Below, piece by piece: positions 1 to 64,000 of a DNA stretch of 64,000 bases (position 1 is its first letter; every line of letters starts with the position of its first letter). The notes beneath the pieces are model-generated. The model was given only the letters and a program-made list of their open reading frames with translations, was not told the origin of the DNA and did not search any database. Origin of the DNA: Terramyces sp. JEL0728 (taxonomy: Eukaryota > Chytridiomycota > Chytridiomycetes > Rhizophydiales > Terramycetaceae); assembly GCA_027603945.1 (NCBI GenBank), contig JADIIU010000045.1:37761-101760 (forward strand), in the 5' to 3' direction. A program made the position numbers and the translations under genes.

Positions 1-2062
1 AAAGTGACTGAAGTGGTTGGGTCAACCATTTCGACCATAACTAGAGATTCGGCTTGAGCACTTAAGGCCTGCATACTGACAGATTCTAGGCAGCTGTTGG
101 GATCCAACGAGAGCACACGGACAGTATTGTCATCACACCCTATTGCCAAGAATCTAGCTCTTTGTCTCCCTTCTGGAATAGGCGACATTGCCATACAAGT
201 AACATTTGCATTCATTTCTTTACGATCTTGGAACTCATTAAGGTTTCCTGCATTATCCAGTTCAAAGTAGACAATTTCTCCATCGGATAATGCAATTGCC
301 ACTTGCTTATAGTTGCTTGATCCTTGAATAATGGTCTTGCCGGCTGGTGCTTTCCATTCACTGACACGACGGTCGGATCGGATGTGTCGGATACCCTTTG
401 GATATATTTGTACCAGTGCATCATCGCCCAACTGTCCAGCGCTAATTGTTGGTGTGGTGTCCAAAATGCCAGTGTCTTGAACTTCTTCAATGCTCTCACC
501 AATGCTAAGGACAAGCGTTGCATTAATAAAGGAAATAATAATAAAGGAATCATATTCATCTAATATTAGTCTGGAATACCTTCCACGGAACCTCTTACAG
601 TCCAAAGAGCCGTTGGGCTACCGGGAAGATCAGCAGTGGCTAGCTCAGACACTTCCAATCCATGTCGAAGGATTCTAAAGGAAGATCTAGCTCCTTTTCC
701 GCACAATGCGTAGATCTGGGGCGAATCATCACCAGTCAAATTCGCCACGGTTGCATCAATCAACGGAGAAAGAGAGTTTACTTCATCGACAAGAGCGAGG
801 TTGCGCAGTTTTCTCGGGGTAATCTCTGGCTGTGGTGAATTTTCATCAATCTCGATACTTTGGAATTCTGGCTGTTCTTCGTCGTCATCTCCCAAGTTTT
901 CAACTTGATATACTTGGTGGTTCCCAAATTCTGATGCCACAAACAAGAATCCTGACTTTAGCAAGTTCAATCCTGTTGATGGCGGCAAACTTTCGAAATA
1001 TTTCAATCTGATATTTGCAACCTGTCCAAATCCGCCATCTGCTCCAGTTATATAATCCATGGTCAATTTAAAGACATCTCCTAATTCAGTCTGCAAGAGA
1101 ATAAAGAAGCTCTTTTTCAATCTATGAACAGCGCTTGAAATAATAATTGTTTTTCTTTCTGGTGGCAATTCTCCGTTTGGATACGGAACTGGATCCAGAG
1201 GATTCTTTCGTTTTGGTATTGGAATTCTTACTGGTTGATAGTCTGGATGGAACCAAGAAATATATCCTTCCGAACAAACTAAAACACCTGAAGGGCCATC
1301 ATTTCCCCCGGGTACTGGGACTAAATAGTTTGATGTCCTATCGATCACTGCATTCCACTTTCTTCCAACATGATTCAAACCAAGATCTAATTCATGGAAT
1401 ATCAATTTCTAAAGTTAATAATCCACTGACCTGTTCAATATTTTCAAATGCTTTCCCAGTATGGTCAGTATCAGATTCGCCAAAATCAACCTCAATCGAA
1501 GCAAAAATAGGATTTTCAAAACCAACATCGATTGGTACTATATGTGCGCAGACTGTATGTGACTTGTGAGCTTCCAACGGTGACGAAATGGTTAGTTTTG
1601 AATTTGCATCTCTGTTTAATACATATACAAATTTCTGTTTTTCCATTGCGCCTGTGTTAAATAGCATGTACCAATCATTATCGCACGACCCTTAGGATCA
1701 GATGCAAGGTACTGTCCAGGAACTGCTCTACGACACCCACTCTTCCCAAATGTCTCTTGATGTAATTTGTTGAATCTTCCATCAGCATACTCCAACACTA
1801 CTATCCTTCCAGAATCAGATCCGATAACGATAAAGTCTTTAGACGACCCGGTTAATCTGAATGGTTGAATGGACCTGATTATTCCAAATACCTGTGAACT
1901 AGCAACTGTTTGCAGTGATCCAGTGGTGGTATCAATATGTAGCAGTTCAATGGCAGTATTCCGAGCGACCAGGATTTCTTGGCGTTTTGTACCTGTAAAA
2001 TTACCCACACATGAGGCTGTAATTGCACTGGTTGACTGCAGTGTGAGATTGTAGAAATGCAT
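1..2062 (-). CDS. RSE1: RSE1/SF3B3-like U2 snRNP subunit, 3' end beyond window
   Basis: Encodes the first ~666 residues of the SF3b beta-propeller scaffold (SF3B3, about 1,200 aa in animals), which acts in the nuclear U2 snRNP at branch-site recognition. The N-terminus starts MHFYNLTLQ, and blocks such as FGKSGCRR, ELDLGLNH, VPGGNDGPSGVL, ASEFGNHQVYQ and HGLEVSELA match the SF3B3 family rather than DDB1 or CPSF160. The coding sequence joins across three introns at 1652-1671 (20 nt), 1409-1430 (22 nt) and 560-579 (20 nt), each restoring family-conserved sequence. The last visible exon is open to base 1, so the C-terminal propeller lies outside. A spliceosome gene carrying ultrashort introns itself shows that a canonical U2 machinery handles them. 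Start chosen as the first ATG matching the family N-terminus. Confidence 0.95.
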
Positions 2063-2703
2063 ATGTTTTTTGGATCTGCCAAATTTTTTTCTCTTTGAAA
2101 TTCAGGGATAGGTAATTAATCCAGGATGTATCCATGGAATTCGAGCGTAGTTGCTGGTCTGCTTTAAAAGACGTTCAGTCTCTAGTGCATAGCTAATGTT
2201 TTTTGTGCAGTTAAAATGGGATTTGACCAATCTTGCACAATCTTAACTCGCGGATAATAGTTATCAGGGTTTGTAATATACTATTGACATTGTCATTGGT
2301 AGCCGTCAATCACATTGCAAATAGCTGTCAACCACATTGCAAAATATCTCCAATGAACGATTGCCCAATATACATTGCAATAATTGATTACCCTGAATAA
2401 TACTAAGGAAACCCAAAATGCTCAAAGTACTTTCAATTTTGTCATGCTGATTTGGTTCGAGCCCAGTCAAGCCCAGTCGTTGAATTCATCTTTACAAAAT
2501 TAAAACAGACAGCATGGACACAAGTATACAAATCGACGAGCGCCTGATAAAAGAGCTCACAATAATAACAGGTTAAATATACTAACAAGAGAAATTCCTC
2601 CAAAGCCAAATTGGTACTACTTGCTAAAATACGGATTCCTAAGTATTCTCATTGTATGGAATGTAATCATTTGCACATTGCGTATATATAAATAAATTGT
2701 ATA
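2063..2703. other. Intergenic spacer, no gene seen
   Basis: About 640 bp between the divergent start of the RSE1-like gene and the stop of the first TMEM135-like gene. I see no frame with family similarity on either strand. It contains a two-copy 22-bp direct repeat (2301-2344). It must hold the promoter of the RSE1-like gene and the terminator of the TMEM135-like gene. Confidence 0.6.
2301..2344. repeat. Two-copy 22-bp direct repeat
   Basis: Two adjacent 22-bp units (2301-2322 and 2323-2344) differ at about three positions and share the core CACATTGCAAA. A further ACATTGCAA occurs near 2371. The copies sit in the upstream region of the RSE1-like gene, so they could be regulatory, but that is only inferred from position. 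Confidence 0.55.
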
Positions 2704-4062
2704 TTAGTAGGTTCCCAGTATTGCTTTCATCATTTTATAGAGCATGGACGAAATATGCCATGGTTCTTTTTGGTACAATGACATGATGACACTCCAGGAA
2801 ATACAGCTGGCCAAAACATCAAGATGGGGAATGTAAATGATGGTTCCTTTGGCTACCAGCATTCGGTACAGTGAGTGCACAGCTTTGGGCAAGCAGTACA
2901 TTGCCAATTCCGCTCTCTTTGGCTTTTGTTCGAGCAGAATGGAAAGACCGCTGAAAGCACCTAGAAAGTAAAAGAAATACTTTGGGCTAGTGGTTGGGAG
3001 TGCGCTGCTCAAGAGGCACATGCAGTATTGGAAAACTGCTGCGTAGGATGAGATAAATACTCCGGAAAAGAATACCGATCGGAATATCTGGGTGAAATAT
3101 TTGACTGGGCTATGTTAGTGTGATTTACTTGAGGACAAAGTGCTTGGTTTTCAATACCAGCAGCGGAACAATGTTTAAAGTAAAGTATACTGGGGTCATT
3201 TGCTTGTATATAGCCAGCCATTTGAGCGACGCACATTCAGCACAGCTATCAACATTTGGATGGTAGATACAGCACGGTAAACTAGGCATCCGACCCCTGT
3301 ATTCTACGATACGATCCTGCAGTTTTGTAATGTTTGTGCTGGTTGCCTTGAGCAACTGCATTGTTTTTAGCATTGAATCATCTGCGCTATACTCCGGATT
3401 GGCAAGGTTACGTAAATGCAGTGATTGCGCTAAAAGGAATTCCTTTGGCACTTTGGCCGTCCGGATAATAAACGCATAATATTCCTTGGGCAACGTTGAT
3501 GGTCGAAAGGCCGAAGCGTAAAGCAACTGGGCACATGCCAAACAAAATAGAAGCGTGTCGCCATGAGGCACGGTAGGGATGTTTCTTTGCTTTAGAGCGT
3601 TCTTTCCGGCTTGCATAGATCGCATAAAGAACTGCTGAGTATATCCGATTCGATTAGGCCGAGTTTCGCATAGAATTGCGAATCCTGCCAAGAAACCTGC
3701 AATGGCTCCCTGCCTTTTAGTATGGCGACCTTCAACAAAAGCAAGAGTGTTTGATACTAGTTTCCAGATCAACGAGAAGGAACCTATCCTGAATTAGCAA
3801 GCCTTACATTGATCCGAATCTAGTGGGTTCTGCGCCAAATGAGTCTCTAAAACATTGGATTAATGTTGCTCTGAGTTAATCTAGAGTACTTTTTGCGATA
3901 CAGTTTGTTGAGCGACAAGAGAAACGTAATCCCTCCTCTAATCAAGAATGAAAAGAGGAAAGCTCTTGAACTGCCTTTCAGTGCGTGTATGAGGATCTGA
4001 CCGAGTGATTTCCATTTAGGTAGAGTGACAGACTTCTTCTCGTCGACTTTGTTTCCACTCAT
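2704..4062 (-). CDS. TMEM135-like membrane protein, copy 1
   Basis: A 433-aa multi-pass protein of the TMEM135 family (Tim17-like fold), linked in animals to mitochondrial dynamics and peroxisomal or lipid traffic. Visible family marks are the Gly/Ala-rich segment GAIAGFLAGFAILCE, the QFFMRSMQAGKNAL stretch, the Cys/His motif CCIYHPNVDSC and a C-terminal block EQKPKRAELAMYCLPKA. Exons join across three 19-nt introns: 3871-3889, 3789-3807 and 3110-3128. The start is MSGNKVDEKK, aligned with the paralogue through the shared LPKWKSL. It lies 67 bp downstream of copy 2 on the same strand, a clear tandem duplicate. The middle intron (3789-3807) is absent from copy 2. Confidence 0.85.
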
Positions 4063-4129
4063 GAAGAAAAATCAATTTACACCGATTTGGCATATTAAAA
4101 CGTGTGTAACACAGACACCTGATGTTTAT

Positions 4130-5566
4130 TTAGTAAGTGCCGACAAGAGCCCTCAATATCTTGTACAGGATTGAGGAGATTTGGTGAGGCTCTTTCTGGT
4201 ACAGCGACATGATCACACTCCATGAAATACAGCTGCCTAAAATATCCAAATGCGGGACGTGGATAATCCTTCCTTTATCAATCAAGATTTCGTACAATGA
4301 CTGGATCGCTTTAGGCAGACAGTACATTGCCAACTCGGCTCTTTTTGGTTTCTGTTCGAGGAGGATGGTAAACCCGCTGATTGCCCCCATCGCATATACG
4401 AGATACTTTGGATTGGTGGACGGGAATAGGTTGCAAAATAGACACATTCCGGCTTGGAAGGATGAAATATACGAAGCAATAAATGTGCCTGAAAAAAGTA
4501 CCGATTGGAAACTCTGCGAAAGGTATTTAGATGGGCTACAGTTAAAAAGAATTACTTTTGCAAAAAGTGCTTGGTTTTCAATACAAGTACAGGGACAATG
4601 TTCAAAGATAAATACACTGGCGTCATTTGCATGAATACTTGGTACCACTTTTTTGCAGAACAGCTGATACAGCTATCTTCTTTGGGATGATAAATGAGAC
4701 AGGGAATTCCAGGCATCTTTCCATTGAATTTAGTAAGGTAATCCTGCAACCTCTGCATATTTCCTTTTGTAGCGCCAAGCTCCTTCATGGTTTTAGTGAA
4801 CGTATCTCCAACATTATATTCGCCAATAGATTCAAGCTTCCTGATATGTGCAGCCTGGGTGACTAGAGATTGTTTAGGGACTCGCGCTGTTTTGATCATG
4901 AACGAGTAGTATTCCTTTGGAAGTGTAAGGGGACGAAATGCGTATGAATATAATATTTGGGCACACGCGAAGCTGAATAGGAGAGTATCTCCGTGTGGGA
5001 CTGTTGGGAACTTGCGCTGCTTTAGAGCATTCTTTCCTGCCTGCATAGATCGCATAAAGAACTGTTGAGTATATCCAATCCTGTTTTCTTTAGTTTCACA
5101 CAATATTGCAAGTCCAGCCAAGAAGCCTGCAATAGCGCCTTGTCGCTTGGTGTGTTTGCCTTCGATATAGGCTAAACTATTAGACACTGTTTTCCATATG
5201 AAGGAAAATAGTCCAATCATTGATCCAAATCTAGTTGCTTCACCTCCAAATGCTTCTTTGGTGGCATCGAATAGGGACTTTCTGGGTTAATCAAAAATAC
5301 TTGTTTTTGAATACTTTAAGCAGCAGCAACAGGAATTTTACTCCACCACGAATGAGAAAGGAAACTGCGAAAACTCTGCCACTACTTTTAACTGAATGGA
5401 GCAGTATTTCACTCAATGACTTCCATTTTGGAAGTTGGACAGGCTGTATTTCTTTCCTTTCTTTCATCTTGGTAAGTGCAATATTGTCCGCCCGCAATTT
5501 GAAGCCCCATGATTGAGTTACTTTGGTCCAATCTTCAATAGGATCTGCTTCAGAGAAAGTCACCAT
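4130..5566 (-). CDS. TMEM135-like membrane protein, copy 2
   Basis: A 465-aa paralogue of the neighbouring gene with the same order of features: basic N-terminus, LPKWKSLSEILLHS, GAIAGFLAGLAILCE, QFFMRSMQAGKNALKQR, CLIYHPKEDSC and EQKPKRAELAMYCLPKA. Two introns: 5282-5300 (19 nt) and 4536-4555 (20 nt). The sequence around FGSMIG is uninterrupted, whereas copy 1 carries a 19-nt intron there. The ATG at 5566 gives MVTFSEADPIED, an N-terminal extension of about 30 residues relative to copy 1. Membrane location (mitochondrion or peroxisome) is inferred from the family, not from a visible signal. Confidence 0.85.
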
Positions 5567-5637
5567 CAAGATTACTCATTCGCAATTCTTAAACACAAAA
5601 CTCCGTAAAGTTCCTTTTATTTTCATTGTTTACAAGA

Positions 5638-6045
5638 TTAAGCAGTTCCAAGACTTATTTCGTCTTTGATTGATCCCCAGTTGCCCTTCCCAGAGCCAGA
5701 TTTCTTCATTCTGCATCTAGGATCTGTGTGAACTTGCTTTTGCGGTCTGTTCGACTCTTGCTTTGGTTCCACAGCCAAATCAGGATTTAGAGTGATTGAG
5801 CTTTGTTTTCTGCCAGGAAGCATCATGATGTCTGCGTAGGCTTTATTCACTGGGTTTCTCTTTGCTTCCACTTCAGGGTTTTCAACCAGAGTTTCGGCTG
5901 ATATTTCCTTGTTTATCTGTATCTTGGAGACTTTCTTGGAAGGTTGCATGATAAAGTGATTGTTTGAGTTGTACATTTCGAATTGATGATTTTGAGGTTT
6001 GTTTGGCCTTTTATATGGCTTGCATGAAATTGACGGATGACTCAT
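5638..6045 (-). CDS. Small basic protein with Stf2-like C-terminal motif
   Basis: A single-exon, 135-aa, Lys/Asn/Gln-rich hydrophilic protein with no membrane segment. Near the C-terminus it carries KKSGSGKGNWGS followed by KDEISLG, which resembles the GSGKGNWGKPGDE signature of the fungal Stf2/Tfs1-type small hydrophilin family (ATPase-stabilising or desiccation-related in yeast). The rest shows no similarity I recognise. The start is the first ATG of the frame (MSHPSISCK). The function is suggested only by this short motif. Confidence 0.6.
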   Translation of the reverse strand: MSHPSISCKPYKRPNKPQNHQFEMYNSNNHFIMQPSKKVSKIQINKEISAETLVENPEVEAKRNPVNKAYADIMMLPGRKQSSITLNPDLAVEPKQESNRPQKQVHTDPRCRMKKSGSGKGNWGSIKDEISLGTA

Positions 6046-6751
6046 GATCTCGAGTCATATTGACACAATAATGCCAGAGAATTCTACACCAATGAAATTG
6101 CGGCATCAAGACAATTGTTGCGGGTGCGCATTGTACTTTATTAAGGAATCTCCACCGTTACTGTGGAATCTTTATTATAACCTTAGGAAAGAGGCGCAAA
6201 CTGCTGGTACCAGACATATTGCATGAAAATGCTACTATCTTGGTAGATAAGGCGTGTTTGGTGAATCAACAGACTGGAGATTGGAATACCAATAAAGTTG
6301 TATAATGGAACTGGCTATTCACGGCCAGAAAGTTGGCATAGCCATAAAGTACGAGGTTACTCGACATTCATAACCATGAATAATTGGCGATTCAATTACA
6401 ACACCAGATGTAACGGTGGATACAAGATTGACCCATAAAATGCAATCCGGTAATGGCGGGTTACTCAGCTTGATTAATGTCAACGACAGTGGTTCGCCAA
6501 GAGAAATAATACTTCAAGTGCAACTGAACCTCGCATAAATGAGAGGGGTCCGTCCCATTGACTTGTATAAAGGGATTACGTGCATCAACTATCATCCAGG
6601 CTATTTGGTCTGGGACATTTCTCTGCTTTGCTAACGAAAGGCTGGCCAAAATATTCGAGGCTGGACACAGGGGGTGCGAGCTATCCCCCCGAAATACGTG
6701 TGTGAATCACCAAAGAAAATATAAAAAGCAGCGATTTGAATTCTCTGATCA
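6046..6751. other. Unresolved stretch with short coding-like frames
   Basis: About 700 bp without a convincing gene. On the + strand a frame from about 6071 reads MPENSTPMKLRHQDNCC and runs to 6226. Another frame is protein-like from about 6399 to 6733 but has stops at two places. On the - strand an open frame covers 6461-6649. I could not join any of these with 19-23-nt introns into a protein I recognise. It may be a decayed gene or an unrecognised small gene. Confidence 0.3.
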
Positions 6752-7036
6752 ATGAAATCATCTCCAATCGCAATCCCAGCCAAAAGAGGACAAGACGAGT
6801 CAATCAATGAATGTATATACCACTCTAGAATCTCTCCCCTAGCAATGCAGGACGAGTTAGACTTTTTTATGGACGATGATATATTTAAGCTGCAAATTGA
6901 AGATGCGCTGCACTGTACAAACAAGACTAAACAGGAGCGGTTTAACCAAGACTTAAAACTATGGGAAGAGGCAATGAAGCGGGACGATGCCGTAAACCAT
7001 TTAACCCAAGTTTTTGAATCCGCCCTAATCATGTAA
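6752..7036 (+). CDS. Hypothetical small acidic protein (94 aa)
   Basis: A single-exon frame of 94 codons beginning MKSSPIAIPAKRG. The central part is acidic and helical in character (DELDFFMDDDIF, then LKLWEEAMKRDD). No signal peptide or membrane segment is seen. It is followed immediately by an AATAAA-type sequence near 7041, consistent with a real 3' end. It is convergent with HUS1, 45 bp away. I do not recognise the family; an upstream exon is possible. Confidence 0.45.
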   Translation: MKSSPIAIPAKRGQDESINECIYHSRISPLAMQDELDFFMDDDIFKLQIEDALHCTNKTKQERFNQDLKLWEEAMKRDDAVNHLTQVFESALIM

Positions 7037-7081
7037 TGTGTAAATAAATTGAAAATATTTTACAATGGTTTTATAATATTT

Positions 7082-7968
7082 CTAGTCGTATTTGCAGGGC
7101 AAGTAGTAACAAAGTTCAATTGCTGGGTCTGACGAATGTAGGATATGATCCAATGTAATCGTAAGCACAATCCCTTGCTGCTCCATGATATTGCACACAA
7201 TTTTGTTTGGGTTTATCTGGTAGCATTGAATAAACTTTATAAAATCTCCAATATCGACTTTTACATGTGCACTATTCTGTGTAGCATCCTGGTAAATCTG
7301 CATGTCCTTATATTTTGAACAGACTGATAGCATTTCCGTTTGGATTTCAAATTCCAACACACCATTCGTAGTCGCACTTATCGTTAGCGTATTCGCAAGG
7401 TTCTTCATCTTTTCGATTAGTTTCTTTAAGACAATGATTGGTGGGAATTGTAACGAGAGTGTCGGATCTGGCATTTCTGGTTCGCCTAAATCTACAGCTG
7501 ATGACGGAGGAATTACTTTAACTGGAATCTAAATTATGCGCAGCTTACATCTTGGACAAGCTGCAAATGCTTTCCTGTCCTACTCTGATTTGTGATAGTT
7601 AAGCTTAGATATGGCAATTCTCGTCTAGTAAGCTTCATTGTAACAGATATGCTCGACTGCGCTGATTTCAATGCTTTAACAAAATGCTCTCCGCACAGCT
7701 GAATAAAAATCATGTTTTGATGCAGACTTTTAATTTGGTACTCTTCAAACAATCCATGCTGGGTGAATACTTGTTTACCACTGATAAATTTGCCCATACT
7801 TTGATCCTTGAATTTACAGAGTTGTTTAGTACGATTACAGACAGCTGAGTTTCACTAAAGCACAGTACCCATTGCTTGTCAAGTTTCTCCAAACTAGAAC
7901 TTAATTCTGTGTTAACAGCAAGTACTAAATAACAAGTCTGGCTGTGAGATGATTGCTCCCAATTTCAT
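7082..7968 (-). CDS. HUS1: HUS1, 9-1-1 checkpoint clamp subunit
   Basis: A 275-aa HUS1 orthologue (280 aa in human). HUS1 forms the PCNA-like 9-1-1 clamp with RAD1 and RAD9 at damaged DNA in the nucleus. Family landmarks: MKLGAI N-terminus, FIQLCGEHFVKALKSAQ, LPYLSLTI, QDIPVKVIP, VDIGDFIKFIQ and NPNKIVCNI. The frame requires three introns: 7907-7925 (19 nt), 7759-7778 (20 nt) and 7529-7548 (20 nt); with them removed the length is exactly 276 codons. The intron at 7529-7548 rejoins the conserved QDIPVKV junction. The start is the ATG giving the family-like MKL opening. Confidence 0.92.
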
Positions 7969-8010
7969 TTGTCCGAACTTTTTCAGACTGCAGAAAAATA
8001 TATTAAAAAA

Positions 8011-8869
8011 TTACACTTCAAACACTGGCTCCGGTTGGTCTTGTGAATTTGCATTAGTCTTTGCAACACCAACGTCAACTAACCGAAGCTTGGAGTGCGT
8101 GTACGACGGTTGTAGCTTGTGCTTTCTTTCACCTAGATAATTACGATGCATGATTAGCAGCAAAGTGACGCCGTAGAAGAGTAGCAATGCGGATAATACG
8201 CCAAACAAGAATCCAATCATTGGTCCCCAGGATATTCCCTTTTGATTTCCATTTATCGAGTACAAAAAGGAATACGGCCTTTGTTAGCAGTAATTACCAT
8301 CCCATGCTGGTTGTTTGATTAACAAGAATAAGTGAAAATGAGTATACTATGACAATCGACCACGGAAAACACATGTATACAATAGGAAAATCTGAAGTTG
8401 TGAGGTATAAATCAAATACTGGGAGCAAAAGGTTAAACACATGCGAAATGGATCCTTCAGCTATATCCGCAGCGCTATCATTACTAAACAATTGTCCAGC
8501 GATTAAACTCCAGAATATGACTGTTACTAACCACGACTGGGTGAGCGTATTCGCAAAGAAACACATGAATGCCTCGTTCCAAAACCGGGATAATTCACTG
8601 TTATTCATCGCCATGTAACTCTGATATGTCGCTATAGCAAAAAAGATGAAATTCAGTACCCAGTTGAAGTGTGTATAAAACCAAAAGTAATATAATCCTT
8701 GTTGCGATAGCATTGTAACTGTCCAGATGAAACAGAATACCGTAAGTATGAATCTGATTATGAATATTGTTTTTGGTTTTAGGAAATAGCTGTGCGGTGG
8801 GGGAGGCATTAGAAGTGGGCCGTCGTATTCTTCGTCCATTGTTAAACGCGTCTGTCGTGGAAACCCCAT
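8011..8869 (-). CDS. AIG1/FAR-17a-like multi-pass membrane protein, copy A
   Basis: A 279-aa protein with about six hydrophobic segments. It shares with the next two genes a THFNW motif after the second segment, a SHVFNLLLPVFD motif in the fourth, and WPYSFL then WGPMIGF near the last. In AIG1/ADTRP proteins a membrane Thr and a His are the hydrolase residues; the Thr of THFNW and the His of SHVFN are the likely equivalents, but assignment to AIG1/FAR-17a versus the related Rolling-stone family is tentative. One 19-nt intron (8279-8297) rejoins GWPYSFL. The N-terminal cytoplasmic part is proline-rich. First of three same-strand tandem copies. Confidence 0.6.
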
Positions 8870-8957
8870 TTGACCCGATTTTAATACAACTGTGAATGCA
8901 ATCTGGAAAAAGGAATTGTATAATTTACTATATTCAAATAATATAGGAATGGATAAG

Positions 8958-9686
8958 TTATACTAGGGTAGCTCCGCCATCAGCCGAATTCACTCTCTTT
9001 GCAATAGAGTTTCTTGCCTTTATCAGTAGCATTGAGAATGCATGGAACAAGAATAACATCAAAAGCACACCGCACTGAAAACCTAGCAATGGCCCCCATC
9101 TGAATCCAGAATTTACCCCGCCGTTAAGAGTATCCAAGAATGAATACGGCCAATCCATGCCCATAATATGCGTTATTAATAGCATGATAAAGTACAAGAC
9201 GCTAACAACGTACACGTACAGGACATGTATAAATCTAGCTGAAAGAGTACACAAGAAGAGTTCAAGTAATGGGAATGCTAGGTTGAGTACATGCGAAGTC
9301 GCCCCAGTAAACCTATCCACAGTCTGTATTCCTGATCCAAAAACAAGCGATTTTGCAAGTAAAGCCCAGAATACTATCGACACTAACCAAGAGAGCGGCT
9401 GGATAACACAAAATAGTGTATGGTGTGCTTTAGCCAGATATGAATTAATTTGTACGTTTTTCAACCTTGCATAAGATTTCAATAGTGATAGTGTGAAATA
9501 AACGATGTTGACTATCCAGTTCCAGTGAGTCAAGTAATAAAAGTACGATGCTCCTTCCATTGCGAGATTCCAAATAGAGTAACCATAGATAAATACAACA
9601 ATGGCTAGATGAATGATGAAGTTTGTCTTGGCAGTTGCAAAGTACGAATGCGGTTCATTTTTTTCAGCATCGAGAGTTTCTTTCAT
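8958..9686 (-). CDS. AIG1/FAR-17a-like multi-pass membrane protein, copy B
   Basis: A single-exon, 242-aa paralogue with the same layout: NEPHSYF opening, first hydrophobic segment, THWNWIVNIVYF, QPLSWLVSIVFWALL, SHVLNLAFPLLELF, MDWPYSFLDTLNGG and WGPLLGFQ. The position corresponding to the intron of copy A is uninterrupted. Function as for copy A: a membrane lipid hydrolase is a family-based guess. The flanking spacers (88 bp on the copy A side, 296 bp on the copy C side) are enough for separate promoters. Confidence 0.6.
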   Translation of the reverse strand: MKETLDAEKNEPHSYFATAKTNFIIHLAIVVFIYGYSIWNLAMEGASYFYYLTHWNWIVNIVYFTLSLLKSYARLKNVQINSYLAKAHHTLFCVIQPLSWLVSIVFWALLAKSLVFGSGIQTVDRFTGATSHVLNLAFPLLELFLCTLSARFIHVLYVYVVSVLYFIMLLITHIMGMDWPYSFLDTLNGGVNSGFRWGPLLGFQCGVLLMLFLFHAFSMLLIKARNSIAKRVNSADGGATLV

Positions 9687-9982
9687 AGTTGTGAAATTTG
9701 AGCCGCTATTTGCTCTATTTAAGTCTTGTCGGCAGATCGAGTGGGGCTCGCATCTGTTTCAGTTGGTTTCACAAATCTTAAATTGCACTATAAAAAAATT
9801 GTACCAGAAACAAAAATTACAGCAAGTATTTCCTTTGATTGTTTCAACCTTGAACTATGAATTAATCAACGACCCATCGAATTTGTTCTTTAATTGGCTG
9901 TTTCATATCAAATTAAAGATTGTCGAACGCTTTTGTCTAGATTTGGGGTCATTCAATAACCATAAGAATTACGAATATATTA

Positions 9983-10740
9983 TTAAACGGTAGCGGTTGA
10001 AGAGGTGGACGACTCTTTTTCAATTCTGGCCAATCTTTTGTTTCCACGATTATTACGAACTCTAATAAAAAGAAGAGTGACTGCCAGGAATATAGCGAGA
10101 AATACAAACATTCCTGCCAAGAACCCAAGCATTGGCCCCCAACTTATACCAGCTGGCCCACCGTTCAAATCATCCAAGAAAGGATAGGGCCAATCTGCCC
10201 CAGTAGCCGCATGGATAATAATAATGCCAGCTGAATAGATGGTCAACCCCAAGCAAGATATCCACAAGTGAACAAACGATAAATCAGTGGTGCTAATAGC
10301 AACTTCTACCAATGGAAAGATTAAGTTGAGGGTGTGAGAGATAATGCATGTGTTCCTGTCAAACGCATTCGTATTGTGAAATACCATGCCAGGCGACAAT
10401 AAAGCCCAAAAGACGACACTAACTAGCCATGAAACCGGTTGAATCAAGGCAAAGAATCCAAACAAAGCTTTTTGTAACAAAGGCCCAACTTGCTGTCCGT
10501 TATAAACCAAGTAAGATTTATACAACGCAAAGGTAAAGTAAATAGTGTTAATGATCCAGTTCCAGTCTACCATTAGTAACAATTACTAGTAAGAAAGTAA
10601 AAGTAGAATGCGCCGTAAACAATGATATTCAGAGCATCGTATGTGTACAAGAATAAAACCATAAAAATATGGATTTTAAGCACGTTCAAGTTGGATAGAA
10701 AGTAGGAGTGATTTTCTTTCTCTGGTTTTGTCTTTTCCAT
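9983..10740 (-). CDS. AIG1/FAR-17a-like multi-pass membrane protein, copy C
   Basis: A 245-aa third paralogue. Exon 1 encodes MEKTKPEKENHSYF and the first membrane segment; a 20-nt intron at 10568-10587 separates it from the rest and restores TNWNWIINTIYF. Other landmarks: QPVSWLVSVVFWALL, SHTLNLIFPLVEV, ADWPYPFLDDLNGG and WGPMLGF. The position that is His in THFNW/THWNW of copies A and B is Asn here, while the preceding Thr and the SHTLN His are kept. The intron lies at a different site from that of copy A. Confidence 0.6.
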
Positions 10741-11272
10741 ATAAAAATTCAACCACGCTTTTCCTGTTTAAAACTGTGGCTCATAGATAGTGATCTTGGT
10801 TCGGGACTTGGTTTGAGATATTAATATATTTGCAAAGCTGAAACTGCGACTGCGTTAATTATTCTGACAAAATCACGGACTAGACAGTAAACCAAGGTTT
10901 CGGTTTTGTGCCAGAATTGCTTTGAACCTGGGTTTCTACTGATTGCAAATACCAATCCAGTCACTAGACCAATCTGTTTCGGCCATCATACAATGTAAGC
11001 GGAAAAAATGGTCAGTATTTTGACATACCAATTGGGGTTTGAAAATAAATTACTGGTGTCTATTTATCGGCGTTAGTATTATCTGCTGACTTGAACAGCC
11101 AGAGTATTCTGTAGCTGCTACTCAATATTCTCACTGTGCTTAACTGTCGACGATTCTCAAGGTGAATCAAGCTCAACTGGCAGTCTACTGATTAAACCAC
11201 TCCAACCTGCCGATTTAACCACTCCAACCTGCTGATTTAAACTATTCCAGATAAATGGGAAATTAAATATAT
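10741..11272. other. Intergenic spacer with a short tandem repeat
   Basis: About 530 bp between the start of AIG1-like copy C and the stop of the BOLA3-like gene. I see no coding frame worth calling. It holds the upstream region of copy C and a three-unit tandem repeat at 11187-11250. Confidence 0.6.
11187..11250. repeat. Three-unit ~22-bp tandem repeat
   Basis: Three successive units of 21-22 bp share the pattern TG-C-GATTTAA followed by CCACTCCAACC; the third unit is degenerate (ACTATTCCAG). It ends about 22 bp before the BOLA3 stop codon, so it lies in its 3' flank. No function is evident. Confidence 0.65.
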
Positions 11273-11585
11273 TTATTCATGAACATGAGTCTTGATTTGG
11301 ATTCCGTGCATTTCCTTAATTTCATCCTTGATAACATCGCTAACCATGCGGTGTTGAGTAACCAAATTCTTTCCCTTGAATTTAGGTGAATGAATTTCAA
11401 CTGCATACATTGATCCACATCCACCTGAATTAAAATAAAATACCTGAAATGTCTTTAACGTTTAATTTTGGTGCTTCAAGCGCAGTCGCCAACTTTTCAT
11501 GAATAATCTTTTCTCCTAGTGAATACTGTGGGTTTAATGGAGCTATATTTGTATAGAAGCGCTTTGCCAAAGTTTTTCTGATCAT
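11273..11585 (-). CDS. BOL3: BOLA3/Bol3-like mitochondrial Fe-S cluster transfer protein
   Basis: A 97-aa BolA protein that works with glutaredoxin/NFU factors in delivering [4Fe-4S] clusters to mitochondrial enzymes. The core shows DISGGCGSMYAVEI, QHRMVSDVIKDEI and MHGIQIKTHV. The Cys in GGCGS and the His in QHRM are at the sites expected for BOLA3. The N-terminus MIRKTLAKRFYTN is basic and hydroxylated, like a mitochondrial presequence. A 19-nt intron (11425-11443) separates the presequence-bearing exon from the core, joining SG|GCGS. Its start codon is only 10 bp from that of the divergent TAF9 gene. Confidence 0.9.
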
Positions 11586-11595
11586 TTTCTTTTTA
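11586..11595. promoter_or_regulatory. 10-bp gap between divergent start codons
   Basis: The ATG of the BOLA3-like gene (- strand, 11585) and the ATG of TAF9 (+ strand, 11596) are separated by 10 bp. Each transcript must therefore start inside, or overlap, the coding sequence of the other, or have almost no 5' UTR. Both starts are supported: BOLA3 by its presequence, TAF9 by its histone-fold N-terminus. Confidence 0.7.
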
Positions 11596-12170
11596 ATGTT
11601 TGAAGCATTTCAGGATCCAAACGAACTTCCACCAACTGCAAGATTGATTTCTTTGATTTTGCAAGGAGCTTCGGTGGAGGATTATGAACCAAGAGTACTT
11701 GCGCAGCTGTACGAGGTTGCCCATTCGTATATCCTTAACGTACTCCAAGATGCTCAGTTATATGCAGACCATGCGGAACACAAGGAACTTTCAGTTGCAG
11801 ATGTAAAATTGGCCATAGAAACAAGAGCGACCTTGGATTTCACAAACCCTCCTTCCAGACAAGTAATTATTGTTTAAAAAGGCATTATTGCAACTAGCAC
11901 AGAAAAAGAATTCGATACCATTACCACTAGTGCCTGAAAAGCTGGGGCTAAGATTGCCGCCTGAAAGACACTGTCTTATCCGCAATAATATCAGTATCAA
12001 TCCAAAAGTACGATTTACTAATATAGAAACGAGTATCAGTAGATCCAGGAAATGTCGCGAAAAAACCAGCAGTCGCAATGCCAACACCAGCAGGAATCCA
12101 AATACCTGTTCAACCCATTACTATTAATTCAAATATTGCGAATGCGGATGATGACTATGATATGGAATAG
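11596..12170 (+). CDS. TAF9: TAF9, TFIID/SAGA histone-fold subunit
   Basis: A 178-aa TAF9 protein. The histone fold covers about residues 10-85: LPPTARLISLILQ, YEPRVLAQLYEVAHSY and the LSVADVKLAIE helix. After two 19-nt introns (11863-11881 and 12008-12026) the TAF9-specific segment follows: LLQLAQKKNSIPLP, then LRLPPERHCL, and the acidic ending DDDYDME typical of the family. Without the introns the frame stops at 11875 inside the conserved region. TAF9 pairs with TAF6 in TFIID and SAGA in the nucleus. Confidence 0.93.
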
Positions 12171-12192
12171 CCTTTATTGATAAATATACACA

Positions 12193-13719
12193 TTATTTCA
12201 ATTCTCGAAGCTCTGTTGCCTTCTCTTGCAGCAACTGCTTCATATTATTCAAATGCTCCAAATTCTCTTCCTTTAACTTTTCCATCTCCCCCACCGCATG
12301 TTTATTAATACGCTAAATAAGTAAGCAATTACTTGGTAAGGCTTCACTGTATGAGGCACTTTTCTAGGATTCAAAACAGGTTTAGGTTCTGGTGTTCCTG
12401 GACGTGTATCTTCTGGAGTTTCATCAAACGATTCCAGAATATCTTCCATTCCTGGTTTATGTATTGACGGCAGCACTTTATGCTTTGACGGCAACGGAGC
12501 AACAGGTTTCGGTGGTGGCGATTCTTTTGCCGATTTAGAGTCTTCAATAGGCTTGACTTTGGATTTTACATCTATGTTTTTCCTCTTCATTCCTACTGGT
12601 GTCTTTTTTATACTTGTAGTCAGACTACCCGAACTCTTTTGTTCAACCAATTTAGCTGGTGGATCTTTAATAGTGAGTTCTGGCAGCTTATCTAGTTTAT
12701 CTGCCTTTTCTATTTTATCAGGTAGTTTAGGTCTATCGCTAGCTGTTCGTTTCATTTTTTTAGACGCGTTAACTTTTTTTAATCATGAGTTACCTAGCTT
12801 ATCAGTGGTTCCTTTATCCAAGTTTGCTGCAGCTTTTTTTTCCAGATCGGATATTGCCGCTTCCTTTACTTTTTTACTGGCTCTTGGAATTCGGCTGTAG
12901 ATAGGTATGCTCGCTAGGAGACTACTCGCATACTTTGGCAGTTCTTGCGGCTGTTTAGTATCTGTCGGCTTCAAATGCACGATTTCTTGATCTTGATTGA
13001 ACAATTGTCGCTGTAGCTTTACACTTGTCATGCGGTCTTCCAACTCGTCTCGTTGCTTTTCTTCTTTTTCTCGCCTTTTCTTTTCATTGATCTGTTGCTC
13101 AATATCTAGCTTCCATTGCTGCGTCGCTTGTTGTCTCTGTTGAATATCGGGATCCTCAGATGCAAGTGTGGATTTAGTCCTAAAGTATGCATTCATCGGC
13201 TTGGAAGAAGTGGTTGAAAGCATTGACGTTTGCGAGTTGTTTGTTTGTATCCTAGTATGAGTGTTTCTAGAATCCCAAAAAAAGTCTGTTTGTACAGTTA
13301 GTTGGGTATGAGGAGGTTTTGCTCGCCTTGGATCTGGGATCTTTTGAGGGCCTTGGTTAGTGAATGCATACCTTTATTAGAATAAATCACCTATATTATC
13401 GAATAGAAACCTTTTCTCTATTGTTAATTGGTATTACTTCAAATTCTACTATGGTGTCCAGAGTTCGCTGAATTAAAACGATAGTACCCGTCCTGTTCTA
13501 AAAATCTGCTTCTCTGCTGGAATTGCACCCGACAATCCCTTGGTTTAATCCTCTTTTACTTTTTCCTGAATCTTTTCATACTGCTTCTTTTCTTGTGCTT
13601 CGCGCTTTTGCTGAGCTGAATTAATTCCAATGTACCAAGACTATCCAGCCACTCTTTTTGTAGATTCTGTTTATCCTTTGGTTAAGTGCATCTACTTGGT
13701 GTGCTATTATTCTAACCAT
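12193..13719 (-). CDS. CCDC66/CSPP1-like coiled-coil protein
   Basis: A 454-aa charged protein rebuilt from nine exons. Introns: 13676-13695, 13616-13635, 13539-13559, 13468-13487, 13391-13410, 13352-13371, 12773-12793 and 12313-12332, all 20 or 21 nt. Removing them gives exactly 455 codons. The start MVRIIAHQ leads into QKEWLDSLAQQKREA, and the middle has QQWKLDIEQQINEKKRREKE, both like the W-containing helices of CCDC66/CSPP1, which are cilium and centrosome proteins in animals. A Pro/Lys-rich linker and a C-terminal coiled coil (EKLKEENLEHLNNMK) follow. Exon 6 is a 19-nt micro-exon (13372-13390). Family assignment is by motif resemblance only. Confidence 0.55.
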
Positions 13720-13770
13720 TTTCAAAATGAGGTAACTTGACGCGAAGAAAACTGTCAAATGGAGAATTTA

Positions 13771-14952
13771 TTAAGCTAGCAGAGCACTTTTTTCCGGTTG
13801 GTTTTCTTTTTCTTTTTCTTTGGGGGTAGGCAACGCTGGACCAGTATTCAGATTGTCCAATTCTTTAATCAGACCTTCCACATCCAGAGTGTTGGCTTTT
13901 TTGTTTGAAAGCTCTTCCTGTGTAAGCAATTCTTCCAACTCTTCTTCGACATCGTCATACGTAGTAATATTCATTACATCTTCAATTTCTTTATGATCTG
14001 CCAGAATATCCTGTAAATCATCTACAGTATCTTGGGCTTTGTCCATCTTCTTTAAGAATTCCTTTAGCACTACAGTCCCAGTAGAATATGCTTCCAGTAT
14101 CTCCAATTCAGTCGTTTTTTCATTGATTTTGTCGACAATGTTTTCCACAGTTGCCAGTGAATTCAATCGCCTTTCTAGTACAGATTCAAGCGTCTTTTTC
14201 TTTTTTAAAGAATACACTGCTTTCTGTCTTTTCTTCTGGACAAGGAGCTCTTTGATTTCTATTTCGAGTTTGTTGATCTGCCCTTCAATTTCCGCAATTT
14301 GCTTTCTGATGGACTTTACAGTCTTTTGTAGCTTGATTATATCCACATCAGTGTCTGTAATCTCCAAGCCTTCCTTTTGCTTGAATTTATAAATCTGCCG
14401 TTAAAATAAAGTACATTGTCTTGTACGAGTAGCTTCCCCTGAGATACCTTGTCAATTATCAAATACCAAATATTCAGTTATAATCTGCGATTCCAGCTCG
14501 TTTCTACTTGATAAATGATCGTAATCTTCCTTGTCCAGTAAATGTTGTTTGATTTCCAATGACTTTACAATTTCTTCCAATTTCTCCTGTAATTAATAGT
14601 GAATACAACTACAACCCATGTCTTTTCACTTTCCAACCCACTGGAAGCAATTTTACTCCAAAAGTAATTAATCCAGCCTTGGTTTCTGTCCCTAATTTTT
14701 CCAGCGGAAACCAAATGGTTCTAAATTAGTATAAAATACTAGAACGTCGTCCAAACATAATGGCTTCAATCCATTTATCGTTATCTCCCTCAGCTGCTCA
14801 TTGGTAAATACCAAATTTTCCGTTAGAATTGAAGACCAAAAAGATAACTTGTCCTGAATTAGTTTTCCGTTATAATCATTCCTTTGCGGTATAGAAGAGC
14901 ATAATGCAGATATCCTATCAGTGTCCAAAGTTTTGAATATTTCGAGATTCAT
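13771..14952 (-). CDS. CHMP7: CHMP7-like ESCRT-III protein
   Basis: Combines an N-terminal winged-helix region (from MNLEIFKTL, with FWSSIL) and a C-terminal Snf7-type helical domain (LQKTVKSIRKQIAEIE through EVE-like acidic helices and an ITTYDDVEEELEELL segment), the layout of CHMP7, which recruits ESCRT-III to the nuclear envelope. Clear introns: 14692-14711 (20 nt), 14448-14466 (19 nt) and 14395-14414 (20 nt). Between 14587 and about 14641 the splicing is ambiguous: frame needs removal of 43 or 46 nt, either one longer intron (14587-14629) or two ultrashort introns around a 9-12-nt micro-exon. A neighbouring stop codon in that region excludes no splicing. Confidence 0.82.
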
Positions 14953-15107
14953 AAAGTCATTCCAGCCACTTTTGAGTATTATCCAAGCTCACAATTGGCC
15001 AATCTATTAACCATCGGCACATGCAACTTGGTAATTCTGATAGAAACATTTGGCAATGAATCTACCGCAGAGTGCAGGCGAAAAAAAGTTCCCCGATACA
15101 TTAAAAC

Positions 15108-15497
15108 ATGACAGCTCTTGGATTAGTCTCCATTTTCGTAAATGATTATGACGAAGCAATTGATTTTTATATAAACAAAACCGGATTTCACTTACAACAA
15201 GATGAAAAACTATCAGAAACTTTTCGCTGGGTCGTAGTCAATCCAGATAAATCAGCTACAACTGGCGGGATTCTGCTTGCAAAGAGTGATAGCCCTGAAC
15301 AGCATGCAATCGTTGGTAAACAAGGGGCTGGGAGCGTTTGGCTGTTCCTGCATGTAAAAGACTTTTGGTCTTCGTATAGCACGATGAAAAGCAATGGGGT
15401 TGAATTCCTTGAAGAACCAAGGAATGAGGTGTATGGTACCGTATGTGTGTGGCAAGATTTGTACGGAAACAAATGGGACTTGCTGCAAAAGAAATAA
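15108..15497 (+). CDS. VOC-family (glyoxalase/dioxygenase fold) protein
   Basis: A 129-aa single-exon protein of one vicinal-oxygen-chelate domain. The pattern LVSIFVNDYDEAIDFY, a Gly-rich loop (TTGGILL), a VWLFLHVKD strand and the C-terminal DLYGNKWDLLQ are typical of VOC proteins of the bleomycin-resistance/lactoylglutathione-lyase-like group, common in bacteria and fungi. The terminal Glu usually found in catalytic glyoxalases is replaced by Asp in KWDLL, so substrate and metal use cannot be predicted. It starts 155 bp from the CHMP7 start in divergent orientation. Confidence 0.85.
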   Translation: MTALGLVSIFVNDYDEAIDFYINKTGFHLQQDEKLSETFRWVVVNPDKSATTGGILLAKSDSPEQHAIVGKQGAGSVWLFLHVKDFWSSYSTMKSNGVEFLEEPRNEVYGTVCVWQDLYGNKWDLLQKK

Positions 15498-15804
15498 ACA
15501 ATACTTTATTTGTGGAAACACTCTTGGGCTTTAGCAATAGAACTGATGGGCTGCCAACAATTGGAACACAGCAGGCCGCACTCTGGTTTAATTTAGGCGA
15601 TCTAATTGAGATTAATTCTGTGGATGAAACTGGTTTCATTAGTCCACCAACCCCATGGCGTAATATTAGGCCGCTCGCAAGACAATTTGAAACGCAAGGA
15701 TTTAATCTTTCCTTTCTCCCTTCTCCTTTTATATCTTTGGTCACAAAAAAGGCTTTCAACCTAACGAGATTATAAGTAAGCGCTTTGCCACAAATTTTGT
15801 AAAG
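15498..15804 (+). other. Open frame after the VOC gene, status unclear
   Basis: A + strand frame open from about 15443 to 15775 overlaps the end of the VOC gene in another frame. It reads FVETLLGFSNRTDGLPTIG and LIEINSVDETG, which loosely recalls a VOC half-domain, but it has no start codon of its own clear of the VOC gene. Otherwise this spacer is the upstream region of the C2H2 factor. Confidence 0.25.
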
Positions 15805-16787
15805 ATGAATAATCAAGAATTCCAGTTTGCAGTCCCCAGTATCAAGATACAAAGCAGGTCTCCACAGGAACCTCCGCAGGGGCTGTTTCTGCAAAACCCT
15901 CAAGTACAGAACATTCAACAAATGATGCCGCAGGTACAATTTCAACAGAATTATCAACCACAAGGACTGTTTATGCAGAATTATGACACTTACAATAACT
16001 TTGATTATGGGCTGACTGTTCCAAATCCAAATTCAAATATCATCACAGTTCCATCTCCTTGGATTAGAGTAATAGATTCTCCTATTGGAACGCCAATGAT
16101 GACACCAATGCAATCGCCATATGTTGGTTCGCCGTTCCTGTCTCCCCATGAGGTTCCTATGGGTGTAGGGATGAATAGAAACAACTTTTCCAATGATATT
16201 ACTAATTGGTGGAATCAGCCGCAGACTGTAGTCAATACAGACAGGTCTTTCAACGATATGCTTAGAGACACTTTGGATGTTCCCAATGAACCAGTGGAGC
16301 CATCTGCATTATCGCATCTGCTCGCCCCAAACTTGGATTCTGAACAAACCATAGTGAATGAAAAGACAGGTGTTTTCCCTATTGATTCTACACCAGACAA
16401 GAAATACTGGAAAACAATCAAAGCCGGAGATCAAACACTATACCAATGTCCGTTCCCAAGCTGTGAAAAGAGTAACCACCCATTAACATAGCATTTACTA
16501 GACCTTATAATCTCAAATCTCATTATAGAGGGCATACAGGTGAAAGACCGTACGAATGCGACTACCCTGGATGCACACTAAAGTTTTCTCGTAAATATGA
16601 TTTGAAGAGACATGCGAAACTTCATACGTAACTGATGATTAATTGTAGCGGCGAAAAGCAATTTGCATGTCCAACTTGCCAAAAGACGTTTGTTCGATCA
16701 GATTATCTAAAGAGACATTTGCGAACTCCAGAGAACGGAAAGGAATCCGAGTGTAGTATTTATTTGCGCAATTCAAGGCAAGAGTAA
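15805..16787 (+). CDS. C2H2 zinc-finger transcription factor
   Basis: A 313-aa protein with a long Gln/Asn/Pro-rich N-terminal region (about residues 1-210; repeated QGLF and MTPMQSP-like stretches) and three C-terminal C2H2 fingers: CPFPSC...H-x3-H, CDYPGC...H-x3-H with the linker HTGERPYEC, and CPTCQKTF...KRH. Two introns cut the finger region: 16472-16491 (20 nt, restoring EKTFTRPYNLKSH) and 16628-16648 (21 nt, restoring HTGEKQFAC). It resembles fungal developmental or stress C2H2 regulators (the Msn2/RME1-type arrangement of C-terminal fingers), but no specific orthologue is recognised. Confidence 0.85.
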
Positions 16788-16902
16788 TCCCAAATATAAT
16801 TTATTTCATTCTATTTGTTGCATCTGGTTTGGATTGACAAGCTGGCTAAATTGCAGCAGGTAAAAAGATTTGGTTGATCATGATAGAATTGAAAAAAGTT
16901 TC

Positions 16903-17291
16903 ATGATTTTTACTCTCACATCTCTCTTGCAGCTGGCACAAGCAGCAAACACAACAGTATTATGCAAATGCGAATGCTATCTAACATCAAAAGTATTCGC
17001 AGTGCCAGTTTGTTCAGAATGCACTAAAGATTTATGTACATCAAATAAAGTTTGTCACGAAAACCTAGCCGATCTACAGACTACTTGTTTCCGTACATTT
17101 TCCTAATCGTAGAGCGTGGGAGTTACAAGGACGAAATTATGATTTATGTATTTATTATTGTTACGGTGGGTATGCTTGCCTTTGCTCTGTCGAAACCATA
17201 CATCAAGAAATACGCTGCAGTGAGTGATTTTTTATTGTAGGAGAATAATATTCAACTTTCGGGGTATCAGATCATGCTTGAAGACGAATAA
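16903..17291 (+). CDS. Small Cys-rich membrane-anchored secretory protein
   Basis: A 115-aa protein with a signal peptide (MIFTLTSLLQLAQA), an extracellular part with eight cysteines in CKCECYL, CSECTKDLC, CHENL and TCF patterns, a transmembrane segment (YVFIIVTVGMLAFAL) and a short cytoplasmic tail. Two introns: 17093-17112 (20 nt) and 17220-17240 (21 nt); the second adds the ending IQLSGYQIMLEDE. I do not recognise the family. The start is the ATG at 16903, which opens directly into the signal peptide. Its 3' end overlaps the opposite-strand frame at 17267-17485. Confidence 0.7.
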
Positions 17292-17485
17292 TTGTAACTT
17301 TTATAAATAATTTCTATATCCTTGAATGGAGTTGTAATTGAATTAGCTCGCATCAATTCAATTGGATGGGGATATGTATTTCCTCCTTTTTCATTGTTCA
17401 AGCGCAAGAAGCCCAGCTTGGCTTTGATCCGCTCTCCCTTTGGTTTATTGTTGCTGGAGATTTTCCTTATTTGGGAGGTTGCCAT
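17267..17485 (-). CDS. Hypothetical small basic protein (72 aa)
   Basis: An open frame from MATSQIRKISS with a basic N-terminus and LGFLRLNNEKGG in the centre. It lies between the Cys-rich protein gene (overlapping its last 25 bp, convergent) and the start of MATE copy 1 (26 bp away, divergent). There is no recognised domain. Its position between two genes with separate promoters is the only support, so it could be chance. Confidence 0.3.
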   Translation of the reverse strand: MATSQIRKISSNNKPKGERIKAKLGFLRLNNEKGGNTYPHPIELMRANSITTPFKDIEIIYKSYNYSSSSMI

Positions 17486-17510
17486 GCGATAGCCAACTTT
17501 TTTCTTTCCA

Positions 17511-19059
17511 ATGGAAATTGAGCAGGAACCACTGATTAGCAATCAAACTGACCTCCCACAAAATGATAATTGGGAGTTTACACCTTCAACATTTTCCCAC
17601 GAAGCGAAATCTATCTTTGATCTTGCGTGGCCAGTCACATTAACCAATCTACTCAATTTCTCTATTACTAGCGCATCAGTATTTTCTTTAGGACATGTCG
17701 GCACCGAATATCTCGCTGCGTGTTCGTTAGCGCTGATGCTGTGTAACGTATCTGGGATGGGGGTGGGTTGCTGTTAATTTAGGTTGCTCAAGGTTTAGCA
17801 TCTGCACTTGATACGCTCTGCACACAAGCATATACCGGGTCTAGTGATAAATATGCACTTGGAAAGCACCTTCAACGCGGATTGGTTGTTTGTTTTTTCG
17901 CCTGCATCCCAATTGCAGCCTTATGGACCTTTTCTGAACAGCTCATGCTACTGTTGGGACAGGATCCTGAAGTATCTGCAATCAGTGGCATGTTTACTCG
18001 GTGGATGTTGATTGGGCTGTATCCGTTGTTTGTCAACGAATGCTTGCGAAGGTATTTGCAAGCCCAAGGAATTATGAAACCTAGGCAAGTCAATTGCTAA
18101 CCCAGTATGTACATTTGTGTAGTTGCATCGCCATTGGCAATCTTTCTTCAATGGTTGCTAGTTTGGTCGCCAGCTGCAATCGGTCCGCACGGAGCTCCAT
18201 TAGCTACCAGTTTGGTCAACATCTTTATACCATTAGTTACAATATTCTATATCGCATTTATTGAAGGAAAAGAATGCTGGAATGGGTTTGATTGCAAGGA
18301 AGCATTTGATGGGAGGCAGCTGTGGGAATTTACAAAATTAGGAGTGCCTGGAGTCGCGATGATTTGCTCGGAATGGTTAGCTTTCGAAGCTTGCGCTATT
18401 GCCGCTGGATTGCTTGGAAATGCACCGCTCGCTGCACAAAGCGCTGTATTAAATACCTGTGCTTTGTTGTACATGATTCCACTAGGATTGGCCGTTTCTA
18501 CCACCACCAGAATTGGAAACTGTCTCGGTTCAAGTCTACCTAACGGCGCTAAAAGAGTAGCCTGGTCTGCTCTCATTTGCTCTTTAATGTCTGCTTGTAT
18601 TAATGCCACATTCCTGCTCTCTGTAAGAAGTTTCTGGGGGACGTTGTTTAGCAGTGATGAAAAAGTAATTGGCCTTGTTAGAGACATTTTCCCTCTTGCA
18701 GCTATATACCAAATCGCTGAATCAACCGGTGTAACCGCCGGAGCAGGGATAAGAGGATGTGGACTGCAACGATACGGAGCAATGTTTAACCTCACTGGGT
18801 ACAGTACAGCTAATCTAGGTATTATCTTGTCGGAATACCGATTGGCCTCTTGTTGACCTTTTACGTGGGATGGGGACTCTTTGGCCTCTGGTGCGGCTTG
18901 AGTATTGGACTTTTTTTCGTATCCTTTTGCCAAATTGTCATGTTATATCGCATGGATTGGCCAATCGAGTGCGAAAAAGCCTTGGAACGTGTCAATTATA
19001 AAGCATTGCTACTCCCAACCGCAAGTCAGTCTTACGGCTCAACAGATACACTAGAATAA
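17511..19059 (+). CDS. MATE-family efflux transporter, copy 1
   Basis: A 495-aa multidrug/organic cation antiporter of the eukaryotic MATE type (fungal Erc1-like), with about twelve membrane segments. Landmarks: FDLAWPVTLTNLLNF, ASALDTLCTQAYTG, GQDPEVS, the repeat-two block CSEWLAFEACAIAAG and STTTRIGNCLG. Introns: 17763-17782 (20 nt), 18085-18105 (21 nt, GC-AG) and 18799-18818 (20 nt). The GC-AG intron is needed to join IMKP to MYICVVASPLA in frame. It lies head-to-tail with copy 2, about 108 bp apart. Confidence 0.92.
18085..18105 (+). other. 21-nt GC-AG intron in MATE copy 1
   Basis: Begins GCAAGT and ends CTAACCCAG. Removing it is the only way to keep frame between KP and MYICVV, which align with MATE copy 2 (KPGMLVTII) without an intron. 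A GT inside it would give a 17-nt intron in the wrong frame. Confidence 0.75.
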
Positions 19060-19166
19060 ATTTCCATAAGTTCCTGCTTTTAGTCTGATCCGTCCAAATT
19101 GGTAGGCAAACCGCAAGTGTGGCAAAGTTGCTATGGAGTTTTGATATTTTTTACAACAGAATATTT

Positions 19167-20689
19167 ATGACTGAAACCGATTTCTTATTGCCGCCAGTAG
19201 TAGAAGAACATATAGACGAGGACAAATGGGATTTCTCTACCAAATCGGTTGCAAAAGAAGCAAAATTGTTATTTACACTTTCATGGCCAGTAACAGCAGC
19301 AAATTTGTTTAATTTCTCTATTACATCCGCTTCAGTGTTCTCACTTGGACACGTTGGAACAGAATATCTTGGAGCTGCTGCGTATGGACTCTTTTTAATT
19401 TTAGGTTGTCACTTATGCTATGCAATGTTACAGGGTTGGCGATTTCACAAGGGATTGCATCAGCGCTAGATACACTCTGCTCGCAATCATTTACAGGATC
19501 GAGCGATAGATACGCACTTGGTAAACACTTGCAACGCGGTCTATTTCTATCGCTAATCACCTGTATACCCATTTCAATCCTATGGTGGTACACTGAGCCA
19601 GTTATGATGTTTTTGGGACAGCAGCCAGAAGTTGCACGAATCTCTGGAGTCTTCTCAAGATGGATGTTGCCAGGCTTGTATCCAATTTTTGTAGCAGAGT
19701 GTTTAAGAAGATATCTCCAAGCACAAGCCATAATGAAGCCTGGAATGCTAGTTACCATTATCGCAGCTCCACTAGCAATATTTTTACAATGGTTTTTGGT
19801 ATTTTCTCCTTATGCGATCGGATTTGAAGGTGCTGCGTTGGCAACAAGTATAGTAAACATCTTTATCGCAGTTGCATTAGCATTATACATCAGGTTTGTG
19901 CAAGGATCTGAAGTCTGGGGAGGGTGGGATTTCAAGGAAATGCTCGATGGTGGGCTATTGGTGGAATACCTTTGCCTTGGACTTCCAGGTGTTGCTATGA
20001 TCTGTTCTGAATGGCTGGCGTTTGAAGCATGCTCTTTGGCTGCCGGTATTATTGGAGAAACTGCTTTAGCTACACAGACTATTGTGCTGAATACATGTGG
20101 TTTATTGTACATGATTCCAATGGGACTAGGTGTTGCGACGACTACAAGGATCGGGTAGGATTTTTCTTATGTTAGAAACTGTTTAGGAAGTAATTTACCA
20201 TTTACTACCAAGAAAGTTGCTTGGACTGCAATGATCTGCTCATTCTTCACTGCTGCATTTAATGCCACATTTATCATGTCTGCCAAATCTAGCTGGGGAT
20301 ACCTATTCTCTAATGATGTACGAGTCATTGAATTAGTAGCTGTTATCCTTCCTCTAGCTGCCATTTACCAGATATCTGAAAGTACTGGTGTTATTGCTGG
20401 ATCAGCATTGCGAGGCTGCGGGCTGCAGAAATATGGGGCATACCTTAATCTAATTGGGTAAGATCTACCTAACGATAGGTATTATATTTTGGCAATACCT
20501 TTAGGTTTACTTCTCGCATTCAAATTTGATCTGGGGTTACTTGGTTTATGGATCGGTTTGTCGATTGGGTTATTCTTTGTTGGATTTTGTGAAATTATTA
20601 TCCTTTGTTATATGGATTGGGTATTACAAGCAGAGAACGCACTGAAACGGATCAATTATAGTTACACTGAAGTACCAGAGGAGGCATAG
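19167..20689 (+). CDS. MATE-family efflux transporter, copy 2
   Basis: A 485-aa paralogue of the preceding gene with the same core: LSWPVTAANLFNF, ASALDTLCSQSFTG, GQQPEVA, CSEWLAFEACSLAAG and ATTTRIGNCLG. Introns: 19382-19404 (23 nt), 20155-20175 (21 nt) and 20458-20478 (21 nt). The last matches the third intron of copy 1 in position and phase (within IGYY). The 20155 intron, in RIGNC, is absent from copy 1, and the GC-AG intron of copy 1 is absent here. The start MTETDFLLPP aligns with the copy 1 start; a longer N-terminus is open but not needed. Confidence 0.9.
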
Positions 20690-20800
20690 AATAAACAATC
20701 CTGTGTTGACTAGAACAAGTTGGCATGGTCTGTAGATGATGTACCGTTGATTATTCCGAGATAAAGCAATAATCGCAATTAACTTGTATATTAACCAAAT

Positions 20801-21571
20801 TTAATCTTCTTTTACTTTTGCAGAAACAAATCGTTTGGTGATCGCCTTGATCATCTGGTAGAACCAAAAGTAATTCAATGGCTGCATAGTCAACATTGTG
20901 AATGCGTAGAGGTAAAAGTACCCGCCGGGTAACATTTCCCAATTAGACAAGCAGTAGCTAAAGAAGGAATAAATTTGAAAAGTCCCAAACACTATTCTAA
21001 CCGAAAAGAATGTAAAAAGCAGCACCAATCCGTTAAACAATTGAATATTCGACCCCGTCAAGCCAAACTTGTCCAAAAACCAGTGGAAATTCAAGAAAAC
21101 TGTGCTGAATTCAAATAGCAGGAATATTCCTCCATAATATTGAAATATTGGTTTGAACAAGCATATACTGACACAAGTAGCCATAAATCCATGAAATACA
21201 AATGCCGGGCCAGCTAGATCGTAATGAACAATCGAGATAAAAAAGTCCCAAATGAAATATCCAGCAGTAATTGTATAAGCAGCTTGTGAAAATCTAGTGT
21301 GTCCCGTTATTGGATTTTTTTGTAGTTCCTCCGTCATTAAAAGCGGGATAGCCAGTGAAGACATTGTGATAGCATGAACAAGCGCAACCACATGCATATT
21401 CCAATTTCCCCTCTTTTTTCTATCCATTTTTTGAAATATGGTCGAGCATTGCAGAGAAACTATCCCTGCAATCCAATATAAGCTTTGCCAGCATATCGCA
21501 GATAAAAGTATATATTCGCCGTATCCTTTTAAATTTTCCAGAGGAATCCTAGAGTATATTTCGTCGTACAT
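20801..21571 (-). CDS. TLC-domain membrane protein (TLCD4/TMEM56-like)
   Basis: A 256-aa single-exon protein with six to seven membrane segments. The TLC (TRAM-LAG1-CLN8) signature shows as WNMHVVALVHA, GYFIWDFFISIVHYD and FHGFMATCV, followed by FEFSTVFLNFHWFLDK. This matches the TLCD4/TMEM56 subgroup rather than ceramide synthases, since the Lag1 motif with two His is not present. Likely a lipid-related protein of the ER or plasma membrane; the substrate is unknown. Confidence 0.8.
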   Translation of the reverse strand: MYDEIYSRIPLENLKGYGEYILLSAICWQSLYWIAGIVSLQCSTIFQKMDRKKRGNWNMHVVALVHAITMSSLAIPLLMTEELQKNPITGHTRFSQAAYTITAGYFIWDFFISIVHYDLAGPAFVFHGFMATCVSICLFKPIFQYYGGIFLLFEFSTVFLNFHWFLDKFGLTGSNIQLFNGLVLLFTFFSVRIVFGTFQIYSFFSYCLSNWEMLPGGYFYLYAFTMLTMQPLNYFWFYQMIKAITKRFVSAKVKED

Positions 21572-21670
21572 AACTTGGGAGGAGAGCAGCTTTTTTCAAA
21601 AATTTGGCGGGCGGAGCTATTAAGGATCTTTGTTGCGCGGCCGGAGATAGATAAACATGGAAAAATCAGT

Positions 21671-23368
21671 TTATTTGGTAATGATTGCATGTGCTGGATG
21701 GACATCCAGATTCTTGATCATTTTTGGGATCTTTCCATCGTGCCATTGGAATTCCGCATAGGCCATAACAACTGCTACTGGATCGTTCAGTTGCATAAAA
21801 TAATCAAACGCTTCCAACAAAGCAGGAACTCGCTCGTAAGTAAGTGTATGTCGATACAGCGACTGTCTAATAACCTCTAACGATTGCAGTATTTGTTGCT
21901 TTTCATGAAAATCCAAGTTCATTTTCGAGGCACAGATCAATGCGATTGGAATATGAAGCAACATCAGAGGAAATATTTGCAAAGTTGAATATTCAAACTT
22001 TGGGTTCCTTGTCAAGTAGCATGTCAGTAGCTGCGCGGTATTGTGTCCTGCCTTTACTGATTCTATGAACTCGTTGGAGAAAATGGCGCTTTCTATAGAT
22101 TCTACAATATAAATCAGCATTCTGGTGTTGTAGAGCAACACTTTTGTAAAGTTAAAGTGGATTAAGGTGTGGATAATCAACCACGTTTCCTCGGGGTTTG
22201 TGATTGGTTGCATGGAAGCTGCCAAATTGATATGGGCAGTAATATAGTCTGGAAGCGATAATTTCCAGGAATTTAACGAGTTTTCCAAAGCTACGGTTAC
22301 TAATTCTTGGTCTTCCAGCTCATCATTGTGAAAGAGATATCTGTAGCGTTGTACTTTTGTGAATATCCTCGAAAGTAGGATTCTATAAGCATGGATGCTT
22401 TGATTGCTTACTCCAGGTGTAAACCATTCATTGGACTGCATAACCTCGCAAGCAAAATAAGGAGAAGGAACCTCCTCTGCCAATTCATCAGCCAATTTCT
22501 TTGGCAAAGCCGGTAGAAACACTTGATTATCTTCGTCTTTCAAATGATGGAGGCTCTTGTGGACAAAGTATCTGTCTATATCGTGGATATACCACCATAG
22601 TGCTCTAAATTGCTCCCTTTCATGAATAAACGCAGATAACTTTTGCAGTCTGATCTCATTATTCAATCCAATCTGTTTGGCAATTGTGATGCTCATCCCC
22701 AAATATTTTATGCTGTCTCTTACTCTGTCTAATCCTACATTTAGTTTTGGTTACTGCTGTAAGCTAGTGTGATCATTAGAAATGTCAAAACCGTGCCTGG
22801 CGATGGGGCTGCAGCAAGAGAAGGGAAATACGACAATGACTTGTTGAGGTAAATCAAAGACATTTCATTTCTCCCTTTAATATCTGCAGGAACCATCTCG
22901 GGTCTTGCCATAATCGACCCTAACCCATACATGATAAATCTCAGAGGCTGGATGCAATCTACTTGCTTTCTAATGAATGTATCTTCCATATAAATAAATC
23001 TGCTGTTTAATACCAGCAGCGCATAGTCTACTAGATAATCCCTATTGGTATTGAATAAATAGTTTTTAGACTCTTCTGAAATATCATTCAAAAGAGTATC
23101 GGTAGACTGGATGTTTGCAATTTCGAATCCTTGACTCGCAGTGGATATCAGCATTTCCTCCAGCAAATTTAAGCGCTCTGTTAATTCAGCATTATTGGTA
23201 GCTTTATATTTAGATTCCGGATAAATGCACTGGATGTTTGACGCGATACAACTACGTTAGCTGAGCTTACTTTGCACAATTTGGCTGGCTTCTGTCGCAT
23301 TTTCTTTTCTAATATTAGCGGATGATTGCCTTTTTGGCACAGGAAGCACAGCTATTATTTCTCCTCAT
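21671..23368 (-). CDS. Zn2Cys6 fungal transcription factor 1
   Basis: A 545-aa regulator. The binuclear cluster CASCAKKKRKCD...CANCIASNIQC spans residues 7-34 and appears only after removing a 21-nt GC-AG intron (23309-23329) and a 19-nt intron (23252-23270). A third intron is 22735-22754 (20 nt). The remainder is the fungal transcription-factor regulatory (middle homology) region, with LRFIMYGLGSIMARPEMV and a REQFRALWWYIHDIDRY block. The target genes are unknown. Its ATG lies only 36 bp downstream of the stop codon of the DHX33-like gene on the same strand, so its promoter probably overlaps that gene. Confidence 0.88.
23309..23329 (-). other. 21-nt GC-AG intron inside a zinc cluster
   Basis: Read on the - strand it begins GCAATC and ends CTAATATTAG. 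Removing it gives exactly C-x2-C-x6-C spacing for the first half of the Zn2Cys6 motif. Without it the frame hits TAA. No GT donor is available near the junction. Confidence 0.78.
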
Positions 23369-23404
23369 TGTTAAATAATGCAACTTTTTTTATCGAGCTT
23401 TATA

Positions 23405-25425
23405 TTATATAGTAGTCATTGAGTTTCTAGAATAATAGTGGGGGGCTACTTCACTTAACCAGCTAGGCTGTATTACACTGACATTCTTCAAGTACTGACG
23501 TGTTGTTTTCACACACTCAGAAAACATGATTGCAGGCTGTTTTGTCTGAAATAAAACCGATGTAGGATGGATGTAAACAATTTCCCTAGTAAGCAGCGTT
23601 TTAAATGTTCCATCATGTTGTCTAATTGCTACATTTTTGAAAAAGCCAGAGAGTAAACATTTGATGAGAGACTCATAGTCTTGTCCACAGCTGGCCGATG
23701 TGTCAATATTTTGTTGGGAAGCAAACGATAATAATTGCTTTCGAATATCCTAATATTACGCCAAGTTACCATAATATTTTTCATCGAACGAGCACTTATG
23801 AAATGATCATGGCACCATTGCGCATCTCCCTTGGTGCTTTCATACGCTTTCATTACATTTAACAAAGTAATATGGTCTCCTTCATATGACATGAATATTT
23901 TCTTTGATGCTTGCGCTTCATCTCGTTTGTCGGTCGGAGAAAAGAACAAGGAATCAACAGATAGCATGGATATCAGGTCAATTGCTTCTTTTGTACATTT
24001 ATATTTCTACATACTAAAGGCAAATTTACCTTGGATTGAATGATAACTTTGGCAAAAGTAGGATCAGTCGGGAACCACGACATTTGCCGTCCAATATCAG
24101 TTAACTCCCCTTGATCATTTAGTGCTCCAAGTGCAAACAACTGTTCGAGCGCTCCAACCACTAGATTAGCAATCAATTACAGGCTTGTCTGCTTGGTTTG
24201 TCCATAAAATCAAATCCAACAATATCGTCGATTCCAGATGCTTTCAACAATAAAATTACGTTTGCCAGATTACTTCTTTTGATTTCTGGCTGTGTTTCCG
24301 CCTCTAATTCATTAAACAGCTTTTCAGGATACAATCTGTAACATGTACCTGATGATTCCCTGCCTGCTCTCCCAGATCTTTGATTTGCTGCAGCTTTTGA
24401 GATTGGCTGCACGCTTAATGTTTCTATCCCAGTTTTTGGATTAAATCCTTTTATTTTCACCATCCCGCTATCCACTACATATTTAATCCCGCTGATTGTA
24501 ATTGAAGTTTCAGCAATATTTGTAGCAATGACTACCTTTCTCATTCCAGGTGGAGTAGGTGCGAAAATCTGTGTTTGCTGGGTGGACGACTGGTTACCAA
24601 AGATAGGACATACAAGTAGCTGATCTACATCGCCCGGCAGAGTTTTTGCCCGTTCACCAATTAAAGTCTCTAAATTTTCAATTTCTTCTTGTCCAGTCAA
24701 AAATACCAGAATATCCCCCTTTGGCTGTTTGGTATGAATTTGAAATACTGTGGTGAGTGCAGAATCTAAATAGTCGGCTAATTTCTCTGGAGCATAGTAA
24801 ATACTCACAGGGAACTGCCTTCCAGGTATATTGATAATTTCCGCACTAGATTACAAGCCAATTACCTGAAATAGCCTGCAAAAGCTTCGGCATTCATCGT
24901 TGCTGACATGATTACTAATTTCAAATCCTTGCGTTGCTTCATTATCCCTTTAATGGCACCAAATAAAATGTCTGTACGTAAAGTCCTTTCGTGCGCTTCA
25001 TCCAGTATAATGATGGAATATCTCGACAGCTGGGAATCATTCAATAATTCGCGCAACAACATACCATCAGTCATATATTTAATTCTGGTATGTGGATTTG
25101 TTTGGTCCTGGAACCGTATCGTAAACCCAACAGTAGTTCCCAATTTGCAATCCATTTCATCTGCAACACGTTGGGCAATCGATATAGCTGCTACCCTACG
25201 CGGTTGGGTAATGGCGATACATTTCTTTGTGACCCCAAATAGAAATTGTGGGATCTGTGTTGTTTTACCGGAACCTGTTTCCCCAACTAATACCGTAGTC
25301 TGATTTTGTTTGATGTGCTCCAAAATCATGTCCTTTGACTGATAAATCGGTAGTTGTTGAGCCTGCCTTCTCAATTCTTCCAAGTTTGATTTATTTTGTT
25401 TCTTTGCATTCTTTACTTTTGGCAT
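23405..25425 (-). CDS. DEAH-box RNA helicase, DHX33/Dhr2-like
   Basis: A 645-aa helicase. Motifs: GETGSGKTTQ (I), TQPRRVAA (Ia), DEAH (II), SAT (III), LVFLTGQEE (IV), TNIAETSITI (V) and QRSGRAGR (VI), then the helicase-associated domain and OB fold (LSVDSLFFSP, EGDHITLLNV, WCHDHFISARSM, IHPTSVLF). The HA2/OB sequence matches DHX33/Dhr2 better than the splicing DEAH proteins; these act in ribosome biogenesis or translation. Introns: 24846-24865 (20 nt), 24161-24180 (20 nt), 24007-24029 (23 nt) and 23750-23769 (20 nt). The start MPKVKNAKKQNKS is the first ATG of the conserved frame. Confidence 0.92.
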
Positions 25426-25686
25426 TTCAAAAAAAAAGAAAAAGTTAAATTTGGAGAATATGATCTCAATTACGAATATGCCAGCGTAATCTAGTCTAAT
25501 AATTATAGTCGAATTCAAAATCAAGAGTGAATCTATGAAATAGTTTGGAACGGAATTCCGGGTATTTAATTTCATTACATGCGATAAATCTGCCGCTCGC
25601 ATACGCTTCATGAAAGAATATCGGGGATGGATTGTCAACTCCAACTTTTGTGATGAGATTTAGCGTATATTTTTTTTTCTTGGAAA

Positions 25687-27714
25687 ATGTTCAAGAGGTT
25701 AAATATTTTAAAATTCAAATGCAATATATTTCAAAGCAAATGCAGATATTATTCTCAGGAAGTCAGCAAGCTTAGAAATATCGCCATTATAGCCCACGTA
25801 GATCGTATTTTATTTTAATTCAAGATGGTAAAACGTCACTAGTTGACCAGCTGCTGAGACAGTCGGGTGCTGCTCAAATCCAAGAACATTCAAGGGTGAT
25901 GGATTCCAACGATTTGGAAAAGGAAAGAGGGATTACTATTCTGAGTAAGAATACTGCAATAGAATATCGAGGACATAGAATTAATATTGTGGATACTCCT
26001 GTGATTCTATTCTAATATTAGGGACACGCAGATTTTGGCGGAGAAGTAGAACGAGTGCTGTCCATGGTAGATGGAGTTTGCTTAGTTGTCTGTGCAACAG
26101 AAGGGCCAATGACGCAAACCAAGTTTGTGCTGTCAAAAGCACTTGCCAGAAACTTGAAGCCTATTGTTGTAATGAACAAAATTGACCGTGAAACTGCTAG
26201 TCCGGATAAAGTCGAAAATGGTACTTTTGAACTTAGCTGCTAGATTTGCTTGAATTGTTTATTGCTTTAGATGCCAATGAAGACCAATTGGAATATTCGT
26301 TGCTTTATGCTTCAGCAAAGAATGGATATGCGTCATTCAATCCTGAAGACCGAGAGGGAACGTTCCATCCGCTATTGGAAAAGATGATTGAGGATATTCC
26401 ACCGCCAACTGTTGATACAACCAAACCATTCTCAATGCTGGTTACTCAGATTGAAAATGATCCTTATGTTGGAAAGTGCTATCTTGGTAAAGTTTACTCT
26501 GGTATTTTAAAGGTTGGCGACACCATCAACAGCATGAACACTGATGGACAAGTAGCTGCCTCGGGAAAATGCACCAAAATCATTGTTAGAAGAGGTCTTG
26601 AACAAGTACTTTTTTATTTACACAGACTTCGGAAAATCAAGCAATTGCTGGCGATATTGTTTCGATTGCTGGTATTCCAGATTCCTATGTCAATCACACA
26701 ATCTGCTCGCCTGAAGTTGTTGAGCCATTGCCACACGTAGCTGTTGATGCACCAACCATTTCCATGTTGTTCTATGTTAATGATTCCCCAATGGCTGGAA
26801 GAGAAGGAAAGCAATTAACTTCGCAGGTTATCAGAAGAAGATTGCTCAAAGAATTAGAAACCAACGTTTCTCTACAATTGATTGAAAAGAATGAAGCTTT
26901 TGAAGTAAAAGGAAGAGGTGAATTACAAATGGGTGTGCTGATTGAAACCATGCGAAGAGAAGGGTTTGAACTGTCGGTCTCTCCGCCAAAAGTAATTATG
27001 AAAAGAGTGCCAGACGATGATAAAAAATTCCTTGAGCCTATTGAAGAAGTTACTATTGACTGTGATCACGAATTTGCTGGGTCTGTCATTGAAAAAATGA
27101 CACTACGCAAAGGTGATTTGAAGACCTACAACGTAATGCTAGGGTTAACTTAGGATTCAGGAGAAAAGGCAAGATTGATATTTGAAATTCCAACCAGAGG
27201 GCTACTTGGATATCCAGCGGAATTCAAGAATGACACTCGTGGAGAAGGTGTACTGAATAGTATTGTATTAGGATATGAACCCTACAGAGGTCCAATCGAT
27301 AAAAACCGAAAGGGCTCAATTATTTCAACTGCATCTGGCACTGCGACTGCATATGCACTTGTAGGTGTCGAAGCAAGAGGTAAACTGTTTATTGGAGATG
27401 GTGAAACTGTCTATCCAGGTATGATTATCGGCGAACATTCAAGAGAAGGAGATTTGGAAGTAAATCCGGTAAAAGCCAAGCAACTTACAAACATCAGAGC
27501 TGCTGGTAAAGATGATTCTTTAAGACTTATCCCTCCTGTCCAGCACTCTCTTGAACAGCTGATTTCTTATATTCAGGGTAACCAGTAGTTTAAATTAGAT
27601 GATGAAGTCATTGAAATCACCCCGACATGTCTAAGAATCCGTAAAAAGGAATTAGACCCTACGAAAAGAAAGAATCTGAAACGTAGACCAAACGATTTTG
27701 AATCATTTGAATAA
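25687..27714 (+). CDS. TypA/BipA-type ribosome-associated GTPase, probably mitochondrial
   Basis: A 633-aa translational GTPase of the bacterial TypA/BipA group. G motifs: [26 protein letters not shown] and NKIDR; then domain [14 protein letters not shown] and the TypA C-terminal domain ([40 protein letters not shown]). The N-terminus [15 protein letters not shown] is basic and looks like a mitochondrial presequence. Six introns: 25805-25824, 26001-26021, 26221-26243, 26606-26625, 27133-27153 and 27578-27598 (20-23 nt). The first splits the P-loop (HVD|HGKT). Bacterial-type origin through the mitochondrion is the usual reading of this family. Confidence 0.93.
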
Positions 27715-27761
27715 TAATTTAATAAACGATTCTTTTCGCACTTTTTTCGCGTACAAACAAA

Positions 27762-29337
27762 ATGCAACTGAACGTAGAACAAGAACTCAAGCAACTTTCA
27801 CTAGTAACTTCAACTAAAATAGCCGCGGATATCTAAAGAAACGCTCCAGAAAGCCTCGGTGGCCACAATCGCACAAGAAACCGGAGACTTATCGGAGGCA
27901 TACGACAAACTAGAGTCTTTCAAACAAAAGGCGAAACTTGAACAAGCGTCTAAAGAAGACACCGCCTACATCGTAGAAAACACGTATTGTTGTATTAACC
28001 AGTAATTCCTACCAAAAAGTACAGCAACACATCTTTTCCCATGCTCACAAGTATATAGTTACCAAAGCAGACCATAAAATCACTATTAGCGAAACGATAT
28101 CAAAGCTCCACGCAGCAAAAATCGGCAGAATGGAAAATATTTTTGAATCAGATATAGTAAGATTTTGTATACTTGGAGTAGTAATAGCGCAGTGTTTAAC
28201 AATAACATTGCAAACCGATGACAGTATGGTTCGTAATTTCAGGACGAAATACGGGTTCGATGTATTCCAAGTACTTCAGTACATTTTTATGGCCGCCTTT
28301 GCAACTGAAATTGGCGTAAAGTTCTATATATACAAAATGAAAACATTTCATTCGACAGAGTACATGATCTATCTTTTGATTTTGTTGATCGAACTTGGGG
28401 CACAAGCTACAGATTATCGTAAGCTGTTCTGATTTAGAAAACGCGTTACGGTATATAGGAGTTGTAAGAATATTTAGGATCACATTGCCGTTTAAAAAGA
28501 GAAAGTTTTCTTCGTACTTTGCTGGTGTCCGTTCGGTTGTCCTGACAATACTAAGATCGGTGGAAGGGATATAAAGTTTAACGTAGATGTCGTAAATATC
28601 TCTATATTAGTCTTTGGGCTGACTTATTTATGGTCAAATGCTGCAGTGGTGCTGTTTGCTGACAGTAATCCGCTGGATTTTGGTAATTTAGGAACAAGTT
28701 TCTTTTCGTTGTTTGTTGCCATAACTCAAATTGGATGGGCAGATAGTCTGGCACGTCTAGAAGTACTTTTTATTAACCTAGTCAACAGGAAACTTTGTCG
28801 CAGCATCCATCTTTTATTCCAGTTACCTGTTTATAGTAGTTTTTGTCATTTCAAAGATCATTGTTGCTGTGATTGTTTCGAATTTGGAAGATTTGCACAA
28901 AAAAGCAGGCGAAACTAGAAAGAAGCGTATTCAAAAGTTGAAATCCTCAAAAGCAATTATAACAGGCCAAAATTTCAGAACCTTAGCGCCAGTACCACCA
29001 TCAAATGTGCCTTGTTGGGAATCTCAGATCCCTTACGAAGTGCCCAAGTACATTTTATTAATCTAGTTTTGATTTAATTTCCAAAGCAAAGCTTGAAAAT
29101 TACTTTACTGTGTTGGCAATCATGGAAGAAAATCTTTCGGAATATCTGAGGATTGTGGATAGTTTAAAGCACATCCAGGGGGAAATCAAAGAGTTGAATT
29201 CTGCGATGAGGGCAAAGATGGACGAAAAACACGAAATCGACTTTGACGACGATGTTGTCAATGGAAATGATGTTACTGGAGATGCTCTCTCCAGACTGCT
29301 AACTAAGAAGAGAACTCAGCAAAAGCGGCGACAGTGA
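27762..29337 (+). CDS. CatSper-like voltage-gated cation channel subunit
   Basis: A 486-aa single-domain, six-TM ion channel. After a coiled N-terminus comes S1 (FCILGVVIAQCLTI), an S2-S3 pair (DVFQVLQYIFMAAFATEI), a basic S4 (LRYIGVVRIFRITL), then pore and S6 (SFFSLFVAITQIGWADSL; FIVVFVISKIIVAVIVSNLEDL) and a C-terminal helix (LENYFTVLAIMEENLSEYL) resembling CatSper subunits. Where CatSpers have T-x-D/E-x-W this reads TQIGW, without the acidic residue. Six introns: 27804-27822, 27984-28002, 28419-28437, 28536-28555, 28763-28781 and 29048-29066 (19-20 nt). CatSper genes occur in zoosporic fungi. It starts 47 bp after the TypA stop. Confidence 0.75.
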
Positions 29338-29415
29338 GGGCCTTGTTTTATATTTAATTCAATCAAATAAACAGCTAATTACCATAAACAATGTATATTA
29401 CGGTAAAATCAAGAT

Positions 29416-30957
29416 TTAAATGCCTTGCACTGCCAAATCAACATTTGTAATCCATTTCATAAGAATATTAGCTTTTTCCAAAGCTAACGAATAATGCCAT
29501 CCAATATTTCTGAGCGCAGTAACATGGAGCTCAAGGATATTGCTTGCGGCATTAGAGCTTCCATTAATTTTTGCAGTTATACAATAAACAGCGCCTGAAG
29601 TGAATATGCATAAATGAATGAAAGATGGCACAAAGGCAAAGGTAGAATTTGTCTTCATAAATATCTGCAGCAAACTGGAAATGTTTGAGGCTGATTCAAT
29701 ACATATTCTGGTTGATAATGAGCTTCTGGCAAGTTCTGGGTTGGCAGTAGACATTACAAGTTCATGCTTGTGCAATACTATCCTGCAAAAGTGATAAAGG
29801 GTAAGCATGTATGCTAATCTCCATGGAGGAGGCTCAATTGAAGTCAACAGCGGGCTGAATTCGTCAGATCTAGATTTCATCCACTGGGGCAATGAATTGT
29901 ACCAGAAAACTAACGTTAACAATAATTACCCAGCTCGCTATCGATTCTTTCCCTTTCATCCGCCATATTAATCATGGTATTGGTTTTCATTTTGATTTCG
30001 TATCTTCCAACTTTTCTACAGATTGAAATTAATCCAAAGAATGAAGTCAATATAGTTGATTGCTCGTCAGAATCCAAGTACGGCTGTTCAAAGTAGCCGT
30101 TTGGATATGGAGGATGTTGTGAGTTTTCATCAATCATGTATGGGAGTCGTGAATAGAACGAGGTGTAGAAATCGTGTTCATAGCACTGCCACCAAATCAG
30201 CCTACAAAACTCTTTGGACGTCCCCATTTGAGTGCCCAAGAGTTTTTCATTGTGCGAAATCCAGATAATGTCTTCATCCCTCTCCATTCCTAAATGCTGT
30301 GCCATTCTGATAGCTGCAGCCAGGTAGATTGGGCTAGAAACTGGTCTGGTGGAGCCAATGCCATAAAACGATACCAGCAATGCGGTAATGACAATGAATG
30401 GGTTTGGGCTTTCCAAATGATTGTCCAGCACCGCTTTACAATATTTATAATGCTCATCGCCCCCATTATAAGTAACGCTCTTGTTAATCGGAATGGTTAA
30501 GGCCAGAGCATACATGATGTGCAACAGGACATTTGGCACCTGGTCGACATTCTCCATGAACCAACTTTGAGATAGCATTGGCATTTTTGGGTTAACCCAT
30601 GTGAAATATATCTGCAGCCATGGGATCTTAACTAGAGATTAAAGTTGCAATACCTCCGTCCTGATTTGAAATAGCTGGAAAGGATGTGTGTGTCCAGGAA
30701 TAGAAATCATTTCTTTCGTGCATGGCTCCTGCTTGCTTGAAAAGCTCCAATTGCGCCGGCTTTGGGCCTCTTCTCTTGGTCTTTTCTACATAGATACATT
30801 CCAACTGCAGCACTTGGCATTTAGCACATGGCTGCTGCCCGTCACATTTGGTTTTCTTTGCAGCACAATAGTTGCAGGCATGCGAGGTTCGGATTTGCCT
30901 CTTCTTTTCAACTCCTTTCACTACGATTGGCGATGGGACTGGTGTATATTCCTGCAT
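29416..30957 (-). CDS. Zn2Cys6 fungal transcription factor 2
   Basis: A 499-aa protein with the cluster CNYCAAKKTKCD...CAKCQVLQLEC at about residues 30-56, followed by KRRGPKPAQLELF and the fungal regulatory region (LAAAIRMAQHLGMERDED, CRLIWWQCYEHDFY). Introns: 30632-30653 (22 nt) and 29910-29929 (20 nt). The start chosen is the ATG giving MQEYTPVPSP, about 30 residues before the cluster; a longer non-ATG frame upstream is not needed. The neighbouring factor 3 is on the same strand and shares the RRGPKP/KKPGPKP linker after the cluster, suggesting distant duplication. Confidence 0.87.
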
Positions 30958-31238
30958 TAATTCTTTCCAAAAAGCCTGTTTCTTATGGCGAAGAAGAAAC
31001 GAATGAGGCGTCGGAAGTATTAAATGTTCCCTTGCGAAGTTTAACCGCGAAACATGCGGCTTAGGAGTTCTATTATTTGGCAAGCACAATTACCACATAA
31101 AGCTCTGATCTTATTTGGCACTCTTGAGCATGCGTAGATTGTAACCGGTTTGGAGTCATTCCAAAGCAAACTCAACTTTTATAAACAGCTTTCAAAATTA
31201 TACTTGTTTATTTACCTTGAGAATTCAGTCTATAATCA

Positions 31239-33179
31239 CTACTGCATAGCACCACCAGAGAAATCAAACAATTGATCAAAAGTTGGCTCTGGCATACCAA
31301 CGCCCATTAAAAGCTCTGCATATGGATTTGATAGCTCAGCAACAGTTTCCAGCAATTCAGTGTTGGCAAATGCAGTCATGCCCATGTTCATTGGAACACC
31401 CATACCCCTGAACTGGGTATCCATTGGTCCGTCGCTAAGAGCATCCATTGTTGCACCTGTGATTTCGTCTGGGTCTGCCAACAGCATTTCTGCAGAAGAG
31501 GTAGCATATGCTTCACCTTTCATATTCTTGAGCGATTTGATTGCTAAAACCAGCAAAACTGGGTCTCTGCAAGTTTCTAAACGGTCCAAAAGCGCCTTTT
31601 GACTAGTTCCAATATTATACAAAGCACTCTGTTGCGCAAGCGAGGTGATTACTGTTTGATAACTAAATTCAGCCAACGCGACATCATTTGGGTTGAGGTT
31701 CATTCTACTGACTACCAAAAGCATAATACCAGCACCAAACAAACAAGAGGCAATAAATGGAGGGACGTAGTGGAATGATGGGTTGTGCTTCAAGAAACAT
31801 TGAACAATAGCAGCACAGTCACATCCCGCCAAGAACGTTTCCCTTGCGGCAGATGAAGATGCTGCCAATTGAACGTTTTCTTGAATATTACCCAGTAATG
31901 ATTTCTTTGGTAAATACAATTTGATGCAGTAATACAAGATCATGATATATGCATTATTCCACATCTTCTTTGGATTTGCAGGTGGAGTATCTTTGTTGAT
32001 GTCCTGAAGCACATTACGGATTGAATCTGGACAGGCTGCATACCAGTCTCTGAGCGCACTGCTCAACGAGCATTCTCTAAACAAATACTCTGCCTGCGAT
32101 AGTTTGGTTCTGGTGCTCTTGTTTTCCTTTGACAATGCGATAATTCTTCCGTGTAATTTGACCAAGATGATCAGATAAGATTCATGGGCTAAATTGCGAG
32201 GGGTTGGAATGTACCATTCGTTCGAAGACATTATGCTTGTTTCCAAAATTTCCATTTTGTCTTGGGGATGGAACACGCTTTCTGGCGATGATGGTAGCCG
32301 TACTAGACAGTATTCATCCTTGATTAACGGCGATTCATAGCGCAATGCGGACAATATTCTATCTCCAAGATATACAGTCCACCACGTTCGTCGCATAATT
32401 TCCTTTTGCTCGTCTGTTAAGCCTTGGCGTTTGTATTCCTCTTCGCTGTTCAAGCCAATAGAAATAGCGATTCTTACTCCGACAGTGTAATAGTAAAATG
32501 TCTCTGGACCACGGTTGGTGCCTAAAATTAATTACTACTTACGAGTGCAATAAATGACCAACCCGAACAACCCTAATACCCCATGATAAGAAGGTTTCCT
32601 GAACACTCTTCGCAAAAATGTTTCTGCAAGCTTAAAGTACACTTCTGCCATATCCTGTCTTGACCCAAATTCTGCAGAAACCATCGACGGAGGAGCAACT
32701 GAAGCACCGAGAGCATATACAACGTAGCGCAAAAACAAGGAATCGTTTACAGCCTTTCTGATTTCGTCTTCGCCCAAAAACAAATAGCTAGAGCCAGTGG
32801 ACAAGAACAGTTCTTCCAAATCCGGCCGTGGAGCTTCTACATGAGCAGGGACTGCCGTATGCCTTGAAAAGGCAGGAGAAGCTGGAACAACTGGGGCAAT
32901 TGCTAGTTTGGACATTTGGGACGGTGAGACAGATTTATGGTCGTTTGTATCACTTGCACTTTGTTCATCTAAATTTAATGCGTCAACAATGGCTTCCAAT
33001 TTGCGTAATCTATCTTCTAATGCTTTTGAACGTCCAGGTTTTGGTCCAGGTTTCTTTAAATCATAGTATGAACATTCAGCGCCGCTCGCTATACAATTAC
33101 CACACTGCGGTTGTTCCCTGTCGCACCGCTTCTTTTTTCTTGCGCAATTATCACAGTTGTTTGGGTTTTGAGTCCTCAT
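31239..33179 (-). CDS. Zn2Cys6 fungal transcription factor 3
   Basis: A 639-aa regulator with the cluster CDNCARKKKRCD...CGNCIASGAEC near the N-terminus, a KKPGPKPGRSKALEDRL linker and dimerisation helix, and the fungal middle homology region (RRTWWTVYLGDRILSALRY, LHGRIIALSKE). A long C-terminal tail is rich in Met, Gly and acidic residues, possibly an activation region. One 21-nt intron, 32522-32542. The start is the first ATG (MRTQNPNNCDNC). Order on the chromosome is factor 3 upstream of factor 2, both on the - strand. Confidence 0.88.
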
Positions 33180-33787
33180 TCTGTTCAAGTGTCAGACAAG
33201 AAGTTACCCTGAAGTTCTCTGGTGAAATCAAAAAGAGGCGCAGCAGAAACGGCAATCACAAGCAAATGAAAACACGGCCATTGCGTGAGAGTAAACGAAT
33301 GCAGGTGAAGCGTTGATTTAGAATGCGTTTCAAATAATTTGATTCCCATATCTAAAGCGAGCTGCCTCTACCGGAACGCATTTCGAAATTTGAGATATCA
33401 GCCACCATACCTAAAACTGAAACAAAACAAGCACAACGTATGGCACAAGACAAAGATCAATGGACACAAGATCGCTTGAACATTCCATCGCCGATTTACA
33501 ACCGGTATTAAAAGTGCTGACGATTTGAATATTATCCCAATTGATGGCTTCAAATGCATTGACTAAACTCTGCACCGCAAGATGATTTGAGTAGCATGAT
33601 GCTCCAAAGATTCTTTATGCGAGCGATTTTTTGTTTGAATCGTTTGGACAATCTCAATGGAAAAATTGTTGTTTGAAATAAATTCAATAATAGAGCCAAA
33701 ACGAGGAAAAGGTAAACTTTACTTACGCGAGTCACATTTTCAGAATACATACAGGAAAAAACAATTTCAACTCTGCAAGATAACTCT
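33180..33787. other. Divergent spacer with a possible small gene
   Basis: About 600 bp between factor 3 and the Cep192-like gene, which diverge. A + strand frame from the ATG at 33460 reads MDTRSLEHSIADLQ and continues after a TGA as LMASNALTKLC; a shifted frame then reads DDLSSMMLQRFF to a stop near 33678. No splice sites of the local type reconcile these. It may be an unrecognised small gene or a decayed one. Confidence 0.25.
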
Positions 33788-36555
33788 ATGCACAATGCAA
33801 TGTCTGATTTGGACATGTCGGTAGATTCGCAAGAGCGAATAAACGAATCGCCAGAAAAAAATAATGTTACGAATGATCCTCCATCGAGTCTTTTTGACGA
33901 TTGTGAAGATTCGATTCAAGAAACCCCAAAACCAAACAAATTTCACAATGTTCTCGAGACACCAAAAGCGTCGGCATTTAATGATCCATTTGTAGACGGA
34001 ATAGGTATAAGATTTCTAAAAAGTATCCAGTCCCAAAGAATTTGTAATCAAGAGTCCATTTTCAAAGTTCCCTACATTGCTACTTCAAAAAGATGAACCA
34101 GAAGCTGAACTGCATCCTAAAGACAACAGTCCGGTTCCAGGAAGAGAGGAAATTTCTTTTATTAATGATGTGAATATGCCATCTATGGGATTTGGATCCG
34201 ACAGCGATGGTGTGTCTGAAAATGATAAATTATTTCAAAACAAGGACAATCCAAATTTCGACAGTGGGACCAACTTGAATTCAATGGATTCTAACGACTT
34301 TTGCAAATTAAAAGATGAAATGGATAAAATTATTCAAGTAGATGAGGAATTCCAGCCTGCAAACTCTATATTGAACGATTTAGATAAAGATTCTGTATTT
34401 GGAGACGCGATTGACATTAAGGACTTTACGCCTCAGAATGTTCGCACTTTGTCAAGTATTGTTATGGATGTATCGCCTGGATCATTCTTTGCTTCTCGAT
34501 CTGGGTCATTGGGCCAGATTGGAGGAGGTTCAACCGTGGAGAGTAGAGTAAACGCTAATTAATACAGCCAACATGGTATACTCCAAAGCATGACAGACAC
34601 GGCAAAATAATAGATCCGATTGCAGAAACACCAAATGATCGGATAGAAAAAGGAGGGGCGACACCAGCAGGGAAAAGAGTAGTCCGTAAACCACTATATG
34701 AGAGCACTCCTCAAAATGAACGAACTAAGCCGCCAATCCATCCAGTTAAAGAAAGTTTGCAGGATAGCTTTGGTCAAACTTTTGAATCAACTGATATTGT
34801 AAAGACGGTCGAAATTGACCCCCAATCTGAAACTTCAAATCAGAGTACAGAGCAAATTGTCGAAACTAGCAAGCCAGCTGTTCAAAAGTAATTTAAATTA
34901 ACCCAGTATTTTGAACTGCTCCATATCTGTGTCGCACTTGGTAGTTTCGCAACAAGAAAAAGACTCGTTTGAAAGTCGATTCATCAACGATCGACTATCT
35001 AATATGCAGCTTGGAAGCGGAAGTGAATTAATACTAACAAACGATATTATTTCTGATGAAAAGGCAGAACTCCTGTCGAAAAGCGATACAATGGAGATTC
35101 CTAATGATTCAGAGGATATTGATCCATTTGATTGGCAAAAAGCGCTTGAAGTGACTCAAGAATCGACGAATGAATTGGTTGCCGAGCATGAAGCATTGTC
35201 TCAAGTTTCCAATGATGGAAAACAGCTGGATTGCGATAAATCCAACAGCGATACAACTGAAGTAGATGAATCGTTATTGATGAAAAATGTATTTCGCGCT
35301 AATATAGATCAACTTTGGTGTGATTATCATCTCAAATAATTACTGGAGTGCCACCATTCGACACAACTTTTCCTTATATTCTCCGCGCTGCAATCGTCAA
35401 ACCCTTAAACTTTGCCTCACCAACAGCACGAGTAAGACTATTACCTGGGAAATGGCAAAACTAGGGCAGACCCACTTAATACTTGACAATGAAGTGCAGA
35501 TGGTAGAAGATGAAAGTATTAAATGCGATGCAGGTATTGGCAGTATATTGCCATACGATTCTCAAGAAGTTATGATTACTTTTTCGCCAGTATCTAATGG
35601 GATATATCAAAGCCTCTACCAAATTAAAGCCAATGGACAGATGATTAACGTCCATATTAAAGGATATACAAAGAGAGATTTACAAAATGGCGACCTTTTG
35701 GAAAATAGCCAGTTTGGACAATTTTCTCTCCCTAAAGAAACAGTCAATACTCCAAAACAGGCTGAAAAGGTAAATTCGGGGTTGAATACTGGCGAAACAA
35801 CAGTCAAGAACGCCAAAATAAGGCATTTCTCTCTTCACACTCCGGAAAAAGGTACCGATAATAATCGAACATTGCACAATACGCCTACTAGGCTAGAGGG
35901 TGCCAATTTGCCAAACCCGCTGTATACAGAAACAGCCAAAATTGAAGATATTAAATCTTGGAAAGCAGATCACTTGGAGAAAAAAGAAACAACCAACGAG
36001 GAAGCAAAGTCCCCACTGAAGCAATCTATAAGGACAGAAGATAAAGGACTTGCTAGCCCTGCCGACACTAGCCACCCCAAAACTCCTGGTTCAAAGAAAG
36101 CTCACCTACCTAATTTGAAAAATGACTTTATGACACCAGCCCGCGGTAAAACTGGACACAGCTACCTTCAGAATATTGCTGGTATGACACCAAACATCAA
36201 CATATTGAAAACTCCAAGTAGGAATATGGCTCTTCCCCTCCCAACCTCTGTTGCAAAAACTTCTCGAGCCCCGAATCTTACAAGGAACATACTGGACTTT
36301 GGTGATATGAAGATTGGACAATCCAAAACATTATCTTTAAAAATCAGCAACCCAGATAAGCATAACGTGCACGTTCGATTCATTGTTACAGGTGCTTTTG
36401 CTATCCCAATTAGAGAAATGATCTTGACTTCAAGGAGTTTTATTATACTCCCAGTCATGTTTACACCGCATGCATTGGGACTGAGCGAAGAGCGACTAAT
36501 AGTGCGAAAAAATGAAAGCGTAGTAAGAATAGAGTTAATTGGCTATGCAACCTAA
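33788..36555 (+). CDS. Cep192/SPD-2-like centrosomal ASH-domain protein
   Basis: An 896-aa protein. The N-terminal ~500 residues are acidic, Ser/Asn-rich and disordered, with repeated short blocks such as TPKPNKF, TPKASAF and TWYTPKHD. Two immunoglobulin-like ASH/PapD-type domains follow, one starting at INFGVII with LKLCLTNSTSKTITW and one at the C-terminus (LDFGDMKIGQSKTLSLKI ... FTPHALGLSEERLIV). This order resembles Cep192/SPD-2, which recruits pericentriolar material and centriole-assembly kinases. Introns: 34005-34023, 34548-34567, 34888-34906 and 35289-35307 (19-20 nt). Presence fits a centriole-bearing fungus. The stop codon is 9 bp from that of the convergent gene. Confidence 0.65.
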
Positions 36556-36564
36556 TAAATAATT

Positions 36565-38298
36565 TTATCTATAAAACCTTCCTTTTGTTATAGGGTTAAC
36601 CATTTTGCTGGTGCCGAATTTCAACTTTCCAATTTCGTCTTCTGCGGTATCCTTGTCTTCGCCAAACTCCAATGGCAAAAATACCCAGTTCTTCTTTTTG
36701 TGATATCTTTCAATAAATTCGGACAGATCTTGTAGTTGCCATAATCCTGGAACAACATTTCTTGAAAGCCTTCGCAGCAAATTATCATGCACCTCCCGCA
36801 ACAAAAAAGTATACCAAATAATCCTTCCTGCATCGAATAATATACATAGTGCTGCTAGTGTAATCTGTAGCATTCGCAACACTGGCTCGATTGTAATTTG
36901 GAAGAGCGCACCAGTGTTGAATGCGTCTGCAGAGTCTTGGTAGCCAGGGAGGGAAATAGCCTGCATCAACATAATTTTTGATAAAGCGTAGCTTAGCTGA
37001 AGTGAAAATGCTGCATCATTGGTAATAACAGAAGGATCTGGGTAAATATTCAGCGTCTCTGACTTTAAGATGGAACTATTGCTAATGGCTGCCAGATTTC
37101 CCAAAAGAGGAACAGCGAGGGAAGGTCTTTTTGCCAGATCCAAACAATATGCGCCAGCCATTACACAACTCGATAGTGATGAATTGTTGATACTGTATAT
37201 TCCTGAATAGCGGAACGGACCCAGGCTGCTCTTTGAATAAATTGTCGAAACATTGCTGTTCAAATCGGTGGTGGTAATAGTGCAATTTTCAGCAAATCTC
37301 TTTCCGTTATTGGCGTTGATCGAGGATACAAGCATGTTGATATAGTTTACGTTATTATTATTCGCTATTCCAAGGGTTTGGATTTGGATCATTCCAGAAG
37401 CGACAGTTGGATTGGTTTCGACAACAGAAACGCAAGTACTCTTGATTGCAACGACATCTTGGTTGGAGTGGACCAAAATACTTGCTGATGCAACGTTCAG
37501 GTGGGAGATCCTTGTTGTTACCGGCACCAACAGTGTACCTTTCGAATTGATTGCGTTGCATTCGGAGCAAAACGCTTTGAGTCCCAAAGCCGCATCAATT
37601 GGATTTACAATATCAGTATTGTTTTGAGAAATAGGGTTGTCGATTGAGTATATCGATATTCTATCAATGTAAGTGGGTACCGCAGTTGAGGTCAAACTAA
37701 GTTGATTGGAGATCACAACGAAAAACAATGCAAGATCTAATATTAATTGGAAACTACATAGTGCAAAATTGAGCTTGATACCAGTCGGAGATTTTGCCAG
37801 TCTTGCGAATGTAATTTTCTTTTGCAGAGTCAGGAATATCCTTTGCAAAACTTCAATCCTGGAATTGATATAGTTTGACCCTACGATTGAGGCAGGAGCA
37901 AGGACACACATGATTAATCTGTATAAAAGTATCAGTGTTTCGTTCTGAAAGGTAGCACGTTCAGTTATGCTGGCGCCAATGAGTGCTACGGCTGGTAATG
38001 ACAAAACCAACACTAATAAACTCTCAATCCGATATCCGATATGAGTATAGTATGTAACTATAGCAGATTCCAAAATTTTAATGTACATACTGCGAATTGC
38101 CGAATGACTTTCGCCTGTAAGAGAAGCTGAATCCTCCGCTTGCAAATTGACTGCTCTAATCATTTCATGATAATTGGATTGGCTGGGACTATTTCCATAA
38201 TAGATTTTCGGTGCGTACGCAATTGCGGAGGTTCGAGTATTGACTTCTGATTTTCGCGTGGGATTCAAATCTATTTGAATTGAATTCGCAGTCGACAT
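36565..38298 (-). CDS. Uncharacterised multi-pass membrane protein, paralogue 1
   Basis: A 577-aa single-exon protein. Hydrophobic segments lie near residues 90-115, 120-150 and 175-205, then a ~300-residue extracellular-type region with conserved Cys (FCSEC, TCVSVVE, SCVMAGAYCLDLA) and several N-glycosylation-like sites, then a membrane segment near residues 465-490 and a cytoplasmic tail with LLRRLSRNVVPG and FGEDKD. The same tail signatures occur in the next gene. No family recognised. The pattern (short TM bundle, big ectodomain, TM, conserved tail) suggests a surface sensor or adhesion-type protein, but this is inference. Confidence 0.7.
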   Translation of the reverse strand: MSTANSIQIDLNPTRKSEVNTRTSAIAYAPKIYYGNSPSQSNYHEMIRAVNLQAEDSASLTGESHSAIRSMYIKILESAIVTYYTHIGYRIESLLVLVLSLPAVALIGASITERATFQNETLILLYRLIMCVLAPASIVGSNYINSRIEVLQRIFLTLQKKITFARLAKSPTGIKLNFALCSFQLILDLALFFVVISNQLSLTSTAVPTYIDRISIYSIDNPISQNNTDIVNPIDAALGLKAFCSECNAINSKGTLLVPVTTRISHLNVASASILVHSNQDVVAIKSTCVSVVETNPTVASGMIQIQTLGIANNNNVNYINMLVSSINANNGKRFAENCTITTTDLNSNVSTIYSKSSLGPFRYSGIYSINNSSLSSCVMAGAYCLDLAKRPSLAVPLLGNLAAISNSSILKSETLNIYPDPSVITNDAAFSLQLSYALSKIMLMQAISLPGYQDSADAFNTGALFQITIEPVLRMLQITLAALCILFDAGRIIWYTFLLREVHDNLLRRLSRNVVPGLWQLQDLSEFIERYHKKKNWVFLPLEFGEDKDTAEDEIGKLKFGTSKMVNPITKGRFYR

Positions 38299-38428
38299 TT
38301 TTCTCTGTCCTCTATTTGACAGGCTGCTTTTCTTTTGTGATTCCTAACATGAAAGTAATGTACCATTGAAACGCGTTGATGTAAGAAAATCCAATTCTAC
38401 AAGAAAACAATCTATATACTTTTATTTA

Positions 38429-40131
38429 TCAATAGTAGGCTCGCGTAGTCTTGAATTTCACTATTTCCTTTTTAACTCCAAACCTTAAAATGCCAAGAGT
38501 ATTGCTGGACGTTGCTTTGTCCTCGCCGAATCTTATAGGTGTGGTTGTCCATTCATCATTGTTGGCGCCAGGCATGCAGAGTTTAGAAACCATGGTTGAG
38601 CAGTCTTCCAGTAGTTTCTTTCCAGGCTGAACGCTGCGCGACAGTCTCCTTAAAAGAAGATCGGAAGCTTTTTCTAGTTTTATCAAGTCTGTCGCTATCA
38701 GTAAGATTGCAATGATGGATGCCAATGTTGCGGTAACTATAGATACCCACATCAAGATTGGGTCGATTACCATTTTCACAGCAATCCCATCTGTCATCAG
38801 TGTACACGGCAATCGATTTGATGGAAATGCACTTGCAGTCATGAGCAGATTCAAAGACAAAAACTTTTTCATCTGTTCGCTAAATTCCAGATCTGTCAGC
38901 GTACTACCAGGATCAGGGAACAGCTTCAAATCGCCATACAGCTTGTTTATGGAAATATTTTGAGGGAATCCTGTAGAGTACAAAGAATACGCCAGGGATT
39001 GCCTTGAAGCAGCTCCTAAACATAAATTTCCGACCGATGAGCAAGTAGCGTTATTTCCAACAATTGAATTCACAGATATGCGTGTAGGAAACCCATTCGC
39101 GTCGATATTATATCTTACACCAGCATCGGCCTGAAATCCCGCAATCATGAAAGCACACTGCCTCGAAATTACATTCCCGTTTTTATCAACACCAGACAAT
39201 TGCACATCAGACTGTATCGATCCCACTCCTTTGGCAAGCTCCACTTGGGTGATTTGTATGACACTTCCTAGAGATGAATACAGTGAATTGTACAGTGTAA
39301 AGCAAGTTGCCTGAACTGAAATAACATCCTGGGTGCCAGATAATATCAAATTCTGGTTTGCTTCTGCCAAGTTTGAACTGAGTGCAGATGTGACTGGAAC
39401 AATCAGTACATTGCCCGACAAAAAACTTTCGCAATCCAAACACGAATATTGGGAACCAATCGAAGCGTATAATATTTCTTGGGGAGTGGCTCCAATATTT
39501 GATACATTTGTCAGTTGGCTGTCAAGCACATTTGCGATTCCAGTTCCATAGGGAGTTACATAAGGCAGACTCTGAATAGACAGCTGTGTAGCAATCAGGC
39601 ACGCATAAAATATAAATGCTAGGATTAAAATAAAGTACTGATCCAGTCTAGGAATTTGTTCTGTTGGACCTCATCTATCGAGTCGCAGATTGTTTTTATC
39701 GTTGCTTCATTATTTATTATTTGAGCCATTGCCTCTAATATGGAATGCCGTTGATTGATGACATGACTGACTTTTGTAGAAATCAAACCTAGTAATACCA
39801 CTACCACTTTCAGGCCCACCGCATATGTCGCTGATGGAAAAACAATGCTATTCATGAATGGCAAAAGAAAAGCTATTCCCGCGAATGGAAATAACAGCAG
39901 CAGTAATAATAAGCTTTCCTTTCTGTAGGATACTTTTGCGTAGTATCTTTCTTTTAAAACATTGGTGGTTTCATTGAAATATTTTTCTAGTGCGTTTTCT
40001 TTATGTAAATTTTGAGTGGAAAGCAGATGGTCGCTTTTTGTGTCTTCCTCTTTGTTTTGAACTGGGATCACTATTGGATTCTCCTGGATGGATTCGGAAG
40101 CCACAGACTCTTCTGGATCGTATTCAGACAT
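38429..40131 (-). CDS. Uncharacterised multi-pass membrane protein, paralogue 2
   Basis: A 560-aa paralogue of the preceding gene: acidic N-terminus, membrane segments near residues 60-120 and 170-190, an ectodomain with matching SCLDCESF, ATCFTLYN and TCSSVGNLCLGAA, a final membrane segment and a tail with LLRRLSRSVQPG, IRFGEDKA and LGILRFG. One 20-nt intron (39619-39638) falls within the third hydrophobic segment and joins LDWI to TFIFYAC. Paralogue 1 has no intron. The two share tail and Cys pattern more than overall sequence, so the duplication is old. Confidence 0.7.
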
Positions 40132-40490
40132 GATCTATAAATTGGAGAGAAGCGCGACCAGACTGACGTAAGGGTCGCAATCTACTTGATTTCTTATTTC
40201 GATAAGACGGATAATTACTAATTCACTGCTCCTCACTTGGAAACCCAGTTTGAAACAATCTTGGCGGGATGGCGCACCACCAGTTGGTCTGGAAATGAAA
40301 TGCTGAAATGGATAAACAATTGCTACTCGACTGTTGATTCCTTCCCGCTCAACGGAACCCTATTGTTGCCTAACAGTGGTTGAATCAACGGGCTCACTCA
40401 AAGGTGCCAGCTCGTCCGTTTTGGGAATTTCTGAGGCGCCAGACTTATAAAACCAAATATTGCTTCACCTCTTCACGAAATAGAATTAAA
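40132..40490. other. Divergent intergenic spacer
   Basis: About 360 bp between the start of membrane paralogue 2 (- strand) and the start of the first ectodomain-TM-SH3 gene (+ strand). No coding frame supported. A TATAAAA sequence at about 40447-40453, roughly 40 bp before the ATG of the + strand gene, is a plausible TATA element. Confidence 0.5.
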
Positions 40491-41823
40491 ATGCTCAACC
40501 TGTTAATTGGAGTAACGAATGCCGCCTTGACTTGCACCACTTTGCCAAGCAACAATGTATGTGGTAGCGCCTACACTGGCTACCCTATAGAAACTTCTTT
40601 GAATGAATTTACCAATGGTATCCAAAGTAGCTTCATGAGCAAATCCAACATGACCCAAACCTTCATCAGTATCGGGAAATGCGACCCCACTATGATTGGA
40701 CCTGCAGTGGACACTTTGCGATTCCAAGCTTCTTTTGCTTGTTCATCTTATATCGCTCAGTTTGTCACTGACGGATGTGCCGAAGGGCCAGGCCTTATTG
40801 CAGGAGGGCCAGCGTTGTGCGCTTCCAACTGTTTCATGGCAGTCCAAACCTTTTCCAACTTGGTAAAGAACACCACCTTATGTGCCAATGGCGGTGTCTT
40901 CCAGGCTCAAATCAACAAAATGAATGCTTATTGCTCTGCTGTACAATCACAAGGATCCAACTGTGTTGCTGGCTCATCACCCGAATCTAGTGTTTGTGGT
41001 ACTGCTCTTTTTAATTTTAGGATATATTGACGAAAGTACCGCTGTCCAGCAATGTACTGGATCCCAAGACCAATGCTGTGTTGCTTTTATGAAAAACAGA
41101 GGAGGCTCCAGCAATAGCACTCTTATTATTGGTATCGCAGTTGCTATCGGGGTGATTTTATTGCTCGCTATCTTTGGAGCTGTCTATTACTTTAGAAGAA
41201 GAAAGCCTGTGCAAGCCGACACTCAAAAATATGCAAATGAAGCTTACCAGCCTCCAATGGACTATGGCTACAAACAAGAGCCTGCCCCAACTTATGCTCC
41301 TATCCATACACCAAATCCAGCTTCTGCTCCGATTTATTCACCTGAGCCTGCAGTTCCTGCGCCAGCAGCCCCAGTGCTAACCGCTGTTGATACTCCTGAA
41401 GAACAACCGCGTGTAGCTGTCCCTGTTTCAATGATTCAACCAATCCCAGCTCCTTCTGAAGCTCCCGCCACCCCTACTTTACTCTCACTTCCAGACGATG
41501 CTAAAAGGTGCAATATTATCCATTCGTATACTTCGGTCCTTGACGATGAGTTGCCATTGGTTGAAGGTAAATCAGTCTACCTTTTGAAAGCTTTCGATGA
41601 TGGTTGGGGATTGGCAGTAGACCCAGAATCTGGTAAGCAAGGTGCTGTACCGCTTGTATGTGTAGAAGAGGCAACCGAAGATGCTGCTGTCCAGATTGAC
41701 AGGTCACGAGAGTCAGAAGTCAGAATATCAAAGAGACTTTCTTCAATGCCTGAAGAAAATGCAAAAAGAGGCAAAGTTCCATTTAGTATGTACATGGCTG
41801 AACTTGAAGCACAAGAAAAATAA
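40491..41823 (+). CDS. Single-pass surface protein with cytoplasmic SH3 domain, copy A
   Basis: A 436-aa type I membrane protein: signal peptide (MLNLLIGVTNAALT), a ~190-residue Cys-rich ectodomain (NVCGSAYTGYP, CASNCF, SVCG, DQCCVAF), one membrane segment (IIGIAVAIGVILLLAIF) with a YFRRRK stop-transfer, a Pro/Tyr/Ala-rich linker, an SH3 domain (HSYTSVLDDELPLVEG ... FDDGWGLAVD) and a tail with RISKRLSSMPEE. A 22-nt intron at 40999-41020 joins VCG to YIDES in the ectodomain. The layout resembles fungal Fus1/Sho1-like SH3 membrane proteins that link surface events to signalling, which is an inference. Tandem with copy B. Confidence 0.82.
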
Positions 41824-41914
41824 ATATATTATAATTTGCTCTATGAAAGACTTGAAAAGGAAAGTGTGGCTTGAGGTCTACTGAATTTTGGTTACTGCTT
41901 TTTTCCCGTTAAAG

Positions 41915-43291
41915 ATGATATTAGCTCTCGTATTTTCATTAGTTCGAGCTGATACCAGTAGCTGCTACGCCCTTCCAGTAGATAATATTTGTGGTGCAGC
42001 TTACGCAGGCTACCCAGTTGATATCCCCGTAGACCAGTGGAATAGTTTTATAAACGCAACCTACGCAAACATCCCAAACAAAATTGCAGCAATTTCGCAA
42101 GCAGCGCAATGCGACCAAGGTTTAGTTCAACAGCAAGCGCAATCTCTGCAGTATCAAGTGTCAATGGCGTGCTCCTTGTTTATAACCAAAGCAATCAGCG
42201 CCGGCTGCAAGGTTACCACCGATTTGGATCAAAACGGTCCGACTCTGTGTTATGGAAACTGCTATGCTGGCGTTAACTCACTAAACAATTTGCTTCAAAG
42301 TTCGAAATGTCAAAATCCAAACTTGAAAGTTTTACAGGACGCAAATACCTACTGTCATCAAATTCAAACTCAGTCCGACGCACAATCTCCATCGTGTGTT
42401 AGAGGAGCATCGGTTGAAGCTACCGGTTGCGGTACTTAGATTGTAATCATAGGTTTCTTGGGTACTGATGTTGCAAACGTTCAATGCGCTGGAAATATCA
42501 CCGATCCAAACACTAAGCAATGCTGCCAAAGCTACTTGTTGAGCATCAATGGCAGCTCTGGTAACAAGTCAACCAAAATTGTTATTGTGGTGGTTTCGGC
42601 GGTAGTTGGTGTCTGCCTCCTGGTTGCTCTTGGAATTGGGTTCTACTGCTACCGCAAAGGTAGAAACTACGAAAATACTCCTAGAAACCTCACCTACGAT
42701 GATGCCCAAAAGAATAGAGATTATTACAATGCCCCAACTCCAAAATATGTCGAACCTGCATCTCCTTATAGTTCCGCATTCAATCAAGCTGCAGTTCAAC
42801 AGCCACAACCAGCTGCATATCCGCTAACAGGTATGCCAGTTTCCAAGAATGCAACTTCTGTTGTCGATTCCGCTGTAGTTAATATTGGAACTCCTGCCAT
42901 AGAAGATATCATTTCTCCGGCAACAGTTGCAGGCTCAGCTGTTGGCGTCATTCCAGAAGGATCCAAGAAGTTTAAAGTTGTTCATCCTTACTCTTCAACT
43001 ATGGAAGATGAATTGGCATTGGTAGTCGGCAGCCCTATTTACCTGCTCAAAGAATTTGACGATGGATGGGGTCTCGCTTTTGATCCAGAAAGGGGAGCTC
43101 AAGGAGCTCTTCCCATGGTGTGCATCGAGCCAGATTTCGGTGTGACTACAGAACATTCAAAGGAAGAAGTCCGCATTTCAAAGAGACTCTCTTCGATCCC
43201 AGCTCTTGCCAAAGACGATTCAAAAGAGCGCTCAAAGGTGCCATTCTCCCAATACATTGAAGAACTCGACGAGATCAATGGACAAAAATAG
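41915..43291 (+). CDS. Single-pass surface protein with cytoplasmic SH3 domain, copy B
   Basis: A 451-aa paralogue 91 bp downstream of copy A with identical architecture: signal peptide (MILALVFSLVRA), Cys-rich ectodomain (NICGAAYAGYPVD, CYGNCYAG, KQCCQSYL), membrane segment (VVSAVVGVCLLVALGIGF), Tyr/Pro linker, SH3 (HPYSSTMEDELALVVG ... FDDGWGLAFD) and the tail RISKRLSSIP with SKVPFSQYIEEL. A 21-nt intron (42432-42452) sits at the equivalent ectodomain position to the copy A intron. The conserved RISKRLSS tail motif in both is a likely docking or phosphorylation site. Confidence 0.82.
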
Positions 43292-43368
43292 ATTTTTAAT
43301 AAAAATAGAACGAATTGAATATTAAAATTATTATATTGTTCAACATACATGTATTTATCAAGTGCAAT

Positions 43369-46300
43369 TTATATTGGAGGTCGCGGCTGATACTGGCCAG
43401 GTCTATAAGGTCCGCGACTTGGTGGAGCAAATCCGTCCTGCGTTTTTGGGTCCGCAGACCGATTCCTCTGGTCTGGTGCTTGATTATATCCTTGGTATCT
43501 ATATTGATCTGCCCCTACAGGCTGCTGCCGATTGTAATTGTCATATTGTGGCCGATATTGCTCTGGGGATTGGTTATAGCCTTGGTTTCCGTAGTAGTTA
43601 CCTTGCTGCCTGTCATAAGCTTGACGCGCATCATATTGGCTATTTCGGTTGTCCTGCCGGTCGTATCCACTGGAACGATTATCGTATTGTGTATTGTAAT
43701 CTGGCCGACCATATGCACTAGAACGGTTATCGTACTGGCTGTTTCTATTATCATAAGCAACATGCTGGCTACCTCGATAAGCTTGCGGTGCAGCTTGATA
43801 TTGCTGAGGACTCTGGAACTGCTGGGTACCAATACCTTGAAATTGCGGAGATGGCGGTTCAGGACGGTTAGGGGGATGGTAATTTTGATAATTATTTTGA
43901 GGAGGTCTTGGCTGCTGACGCTGAATCAACTGTGGCGGCCCTCCTTGCGCTAACGCAGCCTGCGTCCAGTTTGGCCCTTGGGGAGGAGCATACACTTGCC
44001 TTCGAACTGGTGGGGGTGAAGGTGCGGGATTGTTGTAGCCATAGTCGGGATACCCAGCCGGCTGTGGTTGATTATAGGGTAGATTTGGATGATTACTATT
44101 TGTAGAGTTAGGAGAAGTCTGACTATACGGACTGTTCCCATCAGAATAGCTGTCATGTGAAAAGTTTCTACCACTGTTGGGGACACGGGTAGCGGAAGCA
44201 GGGACTACTCTTCGTTGAGGGAATCTTTGATTGCCAGCATTATCTGATTGCGGTGCAGCTTGTGTAGGAGGTATGAAATTTTCAAACTGTGACGCAGACT
44301 CATTCCTTGTGGAGTTAAAAGCCAGTTCTCTGTATTTTGAAGCCATTTTTGTGAGTTTGTCGGACTTTCTTCTTGTTACTGTTGGTCTTTGGAATAATTT
44401 CTTCACATCAACCTTTCTGTCAATCGATGACGAACTGTTCTCTCGTCTGGCAGCCTCTGAAGGAGAACTAACTGAATCCAGCGATTTAATCGAAGTGGTG
44501 CGCGATATTTGGTCATTCAACGGTTGCTTCACTTCCAAAGTTGTCGGTGCAGTAAATCTATCCTCGCCCTTTGTAAATACAGTTGATGTGACTGATCGTT
44601 CCTCCAGCTCATTTGGAAATTGAACCATAGGACTGCCAGTGTTCAGTGGAGCTGGATTGTTCAAATTGGTGTATAATGTGGACGGTGTACTAGCGGTGTT
44701 GGATGTGGGTGTGTGCACGTCATTCATATACGATAATGATGTGTATTGCGTGGGTTGGTATTTGTCGGAGAATGGCGGTCGAGGTGTTGCTACCGGAGAC
44801 CCTTTTGAAGAGTACGTGGATTGTAGTAATGCTGGTGGGTTTGCCGCATTTGCCGAGTATGAAGTCTGTTGTGAGGCATAAGTAACATTTTGAAACTGGT
44901 TGGATTGAGAAACTTCCTGCAAAGACAAATATCCAGGCCGGTCGAGCGATATATTAGAAGGAGACAAAGATCTCGGCATTGGCTCTAATTTTTGAATAGT
45001 TTTAGAACCAATTTGGCTAAATCCGTCATCGGCATCTGCAAGTGCCTCCTGAAGTCGCTTCTGTCTGCCTTCTTCAATATTTACTCTTCGCATTTGACTC
45101 TGTAGCCGGTCCAATTCAATTTGTTTCTCTTTTTCGATTTCTTCTTCTTCTTCACGCCTCAGCCTTTCTTGTTCTGCTATTACTTTTAACTTTTTCTTGG
45201 TTCTGATATCAAACTCTTGCTTCAACAAAGGCTTGATTGGTGGAAGCAATCTCGGCATCCCAGAATCGTTTTCACCAAGTTTGCAAATGTCGCTTGCAAA
45301 CATATTTGGCGTTATCAAGTTTGTGGAACCTATAATCAATGGAAAATCACCAATGATAATATCTCTGTTATACGCAGAGACCCCTTCATGAATAGTTTGG
45401 ATTTCAGATATTGACATGCCGCCTAAAACGAATACAATCACTCTCTTGCCATTCTGCAGGAAATCAACAAATTCTTTAGCATCGGCATTTTCAGGCTTCA
45501 TCCTTCCCCAGGATGGCGAAAACCCTTTCGTAAATGGAATCACTAGACCATTGCCACGTTCCAATTCTTCTACCACTGGAGCCTCTTCTTCTTCCACAGA
45601 AGTAAAGAGAGACGTAAACCAACTATTAAAGTAATCCTAGAGTTAACATTGAGTTACATCAAGCAAATGGCAAAGAACAGGTTTATAACGAGTAATAGTA
45701 TCTTCGCTTTCGGCTTTCAAGACTCTTCCTTTTTCTTGCATCGACTTTCTCCATCCTTGGTAACTATATTTCCACTATGTTAGCAATAATTACCATTGGA
45801 TCAGACTCATCGATTGGGATTTTCTTTCCAGACCGCATAATATCCACCCCGCTAAAACCATCCCTTGCTAGATCTTGAACGCTTTCTTCATTTACATCTC
45901 CAACCGCAAATCGATGATGGCACACTAACAACAATCGCAGCTTGTCATCGATGCTACATTAAGCAAAAATTACGTGATGGTTGGATTGGTAATAATATCG
46001 ATAACTTCATGTGTAATTGCATTAGTAATATTTTCATTGGTTTTCCCAGATTCGCCAGTTGCTAAACTCTAATGTTACGTTAAATTTACCTGCTCCATCT
46101 CCACAATGGTGTCCAATTTATTCTCCTGATATGCCTTACATAGTGCTTGGAAAATAACTGAATGCTGTTGAATCTTTTGCGCATCTAATAATGAATATAC
46201 TTTGTCGTCCAATTCTGCAGTACCCCGATTATAATACTCATTTGCAGCTGGATTCTCCGCGATGAATTTTGCAATCTGTTCGCCCACTTCTCCCAAGTAC

Positions 46301-47274
46301 ATATGGCGCAATTTCATGAAAAACTGGTCCTTGTCACTTAATTCAAAAATCTTTTCGTCGCGAATCTCGTCTGTAGGTAAATGAAGCTTTTTTCCATCCT
46401 CTACATAAAATAAGTCCTGAATAATTGATTGATAGTACAAGTCGTGCAATATCGGGGTAAGAGTATCAGCACTTCTATCTATTATCAGCAAATCTGCAGT
46501 GATATTGTCTGCAGGCCATTCCTGTTTTGTCTCTTCCAACTCTTCTGCCTTTTGATACACTTTCCAGGCAGCTCTCGCAGCCAAATTGGTTCCAGCCCCA
46601 TTTGGGTCAAAGTACTTGATATTAGGAACCTGTTTCAGTTTAATTAGAACAGACAGAATCAATCTTTAATTAATGGGTACCTTTTCTGCAATATCATCCA
46701 GCGTATTGTCTAATTTAAGGGTTGATTTGTTTTGGTATAAGAGTGAAATTGAATCGTTCATGTCAAAGTGGAAACTTCTAGAATCAAACACTAGTATGAA
46801 ACCAAAAATACCATTGAAATCGTATCTGCCGTCGACCCATGAAAGCACAAACCGTCTGCATGGCGATTTCCGTATTGAACTGACAATGTCATTTGGAGTC
46901 TTTATCGGCGAAATGAAATATGCCTCCTTATACATTGGATCATCTCCAAAATCATTGTTGAACACTGAAAGAAAGTTTTTTGTAGGAAAGCAAAAGTAAA
47001 TTGCTCCTTTCTGTCTGTCTGTTTTACGCTTCCCATTTAATGCCAAGGTAACTATATTAAGCCTGCTTGTACTTGATATCCCCACCTGTAGTAGGTCTGA
47101 AATGCCAAGGATCCTATTCAGTAGTTCTAATCCTGCAGGGCAGCATATTAGGATTTTGTTGGAATCTGTCAACTTTACTGCATCCGCCAAATCGGCTATC
47201 AGCGCTATAGTTACAATTCAAGCACCTTTCTTGACTTCAGTTTTCAAATTGAAGATGCTCTCGATTCTGCTCAT
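43369..47274 (-). CDS. SEC1: Sec1/Munc18-family protein with long disordered C-terminal tail
   Basis: About 1,250 aa. The SM domain (residues ~1-640) shows an MSRIESIFNLKTEV start, LLIIDRSADTLTPILHDL, TITRYKPVL, FVLGGMSISEI and IIGSTNLITP, as in Sec1/Munc18 proteins that bind syntaxin-SNARE complexes in exocytosis. It runs on without a stop into a Glu/Arg coiled coil (ERLRREEEEEIEKEK) and about 500 residues rich in Gln, Pro, Asn and Tyr. Introns: 47205-47225, 46069-46089, 45954-45973, 45775-45793 and 45637-45657 (19-21 nt). Near 46630-46680 an in-frame TAA must be removed by a further, unresolved event of a multiple of three bases. Confidence 0.85.
46630..46680 (-). other. Unresolved in-frame stop in the Sec1 gene
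   Basis: After IAEK the frame reads GTACCCATTAATTAAAG, which looks like a 17-nt intron, but removing 17 nt shifts the frame. Removal of 18 nt would give ILSVLIKLKQVPNIKY, which fits the SM family. A canonical GT-AG of 51 nt (46630-46680) also keeps frame but deletes that helix. Confidence 0.5.
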
Positions 47275-47388
47275 TTCTTGCAAAATTTGCGGTGGCTTCG
47301 AGCCTTGAAAAGGGTGGAAATACATGTGATAGAATAGCTGCAAATTAAACTTTATCAAGAATAAAAGAAACGTAATAAAACAAAGCAT

Positions 47389-49618
47389 TTATTTGACTTC
47401 TAAATCATCTGATGACGTAGTAGAAATCAGACTGGTTCTAGATCTATTTTTTCCTCCTAATCTCCTTAAAGATATTGTGCGCTCTTGATAAACCGCATTT
47501 TCTTTAACTTGAGCGCTTGAATTTGCCTGTCCTTGCCAAACAATTCCCTTCCCTTTGCGGACATTTTGCGTTGGGCCAGATTTGATTGGGGTCAAGATAG
47601 CTAGTGGGAAGATGCATCTCTTTCTGCCTTGAGATATGTTCTGTCCTCTGGCCCACCCATCGCCATATTCTTTTTCAATACCAATCAAATCGCCAGGCTG
47701 AAGACGCATTTCGTCTCGTTGTTTTGGAAAGTAGCTAGTGAATACAACGTGGGATGTTGCAGCAGGAGGTGCCCAATCATCTAAATCCTCAGGTTCATCA
47801 TCATCTGGGACGAAATACTTGTCATCTTTACGAGTATACATTTGCTTTTGTATCTGGATTCTTTCAGGCAGCCTGTCAACAGAAACAGCAGTAGACGACT
47901 CTTCTTCGGCAGCGGCAAGTTGGGTCTTGATATCTCCAGTATTAACAATTGGAATATCAACTTCTCTTGCATCTACTTTTTTCTGTTCAAACTTTACCTC
48001 CTTTAGCTTTTTGACGACAATTTCTTCTTTTATAACTTTTCGCTCAATCTCTTCAAAGTGATCGTTTTGGTCCTGGTGAGCAGCACTGGCAAATCCTTCA
48101 GCTTCTTCAAGAGTATTGTGTTTACCCGTTCCAATTACTTTTTCGTCAATTTCAACTTTTTTAAGAACGTTGACTTGCGAGAGTTCTGCTTCTTTGGCAG
48201 TCTTTTCGATTTTAGTGTCAGCAAAAGATTGAGTATCTAAATCACTAATGACGGCACTTTCTTCTTGTTTCTTATTGGAGGAGGTAATACCAACAGCTGC
48301 AGCAAGTGCAGCCAATCCCGTAAACACTGTAGCTCCAGCAAGGCCACTATCTAACTGAACAGGAGGCGGAATATTTTGCTGCGAATTCATGTTTTCGAAA
48401 CTGTTTTTGTCTTGCAATTCTTGGTCATAGACCAAGGGGGATGAATGGCCAAGCGAGGCAGCTTGCGACGGAATTCTAGGAAGAGTATATTCTTCATATT
48501 CAACTAAAATAAAGCTGGGATTACCTTTCTTTGCGGCTCCAGAATGATGACTTGAAAGGGTATCAGTGTTATAAGCAACAACTTTTTCGTCTTCGTCAGA
48601 GTAGGCTGCAACAGCTGCGGATGCAGACATGGCCCCGGCATCTCTTCCAGTCACCAAATAGCGAGGAGCTTCCTCATGTATCTCGGTGTCCACAACTGCT
48701 ACATTTTGGTACGCCGTTTCCTGATTCAATGCTTTACCGGTTGCCAGACCGGTTCCATACTCTATATTTTGGTATTCTTTGGCTATAGCTGTTCCTAGCC
48801 CATGTTCACTTGCACTTGGCAGGGAAACTGCAGGAGGGATAGGAGATACCAAGATTTGGTGAGAATATCCTGTCTCTTTCTTTACAGGTGTTGCTTCTTG
48901 GTTCCTTCTCTTTGAAACCCAGATACAGCAAGCAATAATTAACAATACAATCAATACAATTGGGATGATGATTGCAGCTAACAATCCGGCTGATAACGAG
49001 TTACCGCTGGAGCCTGGAGTAGGACTTGCAGTATTTAACCCTGCACCGATAATTGAACTGGATGAATCTATAGAGTTTGTTGCGGTTTGAATTGAATTGG
49101 TGACTGACTGGATTGAGTTTGTAGCCGCAGATTGAGTATCTTGGGTTGCGGTGCCAGCATTGGACAGTGGATTTGCAGTTTGGATAACATTATTTCCTGT
49201 TATATGGTTTCCAACGTTTGAATTTCCCCAATTATCATTGCCATTATTGAAAGAGCCATGGTTGTTGTTTCCATTATTGAAATTGCCAACATTTCCATTT
49301 CCATTATTACGGTCTCCAACATTATTGTCACCAATATTGTAATTTCCAATATTGTTGTGCCCTTGGTTTCCTATGCCAATATTTCCATTCGCATCTCTAT
49401 TTGAAGAATCCCCTCCATTCATTTTGTAGGAAGGCTCTAAATATTATTCAAAATCTTACGCTGAGTCGTCTTTGGGCTTGGTGGAGCGCCACTTTGAAGG
49501 TATGGAACGTCTTGGTTAATCAAAGCTTCTTACAAGTTGGTTGTATATAGGGCTCTGCGATTGCAGAAGCTGCTATAGTTGATTTAGCCTGGGTTTCGGC
49601 TGGGTTGTTGTAATACAT
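47389..49618 (-). CDS. Asn/Gly-repeat ectodomain, TM and SH3 protein
   Basis: A 727-aa protein. The N-terminus starts MYYNNPAETQ and leads into about 12 degenerate repeats of a G-N-x-N-x-G type pentapeptide (NIGNYNIGDNN, NVGNFNNGNNN). A Ser/Thr/Gln-rich stalk, a membrane segment (AGLLAAIIIPIVLIVLLIIACC), a ~400-residue Glu/Lys/Val-rich cytoplasmic region and a C-terminal SH3 domain (VVFTSYFPKQRDEMRLQPGD, DGWARGQNI) follow. Introns: 49511-49533 and 49437-49459 (both 23 nt). No classical signal peptide is visible, so insertion would rely on the TM segment. The design parallels the SH3 copies A and B without sharing their ectodomain. Confidence 0.72.
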
Positions 49619-49754
49619 TGCGAATTCGACTATGAGTTCAGCGGGTGCTTTGAATTTTGGAAAAAGAAAGCGTCCAATTTCCAAAAAGGTTCGGGCTCTC
49701 CCATTTTGGAATCGGGGCAAGTGAATGGATCAAGAAAAGATAGAACTAGGTTTA

Positions 49755-52700
49755 TTACTTGTTTTTTAGTGTCTTTTGTTTTTCTGCGTTTTCAACCAGC
49801 TTTTTTTCAATGAATAACCCCTAAATTAACGCAACTTACCTTTCTTAATCGCACATCCTCCATGTATTTCTTTGCCAAGTTGTCCTTGTCTGCCTTGTCT
49901 CCCATATCCTCCAGCTCTTCTTCAGTCTTTGGCACCCAGTACGGATCAATATCGAGCACCTCAAACCCAGTAAAGACAAGTTGCGGGCTTGCAACTCCAC
50001 TGGTTTTCTTTCGCAATTCATCTACAAATCCAAACGATTCGACGACAGGCAAGGAAGCTTTGATCGTAAACAATGGTGTTCCTTCTTTAATATCTTCGGC
50101 TAAAATCTTTCCTTTTCTTCTAGATAATACGCCATCCACTTTTCCCATGTAAAGAGCCTCAGTCTGTAATTCACAGGTATATTGTGCAAGCATTAGTCGA
50201 GGAGACCACTGCAAGAACCCTTGTCTGATACACTCCTTGGTAAAAGATAAAATTTGTCCAGGAATAGACATTGAATCCGCGGCAGTGATTTCATACTCTT
50301 GAATGACAACTGCGATACCTGCAATTGGCTCATTACACAGCGGGCCAGTAGTAGTAGCAAGCTGGAATCCTGACAGGATACTGGCAATAAAGTCCAAGGA
50401 TTCTCCGCTTTTATCTGACGCAAATTCTCCCAGCCAACATTCGTTAATAGTTATTTACCTGGATACTTGTTTACCAGGAATACAATTAACCAATAGATTA
50501 GCTCCATTTTTAGGTCCGACTGAGATAATGTTGTCCAGCAGAGATTCCCAATCGACTTCGATATTCCCACACTCCTTGTCGTTTAAAGATTCCTTCATTG
50601 CGCTCTTTAGTCCGGTTAAAAATTCTTTTGCAACTTCCAGGTTGTGTTCGGTTTGTACCAAGTTGGATATATGAGTGTTGCTGAGCAAGTATTGTCTAAC
50701 ATTGCTCGGCAGTGGAATCACTCTGATCGTTAGAGCCAGCGATTTATCTGAATTGGATTTTGATACCGCTCCAATTGGTAGATTCTTGTGGTCAAATGAT
50801 ATTGAAGGATTAAATGAAAGCGTTTCTCTGAACGGGACAATTGGTTTCGACACTTGGATTTCAATCTTTGCAAATCTTTCCCTTAAATCCTTCACGCAGC
50901 GCTACGTTAATGCCTAGTTACTTCCAGGTGCAGTTCTCCAGCACACACGATAACATTTTCGCCTGTATCATGTAATTCCACTTGAACACAAGGATCAGAT
51001 CGGTTCAAGAGTTCTAATCCCTCAATTAACTGCGTCATTTGAGCTAACATTAATTTAAATTACATGGATTTTCAGGCTCAAGTGCAACTCGTAAGATAGG
51101 TGGATTCTCCAGCTTGAATCCGGCTAAACTGCAGCAATTCAAATCACTGGTCAAAGTAGCAGTCTTCAACACTTTTTCGTTGCATCCCAAAACACCAAAT
51201 ACGTTTCCAGCAGAGACTGAATCCAGATCTTGTAAATCTTTACCCATCAGCAGGAATAATCGTTCCACCTTCATCTCTGTAACATGCTGATCCCTGTCCG
51301 GATCATCCAAATCGTATTTTGGTCCTAGGATGTAAAGTTTTTGGCCGACTTTGATTACACCAGAATAAATACGAGCAAATCCAACCAACAACTCGGTTTC
51401 AGCTGGTTGGGCAGTGTCGACACTGTATTCACTATAGCTATCATCTTCTTCACTCTTTTCCAATTTTGATTTTGCGATTGCTGCTTGGCGCATCTGCCTT
51501 AATTCTTCTGGAGTATATCTCTGTTTTTTTGTTACCGTGACAGGCAAGTCTTTCGATGAAATTGTAAACATCTTGCTGATATAAACAACTACTGGCGCGC
51601 TTTCGCTGCCATCGCAACCAACTATAGCTTTGTTGACAGTCTTCTTCTCTTTCAAATCGGTATCGTTTGGCTGTAGGATATCTTGCATCCTATACGACTG
51701 GGCAGCTAATGGATTGGGAATCTTTTGCACCACAGCCAATAAAACCGCATCTGAAAGCGGGAGCCATTGAGACATTACAGATTGCAATAGTATTTTCAAA
51801 TCTTTTGCCTTCAAATCTCTAGGTGGCACTTTGATTCCAAGCGACTGTATAATTTTTTCCAAAGTTGCTCGATCGTTATTGTAAACAACGTCGTACACTT
51901 TCCAGATATTTTCAAGTGCAAATTGAACAAACATTCGTTTTAATGCTCTTCCTTTTAACCCTTTTGGTCCAATTACGCGCTTGGTTTTGGGATCCAAGTA
52001 ATAGTTTCCCCACATGAATCTATTCAGATTATTTTCTTTGACGCCCAATTTTGAAGCGTAAATCTTTGCGAATTGTATCGTTCTATTGTTAATGAGAGAT
52101 ACCTGAAAGCCCATCCATCAACGGCACTTGCAAAAATAACGTTTCCTTTTTCAGGGGCAAAGTAGAATTCTTTGTCCGGATTCTCTTCAATCTCTTTTTC
52201 TGTGTCCATTTCCGCTTCCTGAAGGATATCTCCAGCTTCGAATGTTCCAAGTATAGCATTCACTTGCTCCAAAATATGCGACAAGTGGACATATGCTTCT
52301 TCCGGTGTGTGTTTCAGCTCCGTTATTAATCTATCAATCTTGTTCAAAACCAGAATTGGCTTTACTTTTTCTTGCTTTGCTTGTCTCAGAACTGTATGTG
52401 TCTGCGTTAATTGAAATTACTTGAGCGCAGACACCCTCAACAGCATCCACCAATAGCAATGCCCCATCACAGAGCCTGGATGCAGTAGAAACCTCCGAAG
52501 AGAAATCCACATGCCCAGGAGAATCAATTAAATTAATCAAGTATTCCTTTGTTTCTAATTTTCGTTCGTTATTTGAATCAATTGACTGCTGCACAAGATT
52601 GAAGAATAAAGAGATTCCCGATGATTCCATTGTGATTCCTCTTTCCTGCTCGTCCTCTCTCGAATCCAGATATCGTACTTTTCCTGCCAGTTTTGAACTG

Positions 52701-52834
52701 ATGATTCCGTTAGATGCTAATAAACAATCCGATAATGATGTTTTACCGTGGTCGACATGCGCAATAATACAGATATTGCGAATGCATTCCACGTTTTGCT
52801 GTAATTGCTTGATGTGATTTTGCCTTGATTCCAT
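49755..52834 (-). CDS. RIA1: EFL1/Ria1 ribosome-assembly GTPase
   Basis: Encodes a ~990-aa EF-2-like GTPase that with SBDS/Sdo1 releases eIF6/Tif6 from pre-60S subunits. Motifs: [44 protein letters not shown], the EFL1 insertion with [34 protein letters not shown] and the C-terminal [17 protein letters not shown]. Introns: 52402-52420, 52083-52102, 51044-51063, 50902-50921 and 49821-49839 (19-20 nt). Near 50427-50460 an in-frame TAA interrupts VS...[10 protein letters not shown] and I could not place a canonical ultrashort intron; frame is conserved either side, so a removal of a multiple of three bases is expected. Confidence 0.92.
50407..50457 (-). other. Unresolved in-frame stop in the EFL1 gene
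   Basis: After KQVS the sequence GTAAATAACTATTAACG has donor and branch of the local intron type but no acceptor AG at the expected place. The downstream [10 protein letters not shown] is in frame and resembles the human EFL1 WTGPADKASK. A GT-AG of 51 nt is possible but would delete that segment. Confidence 0.45.
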
Positions 52835-52936
52835 TCTATATTTTTTTCTTTAAGTGCTACAAAATGACTCTCATCAGATACCATCTCAGCCACGACCATA
52901 AATGAAACAGAACTAATTAAAATCGCTGGTTTGAAT

Positions 52937-54173
52937 TTATTCTTTCTTGAGCTTCTTGGTATCTCTGTGGTACAGGACAACAGCAGTGAATAAAAAGAAT
53001 GCGGCAAACATGCTCCACACATTGACGTAGTAAGGGTTGGCGACGGTGAGGAAACGAGGATATTGATCGTGTCTGAATGGGCGAATTTGAACAGTTTCAT
53101 TAATGTTGAGGTAAGTAAGACCGTGTCTCTTGTACTCGACTTTGAACGTAAAGACTCCATAATGATCTGGCAATCTGAATTCGGCTACCAGTTTGTTGCC
53201 CTTTGGTTTCATAGTCTGGCGAATATACGGGTCCAACATGACTGCTTCAAATTGTGCATCGGCTGGAGTGAATGGCGAATACTTTCCGTTTTCCAATTTC
53301 AGCAACTCTAATTCGTATACCTGTCGTTAACCAATCGTACCATATCATCTTTAATTCTGTAAATCCCGTGTTGGTCAGCTTCTCCATTTCTGTGGTGTTT
53401 CTTTGATTTGACTTTTACAACAGACTTTTCTTGAAAGACCCATGCAGTGAGCTCTTTTACAAAATCCTTATTTTGGGGGTACGCATCTTTAAACAATTCA
53501 GATGAAGCAGTGAATACAACACGTGCTTGGTTTAACGCTTGGAATGCAGAAACAAGGACCAGATCAGAGCCAACAAGAGTGTGAGAAGTGATTTTGGCAT
53601 CTTCGCCAGAGAAAGAGCTTGGGCTTCCAACTAATACAGGCTGCACCAGTTTATTCTTTCCAGATAAGTGGTGGCCAGTACCTACATCAGAAAAACAAAC
53701 CTTTGTATACCGGTGCTTTGACATTCTTTGGAATAACATGTTCACTTGCAACAATCTTTCCAGTAACCAAGTTCAGCTCTGGAGCAAAGTAATCCGACAC
53801 AGCAGTTGAAGCATAATCAACTGAAAATTCAAATGCAAAGTCTCTGGCTGGATCGTTTAATTCCGATGGCGCCAATACAACATTCCCACCATAATTAACA
53901 TATTCAATCAAATTGCCCATTTTAAGAGCACCTCCTAAATTTGAAGGCGAATCAAGTAACAATACATTTTCATACGCCAATTCTTCAAACTGTATGAAAT
54001 CAAATGTTTCTTTTTTGTGCTTGAATTCCAAATCATGCCCACGACCTACATTAGCGAAATGTACTTTTTAGAGAGTCGAATAAACTGGAATATTGAGATT
54101 TGGAATCTAGTGAATCGAGCACTACGAGTGTCTTTGCCAGTAGCGTTGAAGCCAAGATTAAAAATGCTTGCAT
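52937..54173 (-). CDS. WBP1: WBP1/DDOST subunit of oligosaccharyltransferase
   Basis: A 392-aa OST48-type subunit of the ER oligosaccharyltransferase for N-glycosylation. A signal peptide (MQAFLILASTLLAKT) precedes LVVLDSLD, the LLDSPSN...GGNVVLA block, a middle region with VYELELLKLENGKY, AVMLDPYIRQTM and FRLPDHYGVFTFKVEYKR, and a C-terminal membrane anchor (SMFAAFFLFTAVVLYH) ending in the ER-retrieval-like KKLKKE. Introns: 54046-54064 (19 nt), 53682-53700 (19 nt) and 53321-53340 (20 nt). The start was chosen because exon 1 supplies the signal peptide expected for the family. Confidence 0.93.
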
Positions 54174-54201
54174 TTCCGATCCTTAAAATTTTCAAAAGCA
54201 A

Positions 54202-54844
54202 TCAAGTAAATATTTGCAATTTTATTAACAATTTCTCTGTCCATTTTAGAGGAATATGAGGCAGGTCTAGTTGGATATTAGAGATATCCACTTGGTCTTC
54301 AATTTTATGAGAGTCGTATTTTGATTTGTGTACCCAGCTTTTCCCCGGAATATCTATTAAATCAAGCATTCGATAGTACTTGGCTGCTTCCTTCTTGTCC
54401 CTTTTAATAAATAACCCCTTTTCAAACATTACGCCGAGCTGCAGCTGCGCTTCTGGTGATCCTAGTCCTGCAGCTATTCTGAAATAATATACTGCATTTA
54501 ATGGGCATTTCGGAACTCCCCATCCATATAAATAACACTGTCCGATTTCAAGCGTGGGTAGCGCCATTAGATCTCTGATTATTTCATCTGCAGGAAAGCT
54601 TTGGAGTCTGATTATACATTTTTTGAAATAATTAAATCCTTTAACATAATCCTTCTCACATCCCCAGCCTAGTTTTAATTTCCTTGATACCTGCGTTAAT
54701 TAAAATATTGCCTTGTCGTAGATACATGGCAACAAGGAATATTCCTATCGGATTACCTTTGTTAGCGGATATTTTAAAGCATCTGTAAGCTTGTTCTGTA
54801 TTATTTTGCAAATGGAATTTTACTCCGTGGTCCAGTTCTTGCAT
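54202..54844 (-). CDS. Sel1-repeat (TPR-like) protein
   Basis: A 206-aa protein with three or four Sel1-like repeats: ANKGNPIGIFLVAMYLRQGN, GWGCEKDYVKGFNYFKK, IGQCYLYGWGVPKCPLNAVYYF and EAQLQLGVMFEKGLFIKRDKKEAAKYY. Such repeats are scaffolds for protein complexes, for example chitin synthase activators in fungi. A 22-nt intron (54669-54690) falls inside the second repeat. It ends only 28 bp upstream of the WBP1 start on the same strand, so the two could share control or a read-through transcript. Length suggests a short family member. Confidence 0.75.
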
Positions 54845-55264
54845 CTGCAGATCCACAAAAGTTTAACCCAAAAATGGTACAGTAATTTCCGGTCGCTCTT
54901 TTTTCGAGATATATATGAGAATGCCGAAGCGATAAATCTAGTGATATCCTCTGTGCATGGAGCTGGTAAAGAATTGTTATTCAAATCCATTGCCTATATA
55001 CCAGGTAATTATTCCAGCATAATCAAATTGGTACAAACTGGCCCCGTAACCAAAAACGAGGATTGCGACAGTCAAAGTCCAGTTGAAACTGACTTTACAT
55101 ACTTTGCAACTCGAAAGAGTATCTTTAGTCCAGCAACCATTCTAAGTGGAAATCGGACATTTGCAGTTATTCACGATAAATCAATAGTAGCCTGCTGTTT
55201 CGTCACACTATTGAAATTATCCACTCTTAAATGCCAGAGTTTTCCCATATATTCTGAAATATGA
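54812..55264 (+). CDS. Unrecognised open frame (up to 150 aa)
   Basis: A + strand frame open to 55264 with NAEAINLVISSVHGAGKELLF, IKLVQTGPV and NRTFAVIHDKSIVACCF. It overlaps the first ~30 bp of the divergent Sel1 gene at its only in-frame ATG (54812), so the true start may be a separate short exon. The alternating hydrophobic pattern and the VIHDKSIVACCF strand are compatible with a roadblock/longin-like small fold, but I do not recognise it. It lies just upstream of the velvet array on the same strand. Confidence 0.35.
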   Translation: MEFYSVVQFLHLQIHKSLTQKWYSNFRSLFFRDIYENAEAINLVISSVHGAGKELLFKSIAYIPGNYSSIIKLVQTGPVTKNEDCDSQSPVETDFTYFATRKSIFSPATILSGNRTFAVIHDKSIVACCFVTLLKLSTLKCQSFPIYSEI

Positions 55265-55457
55265 GTAATTTTGAATCATCTGAAACAATATGTCATTGAA
55301 AATTCGGCGGACAAAATTCCGCACAAACAGCAGAAATAGCAATAAAAGCTATCGCAGTTGAAGACATAAAAATCTTTTAGTGTTTGTTTATATTTAATAA
55401 TTTGTGAGAATATAATAGGTACAGGAAACTTTTCCTTTTTTTCACTATTTATTCAAA

Positions 55458-56095
55458 ATGACCTTATTCAACCAGTAACCCAAGTTAACACAGATTAAAA
55501 TTAACGTCAATACAAGAACCCAAATATGCGAGAGCGTGCGGGACTTGCTACAAATACCGCAGAATCCTTGACCCAGTGAGAAACTGCTAACATAGGTGCC
55601 TATTTTGAAGATTGTTGATTTGACCGACAATATCGACATAGTAAACGTACTGTAAGTATTTCTAATATAGATACAGCATACATACAACTTTGTTTGCAAC
55701 TGTCTCGCTGCACGAAGCAGACAAGAAAGGCCACATAACCAACCGAAATGTAGAGCTGGTAGGATCTACTATTTCAAACGCTTCCATACTACGAGACGAT
55801 AAAGGTATGTTGCTGCTGAAACAGGCAATCTAGGCTGTTTTTTCATTTTTTCGGATTTATCTATCGTAAAAATTGGCAACTACAGGTTAGAATTTAGGCT
55901 GTACGATCTAGAGTAAGCAGCTTTAACAGCAGGAATAAAATAGATCAAGCTAATGATAACAGTATAGTGCTGTCCAGAGTGGTGCATGTAACAGATGCCA
56001 AGAGCTTTCCGGGCTTAACTTCTCCAAACGAGATCCTAGCTGCCTTTTCTGCACAAGGAGCAACAGTTCCTATTAGGAAATATAGTAAAGAATAG
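55458..56095 (+). CDS. Velvet-domain protein 1
   Basis: A 179-aa protein that is almost entirely a velvet domain, the NF-kappaB-like DNA-binding fold of fungal developmental regulators (VeA/VosA/VelB type). Landmarks: KYARACGTCYKYRRILDP, PILKIVDL, GSTISNASILRDDKGNLGCFFIFSDLS, YRLEFRLYDL, SFPGLTSPNEILAAFSAQGA and VPIRK. Five introns: 55475-55493, 55576-55595, 55652-55670, 55805-55824 and 55913-55929 or 55932. The last has tandem acceptors (CAGCAG), so it is 17 or 20 nt. The first exon is only 17 nt. First of four tandem paralogues; no long disordered region as in VeA. Confidence 0.88.
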
Positions 56096-56456
56096 CTTAA
56101 TTGTACATTACTTTTAACTTGTACATTACTAATATATTTTATATGAAATATGGATTTGAAATGAATACCCAACTTTTCATGACTAATTATCGCTCATCTA
56201 AAAACAACTTGTTCCGCCCATTCGTATTCGGTAAGCAGGCTTGATAGAATAGTCCATAGATAGTCTGTTACATTGGACTACAAAGCAGTATGGTTTTTTA
56301 CATTGAAACAAACTGATTCATTTTGAGCAAACCAGGCCTGCAAAAACCGCTGCAGTTTCAAGCATGACCTCGAAATTATTAGAAAATTGCTCGAATCTTA
56401 AATTTCAGTCGTTTGGTCAAGGTTTCCACAAATCAATAAAAATTTTCCAAATTAAA
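56096..56456. other. Spacer between velvet genes 1 and 2
   Basis: About 360 bp, A+T-rich, no coding frame supported. It should contain the promoter of velvet gene 2. Confidence 0.6.
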
Positions 56457-57103
56457 ATGGAGACATACAGAGACTTGGAAAAGTACTGAACGGTTAATAG
56501 TAGGTTTAAACTCGAAATTATGCAAGACCCAAAGTGCGCAAGAGCGTGCGGAAGTAGTCAAAAGTATCGACGAGTGTTGGACCCTGTAAATTCTGGTTAA
56601 TTCTAGACTCCAATCTTGAAGCTAGTTAGTAAGGACGATGAACGTGGTTTCGACCCTGTATTGTAAGTCTAGTTAACTTGAGATATGATTATCAACCGTA
56701 TCTTATCGCCACAGCCTCGCTACTTGAAGTTAATACCCGTGGCAGAACAAATGCTTCTCAAGATGTCGTTGGGTCAACGATATCCAACGCTTCGATCCTA
56801 AGAGACGATAAAGGTAATACACATTAATCTAGGCAACCTTGGCTGTTTCTTTATCTTCTCTGATATCTCAATAGCAAAAACTGGCAACTATAAACTCGAA
56901 TTTAAATTATTTCACCTACTGTAACAACTGCTGATCGTAGAAATAGACTAGATCAATCGGACAAGAGTTTTATGGCTGTATCAAGAGCGTTTCAAGTAAC
57001 AGACGCAAAAAACTTTCCTGGACTAAGTTCTCCAAACGAAATTTTAGCTGCATTTTCAGCGCAAGGTGCAGTAGTACCTATAAGAAAATTCAATAAAGAT
57101 TGA
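56457..57103 (+). CDS. Velvet-domain protein 2
   Basis: A 181-aa velvet protein closest to velvet protein 1: KCARACGSSQKYRRVLDP, PILKLVSKD, GSTISNASILRDDKGNLGCFFIFSDIS, YKLEFKLFHL, NFPGLSSPNEILAAFSAQGA and VPIRKF. Five introns: 56483-56503, 56586-56606, 56663-56682, 56814-56832 and 56921-56940 (19-21 nt). The first has tandem TAGTAG acceptors, giving 18 or 21 nt without frame change. Intron sites match those of velvet protein 1 one for one. A recent duplicate, judged by shared NASILRDDKGNLG. Confidence 0.88.
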
Positions 57104-58126
57104 CATGCGGAATGGCCTTTTTATGTTTATTTGCAATTGCGGGTAATTTGAAATTTTTACGAGGATGCTCTTTTTTCCTAACACGTCGAGAAGGCCGCTT
57201 CACCCGTTTTGTATCTGCACTGGCTTTTTGCTGGAACTACGCTGAATAAATTACGGAAATCGTGGATATATACGTATAGATTACGTGTGCACGTTTTAGA
57301 TGAAGCTGATCCGCGTCCTTAACAGAAAGCTATAAATTAAGCATAGCGCTTGAATGAGCTTTCCATTCTCCATAAATAGCATCTTATACACTGGTCAGAA
57401 GGATTTGGTCGCTTTTGACTTCTATCCGCAGGTTACGCGAAAAAGATTCAATGTGACTAGATATTCGCACAGATGGAGGTCTTAAGATCGGTAATGGACC
57501 CTACCTTATACATTGCCGTTCGATATCCCCGGTAGCTGTCTTGAATTTTCATTTATGGGAAACAGCACTGAAAGTAGCTGCGACGCATTTAACACCTGCA
57601 TATAAAACACACACTGTGATACTAAATGATTTGTGATTGGTCACAATATCTTGTACTTGATATTTCATCTGTATTTTGGAACAAGTCCAAGTTTATTTCA
57701 GATTTTAATCACGTGTTTTTAATTATGGCGAAAATTGGAGATGGACACGAAATCAAAGTTGCTGCACGCTGGATAGGAGGAAAAAAATCTAAACCCGTCG
57801 GAATAGCAGAGTCGATTGAATACAAATGGAACTACCCACGATGTCCCTCACGGAATGGCTAGCTGGTGGAGGTAACAAACCCACCGCATCAGCCACTGTG
57901 ACATTCAGGCGAGGGTCACAGCTTAATCACGATTATGCCTTCAAAAACGGTTATTTTGCCAGTAACATCCCCAACTCCAGTTAATGAACGCAGAAAACGC
58001 TCTAGTATCATCTGCGGCATATTCCAGATAAATATTTCTTTGTTCCAACCAATAATAAACAAGATTTTCCAATTTCAAGGAATATTTTTTCCAACCAAAC
58101 CGAATATATTTTTTTCCAAATAATTT
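57104..58126. other. 1-kb spacer between velvet genes 2 and 3
   Basis: No supported gene. A + strand frame within 57626-57862 contains an ATG at 57725 reading MAKIGDGHEIKVAARW, and another frame covers 57935-58123, but neither shows a family or the local intron pattern. The length is unusual for this otherwise tightly packed window. Confidence 0.5.
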
Positions 58127-58839
58127 ATGGTGGAGCTAGAAAAGTAATAATAGCGTAACGCAGGTTCAAATTGGTCGTCAGACAGGAACCAGAGTACGTA
58201 AGAGCGTGCGGAATAGGGAGGAAAGACAGGAGAATGATTGACCCAGTATTTTAAATTAATATAGGCACCAATATTGCAACTGGTTAATGAAAATAACGCT
58301 GACGAGCTTGATGAACTGTAAATAATATATTTATGATCTTAGATCTTCGCTACATCCATTTCTAGTGGTTAAAACAACGCTGTGGGAGGTGGACAAACAG
58401 AACAACCTCAAAGAAAACAAAGAGGAGAACTTGCTTGGCTCAACGGTTTGCAACGCTACGCTTTTGCGAGACATAAACAGTAATTCTGATTAACAACAAG
58501 AGAAATTAGGCTGCTTTTTTACATTTGCAGACCTCTCTGTAATATACAAAGGTCACTATAGACTAGAATTCAAACTGTTTAGTTTATTGTAATAGCGACT
58601 AATGTAGAAATGGAAGCACTCTTATATCCGGCGCAAGCGAGTGTATTGGGAGAGCGTATTCGTCTGTATTTGAATCCACAAGCGCCAAGGATTTCCCTGG
58701 TTTATCGTCGCCGTCTGAGCTGATTTTGCTGTTTGCCTCACAGGGATTGTGTATGCCAGTAAGAAAGCCGAAAACCAATTATAACACTGCAAATTCAACT
58801 GGTTCGCCTTCTAATGGCGATATGGACGACGAGGATTAA
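58127..58839 (+). CDS. Velvet-domain protein 3
   Basis: A 202-aa velvet protein: YVRACGIGRKDRRMIDPAPILQL, GSTVCNATLLRDINKKLGCFFTFADLS, YRLEFKLFSL, DFPGLSSPSELILLFASQGL and MPVRKP, with a short acidic C-terminal tail (GDMDDED). RKDRRMIDPAPILQL is closest to the canonical KDRRPIDPPPIVQL of VelB/VosA. Five introns: 58144-58163, 58246-58264, 58318-58342 (25 nt, the longest clear one), 58480-58500 and 58589-58607, at the same sites as in velvet proteins 1 and 2. The start is the ATG giving MVELEKFKLVVRQ. Confidence 0.88.
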
Positions 58840-59806
58840 TATTTATAATAATATAATATGTAATAATTGTTAACTCGGAGCGATTACTCAAATAACCGCA
58901 AGTGGGAATACCTGCTGAGTTGAGACTAATTGGACTCTGTTTGACTCGAGGTCAGTTTATATTACTCATTAATATTGTATACCACGTTCAAGCACGCTGT
59001 CCCGCAGAGTTGTTACAGCTACCAAATACGCTCCGGACCTATCAATCTGCACTGATTCTACTCTTTCGCTTGGAAAACGTTTTCATTACTTTTTTTGTCA
59101 GCCGTCACCGTCAGCTGAGCAGAGTTTAGACCTCGAATTAATTCGTCAATGGCCAAGCTATTAATTAATTATACGGCTATCTTTTGGGCATTTGAGGTTC
59201 AGATATCCGGATCCGGTTCGCGATCGTAAAGTACCAGAGAAACAAATGGCTGCCAATCGATATTCAAGTCATTTAAAAGCTAATTTCGAAAAGTACCAGC
59301 ATTGGTCTACTTAAATAGATGCTGCTTTTCCCGTTCGTTTATTTTTTCATTGTGGGTAATTGGATCCAAGGAGGTGCGGCCACCATTACATTGGTATCAA
59401 AAGATACCAAATAGCACAAATAATACACTTGGTGCAGCTAAATTAAAAAGAACTGCATTATAGAATGCCCTGTTGATCCAGGAGTTAAAAGAACTACCGG
59501 TAGGTGCTAAGATTTCCTGTTTCCATGGGACTGGCGGATAAGAAACTGCAATTTCAAAGACAGCATAATTGTTGAATGGCCTGTATCAGGGAGAAGAGTT
59601 TAGGATTTGAGCCCAAATAGTCCCTGTTTTATGAAACGAATATCTGTTCTGGTCCAGATAACACTAGCTCCGCAGAAAAGCTCGTGGCGATGGATATAAA
59701 TATGCTATAGATCCAGTGGCCAACCATTTTCCGGATTAGATCAGTGGTTCACCACCTACAAGAATTTTCATTTATCCGATTATCTGCAAAAAATTCTTCC
59801 ACTATT
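58840..59806. other. Spacer of ~970 bp before velvet gene 4
   Basis: No gene supported. A + strand frame at 58902-59129 is open but has no recognised content. The stretch just before the velvet gene 4 start has no obvious TATA box. Confidence 0.5.
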
Positions 59807-60444
59807 ATGGCAAATGATAATAACAGGCGCTTCAAACTTGTCTTGCGACAGCAACCAAAATTCGCAAGAGCTTGTGGAAACGGAATAAAAGACAGGAGAG
59901 CTGTCGACCCAGTAACAGTATTTTGATCCACAGGCACCAATTGTACAAGTAATTTACGACGATGTCGAGGACGATATACCGCCATTTTTGTAATTACAAC
60001 TAACAACAGACTAGAAAAACACTTAATGTTGATTCTACATATAAATTTGTGGATAATAGGTCCTCAAAATGAAAAAGTAAAGGCAGACAGACAAATTACA
60101 GGATCGATAGTCTCCAGCCCAACGATTCTGAGAGACGACCACGGTAGTTGCCGTTTGATTTAGGTATAAATGGCTGCTTTTTTACATTTGCAGACATTTC
60201 GATAAGAGAGCGGGGACAGTTTCAACTGGAGTTCAAATTGTACGATATTTCTGGTGAAGGGGGAGCATTATCCAATGATAGCGCCGGTGTTATTAATACC
60301 TGTTGGTCAAATACCTTTACTTGTATGACACCAAAAGATTATCCCGGAATGGTGGAACCGTCAGATTTGATACGCAGTTTCGCTTCACAAGGATTACCAT
60401 TACCAATTAGAAAAGTTAGAAATCAAAATGATCACGACCCTTAA
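59807..60444 (+). CDS. Velvet-domain protein 4
   Basis: A 191-aa velvet protein, the most diverged copy: FARACGNGIKDRRAVDPAPIVQV, GSIVSSPTILRDDHGINGCFFTFADIS, FQLEFKLYDISGEGG, DYPGMVEPSDLIRSFASQGL and LPIRKVR. Three introns: 59912-59933 (22 nt), 59990-60009 and 60144-60163 (20 nt). These match introns 2, 3 and 4 of the other copies; the first and last introns are missing, with exon sequence continuous there. MVEPSDL resembles the GMxEST motif of canonical velvet domains. It ends 11 bp before the stop of the convergent LRP1-like gene. Confidence 0.9.
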
Positions 60445-60455
60445 TAATAATGATT

Positions 60456-60866
60456 TTATTTTACTTTTTTAGAAACCCCTCTTTTTTTCTTTCGTTTTCC
60501 TGTTTCCGGTGGTTTGGTATCGCTGGCGAATTGCAGAGCATTTGCAACAAACCTCTTTGCTGCTGGCTGGTCTACTTTTAACGCTGGCTCTTCATTTTTG
60601 AAGAATGATAATTTATCAAAATAGGTCTTGCATCTCGCCAGTTCCTGTTTCACTCTATGCGATTTTGGATTCACTCCTTGAATCTTTAAATATACAAAGG
60701 TGAGGGTATTAATTGCAAAGGAAAGAGTGACCAGAAGCGAAGCTTTATGGTTTGGGTTCAACTTTTCAAAATGCTCTTCGATGGGAACCTGGAAAAGTGG
60801 TTCTAAAATCTGTAGTACCGTTGTTAATTTGCTTTCTAGTAGCTGTAATTCCTTGTTTTCTGCCAT
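60456..60866 (-). CDS. LRP1: LRP1/Rrp47 (C1D) exosome cofactor
   Basis: A 136-aa single-exon protein of the Sas10/Utp3/C1D family. The conserved helical core shows LESKLTTVLQILEPLF, KASLLVTLSFAINTLTFVYLK and the signature GVNPKSHRVKQELARCKTYFDKL; the C-terminus is Lys/Arg-rich (GKRKKKRGVSKK). The family binds Rrp6 and the nuclear exosome in rRNA and snoRNA 3' processing. The start MAENKELQLLE is the first ATG. It is one of the few genes here with no intron. Confidence 0.9.
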   Translation of the reverse strand: MAENKELQLLESKLTTVLQILEPLFQVPIEEHFEKLNPNHKASLLVTLSFAINTLTFVYLKIQGVNPKSHRVKQELARCKTYFDKLSFFKNEEPALKVDQPAAKRFVANALQFASDTKPPETGKRKKKRGVSKKVK

Positions 60867-61368
60867 TTTGTGATTTTTGAAAAAAAAAATACGTGATAAT
60901 TACTCATGATTACTTGCTTGGATTGCCAGCTGAATTGTTGCAAACTGTATACTATTTAGACTGCACCACCATAATCGCCACTCAACTATGTAACTTTGGA
61001 ATTTACTTTATTTCTCACTACAAGTCTCAGAGCCCAGTGGTTAGAATCTTGAAAGTATGGGTCAAAGTATTTCTGATTTCATTGATGCTCTTTGAATCTT
61101 TTTGGTCCTGCTTGGCGTTTTGCGGTGATACTCTGTCCCGTAATGAAAATTTTATCCTCAGCACTGCCTCAAACTGTCAATCCCAATACGATAATGGTCC
61201 GACACGCTAAACGCCTTCCAGCTCGCGGATTTCACTATACAAACCCTTTTATCCTTCTGGCAGCATTTCGTAGCTCGTGTCAATCAAAACAACTGACCGC
61301 CCGAGCAAAGCCCCGCTTGAAACATATTGGATTATTTTTTTTGTAAGCTTTTCTGCTTTTCTTACCAA
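60867..61368. other. Spacer with a membrane-segment-like fragment
   Basis: About 500 bp between LRP1 and desaturase 1, which diverge. A + strand frame at 60893-61210 has hydrophobic stretches (TIIATQLCNFGIYFI, VFLISLMLFESFWSCLAF) and recalls part of a fungal seven-TM (DUF6534-like) protein, but it lacks an ATG at its head and has no other exons I can attach. It may be a gene remnant. Confidence 0.35.
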
Positions 61369-62646
61369 ATGTCTAAAGTCCGCCAGCGTCAGCCAAATAG
61401 CAGTACCCCAAGCACTGCTGCGGAAGGAATCCAGGGCAAAATTGCTGCACCAGAAGCAGCCAAAAATTTTAAACGTCCAAAGTTCACCTTGAAAGAAGTT
61501 CGTGATAAAATCCCAGCTCACTGCTTCCAACGTAGTGCTTTAAAGTCACTATCCTATGTCGCGATTGATCTTAGTATGATTGCAGGTTTGGTGTATTTTG
61601 CTTCAAATATTCACTTGATGCCAGCAGTTGTTCAGCCAGCTGCCTGGATATTTTACTGGGTATTTCAAGCTATTGTAGGTGTTGGTATTTGGATTTTGGC
61701 CCATGGTAAGTAATAGATCTTAAATTAGAATGTGGACACGGTGCATTTTCAGATCACAAATTATTGAACGCTGTAGTTGGATGGGTACTTCACTCAATGG
61801 TCCTTATTCCGTTCTTTTCGTGGAAATTCAGTCACTCCAAGCACCATAAAGCTACTGGCCACATCAAGAAAGGTATTTTGCGTGTTTATCGTAGATATGG
61901 TCTTTTTGCCGTACACTAGATCTCAATTAACTGGCAAGAAAGAGTTTGTCAAAGAAATGCACGAAGGAGATGAACCGCTTCTTCAAGACGCTCCAATCGC
62001 TCATGTTTTTACTTTGTTTTTGATGCTTGTCTTTGGTTTCCCTTACTACCTTTTGACCAACATTGGTGGAAACTCTTATATCATTGATGGAAAGCCATAC
62101 AAAGGATGGAGAACCAGCCACTACTATCCGTGGTCCCCAATATTTGAAGCAAATCAGTTTTTGGCTATTATTTACTCTGACATTGGCATGATTTTGTGGA
62201 TTGGGATTCAGGTTGCTCTTGGAATTAAGCTTGGATGGCAAGTTCCGGTTCTATATTTCTTGATTCCGTGGATTCAAGTTAACTGCTGGTTAGTATTGAT
62301 CACTTATTTGCAGTAATTTCTTGTTTAACCTAGACATACCGATCCAGTTATCCCACATTTAAACAATGATGAATGGGACTTTATGCGCGGTGCTTTGATG
62401 ACTGTTGATAGAGATTGGGGATTCTTGAACGTGTTCTTCCACCACATCACTGATACTCATGTTGTGCACCACTTGTTTTCCACCATGCCGTTCTACCATG
62501 CTCAAGAAGCTACTGCGGCTGTCAAAGGGTTTTTGGGTGAACATTACACCAAGGATGATACTCCATGTCTTCAAGCTTTGTGGAAGAGCAAGACTTTGTG
62601 TCGGTATGTTGAAGACGAAGGAGATATACTGTTCTATAAATATTAA
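61369..62646 (+). CDS. FAD2: Delta-12 type membrane fatty acid desaturase 1
   Basis: A 403-aa ER desaturase that introduces a second double bond in oleoyl lipids if it follows the family. Start MSKVRQRQPNSS, then FTLKEVRDKIPAHCFQRS, the three His boxes HECGH, HSKHH and HVVHH, and [20 protein letters not shown]. Introns: 61706-61728 (23 nt, splitting the first His box), 61873-61894 (22 nt) and 62313-62333 (21 nt). Removing them gives exactly 404 codons. Whether it is delta-12 or delta-15 specific cannot be read from the sequence. Tandem with desaturase 2. Confidence 0.92.
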
Positions 62647-62908
62647 TCTATAATATTCGATATTTAGCGATAATAAATCAGAAAATATCACTTTCATTAT
62701 TTTTGTCCGCGTTTTCACCTCATAGAGAAACTGTCAAAATTGGAGCTGGCTCTCTTGCTCCTCCTCTTTCGTTAAACCTCTTCATTCCCCAAGTGTTTGT
62801 CGATGCAATGTGAAAGTCTGCGTTTGGCCGACAAATTTCATTACAAGCAACCTCCGCCCGCAAAAATCATTATAAAAGAAGAAAAATATTTCCACCTACA
62901 GAAAAGCA

Positions 62909-64000
62909 ATGGTCAGGGCAAGAAAAGAAGAAAAGAAAAGTGCCAGCGCCGATGTCAAGGGAAAGCTTGCCGACGAAAAGTTTGCGACAGAATGGAAACC
63001 ACCAAGTACTTTCCTCTAATTTAGCTTTTACTCTGAAACAAATTAGAGACTGCGTGCCAGCTCACTGCTTCAAGCGCAACACTCTAAAGTCCTTGTCACA
63101 CGTTGTAGTTGACATCGCAATGGCCGCTGCTCTGTTTTACGGTGCTTTGCATATCAGATATCTTGACCTGTCGTTGCAGCCGTTTGCTTGGGCAGCATAC
63201 TGGTTTGCTCAGGGGGTAGTATGTACGGGTTTGTGGGTGTTGGCTCACGAGTGTGGAGTATTTCTAAATTAACCTTAGCACTCTGCTTTCTCGGACCATA
63301 GCATAGTCAACAACACTGTTGGGTTTGTTCTTCACTCTGCTCTATTGGTACCCTTCTTTTCATGGAAATACACACACTCTAAACACCACAAAGGTACCAA
63401 TCACATGGATAAAGACCAAGTATTTATCCCGCCAATCAGAAGAAGAGTTGAACGTCACTACAAAGTGCCTTTATCTGGTACCGTTGAAGCACTGCACTCT
63501 GGCGCCGAATTGTTGGAAGATGCGCCGCTGTTCAATGTCCTCCTAGTTGTATTCATGCTGCTGTTTGGATGGCCATTATATATTTTAAAGAACGTTACCT
63601 CACAAAAACACAAGCAGTGGGTTTCCCACTTTTTCCCAAACGCACCAATCTTTGAAGGTCGCGAATACTATGGTGTCGTGTATTCCAATATTGGCATTAC
63701 CATGATGCTTGGTGTGCTTGCGTCTCTTGTCTACAAATTCGGTGGTTTGACCGTATTTACTTACTATGGTATTCCATACTTGTTTGTTAATATGTGGTTG
63801 GTATTGATTACTTATTTACAACACACCGACCCAACCGTGCCTAAATATCGCGGAAAGGAATGGGACTTTATGAGAGGTAAGCTAGATTGTAACAGTAGGT
63901 GCATTAGGAACTGTCGACAGAGATTTTGGTATCCTAAATATCTTTTTCCACCACATCACTGATACTCATGTTGTGCACCACTTGTTTTCCACTATGCCAT
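62909..64000 (+). CDS. Delta-12 type membrane fatty acid desaturase 2, 3' truncated by window
   Basis: A paralogue whose first ~343 codons are visible. Start [15 protein letters not shown], then [18 protein letters not shown], the His boxes HECGH, HSKHH and HVVHH, reaching HHLFSTMP at the window edge. Introns: 63006-63024 (19 nt), 63258-63278 (21 nt) and 63877-63898 (22 nt). The second lies within the first His box (HECG|H), close to but not at the same codon as intron 1 of desaturase 1, and there is no counterpart of desaturase 1 intron 3. DNA identity with copy 1 is very high around the third His box (63941-64000). Confidence 0.9.

What the first reader, a model, noticed from the sequence alone, without database searches (positions are those of the whole stretch)
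1..64000. Genome-wide ultrashort introns of 19-23 nt in a fungus
About 106 introns can be placed by frame restoration and family matches, in genes such as RSE1, HUS1, TAF9, EFL1, WBP1, MATE, velvet and desaturases. Roughly 90% are 19, 20 or 21 nt; the longest clear one is 25 nt. All but two are GT-AG, mostly GTA at the donor, with TAAY (often CTAAC or TTAAT) ending 3-6 nt before the AG. Every multi-exon model then has a coding length exactly divisible by three. Fungal introns are normally 50 nt or more; lengths near 20 nt are known from ciliates and chlorarachniophyte nucleomorphs. A U2-type spliceosome acting on ~19 nt raises the question of how U1, U2AF and U2 fit.
Basis: partly seen in the sequence, partly recalled or inferred. 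Interest (0 to 1): 0.92.

Follow-up and report, generated by a model that had tools for sequence, protein, structure and literature searches.

The report
Twenty-letter introns throughout a fungus
A chytrid fungus appears to cut hundreds of introns only about 20 letters long out of its genes, far shorter than usual for fungi, which makes it a natural test of how small an intron the splicing machine can handle.

Summary
The window's EFL1 protein matches Terramyces sp. JEL0728 (Rhizophydiales, Chytridiomycota) at 99%, on a contig ending where the window ends. GTA...TAAY...AG pairs of 19-21 nt occur 78 times, against 10.9 expected. A parse blind to length and motif peaks at 19-21 nt for GT-AG, far less for eight other dinucleotide pairs. 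The final catalogue has 125 window introns, 105 of them 19-21 nt. 119 other EFL1 proteins, aligned with intron length free, place the same five introns of 19, 20, 20, 20 and 19 nt in 587 of 595 cases. Twelve Sec1 proteins recover 21-nt introns that do not shift the frame. Similar sizes appear in 200 kb of contig C1 and in 26 other loci.

The branch A mostly sits at position 14-16, then 5-6 nt, leaving no room for a polypyrimidine tract. U2 RNA, U1C, U2AF1 and U2AF2 candidates are present. RRM1 of U2AF2 lacks two aromatic residues found in 118 of 120 listed homologues. U1 and U6 RNAs were not found, and no RNA-seq was available. Nine literature searches showed no report in fungi.

The parts
52402..52420 (-). 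EFL1 intron 1, 19 nt GTAATTTCAATTAACGCAG
   Evidence: 116 of 119 homologous proteins place it with length free 10-200 nt; same in the deposited model P0001; coordinates
52083..52102 (-). EFL1 intron 2, 20 nt
   Evidence: 118 of 119 homologues
51044..51063 (-). EFL1 intron 3, 20 nt
   Evidence: 119 of 119 homologues
50902..50921 (-). EFL1 intron 4, 20 nt
   Evidence: 117 of 119 homologues
49821..49839 (-). EFL1 intron 5, 19 nt
   Evidence: 117 of 119 homologues
46069..46089 (-). Sec1/Munc18 intron, 21 nt (divisible by three, so not a frame artefact)
   Evidence: 12 of 12 homologues, 11 of them at 22-28% identity
45954..45973 (-). Sec1/Munc18 intron, 20 nt
   Evidence: 12 of 12 homologues
45775..45793 (-). 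Sec1/Munc18 intron, 19 nt
   Evidence: 5 of 12 homologues exactly; the other 7 place 10 (4), 43 (2) or 30 nt (1) here; the deposited model swallows it in a 157-nt 'intron'
45637..45657 (-). Sec1/Munc18 intron, 21 nt
   Evidence: 10 of 12 homologues
45330..45350 (-). Sec1/Munc18 intron, 21 nt
   Evidence: 11 of 12 homologues
47052..47072 (-). Sec1/Munc18 intron, 21 nt
   Evidence: 9 of 12 homologues
47205..47225 (-). Sec1/Munc18 intron, 21 nt
   Evidence: gene model; only 3 of 12 homologues
55458..56095 (+). velvet paralogue 1; introns 55475-55493 (19), 55576-55595 (20), 55652-55670 (19), 55805-55824 (20), 55913-55932 (20)
   Evidence: positions and phases shared with the paralogues; Pfam Velvet; coordinates
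56364..57103 (+). velvet paralogue 2; introns 56483-56503 (21), 56586-56606 (21), 56663-56682 (20), 56814-56832 (19), 56921-56940 (20)
   Evidence: coordinates
58127..58839 (+). velvet paralogue 3; introns 58144-58163 (20), 58246-58264 (19), 58318-58342 (25), 58480-58500 (21), 58589-58607 (19)
   Evidence: Pfam Velvet
59807..60444 (+). velvet paralogue 4; introns 59912-59933 (22), 59990-60009 (20), 60144-60163 (20)
140..2062 (-). RSE1 5' part; introns 1652-1671 (20), 1409-1430 (22), 560-579 (20), 173-191 (19, GC-AG)
   Evidence: gene model; Pfam RSE1 propellers (on the earlier GT-only model)
2704..5566 (-). tandem paralogues g02/g03; introns 3871-3889, 3789-3807, 3110-3128, 5282-5300, 4536-4555
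   Evidence: two intron positions shared between paralogues; coordinates
7082..8614 (-). HUS1 model (residues 201-472 are Hus1); introns 8279-8297 (19), 7988-8014 (27), 7907-7925 (19), 7759-7778 (20), 7529-7548 (20)
   Evidence: Pfam Hus1 1-286/288 in one stretch of the spliced model
11596..12170 (+). TAF9; introns 11863-11881 (19), 12008-12026 (19)
   Evidence: Pfam TFIID-31kDa 2-120/122
12193..13719 (-). unnamed gene with eight introns of 20-21 nt
   Evidence: gene model
17511..20689 (+). two MATE transporters; introns 17763-17782 (20), 18085-18105 (21, GC-AG), 18799-18818 (20); 19382-19404 (23), 20155-20175 (21), 20458-20478 (21)
   Evidence: Pfam MatE for the second; the GC-AG intron replaces a 54-nt GT-AG call of the GT-only model
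25687..27714 (+). TypA/BipA GTPase; introns 25805-25824, 26001-26021, 26221-26243, 26606-26625, 27133-27153, 27578-27598
   Evidence: Pfam GTP_EFTU and BipA_C
52937..54173 (-). OST48/WBP1; introns 54046-54064 (19), 53682-53700 (19), 53321-53340 (20)
   Evidence: Pfam OST48_N and OST48_MD
61369..63962 (+). two fatty acid desaturases; introns 61660-61678, 61710-61728, 61873-61894, 62313-62333; 63006-63024, 63258-63278 (model near the window end uncertain)
   Evidence: Pfam FA_desaturase for the first

Best explanation
Terramyces sp. JEL0728 carries U2-type spliceosomal introns that have shrunk genome-wide to about 20 nt. Shown by sequence: GTA(A) donor, YTAAY-like branch motif, YAG-rich acceptor. 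The branch A mostly sits at intron position 14-16, mostly with 5 or 6 nt after it. The system thus looks like a two-ruler intron (5'SS-branch ~13-15 nt, branch-3'SS 5-6 nt) whose length varies as the rulers flex. Inferred: removal by the spliceosome; U1 and U6 reading a short donor (GUA, weak +5); U2 pairing with YUAAY; U2AF1 reading the YAG. U2AF2 no longer reads a polypyrimidine tract after the branch; its RRM1 has decayed, and it would act mainly through RRM2 and protein contacts. Human-type A and B complexes would not fit, so U1/U6 and U2 contacts must be shortened or sequential.
For: Motif excess; length-blind parse with eight control dinucleotide pairs. EFL1: 587 of 595 placements at five sites, 119 proteins. 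With no boundary rule (10-60 nt), 8 of those proteins remove 19/20/20/20/19 nt in 39 of 40 cases. Sec1 21-nt introns; three of four U2AF2 introns in 12, 12 and 10 of 12 homologues. Velvet paralogues. Two 98.9% identical loci: 2 one-base indels in 142 intron bases, 0 in 2220 exon bases. Geometry from 421 predicted introns: branch A at position 14-16 in 374, 5 or 6 nt after it in 344 (recounted). U2 RNA 140 bits with GUAGUA; U2AF2; U1C; U2AF1. U2AF2 RRM1 RNP1 reads NKEHCHVEF here and in Boothiomyces macroporosus; each of the two positions is F or Y in 118 of 120 listed homologues, while RRM2 is canonical.
Against: No transcript data. U1 RNA, U6 RNA, U1-70K N-domain and RED N-domain were not found; none of these searches proves absence. 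U2AF2 scored below its family's curated cut-off (252 against 310 bits, whole gene read across introns). The RRM1 link to intron length is a correlation on one lineage; one unnamed protein (P0136) has also lost the aromatics and its introns cannot be seen. The 120 U2AF2 homologues are the best-scoring ones, not an even sample. The trained gene finder was seeded with 19-21 nt motifs and rewards YTAAY, so its length, branch and paralogue tables are not independent; the homology and length-blind tests are. In the length-blind test GT-AG beats TT-AA in total score only narrowly. Intron substitutions are not raised in the two duplicate loci (0 of 142 against 15 of 2220 exon bases).
Confidence: 0.88

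Rival explanations
1. The introns are of ordinary fungal length and the ~20-nt segments are by-products of frame fitting or assembly errors.
For: The trained finder leaves six longer segments in the window; the deposited models contain 'introns' of 30, 51, 60 and 157 nt.
Against: 587 of 595 EFL1 placements are the same five 19-20 nt removals although up to 200 nt was allowed; 40 other placements are scattered. The 157-nt deposited intron covers two short ones and an exon that the Boothiomyces protein keeps. No second length mode of similar size appears.
Confidence: 0.02
2. The segments are transcribed and kept in the mRNA, then skipped by the ribosome (translational bypassing), or removed from DNA like ciliate eliminated sequences.
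For: The frame data alone cannot tell splicing from bypassing.
Against: GT-AG ends and a YTAAY-like motif at nearly fixed distance, and candidates for U1C, U2 RNA, U2AF1 and U2AF2 in the same genome; the U1C, U2AF1 and U2AF2 models contain such segments themselves.
Confidence: 0.03
3. Real tiny introns, but U2AF binds the U-rich stretch upstream of the branch, between donor and branch, rather than a tract after it; the RRM1 change is unrelated drift.
For: Intron positions +5 to +9 are 38-57% T; RRM2 and the ULM tryptophan of U2AF2 are intact.
Against: RRM1 has lost both RNP1 aromatics and changed RNP2, not expected for a canonical reader; only about 7-9 nt lie between GTA and the branch motif.
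Confidence: 0.3
4. Real tiny introns spliced by an SPF45/RBM17-like route that replaces U2AF, as in human short introns with truncated tracts.
For: Human precedent (PMC8363638, abstract and passages read); no room for a tract after the branch here.
Against: U2AF1 and U2AF2 candidates are both present; SPF45 was not searched for.
Confidence: 0.15

Closest known systems
Stentor coeruleus 15-16 nt introns (PMC9505925: abstract, first part of Results, sections 2.5 and 2.6, table passages read)
   Same: Uniform tiny introns, U2-type, GU-AG, AU-rich, with U2AF1, U2AF2 and U2 GUAGUA
   Different: Ciliate; branch A at position 10 with weak consensus; here mostly position 14-16 with YTAAY and a wider length spread
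Mikrocytid 16-17 nt introns (PMC10245619: passages read)
   Same: Narrow length range, conserved sequence
   Different: Rhizarian parasites with a strongly reduced spliceosome and 224 introns in the Mikrocytos genome; here 421 were predicted in 264 kb
Chlorarachniophyte nucleomorph introns, 18-21 nt (as quoted in PMC10245619)
   Same: Almost the same length range
   Different: Relic endosymbiont nucleus, not a fungal nucleus of 15 Mb
Nyctotherus (21-29 nt) and Paramecium (20-33 nt) introns (PMC2633312, passages)
   Same: Tiny introns
   Different: Ciliates; no branch motif found in Nyctotherus
Fungal introns in a 644-genome survey (PMC8476143, passages)
   Same: Kingdom
   Different: The passages give means of 63 bp (Cryptococcus, called relatively short) to 469 bp; no ~20-nt class is mentioned in the passages I read

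Membership tests
U2-type spliceosomal introns | GT-AG (rarely GC-AG) ends | tested here: met
   115 of 119 GT-AG and 4 of 119 GC-AG in the window, but the model admitted only these two; with no boundary rule the removed lengths stay the same in 39 of 40 cases, though the ends slide by up to about 11 bases
U2-type spliceosomal introns | branch motif fitting U2 GUAGUA near the 3' end | tested here: met
   exact YTAAY in 256 of 421, a looser form in 419 of 421; the finder rewards this motif. U2 GUAGUA
U2-type spliceosomal introns | core spliceosome encoded | tested here: inconclusive
   U2 RNA, U1C, U2AF1, U2AF2 candidates found; U1 and U6 RNA not found; U4, U5, Prp8, SF1 not searched
U2-type spliceosomal introns | segments absent from mRNA | not testable with these tools
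   no transcript data
tiny-intron genomes (Stentor, mikrocytids, nucleomorph) | nearly all introns under ~25 nt, genome-wide | tested here: met
   window 119 of 125 at 17-25 nt; C1:1-200000 331 of 339 at 18-24 nt; 137 of 144 at 18-25 nt in 26 loci on 23 contigs, two of which (L049, L050) overlap. About 345 kb of 15 Mb was seen, with a finder trained on short introns
canonical fungal introns | length of tens of nt or more with donor GTAAGT/GTATGT (recalled) | tested here: not met
   mode 20 nt; +5 G only 22%
U12-type introns | ATATCC/GTATCC donor and TCCTTAAC branch (recalled) | not tested
   no dedicated scan was run
human-type U2AF65 | two RRMs with aromatic RNP1 residues | tested here: not met
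   RRM1 RNP1 lacks both aromatics, RRM2 keeps them

The most novel reading that the evidence does not exclude
In the Terramyces/Boothiomyces lineage the spliceosome has given up reading a polypyrimidine tract. U2AF2 has lost RNA contacts in RRM1, and intron definition is done by two nearly fixed distances around YUAAY. A fungus that keeps U1C, U2AF1 and U2 would thus assemble on introns that, by the human B-complex estimate (~52 nt between 5'SS and branch site), cannot hold U1/U6 and U2 at once.
Probability: 0.35. Interest if true: 0.88.

Novelty: new variant of a known kind. Interest (0 to 1): 0.76.

Why it matters
Introns near 20 nt were known from ciliates, nucleomorphs and mikrocytids. A chytrid brings the same extreme into the fungi, the kingdom of the yeasts whose spliceosomes are solved (recalled), with early factors that look conserved rather than lost. 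The minimum 5'SS-branch distance, the need for U2AF tract reading and the timing of U1 and U2 binding become testable in a fungal setting. It is also practical: annotation can lose exons in such genomes, as the deposited Sec1 model does, and the pan-eukaryotic survey in PMC10639083 excluded introns under 30 nt (passage).

Tried and rejected
U6: two weak Rfam hits (27 bits, below the 44-bit cut-off) lie over a coding gene and its intron in two near-identical loci, so I rejected them. Three pattern searches gave nothing convincing: none; 9 forward and 1 reverse hits against 6 and 1 in the control, of which 8 of 10 were fetched and scanned without a U6 match; 3 and 1 against 2 and 1, all four scanned without a U6 match. 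U6 may be split by an intron, divergent, or missing from the assembly; I cannot say.

U1: no Rfam hit, while U1C is clear here (52 bits; the same search also rang in one control genome, E. coli), so I do not claim U1 loss. U1-70K and RED domain searches had no candidates in the first look, so I treat them as uninformative.

Longer introns: a second length class was looked for (12-150 nt in the finder, 10-200 nt in most alignments). Early EM rounds produced many 50-150 nt 'introns', which I put down to merging of neighbouring genes; most vanished with a smaller gene-start penalty, a larger intron penalty and a tighter length prior. One 54-nt case became a 21-nt GC-AG intron when GC was allowed.

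Conservation in Boothiomyces: its EFL1 protein lacks seven residues at the first Terramyces intron, within one residue, as if an annotator had stretched a tiny intron. Two other gaps in that protein are not at the five introns, nor is a gap in its U2AF2 at a Terramyces intron (by comparison with the protein printed). No Boothiomyces DNA was reachable, so I make no claim.

3n introns: 76 of 97 predicted 21-nt introns carry an in-frame stop, against 169 of 277 of 19-20 nt (Fisher p 0.002). I do not count this as selection, because a finder misses stop-free 21-nt introns.
Full report
WHAT IT IS FROM. The window lies in a 15.0-Mb assembly of 231 contigs, at C45:37761-101760. Its EFL1 protein matches Terramyces sp. 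JEL0728 at 99%, on a contig of 101,760 bases; next are Boothiomyces sp. JEL0838 (85%) and Globomyces pollinis-pini (62%). The taxonomy is Fungi, Chytridiomycota, Rhizophydiales, Terramycetaceae.

IS THE PATTERN THERE. Counting only motifs, GTA...TAAY N2-5 AG spans of 19, 20 and 21 nt occur 29, 31 and 18 times in the window, against about 4, 4 and 3 in first-order Markov resamplings. The sum of 78 compares with a mean of 10.9 (sd 3.4, max 19) in 100 second-order Markov controls. In 200 kb of contig C1 the stricter YTAAY version gives 46, 69 and 33 against 20, 14 and 16 in the reversed sequence. A gene parse that knew codon usage but neither motif nor length (12-120 nt) placed 72 GT-AG 'introns', 26 at 19-21 nt; eight other dinucleotide pairs had 0 to 8 there, the largest being TT-AA with 8 of 67. 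The total score of GT-AG (1361) only just exceeds that of TT-AA (1353), and TG-GA has 10 of 59 at 41-42 nt.

INDEPENDENT PROTEINS. I aligned 119 EFL1 homologues (the 120 listed, less the Terramyces record) to the DNA. Only GT or GC donors and AG acceptors were allowed, with length free from 10 to 200 nt. They place the same five introns of 19, 20, 20, 20 and 19 nt in 116, 118, 119, 117 and 117 of 119 cases; 40 other placements are scattered from 10 to 199 nt. The references include fission yeast Ria1 and Batrachochytrium. With no boundary rule (10-60 nt), eight chosen references still remove these lengths at 39 of 40 sites, with ends slid by up to about 11 bases, plus 25 other removals of 10-39 nt elsewhere. 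Twelve Sec1 homologues, 11 of them at 22-28% identity, recover the 21-nt introns at 46069-46089 (12 of 12), 45330-45350 (11), 45637-45657 (10) and 47052-47072 (9), and the 20-nt intron at 45954-45973 (12). One 19-nt intron is exact in only 5 of 12 and one 21-nt intron in 3 of 12; for another 21-nt site two places compete (8 and 2). Many long spurious gaps appear in the unconserved C-terminal half. The 21-nt cases matter because they cannot arise from frame repair. Three of the four U2AF2 introns, 20, 19 and 19 nt, are placed by 12, 12 and 10 of 12 homologues that I picked out of 120 listed.

PARALOGUES AND INDELS. Four tandem velvet genes share intron positions and phases at five columns (present in 3, 4, 4, 4 and 3 of the four), while lengths run 19-25 nt and sequences differ; the models come from the trained finder. 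Two loci 98.9% identical have two one-base indels inside predicted introns (142 bases) and none in 2220 exon bases; substitutions are 0 and 15. A second pair (L005/L006) has no indel in exon or intron, and 31 exon and 3 intron substitutions.

GENOME-WIDE. The trained finder gives 439 introns in window plus C1:1-200000, of which 374 are 19-21 nt and 421 are 17-24 nt, about 2.1 per kb of coding sequence; 123 of 147 models have one. Twenty-six other loci on 23 contigs give 144 introns, 121 of 19-21 nt; loci L049 and L050 overlap, so a few are counted twice, and L037 has none. The finder was seeded with 19-21 nt motifs, so these tables illustrate rather than prove.

ANATOMY. Among 421 predicted introns, 369 start GTA; +4 is A in 53%, +5 is T in 47% and G in only 22%, +6 is T in 57%. 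The branch motif is exactly YTAAY in 256. Counting from zero, the branch A sits at 13 in 75 of 106 19-nt introns, at 13 or 14 (79 each) in 171 20-nt introns, and at 14 in 71 of 97 21-nt introns. Over all 421 it is at intron position 14-16 in 374, and 5 or 6 nt follow it in 344 (recounted). So 5'SS-branch is about 13-15 nt and branch-3'SS 5-6 nt. The latter leaves three or four bases before AG, where efficient U2AF-dependent splicing in human needs at least eight pyrimidines (PMC8363638, passage). The human B complex was estimated to need about 52 nt between 5'SS and branch site without changing shape (PMC6692369, passage).

MACHINERY. U2 RNA is canonical with GUAGUA (140 bits). A U1C zinc finger scores 52 bits and its model starts with an intact finger. 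U2AF1 is found in four pieces at 51-69% identity to the human protein. U2AF2 is found over a stretch with four stops (252 bits, below the 310-bit cut-off); its spliced model best matches solved U2AF65 chains. U1 RNA, U6 RNA, U1-70K N-domain and RED N-domain were not found, which is inconclusive.

U2AF2. In RRM1 the RNP1 stretch reads NKEHCHVEF, also in Boothiomyces macroporosus. Among the 120 listed homologues each of the two aromatic positions is F or Y in 118. The exceptions are Boothiomyces and one unnamed protein, P0136 (S and I). Globomyces (YAF) and Kappamyces (FAF) keep them. RRM2 (SKGFAFCEY) and the ULM tryptophan are intact. That these aromatics stack on RNA in the human protein is recalled, not tested. 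I read this as decay of tract reading once the tract had no room; it is a correlation.

MECHANISM. Shown: intron signals, two nearly fixed distances, candidates for U1C, U2, U2AF1 and U2AF2. Inferred: removal by the U2-type spliceosome; short U1/U6 contact at GUA; U2 at YUAAY; U2AF1 at YAG; U2AF2 acting mainly through RRM2 and protein contacts; U1/U6 and U2 contacts either shortened or not held together.

KNOWN OR NEW. Tiny introns are known from Stentor (15-16 nt; PMC9505925, parts read), mikrocytids (16-17) and the chlorarachniophyte nucleomorph (18-21) (PMC10245619, passages), and Nyctotherus and Paramecium (PMC2633312, passages). For fungi my searches (open-licence papers only, listings mostly) showed no report of a ~20-nt class. 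The deposited Terramyces annotation already contains such introns in EFL1 and Sec1, so the data are public even if, as far as I could see, unremarked; the paper I recalled as the likely genome source is not held. A survey of 644 fungal genomes calls a mean of 63 bp relatively short (PMC8476143, passage).

Noticed in passing
G000:C2:44938-46279 (L040): U2AF2 RRM1 RNP1 has His at both usual aromatic positions, shared with Boothiomyces; RRM2 is intact.
   Followed up: partly
43369-47325: The deposited Terramyces Sec1 model joins a 19-nt and a 21-nt intron plus the exon between them into one 157-nt 'intron'.
   Followed up: yes
whole genome: No U6 snRNA found by Rfam model or by three core patterns; it may be split by an intron, divergent or unassembled.
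   Followed up: partly
55458-60444: Four tandem velvet-like genes in a chytrid; two were checked with Pfam.
   Followed up: partly
25687-27714: TypA/BipA-type GTPase with an N-terminal extension of about 27 residues, in a fungus.
   Followed up: no
L029 and L030 (C199, C111); L005 and L006 (C184): Segments ~99% identical elsewhere in the assembly, perhaps alleles or recent duplicates.
   Followed up: partly
46630-46680; 50381-50458; 16784-16886; 28514-28586; 23364-23495; 7988-8014: Six segments of 27-132 nt that the gene finder calls introns; the 51-nt one is also in the deposited model. Real longer introns or model errors.
   Followed up: partly
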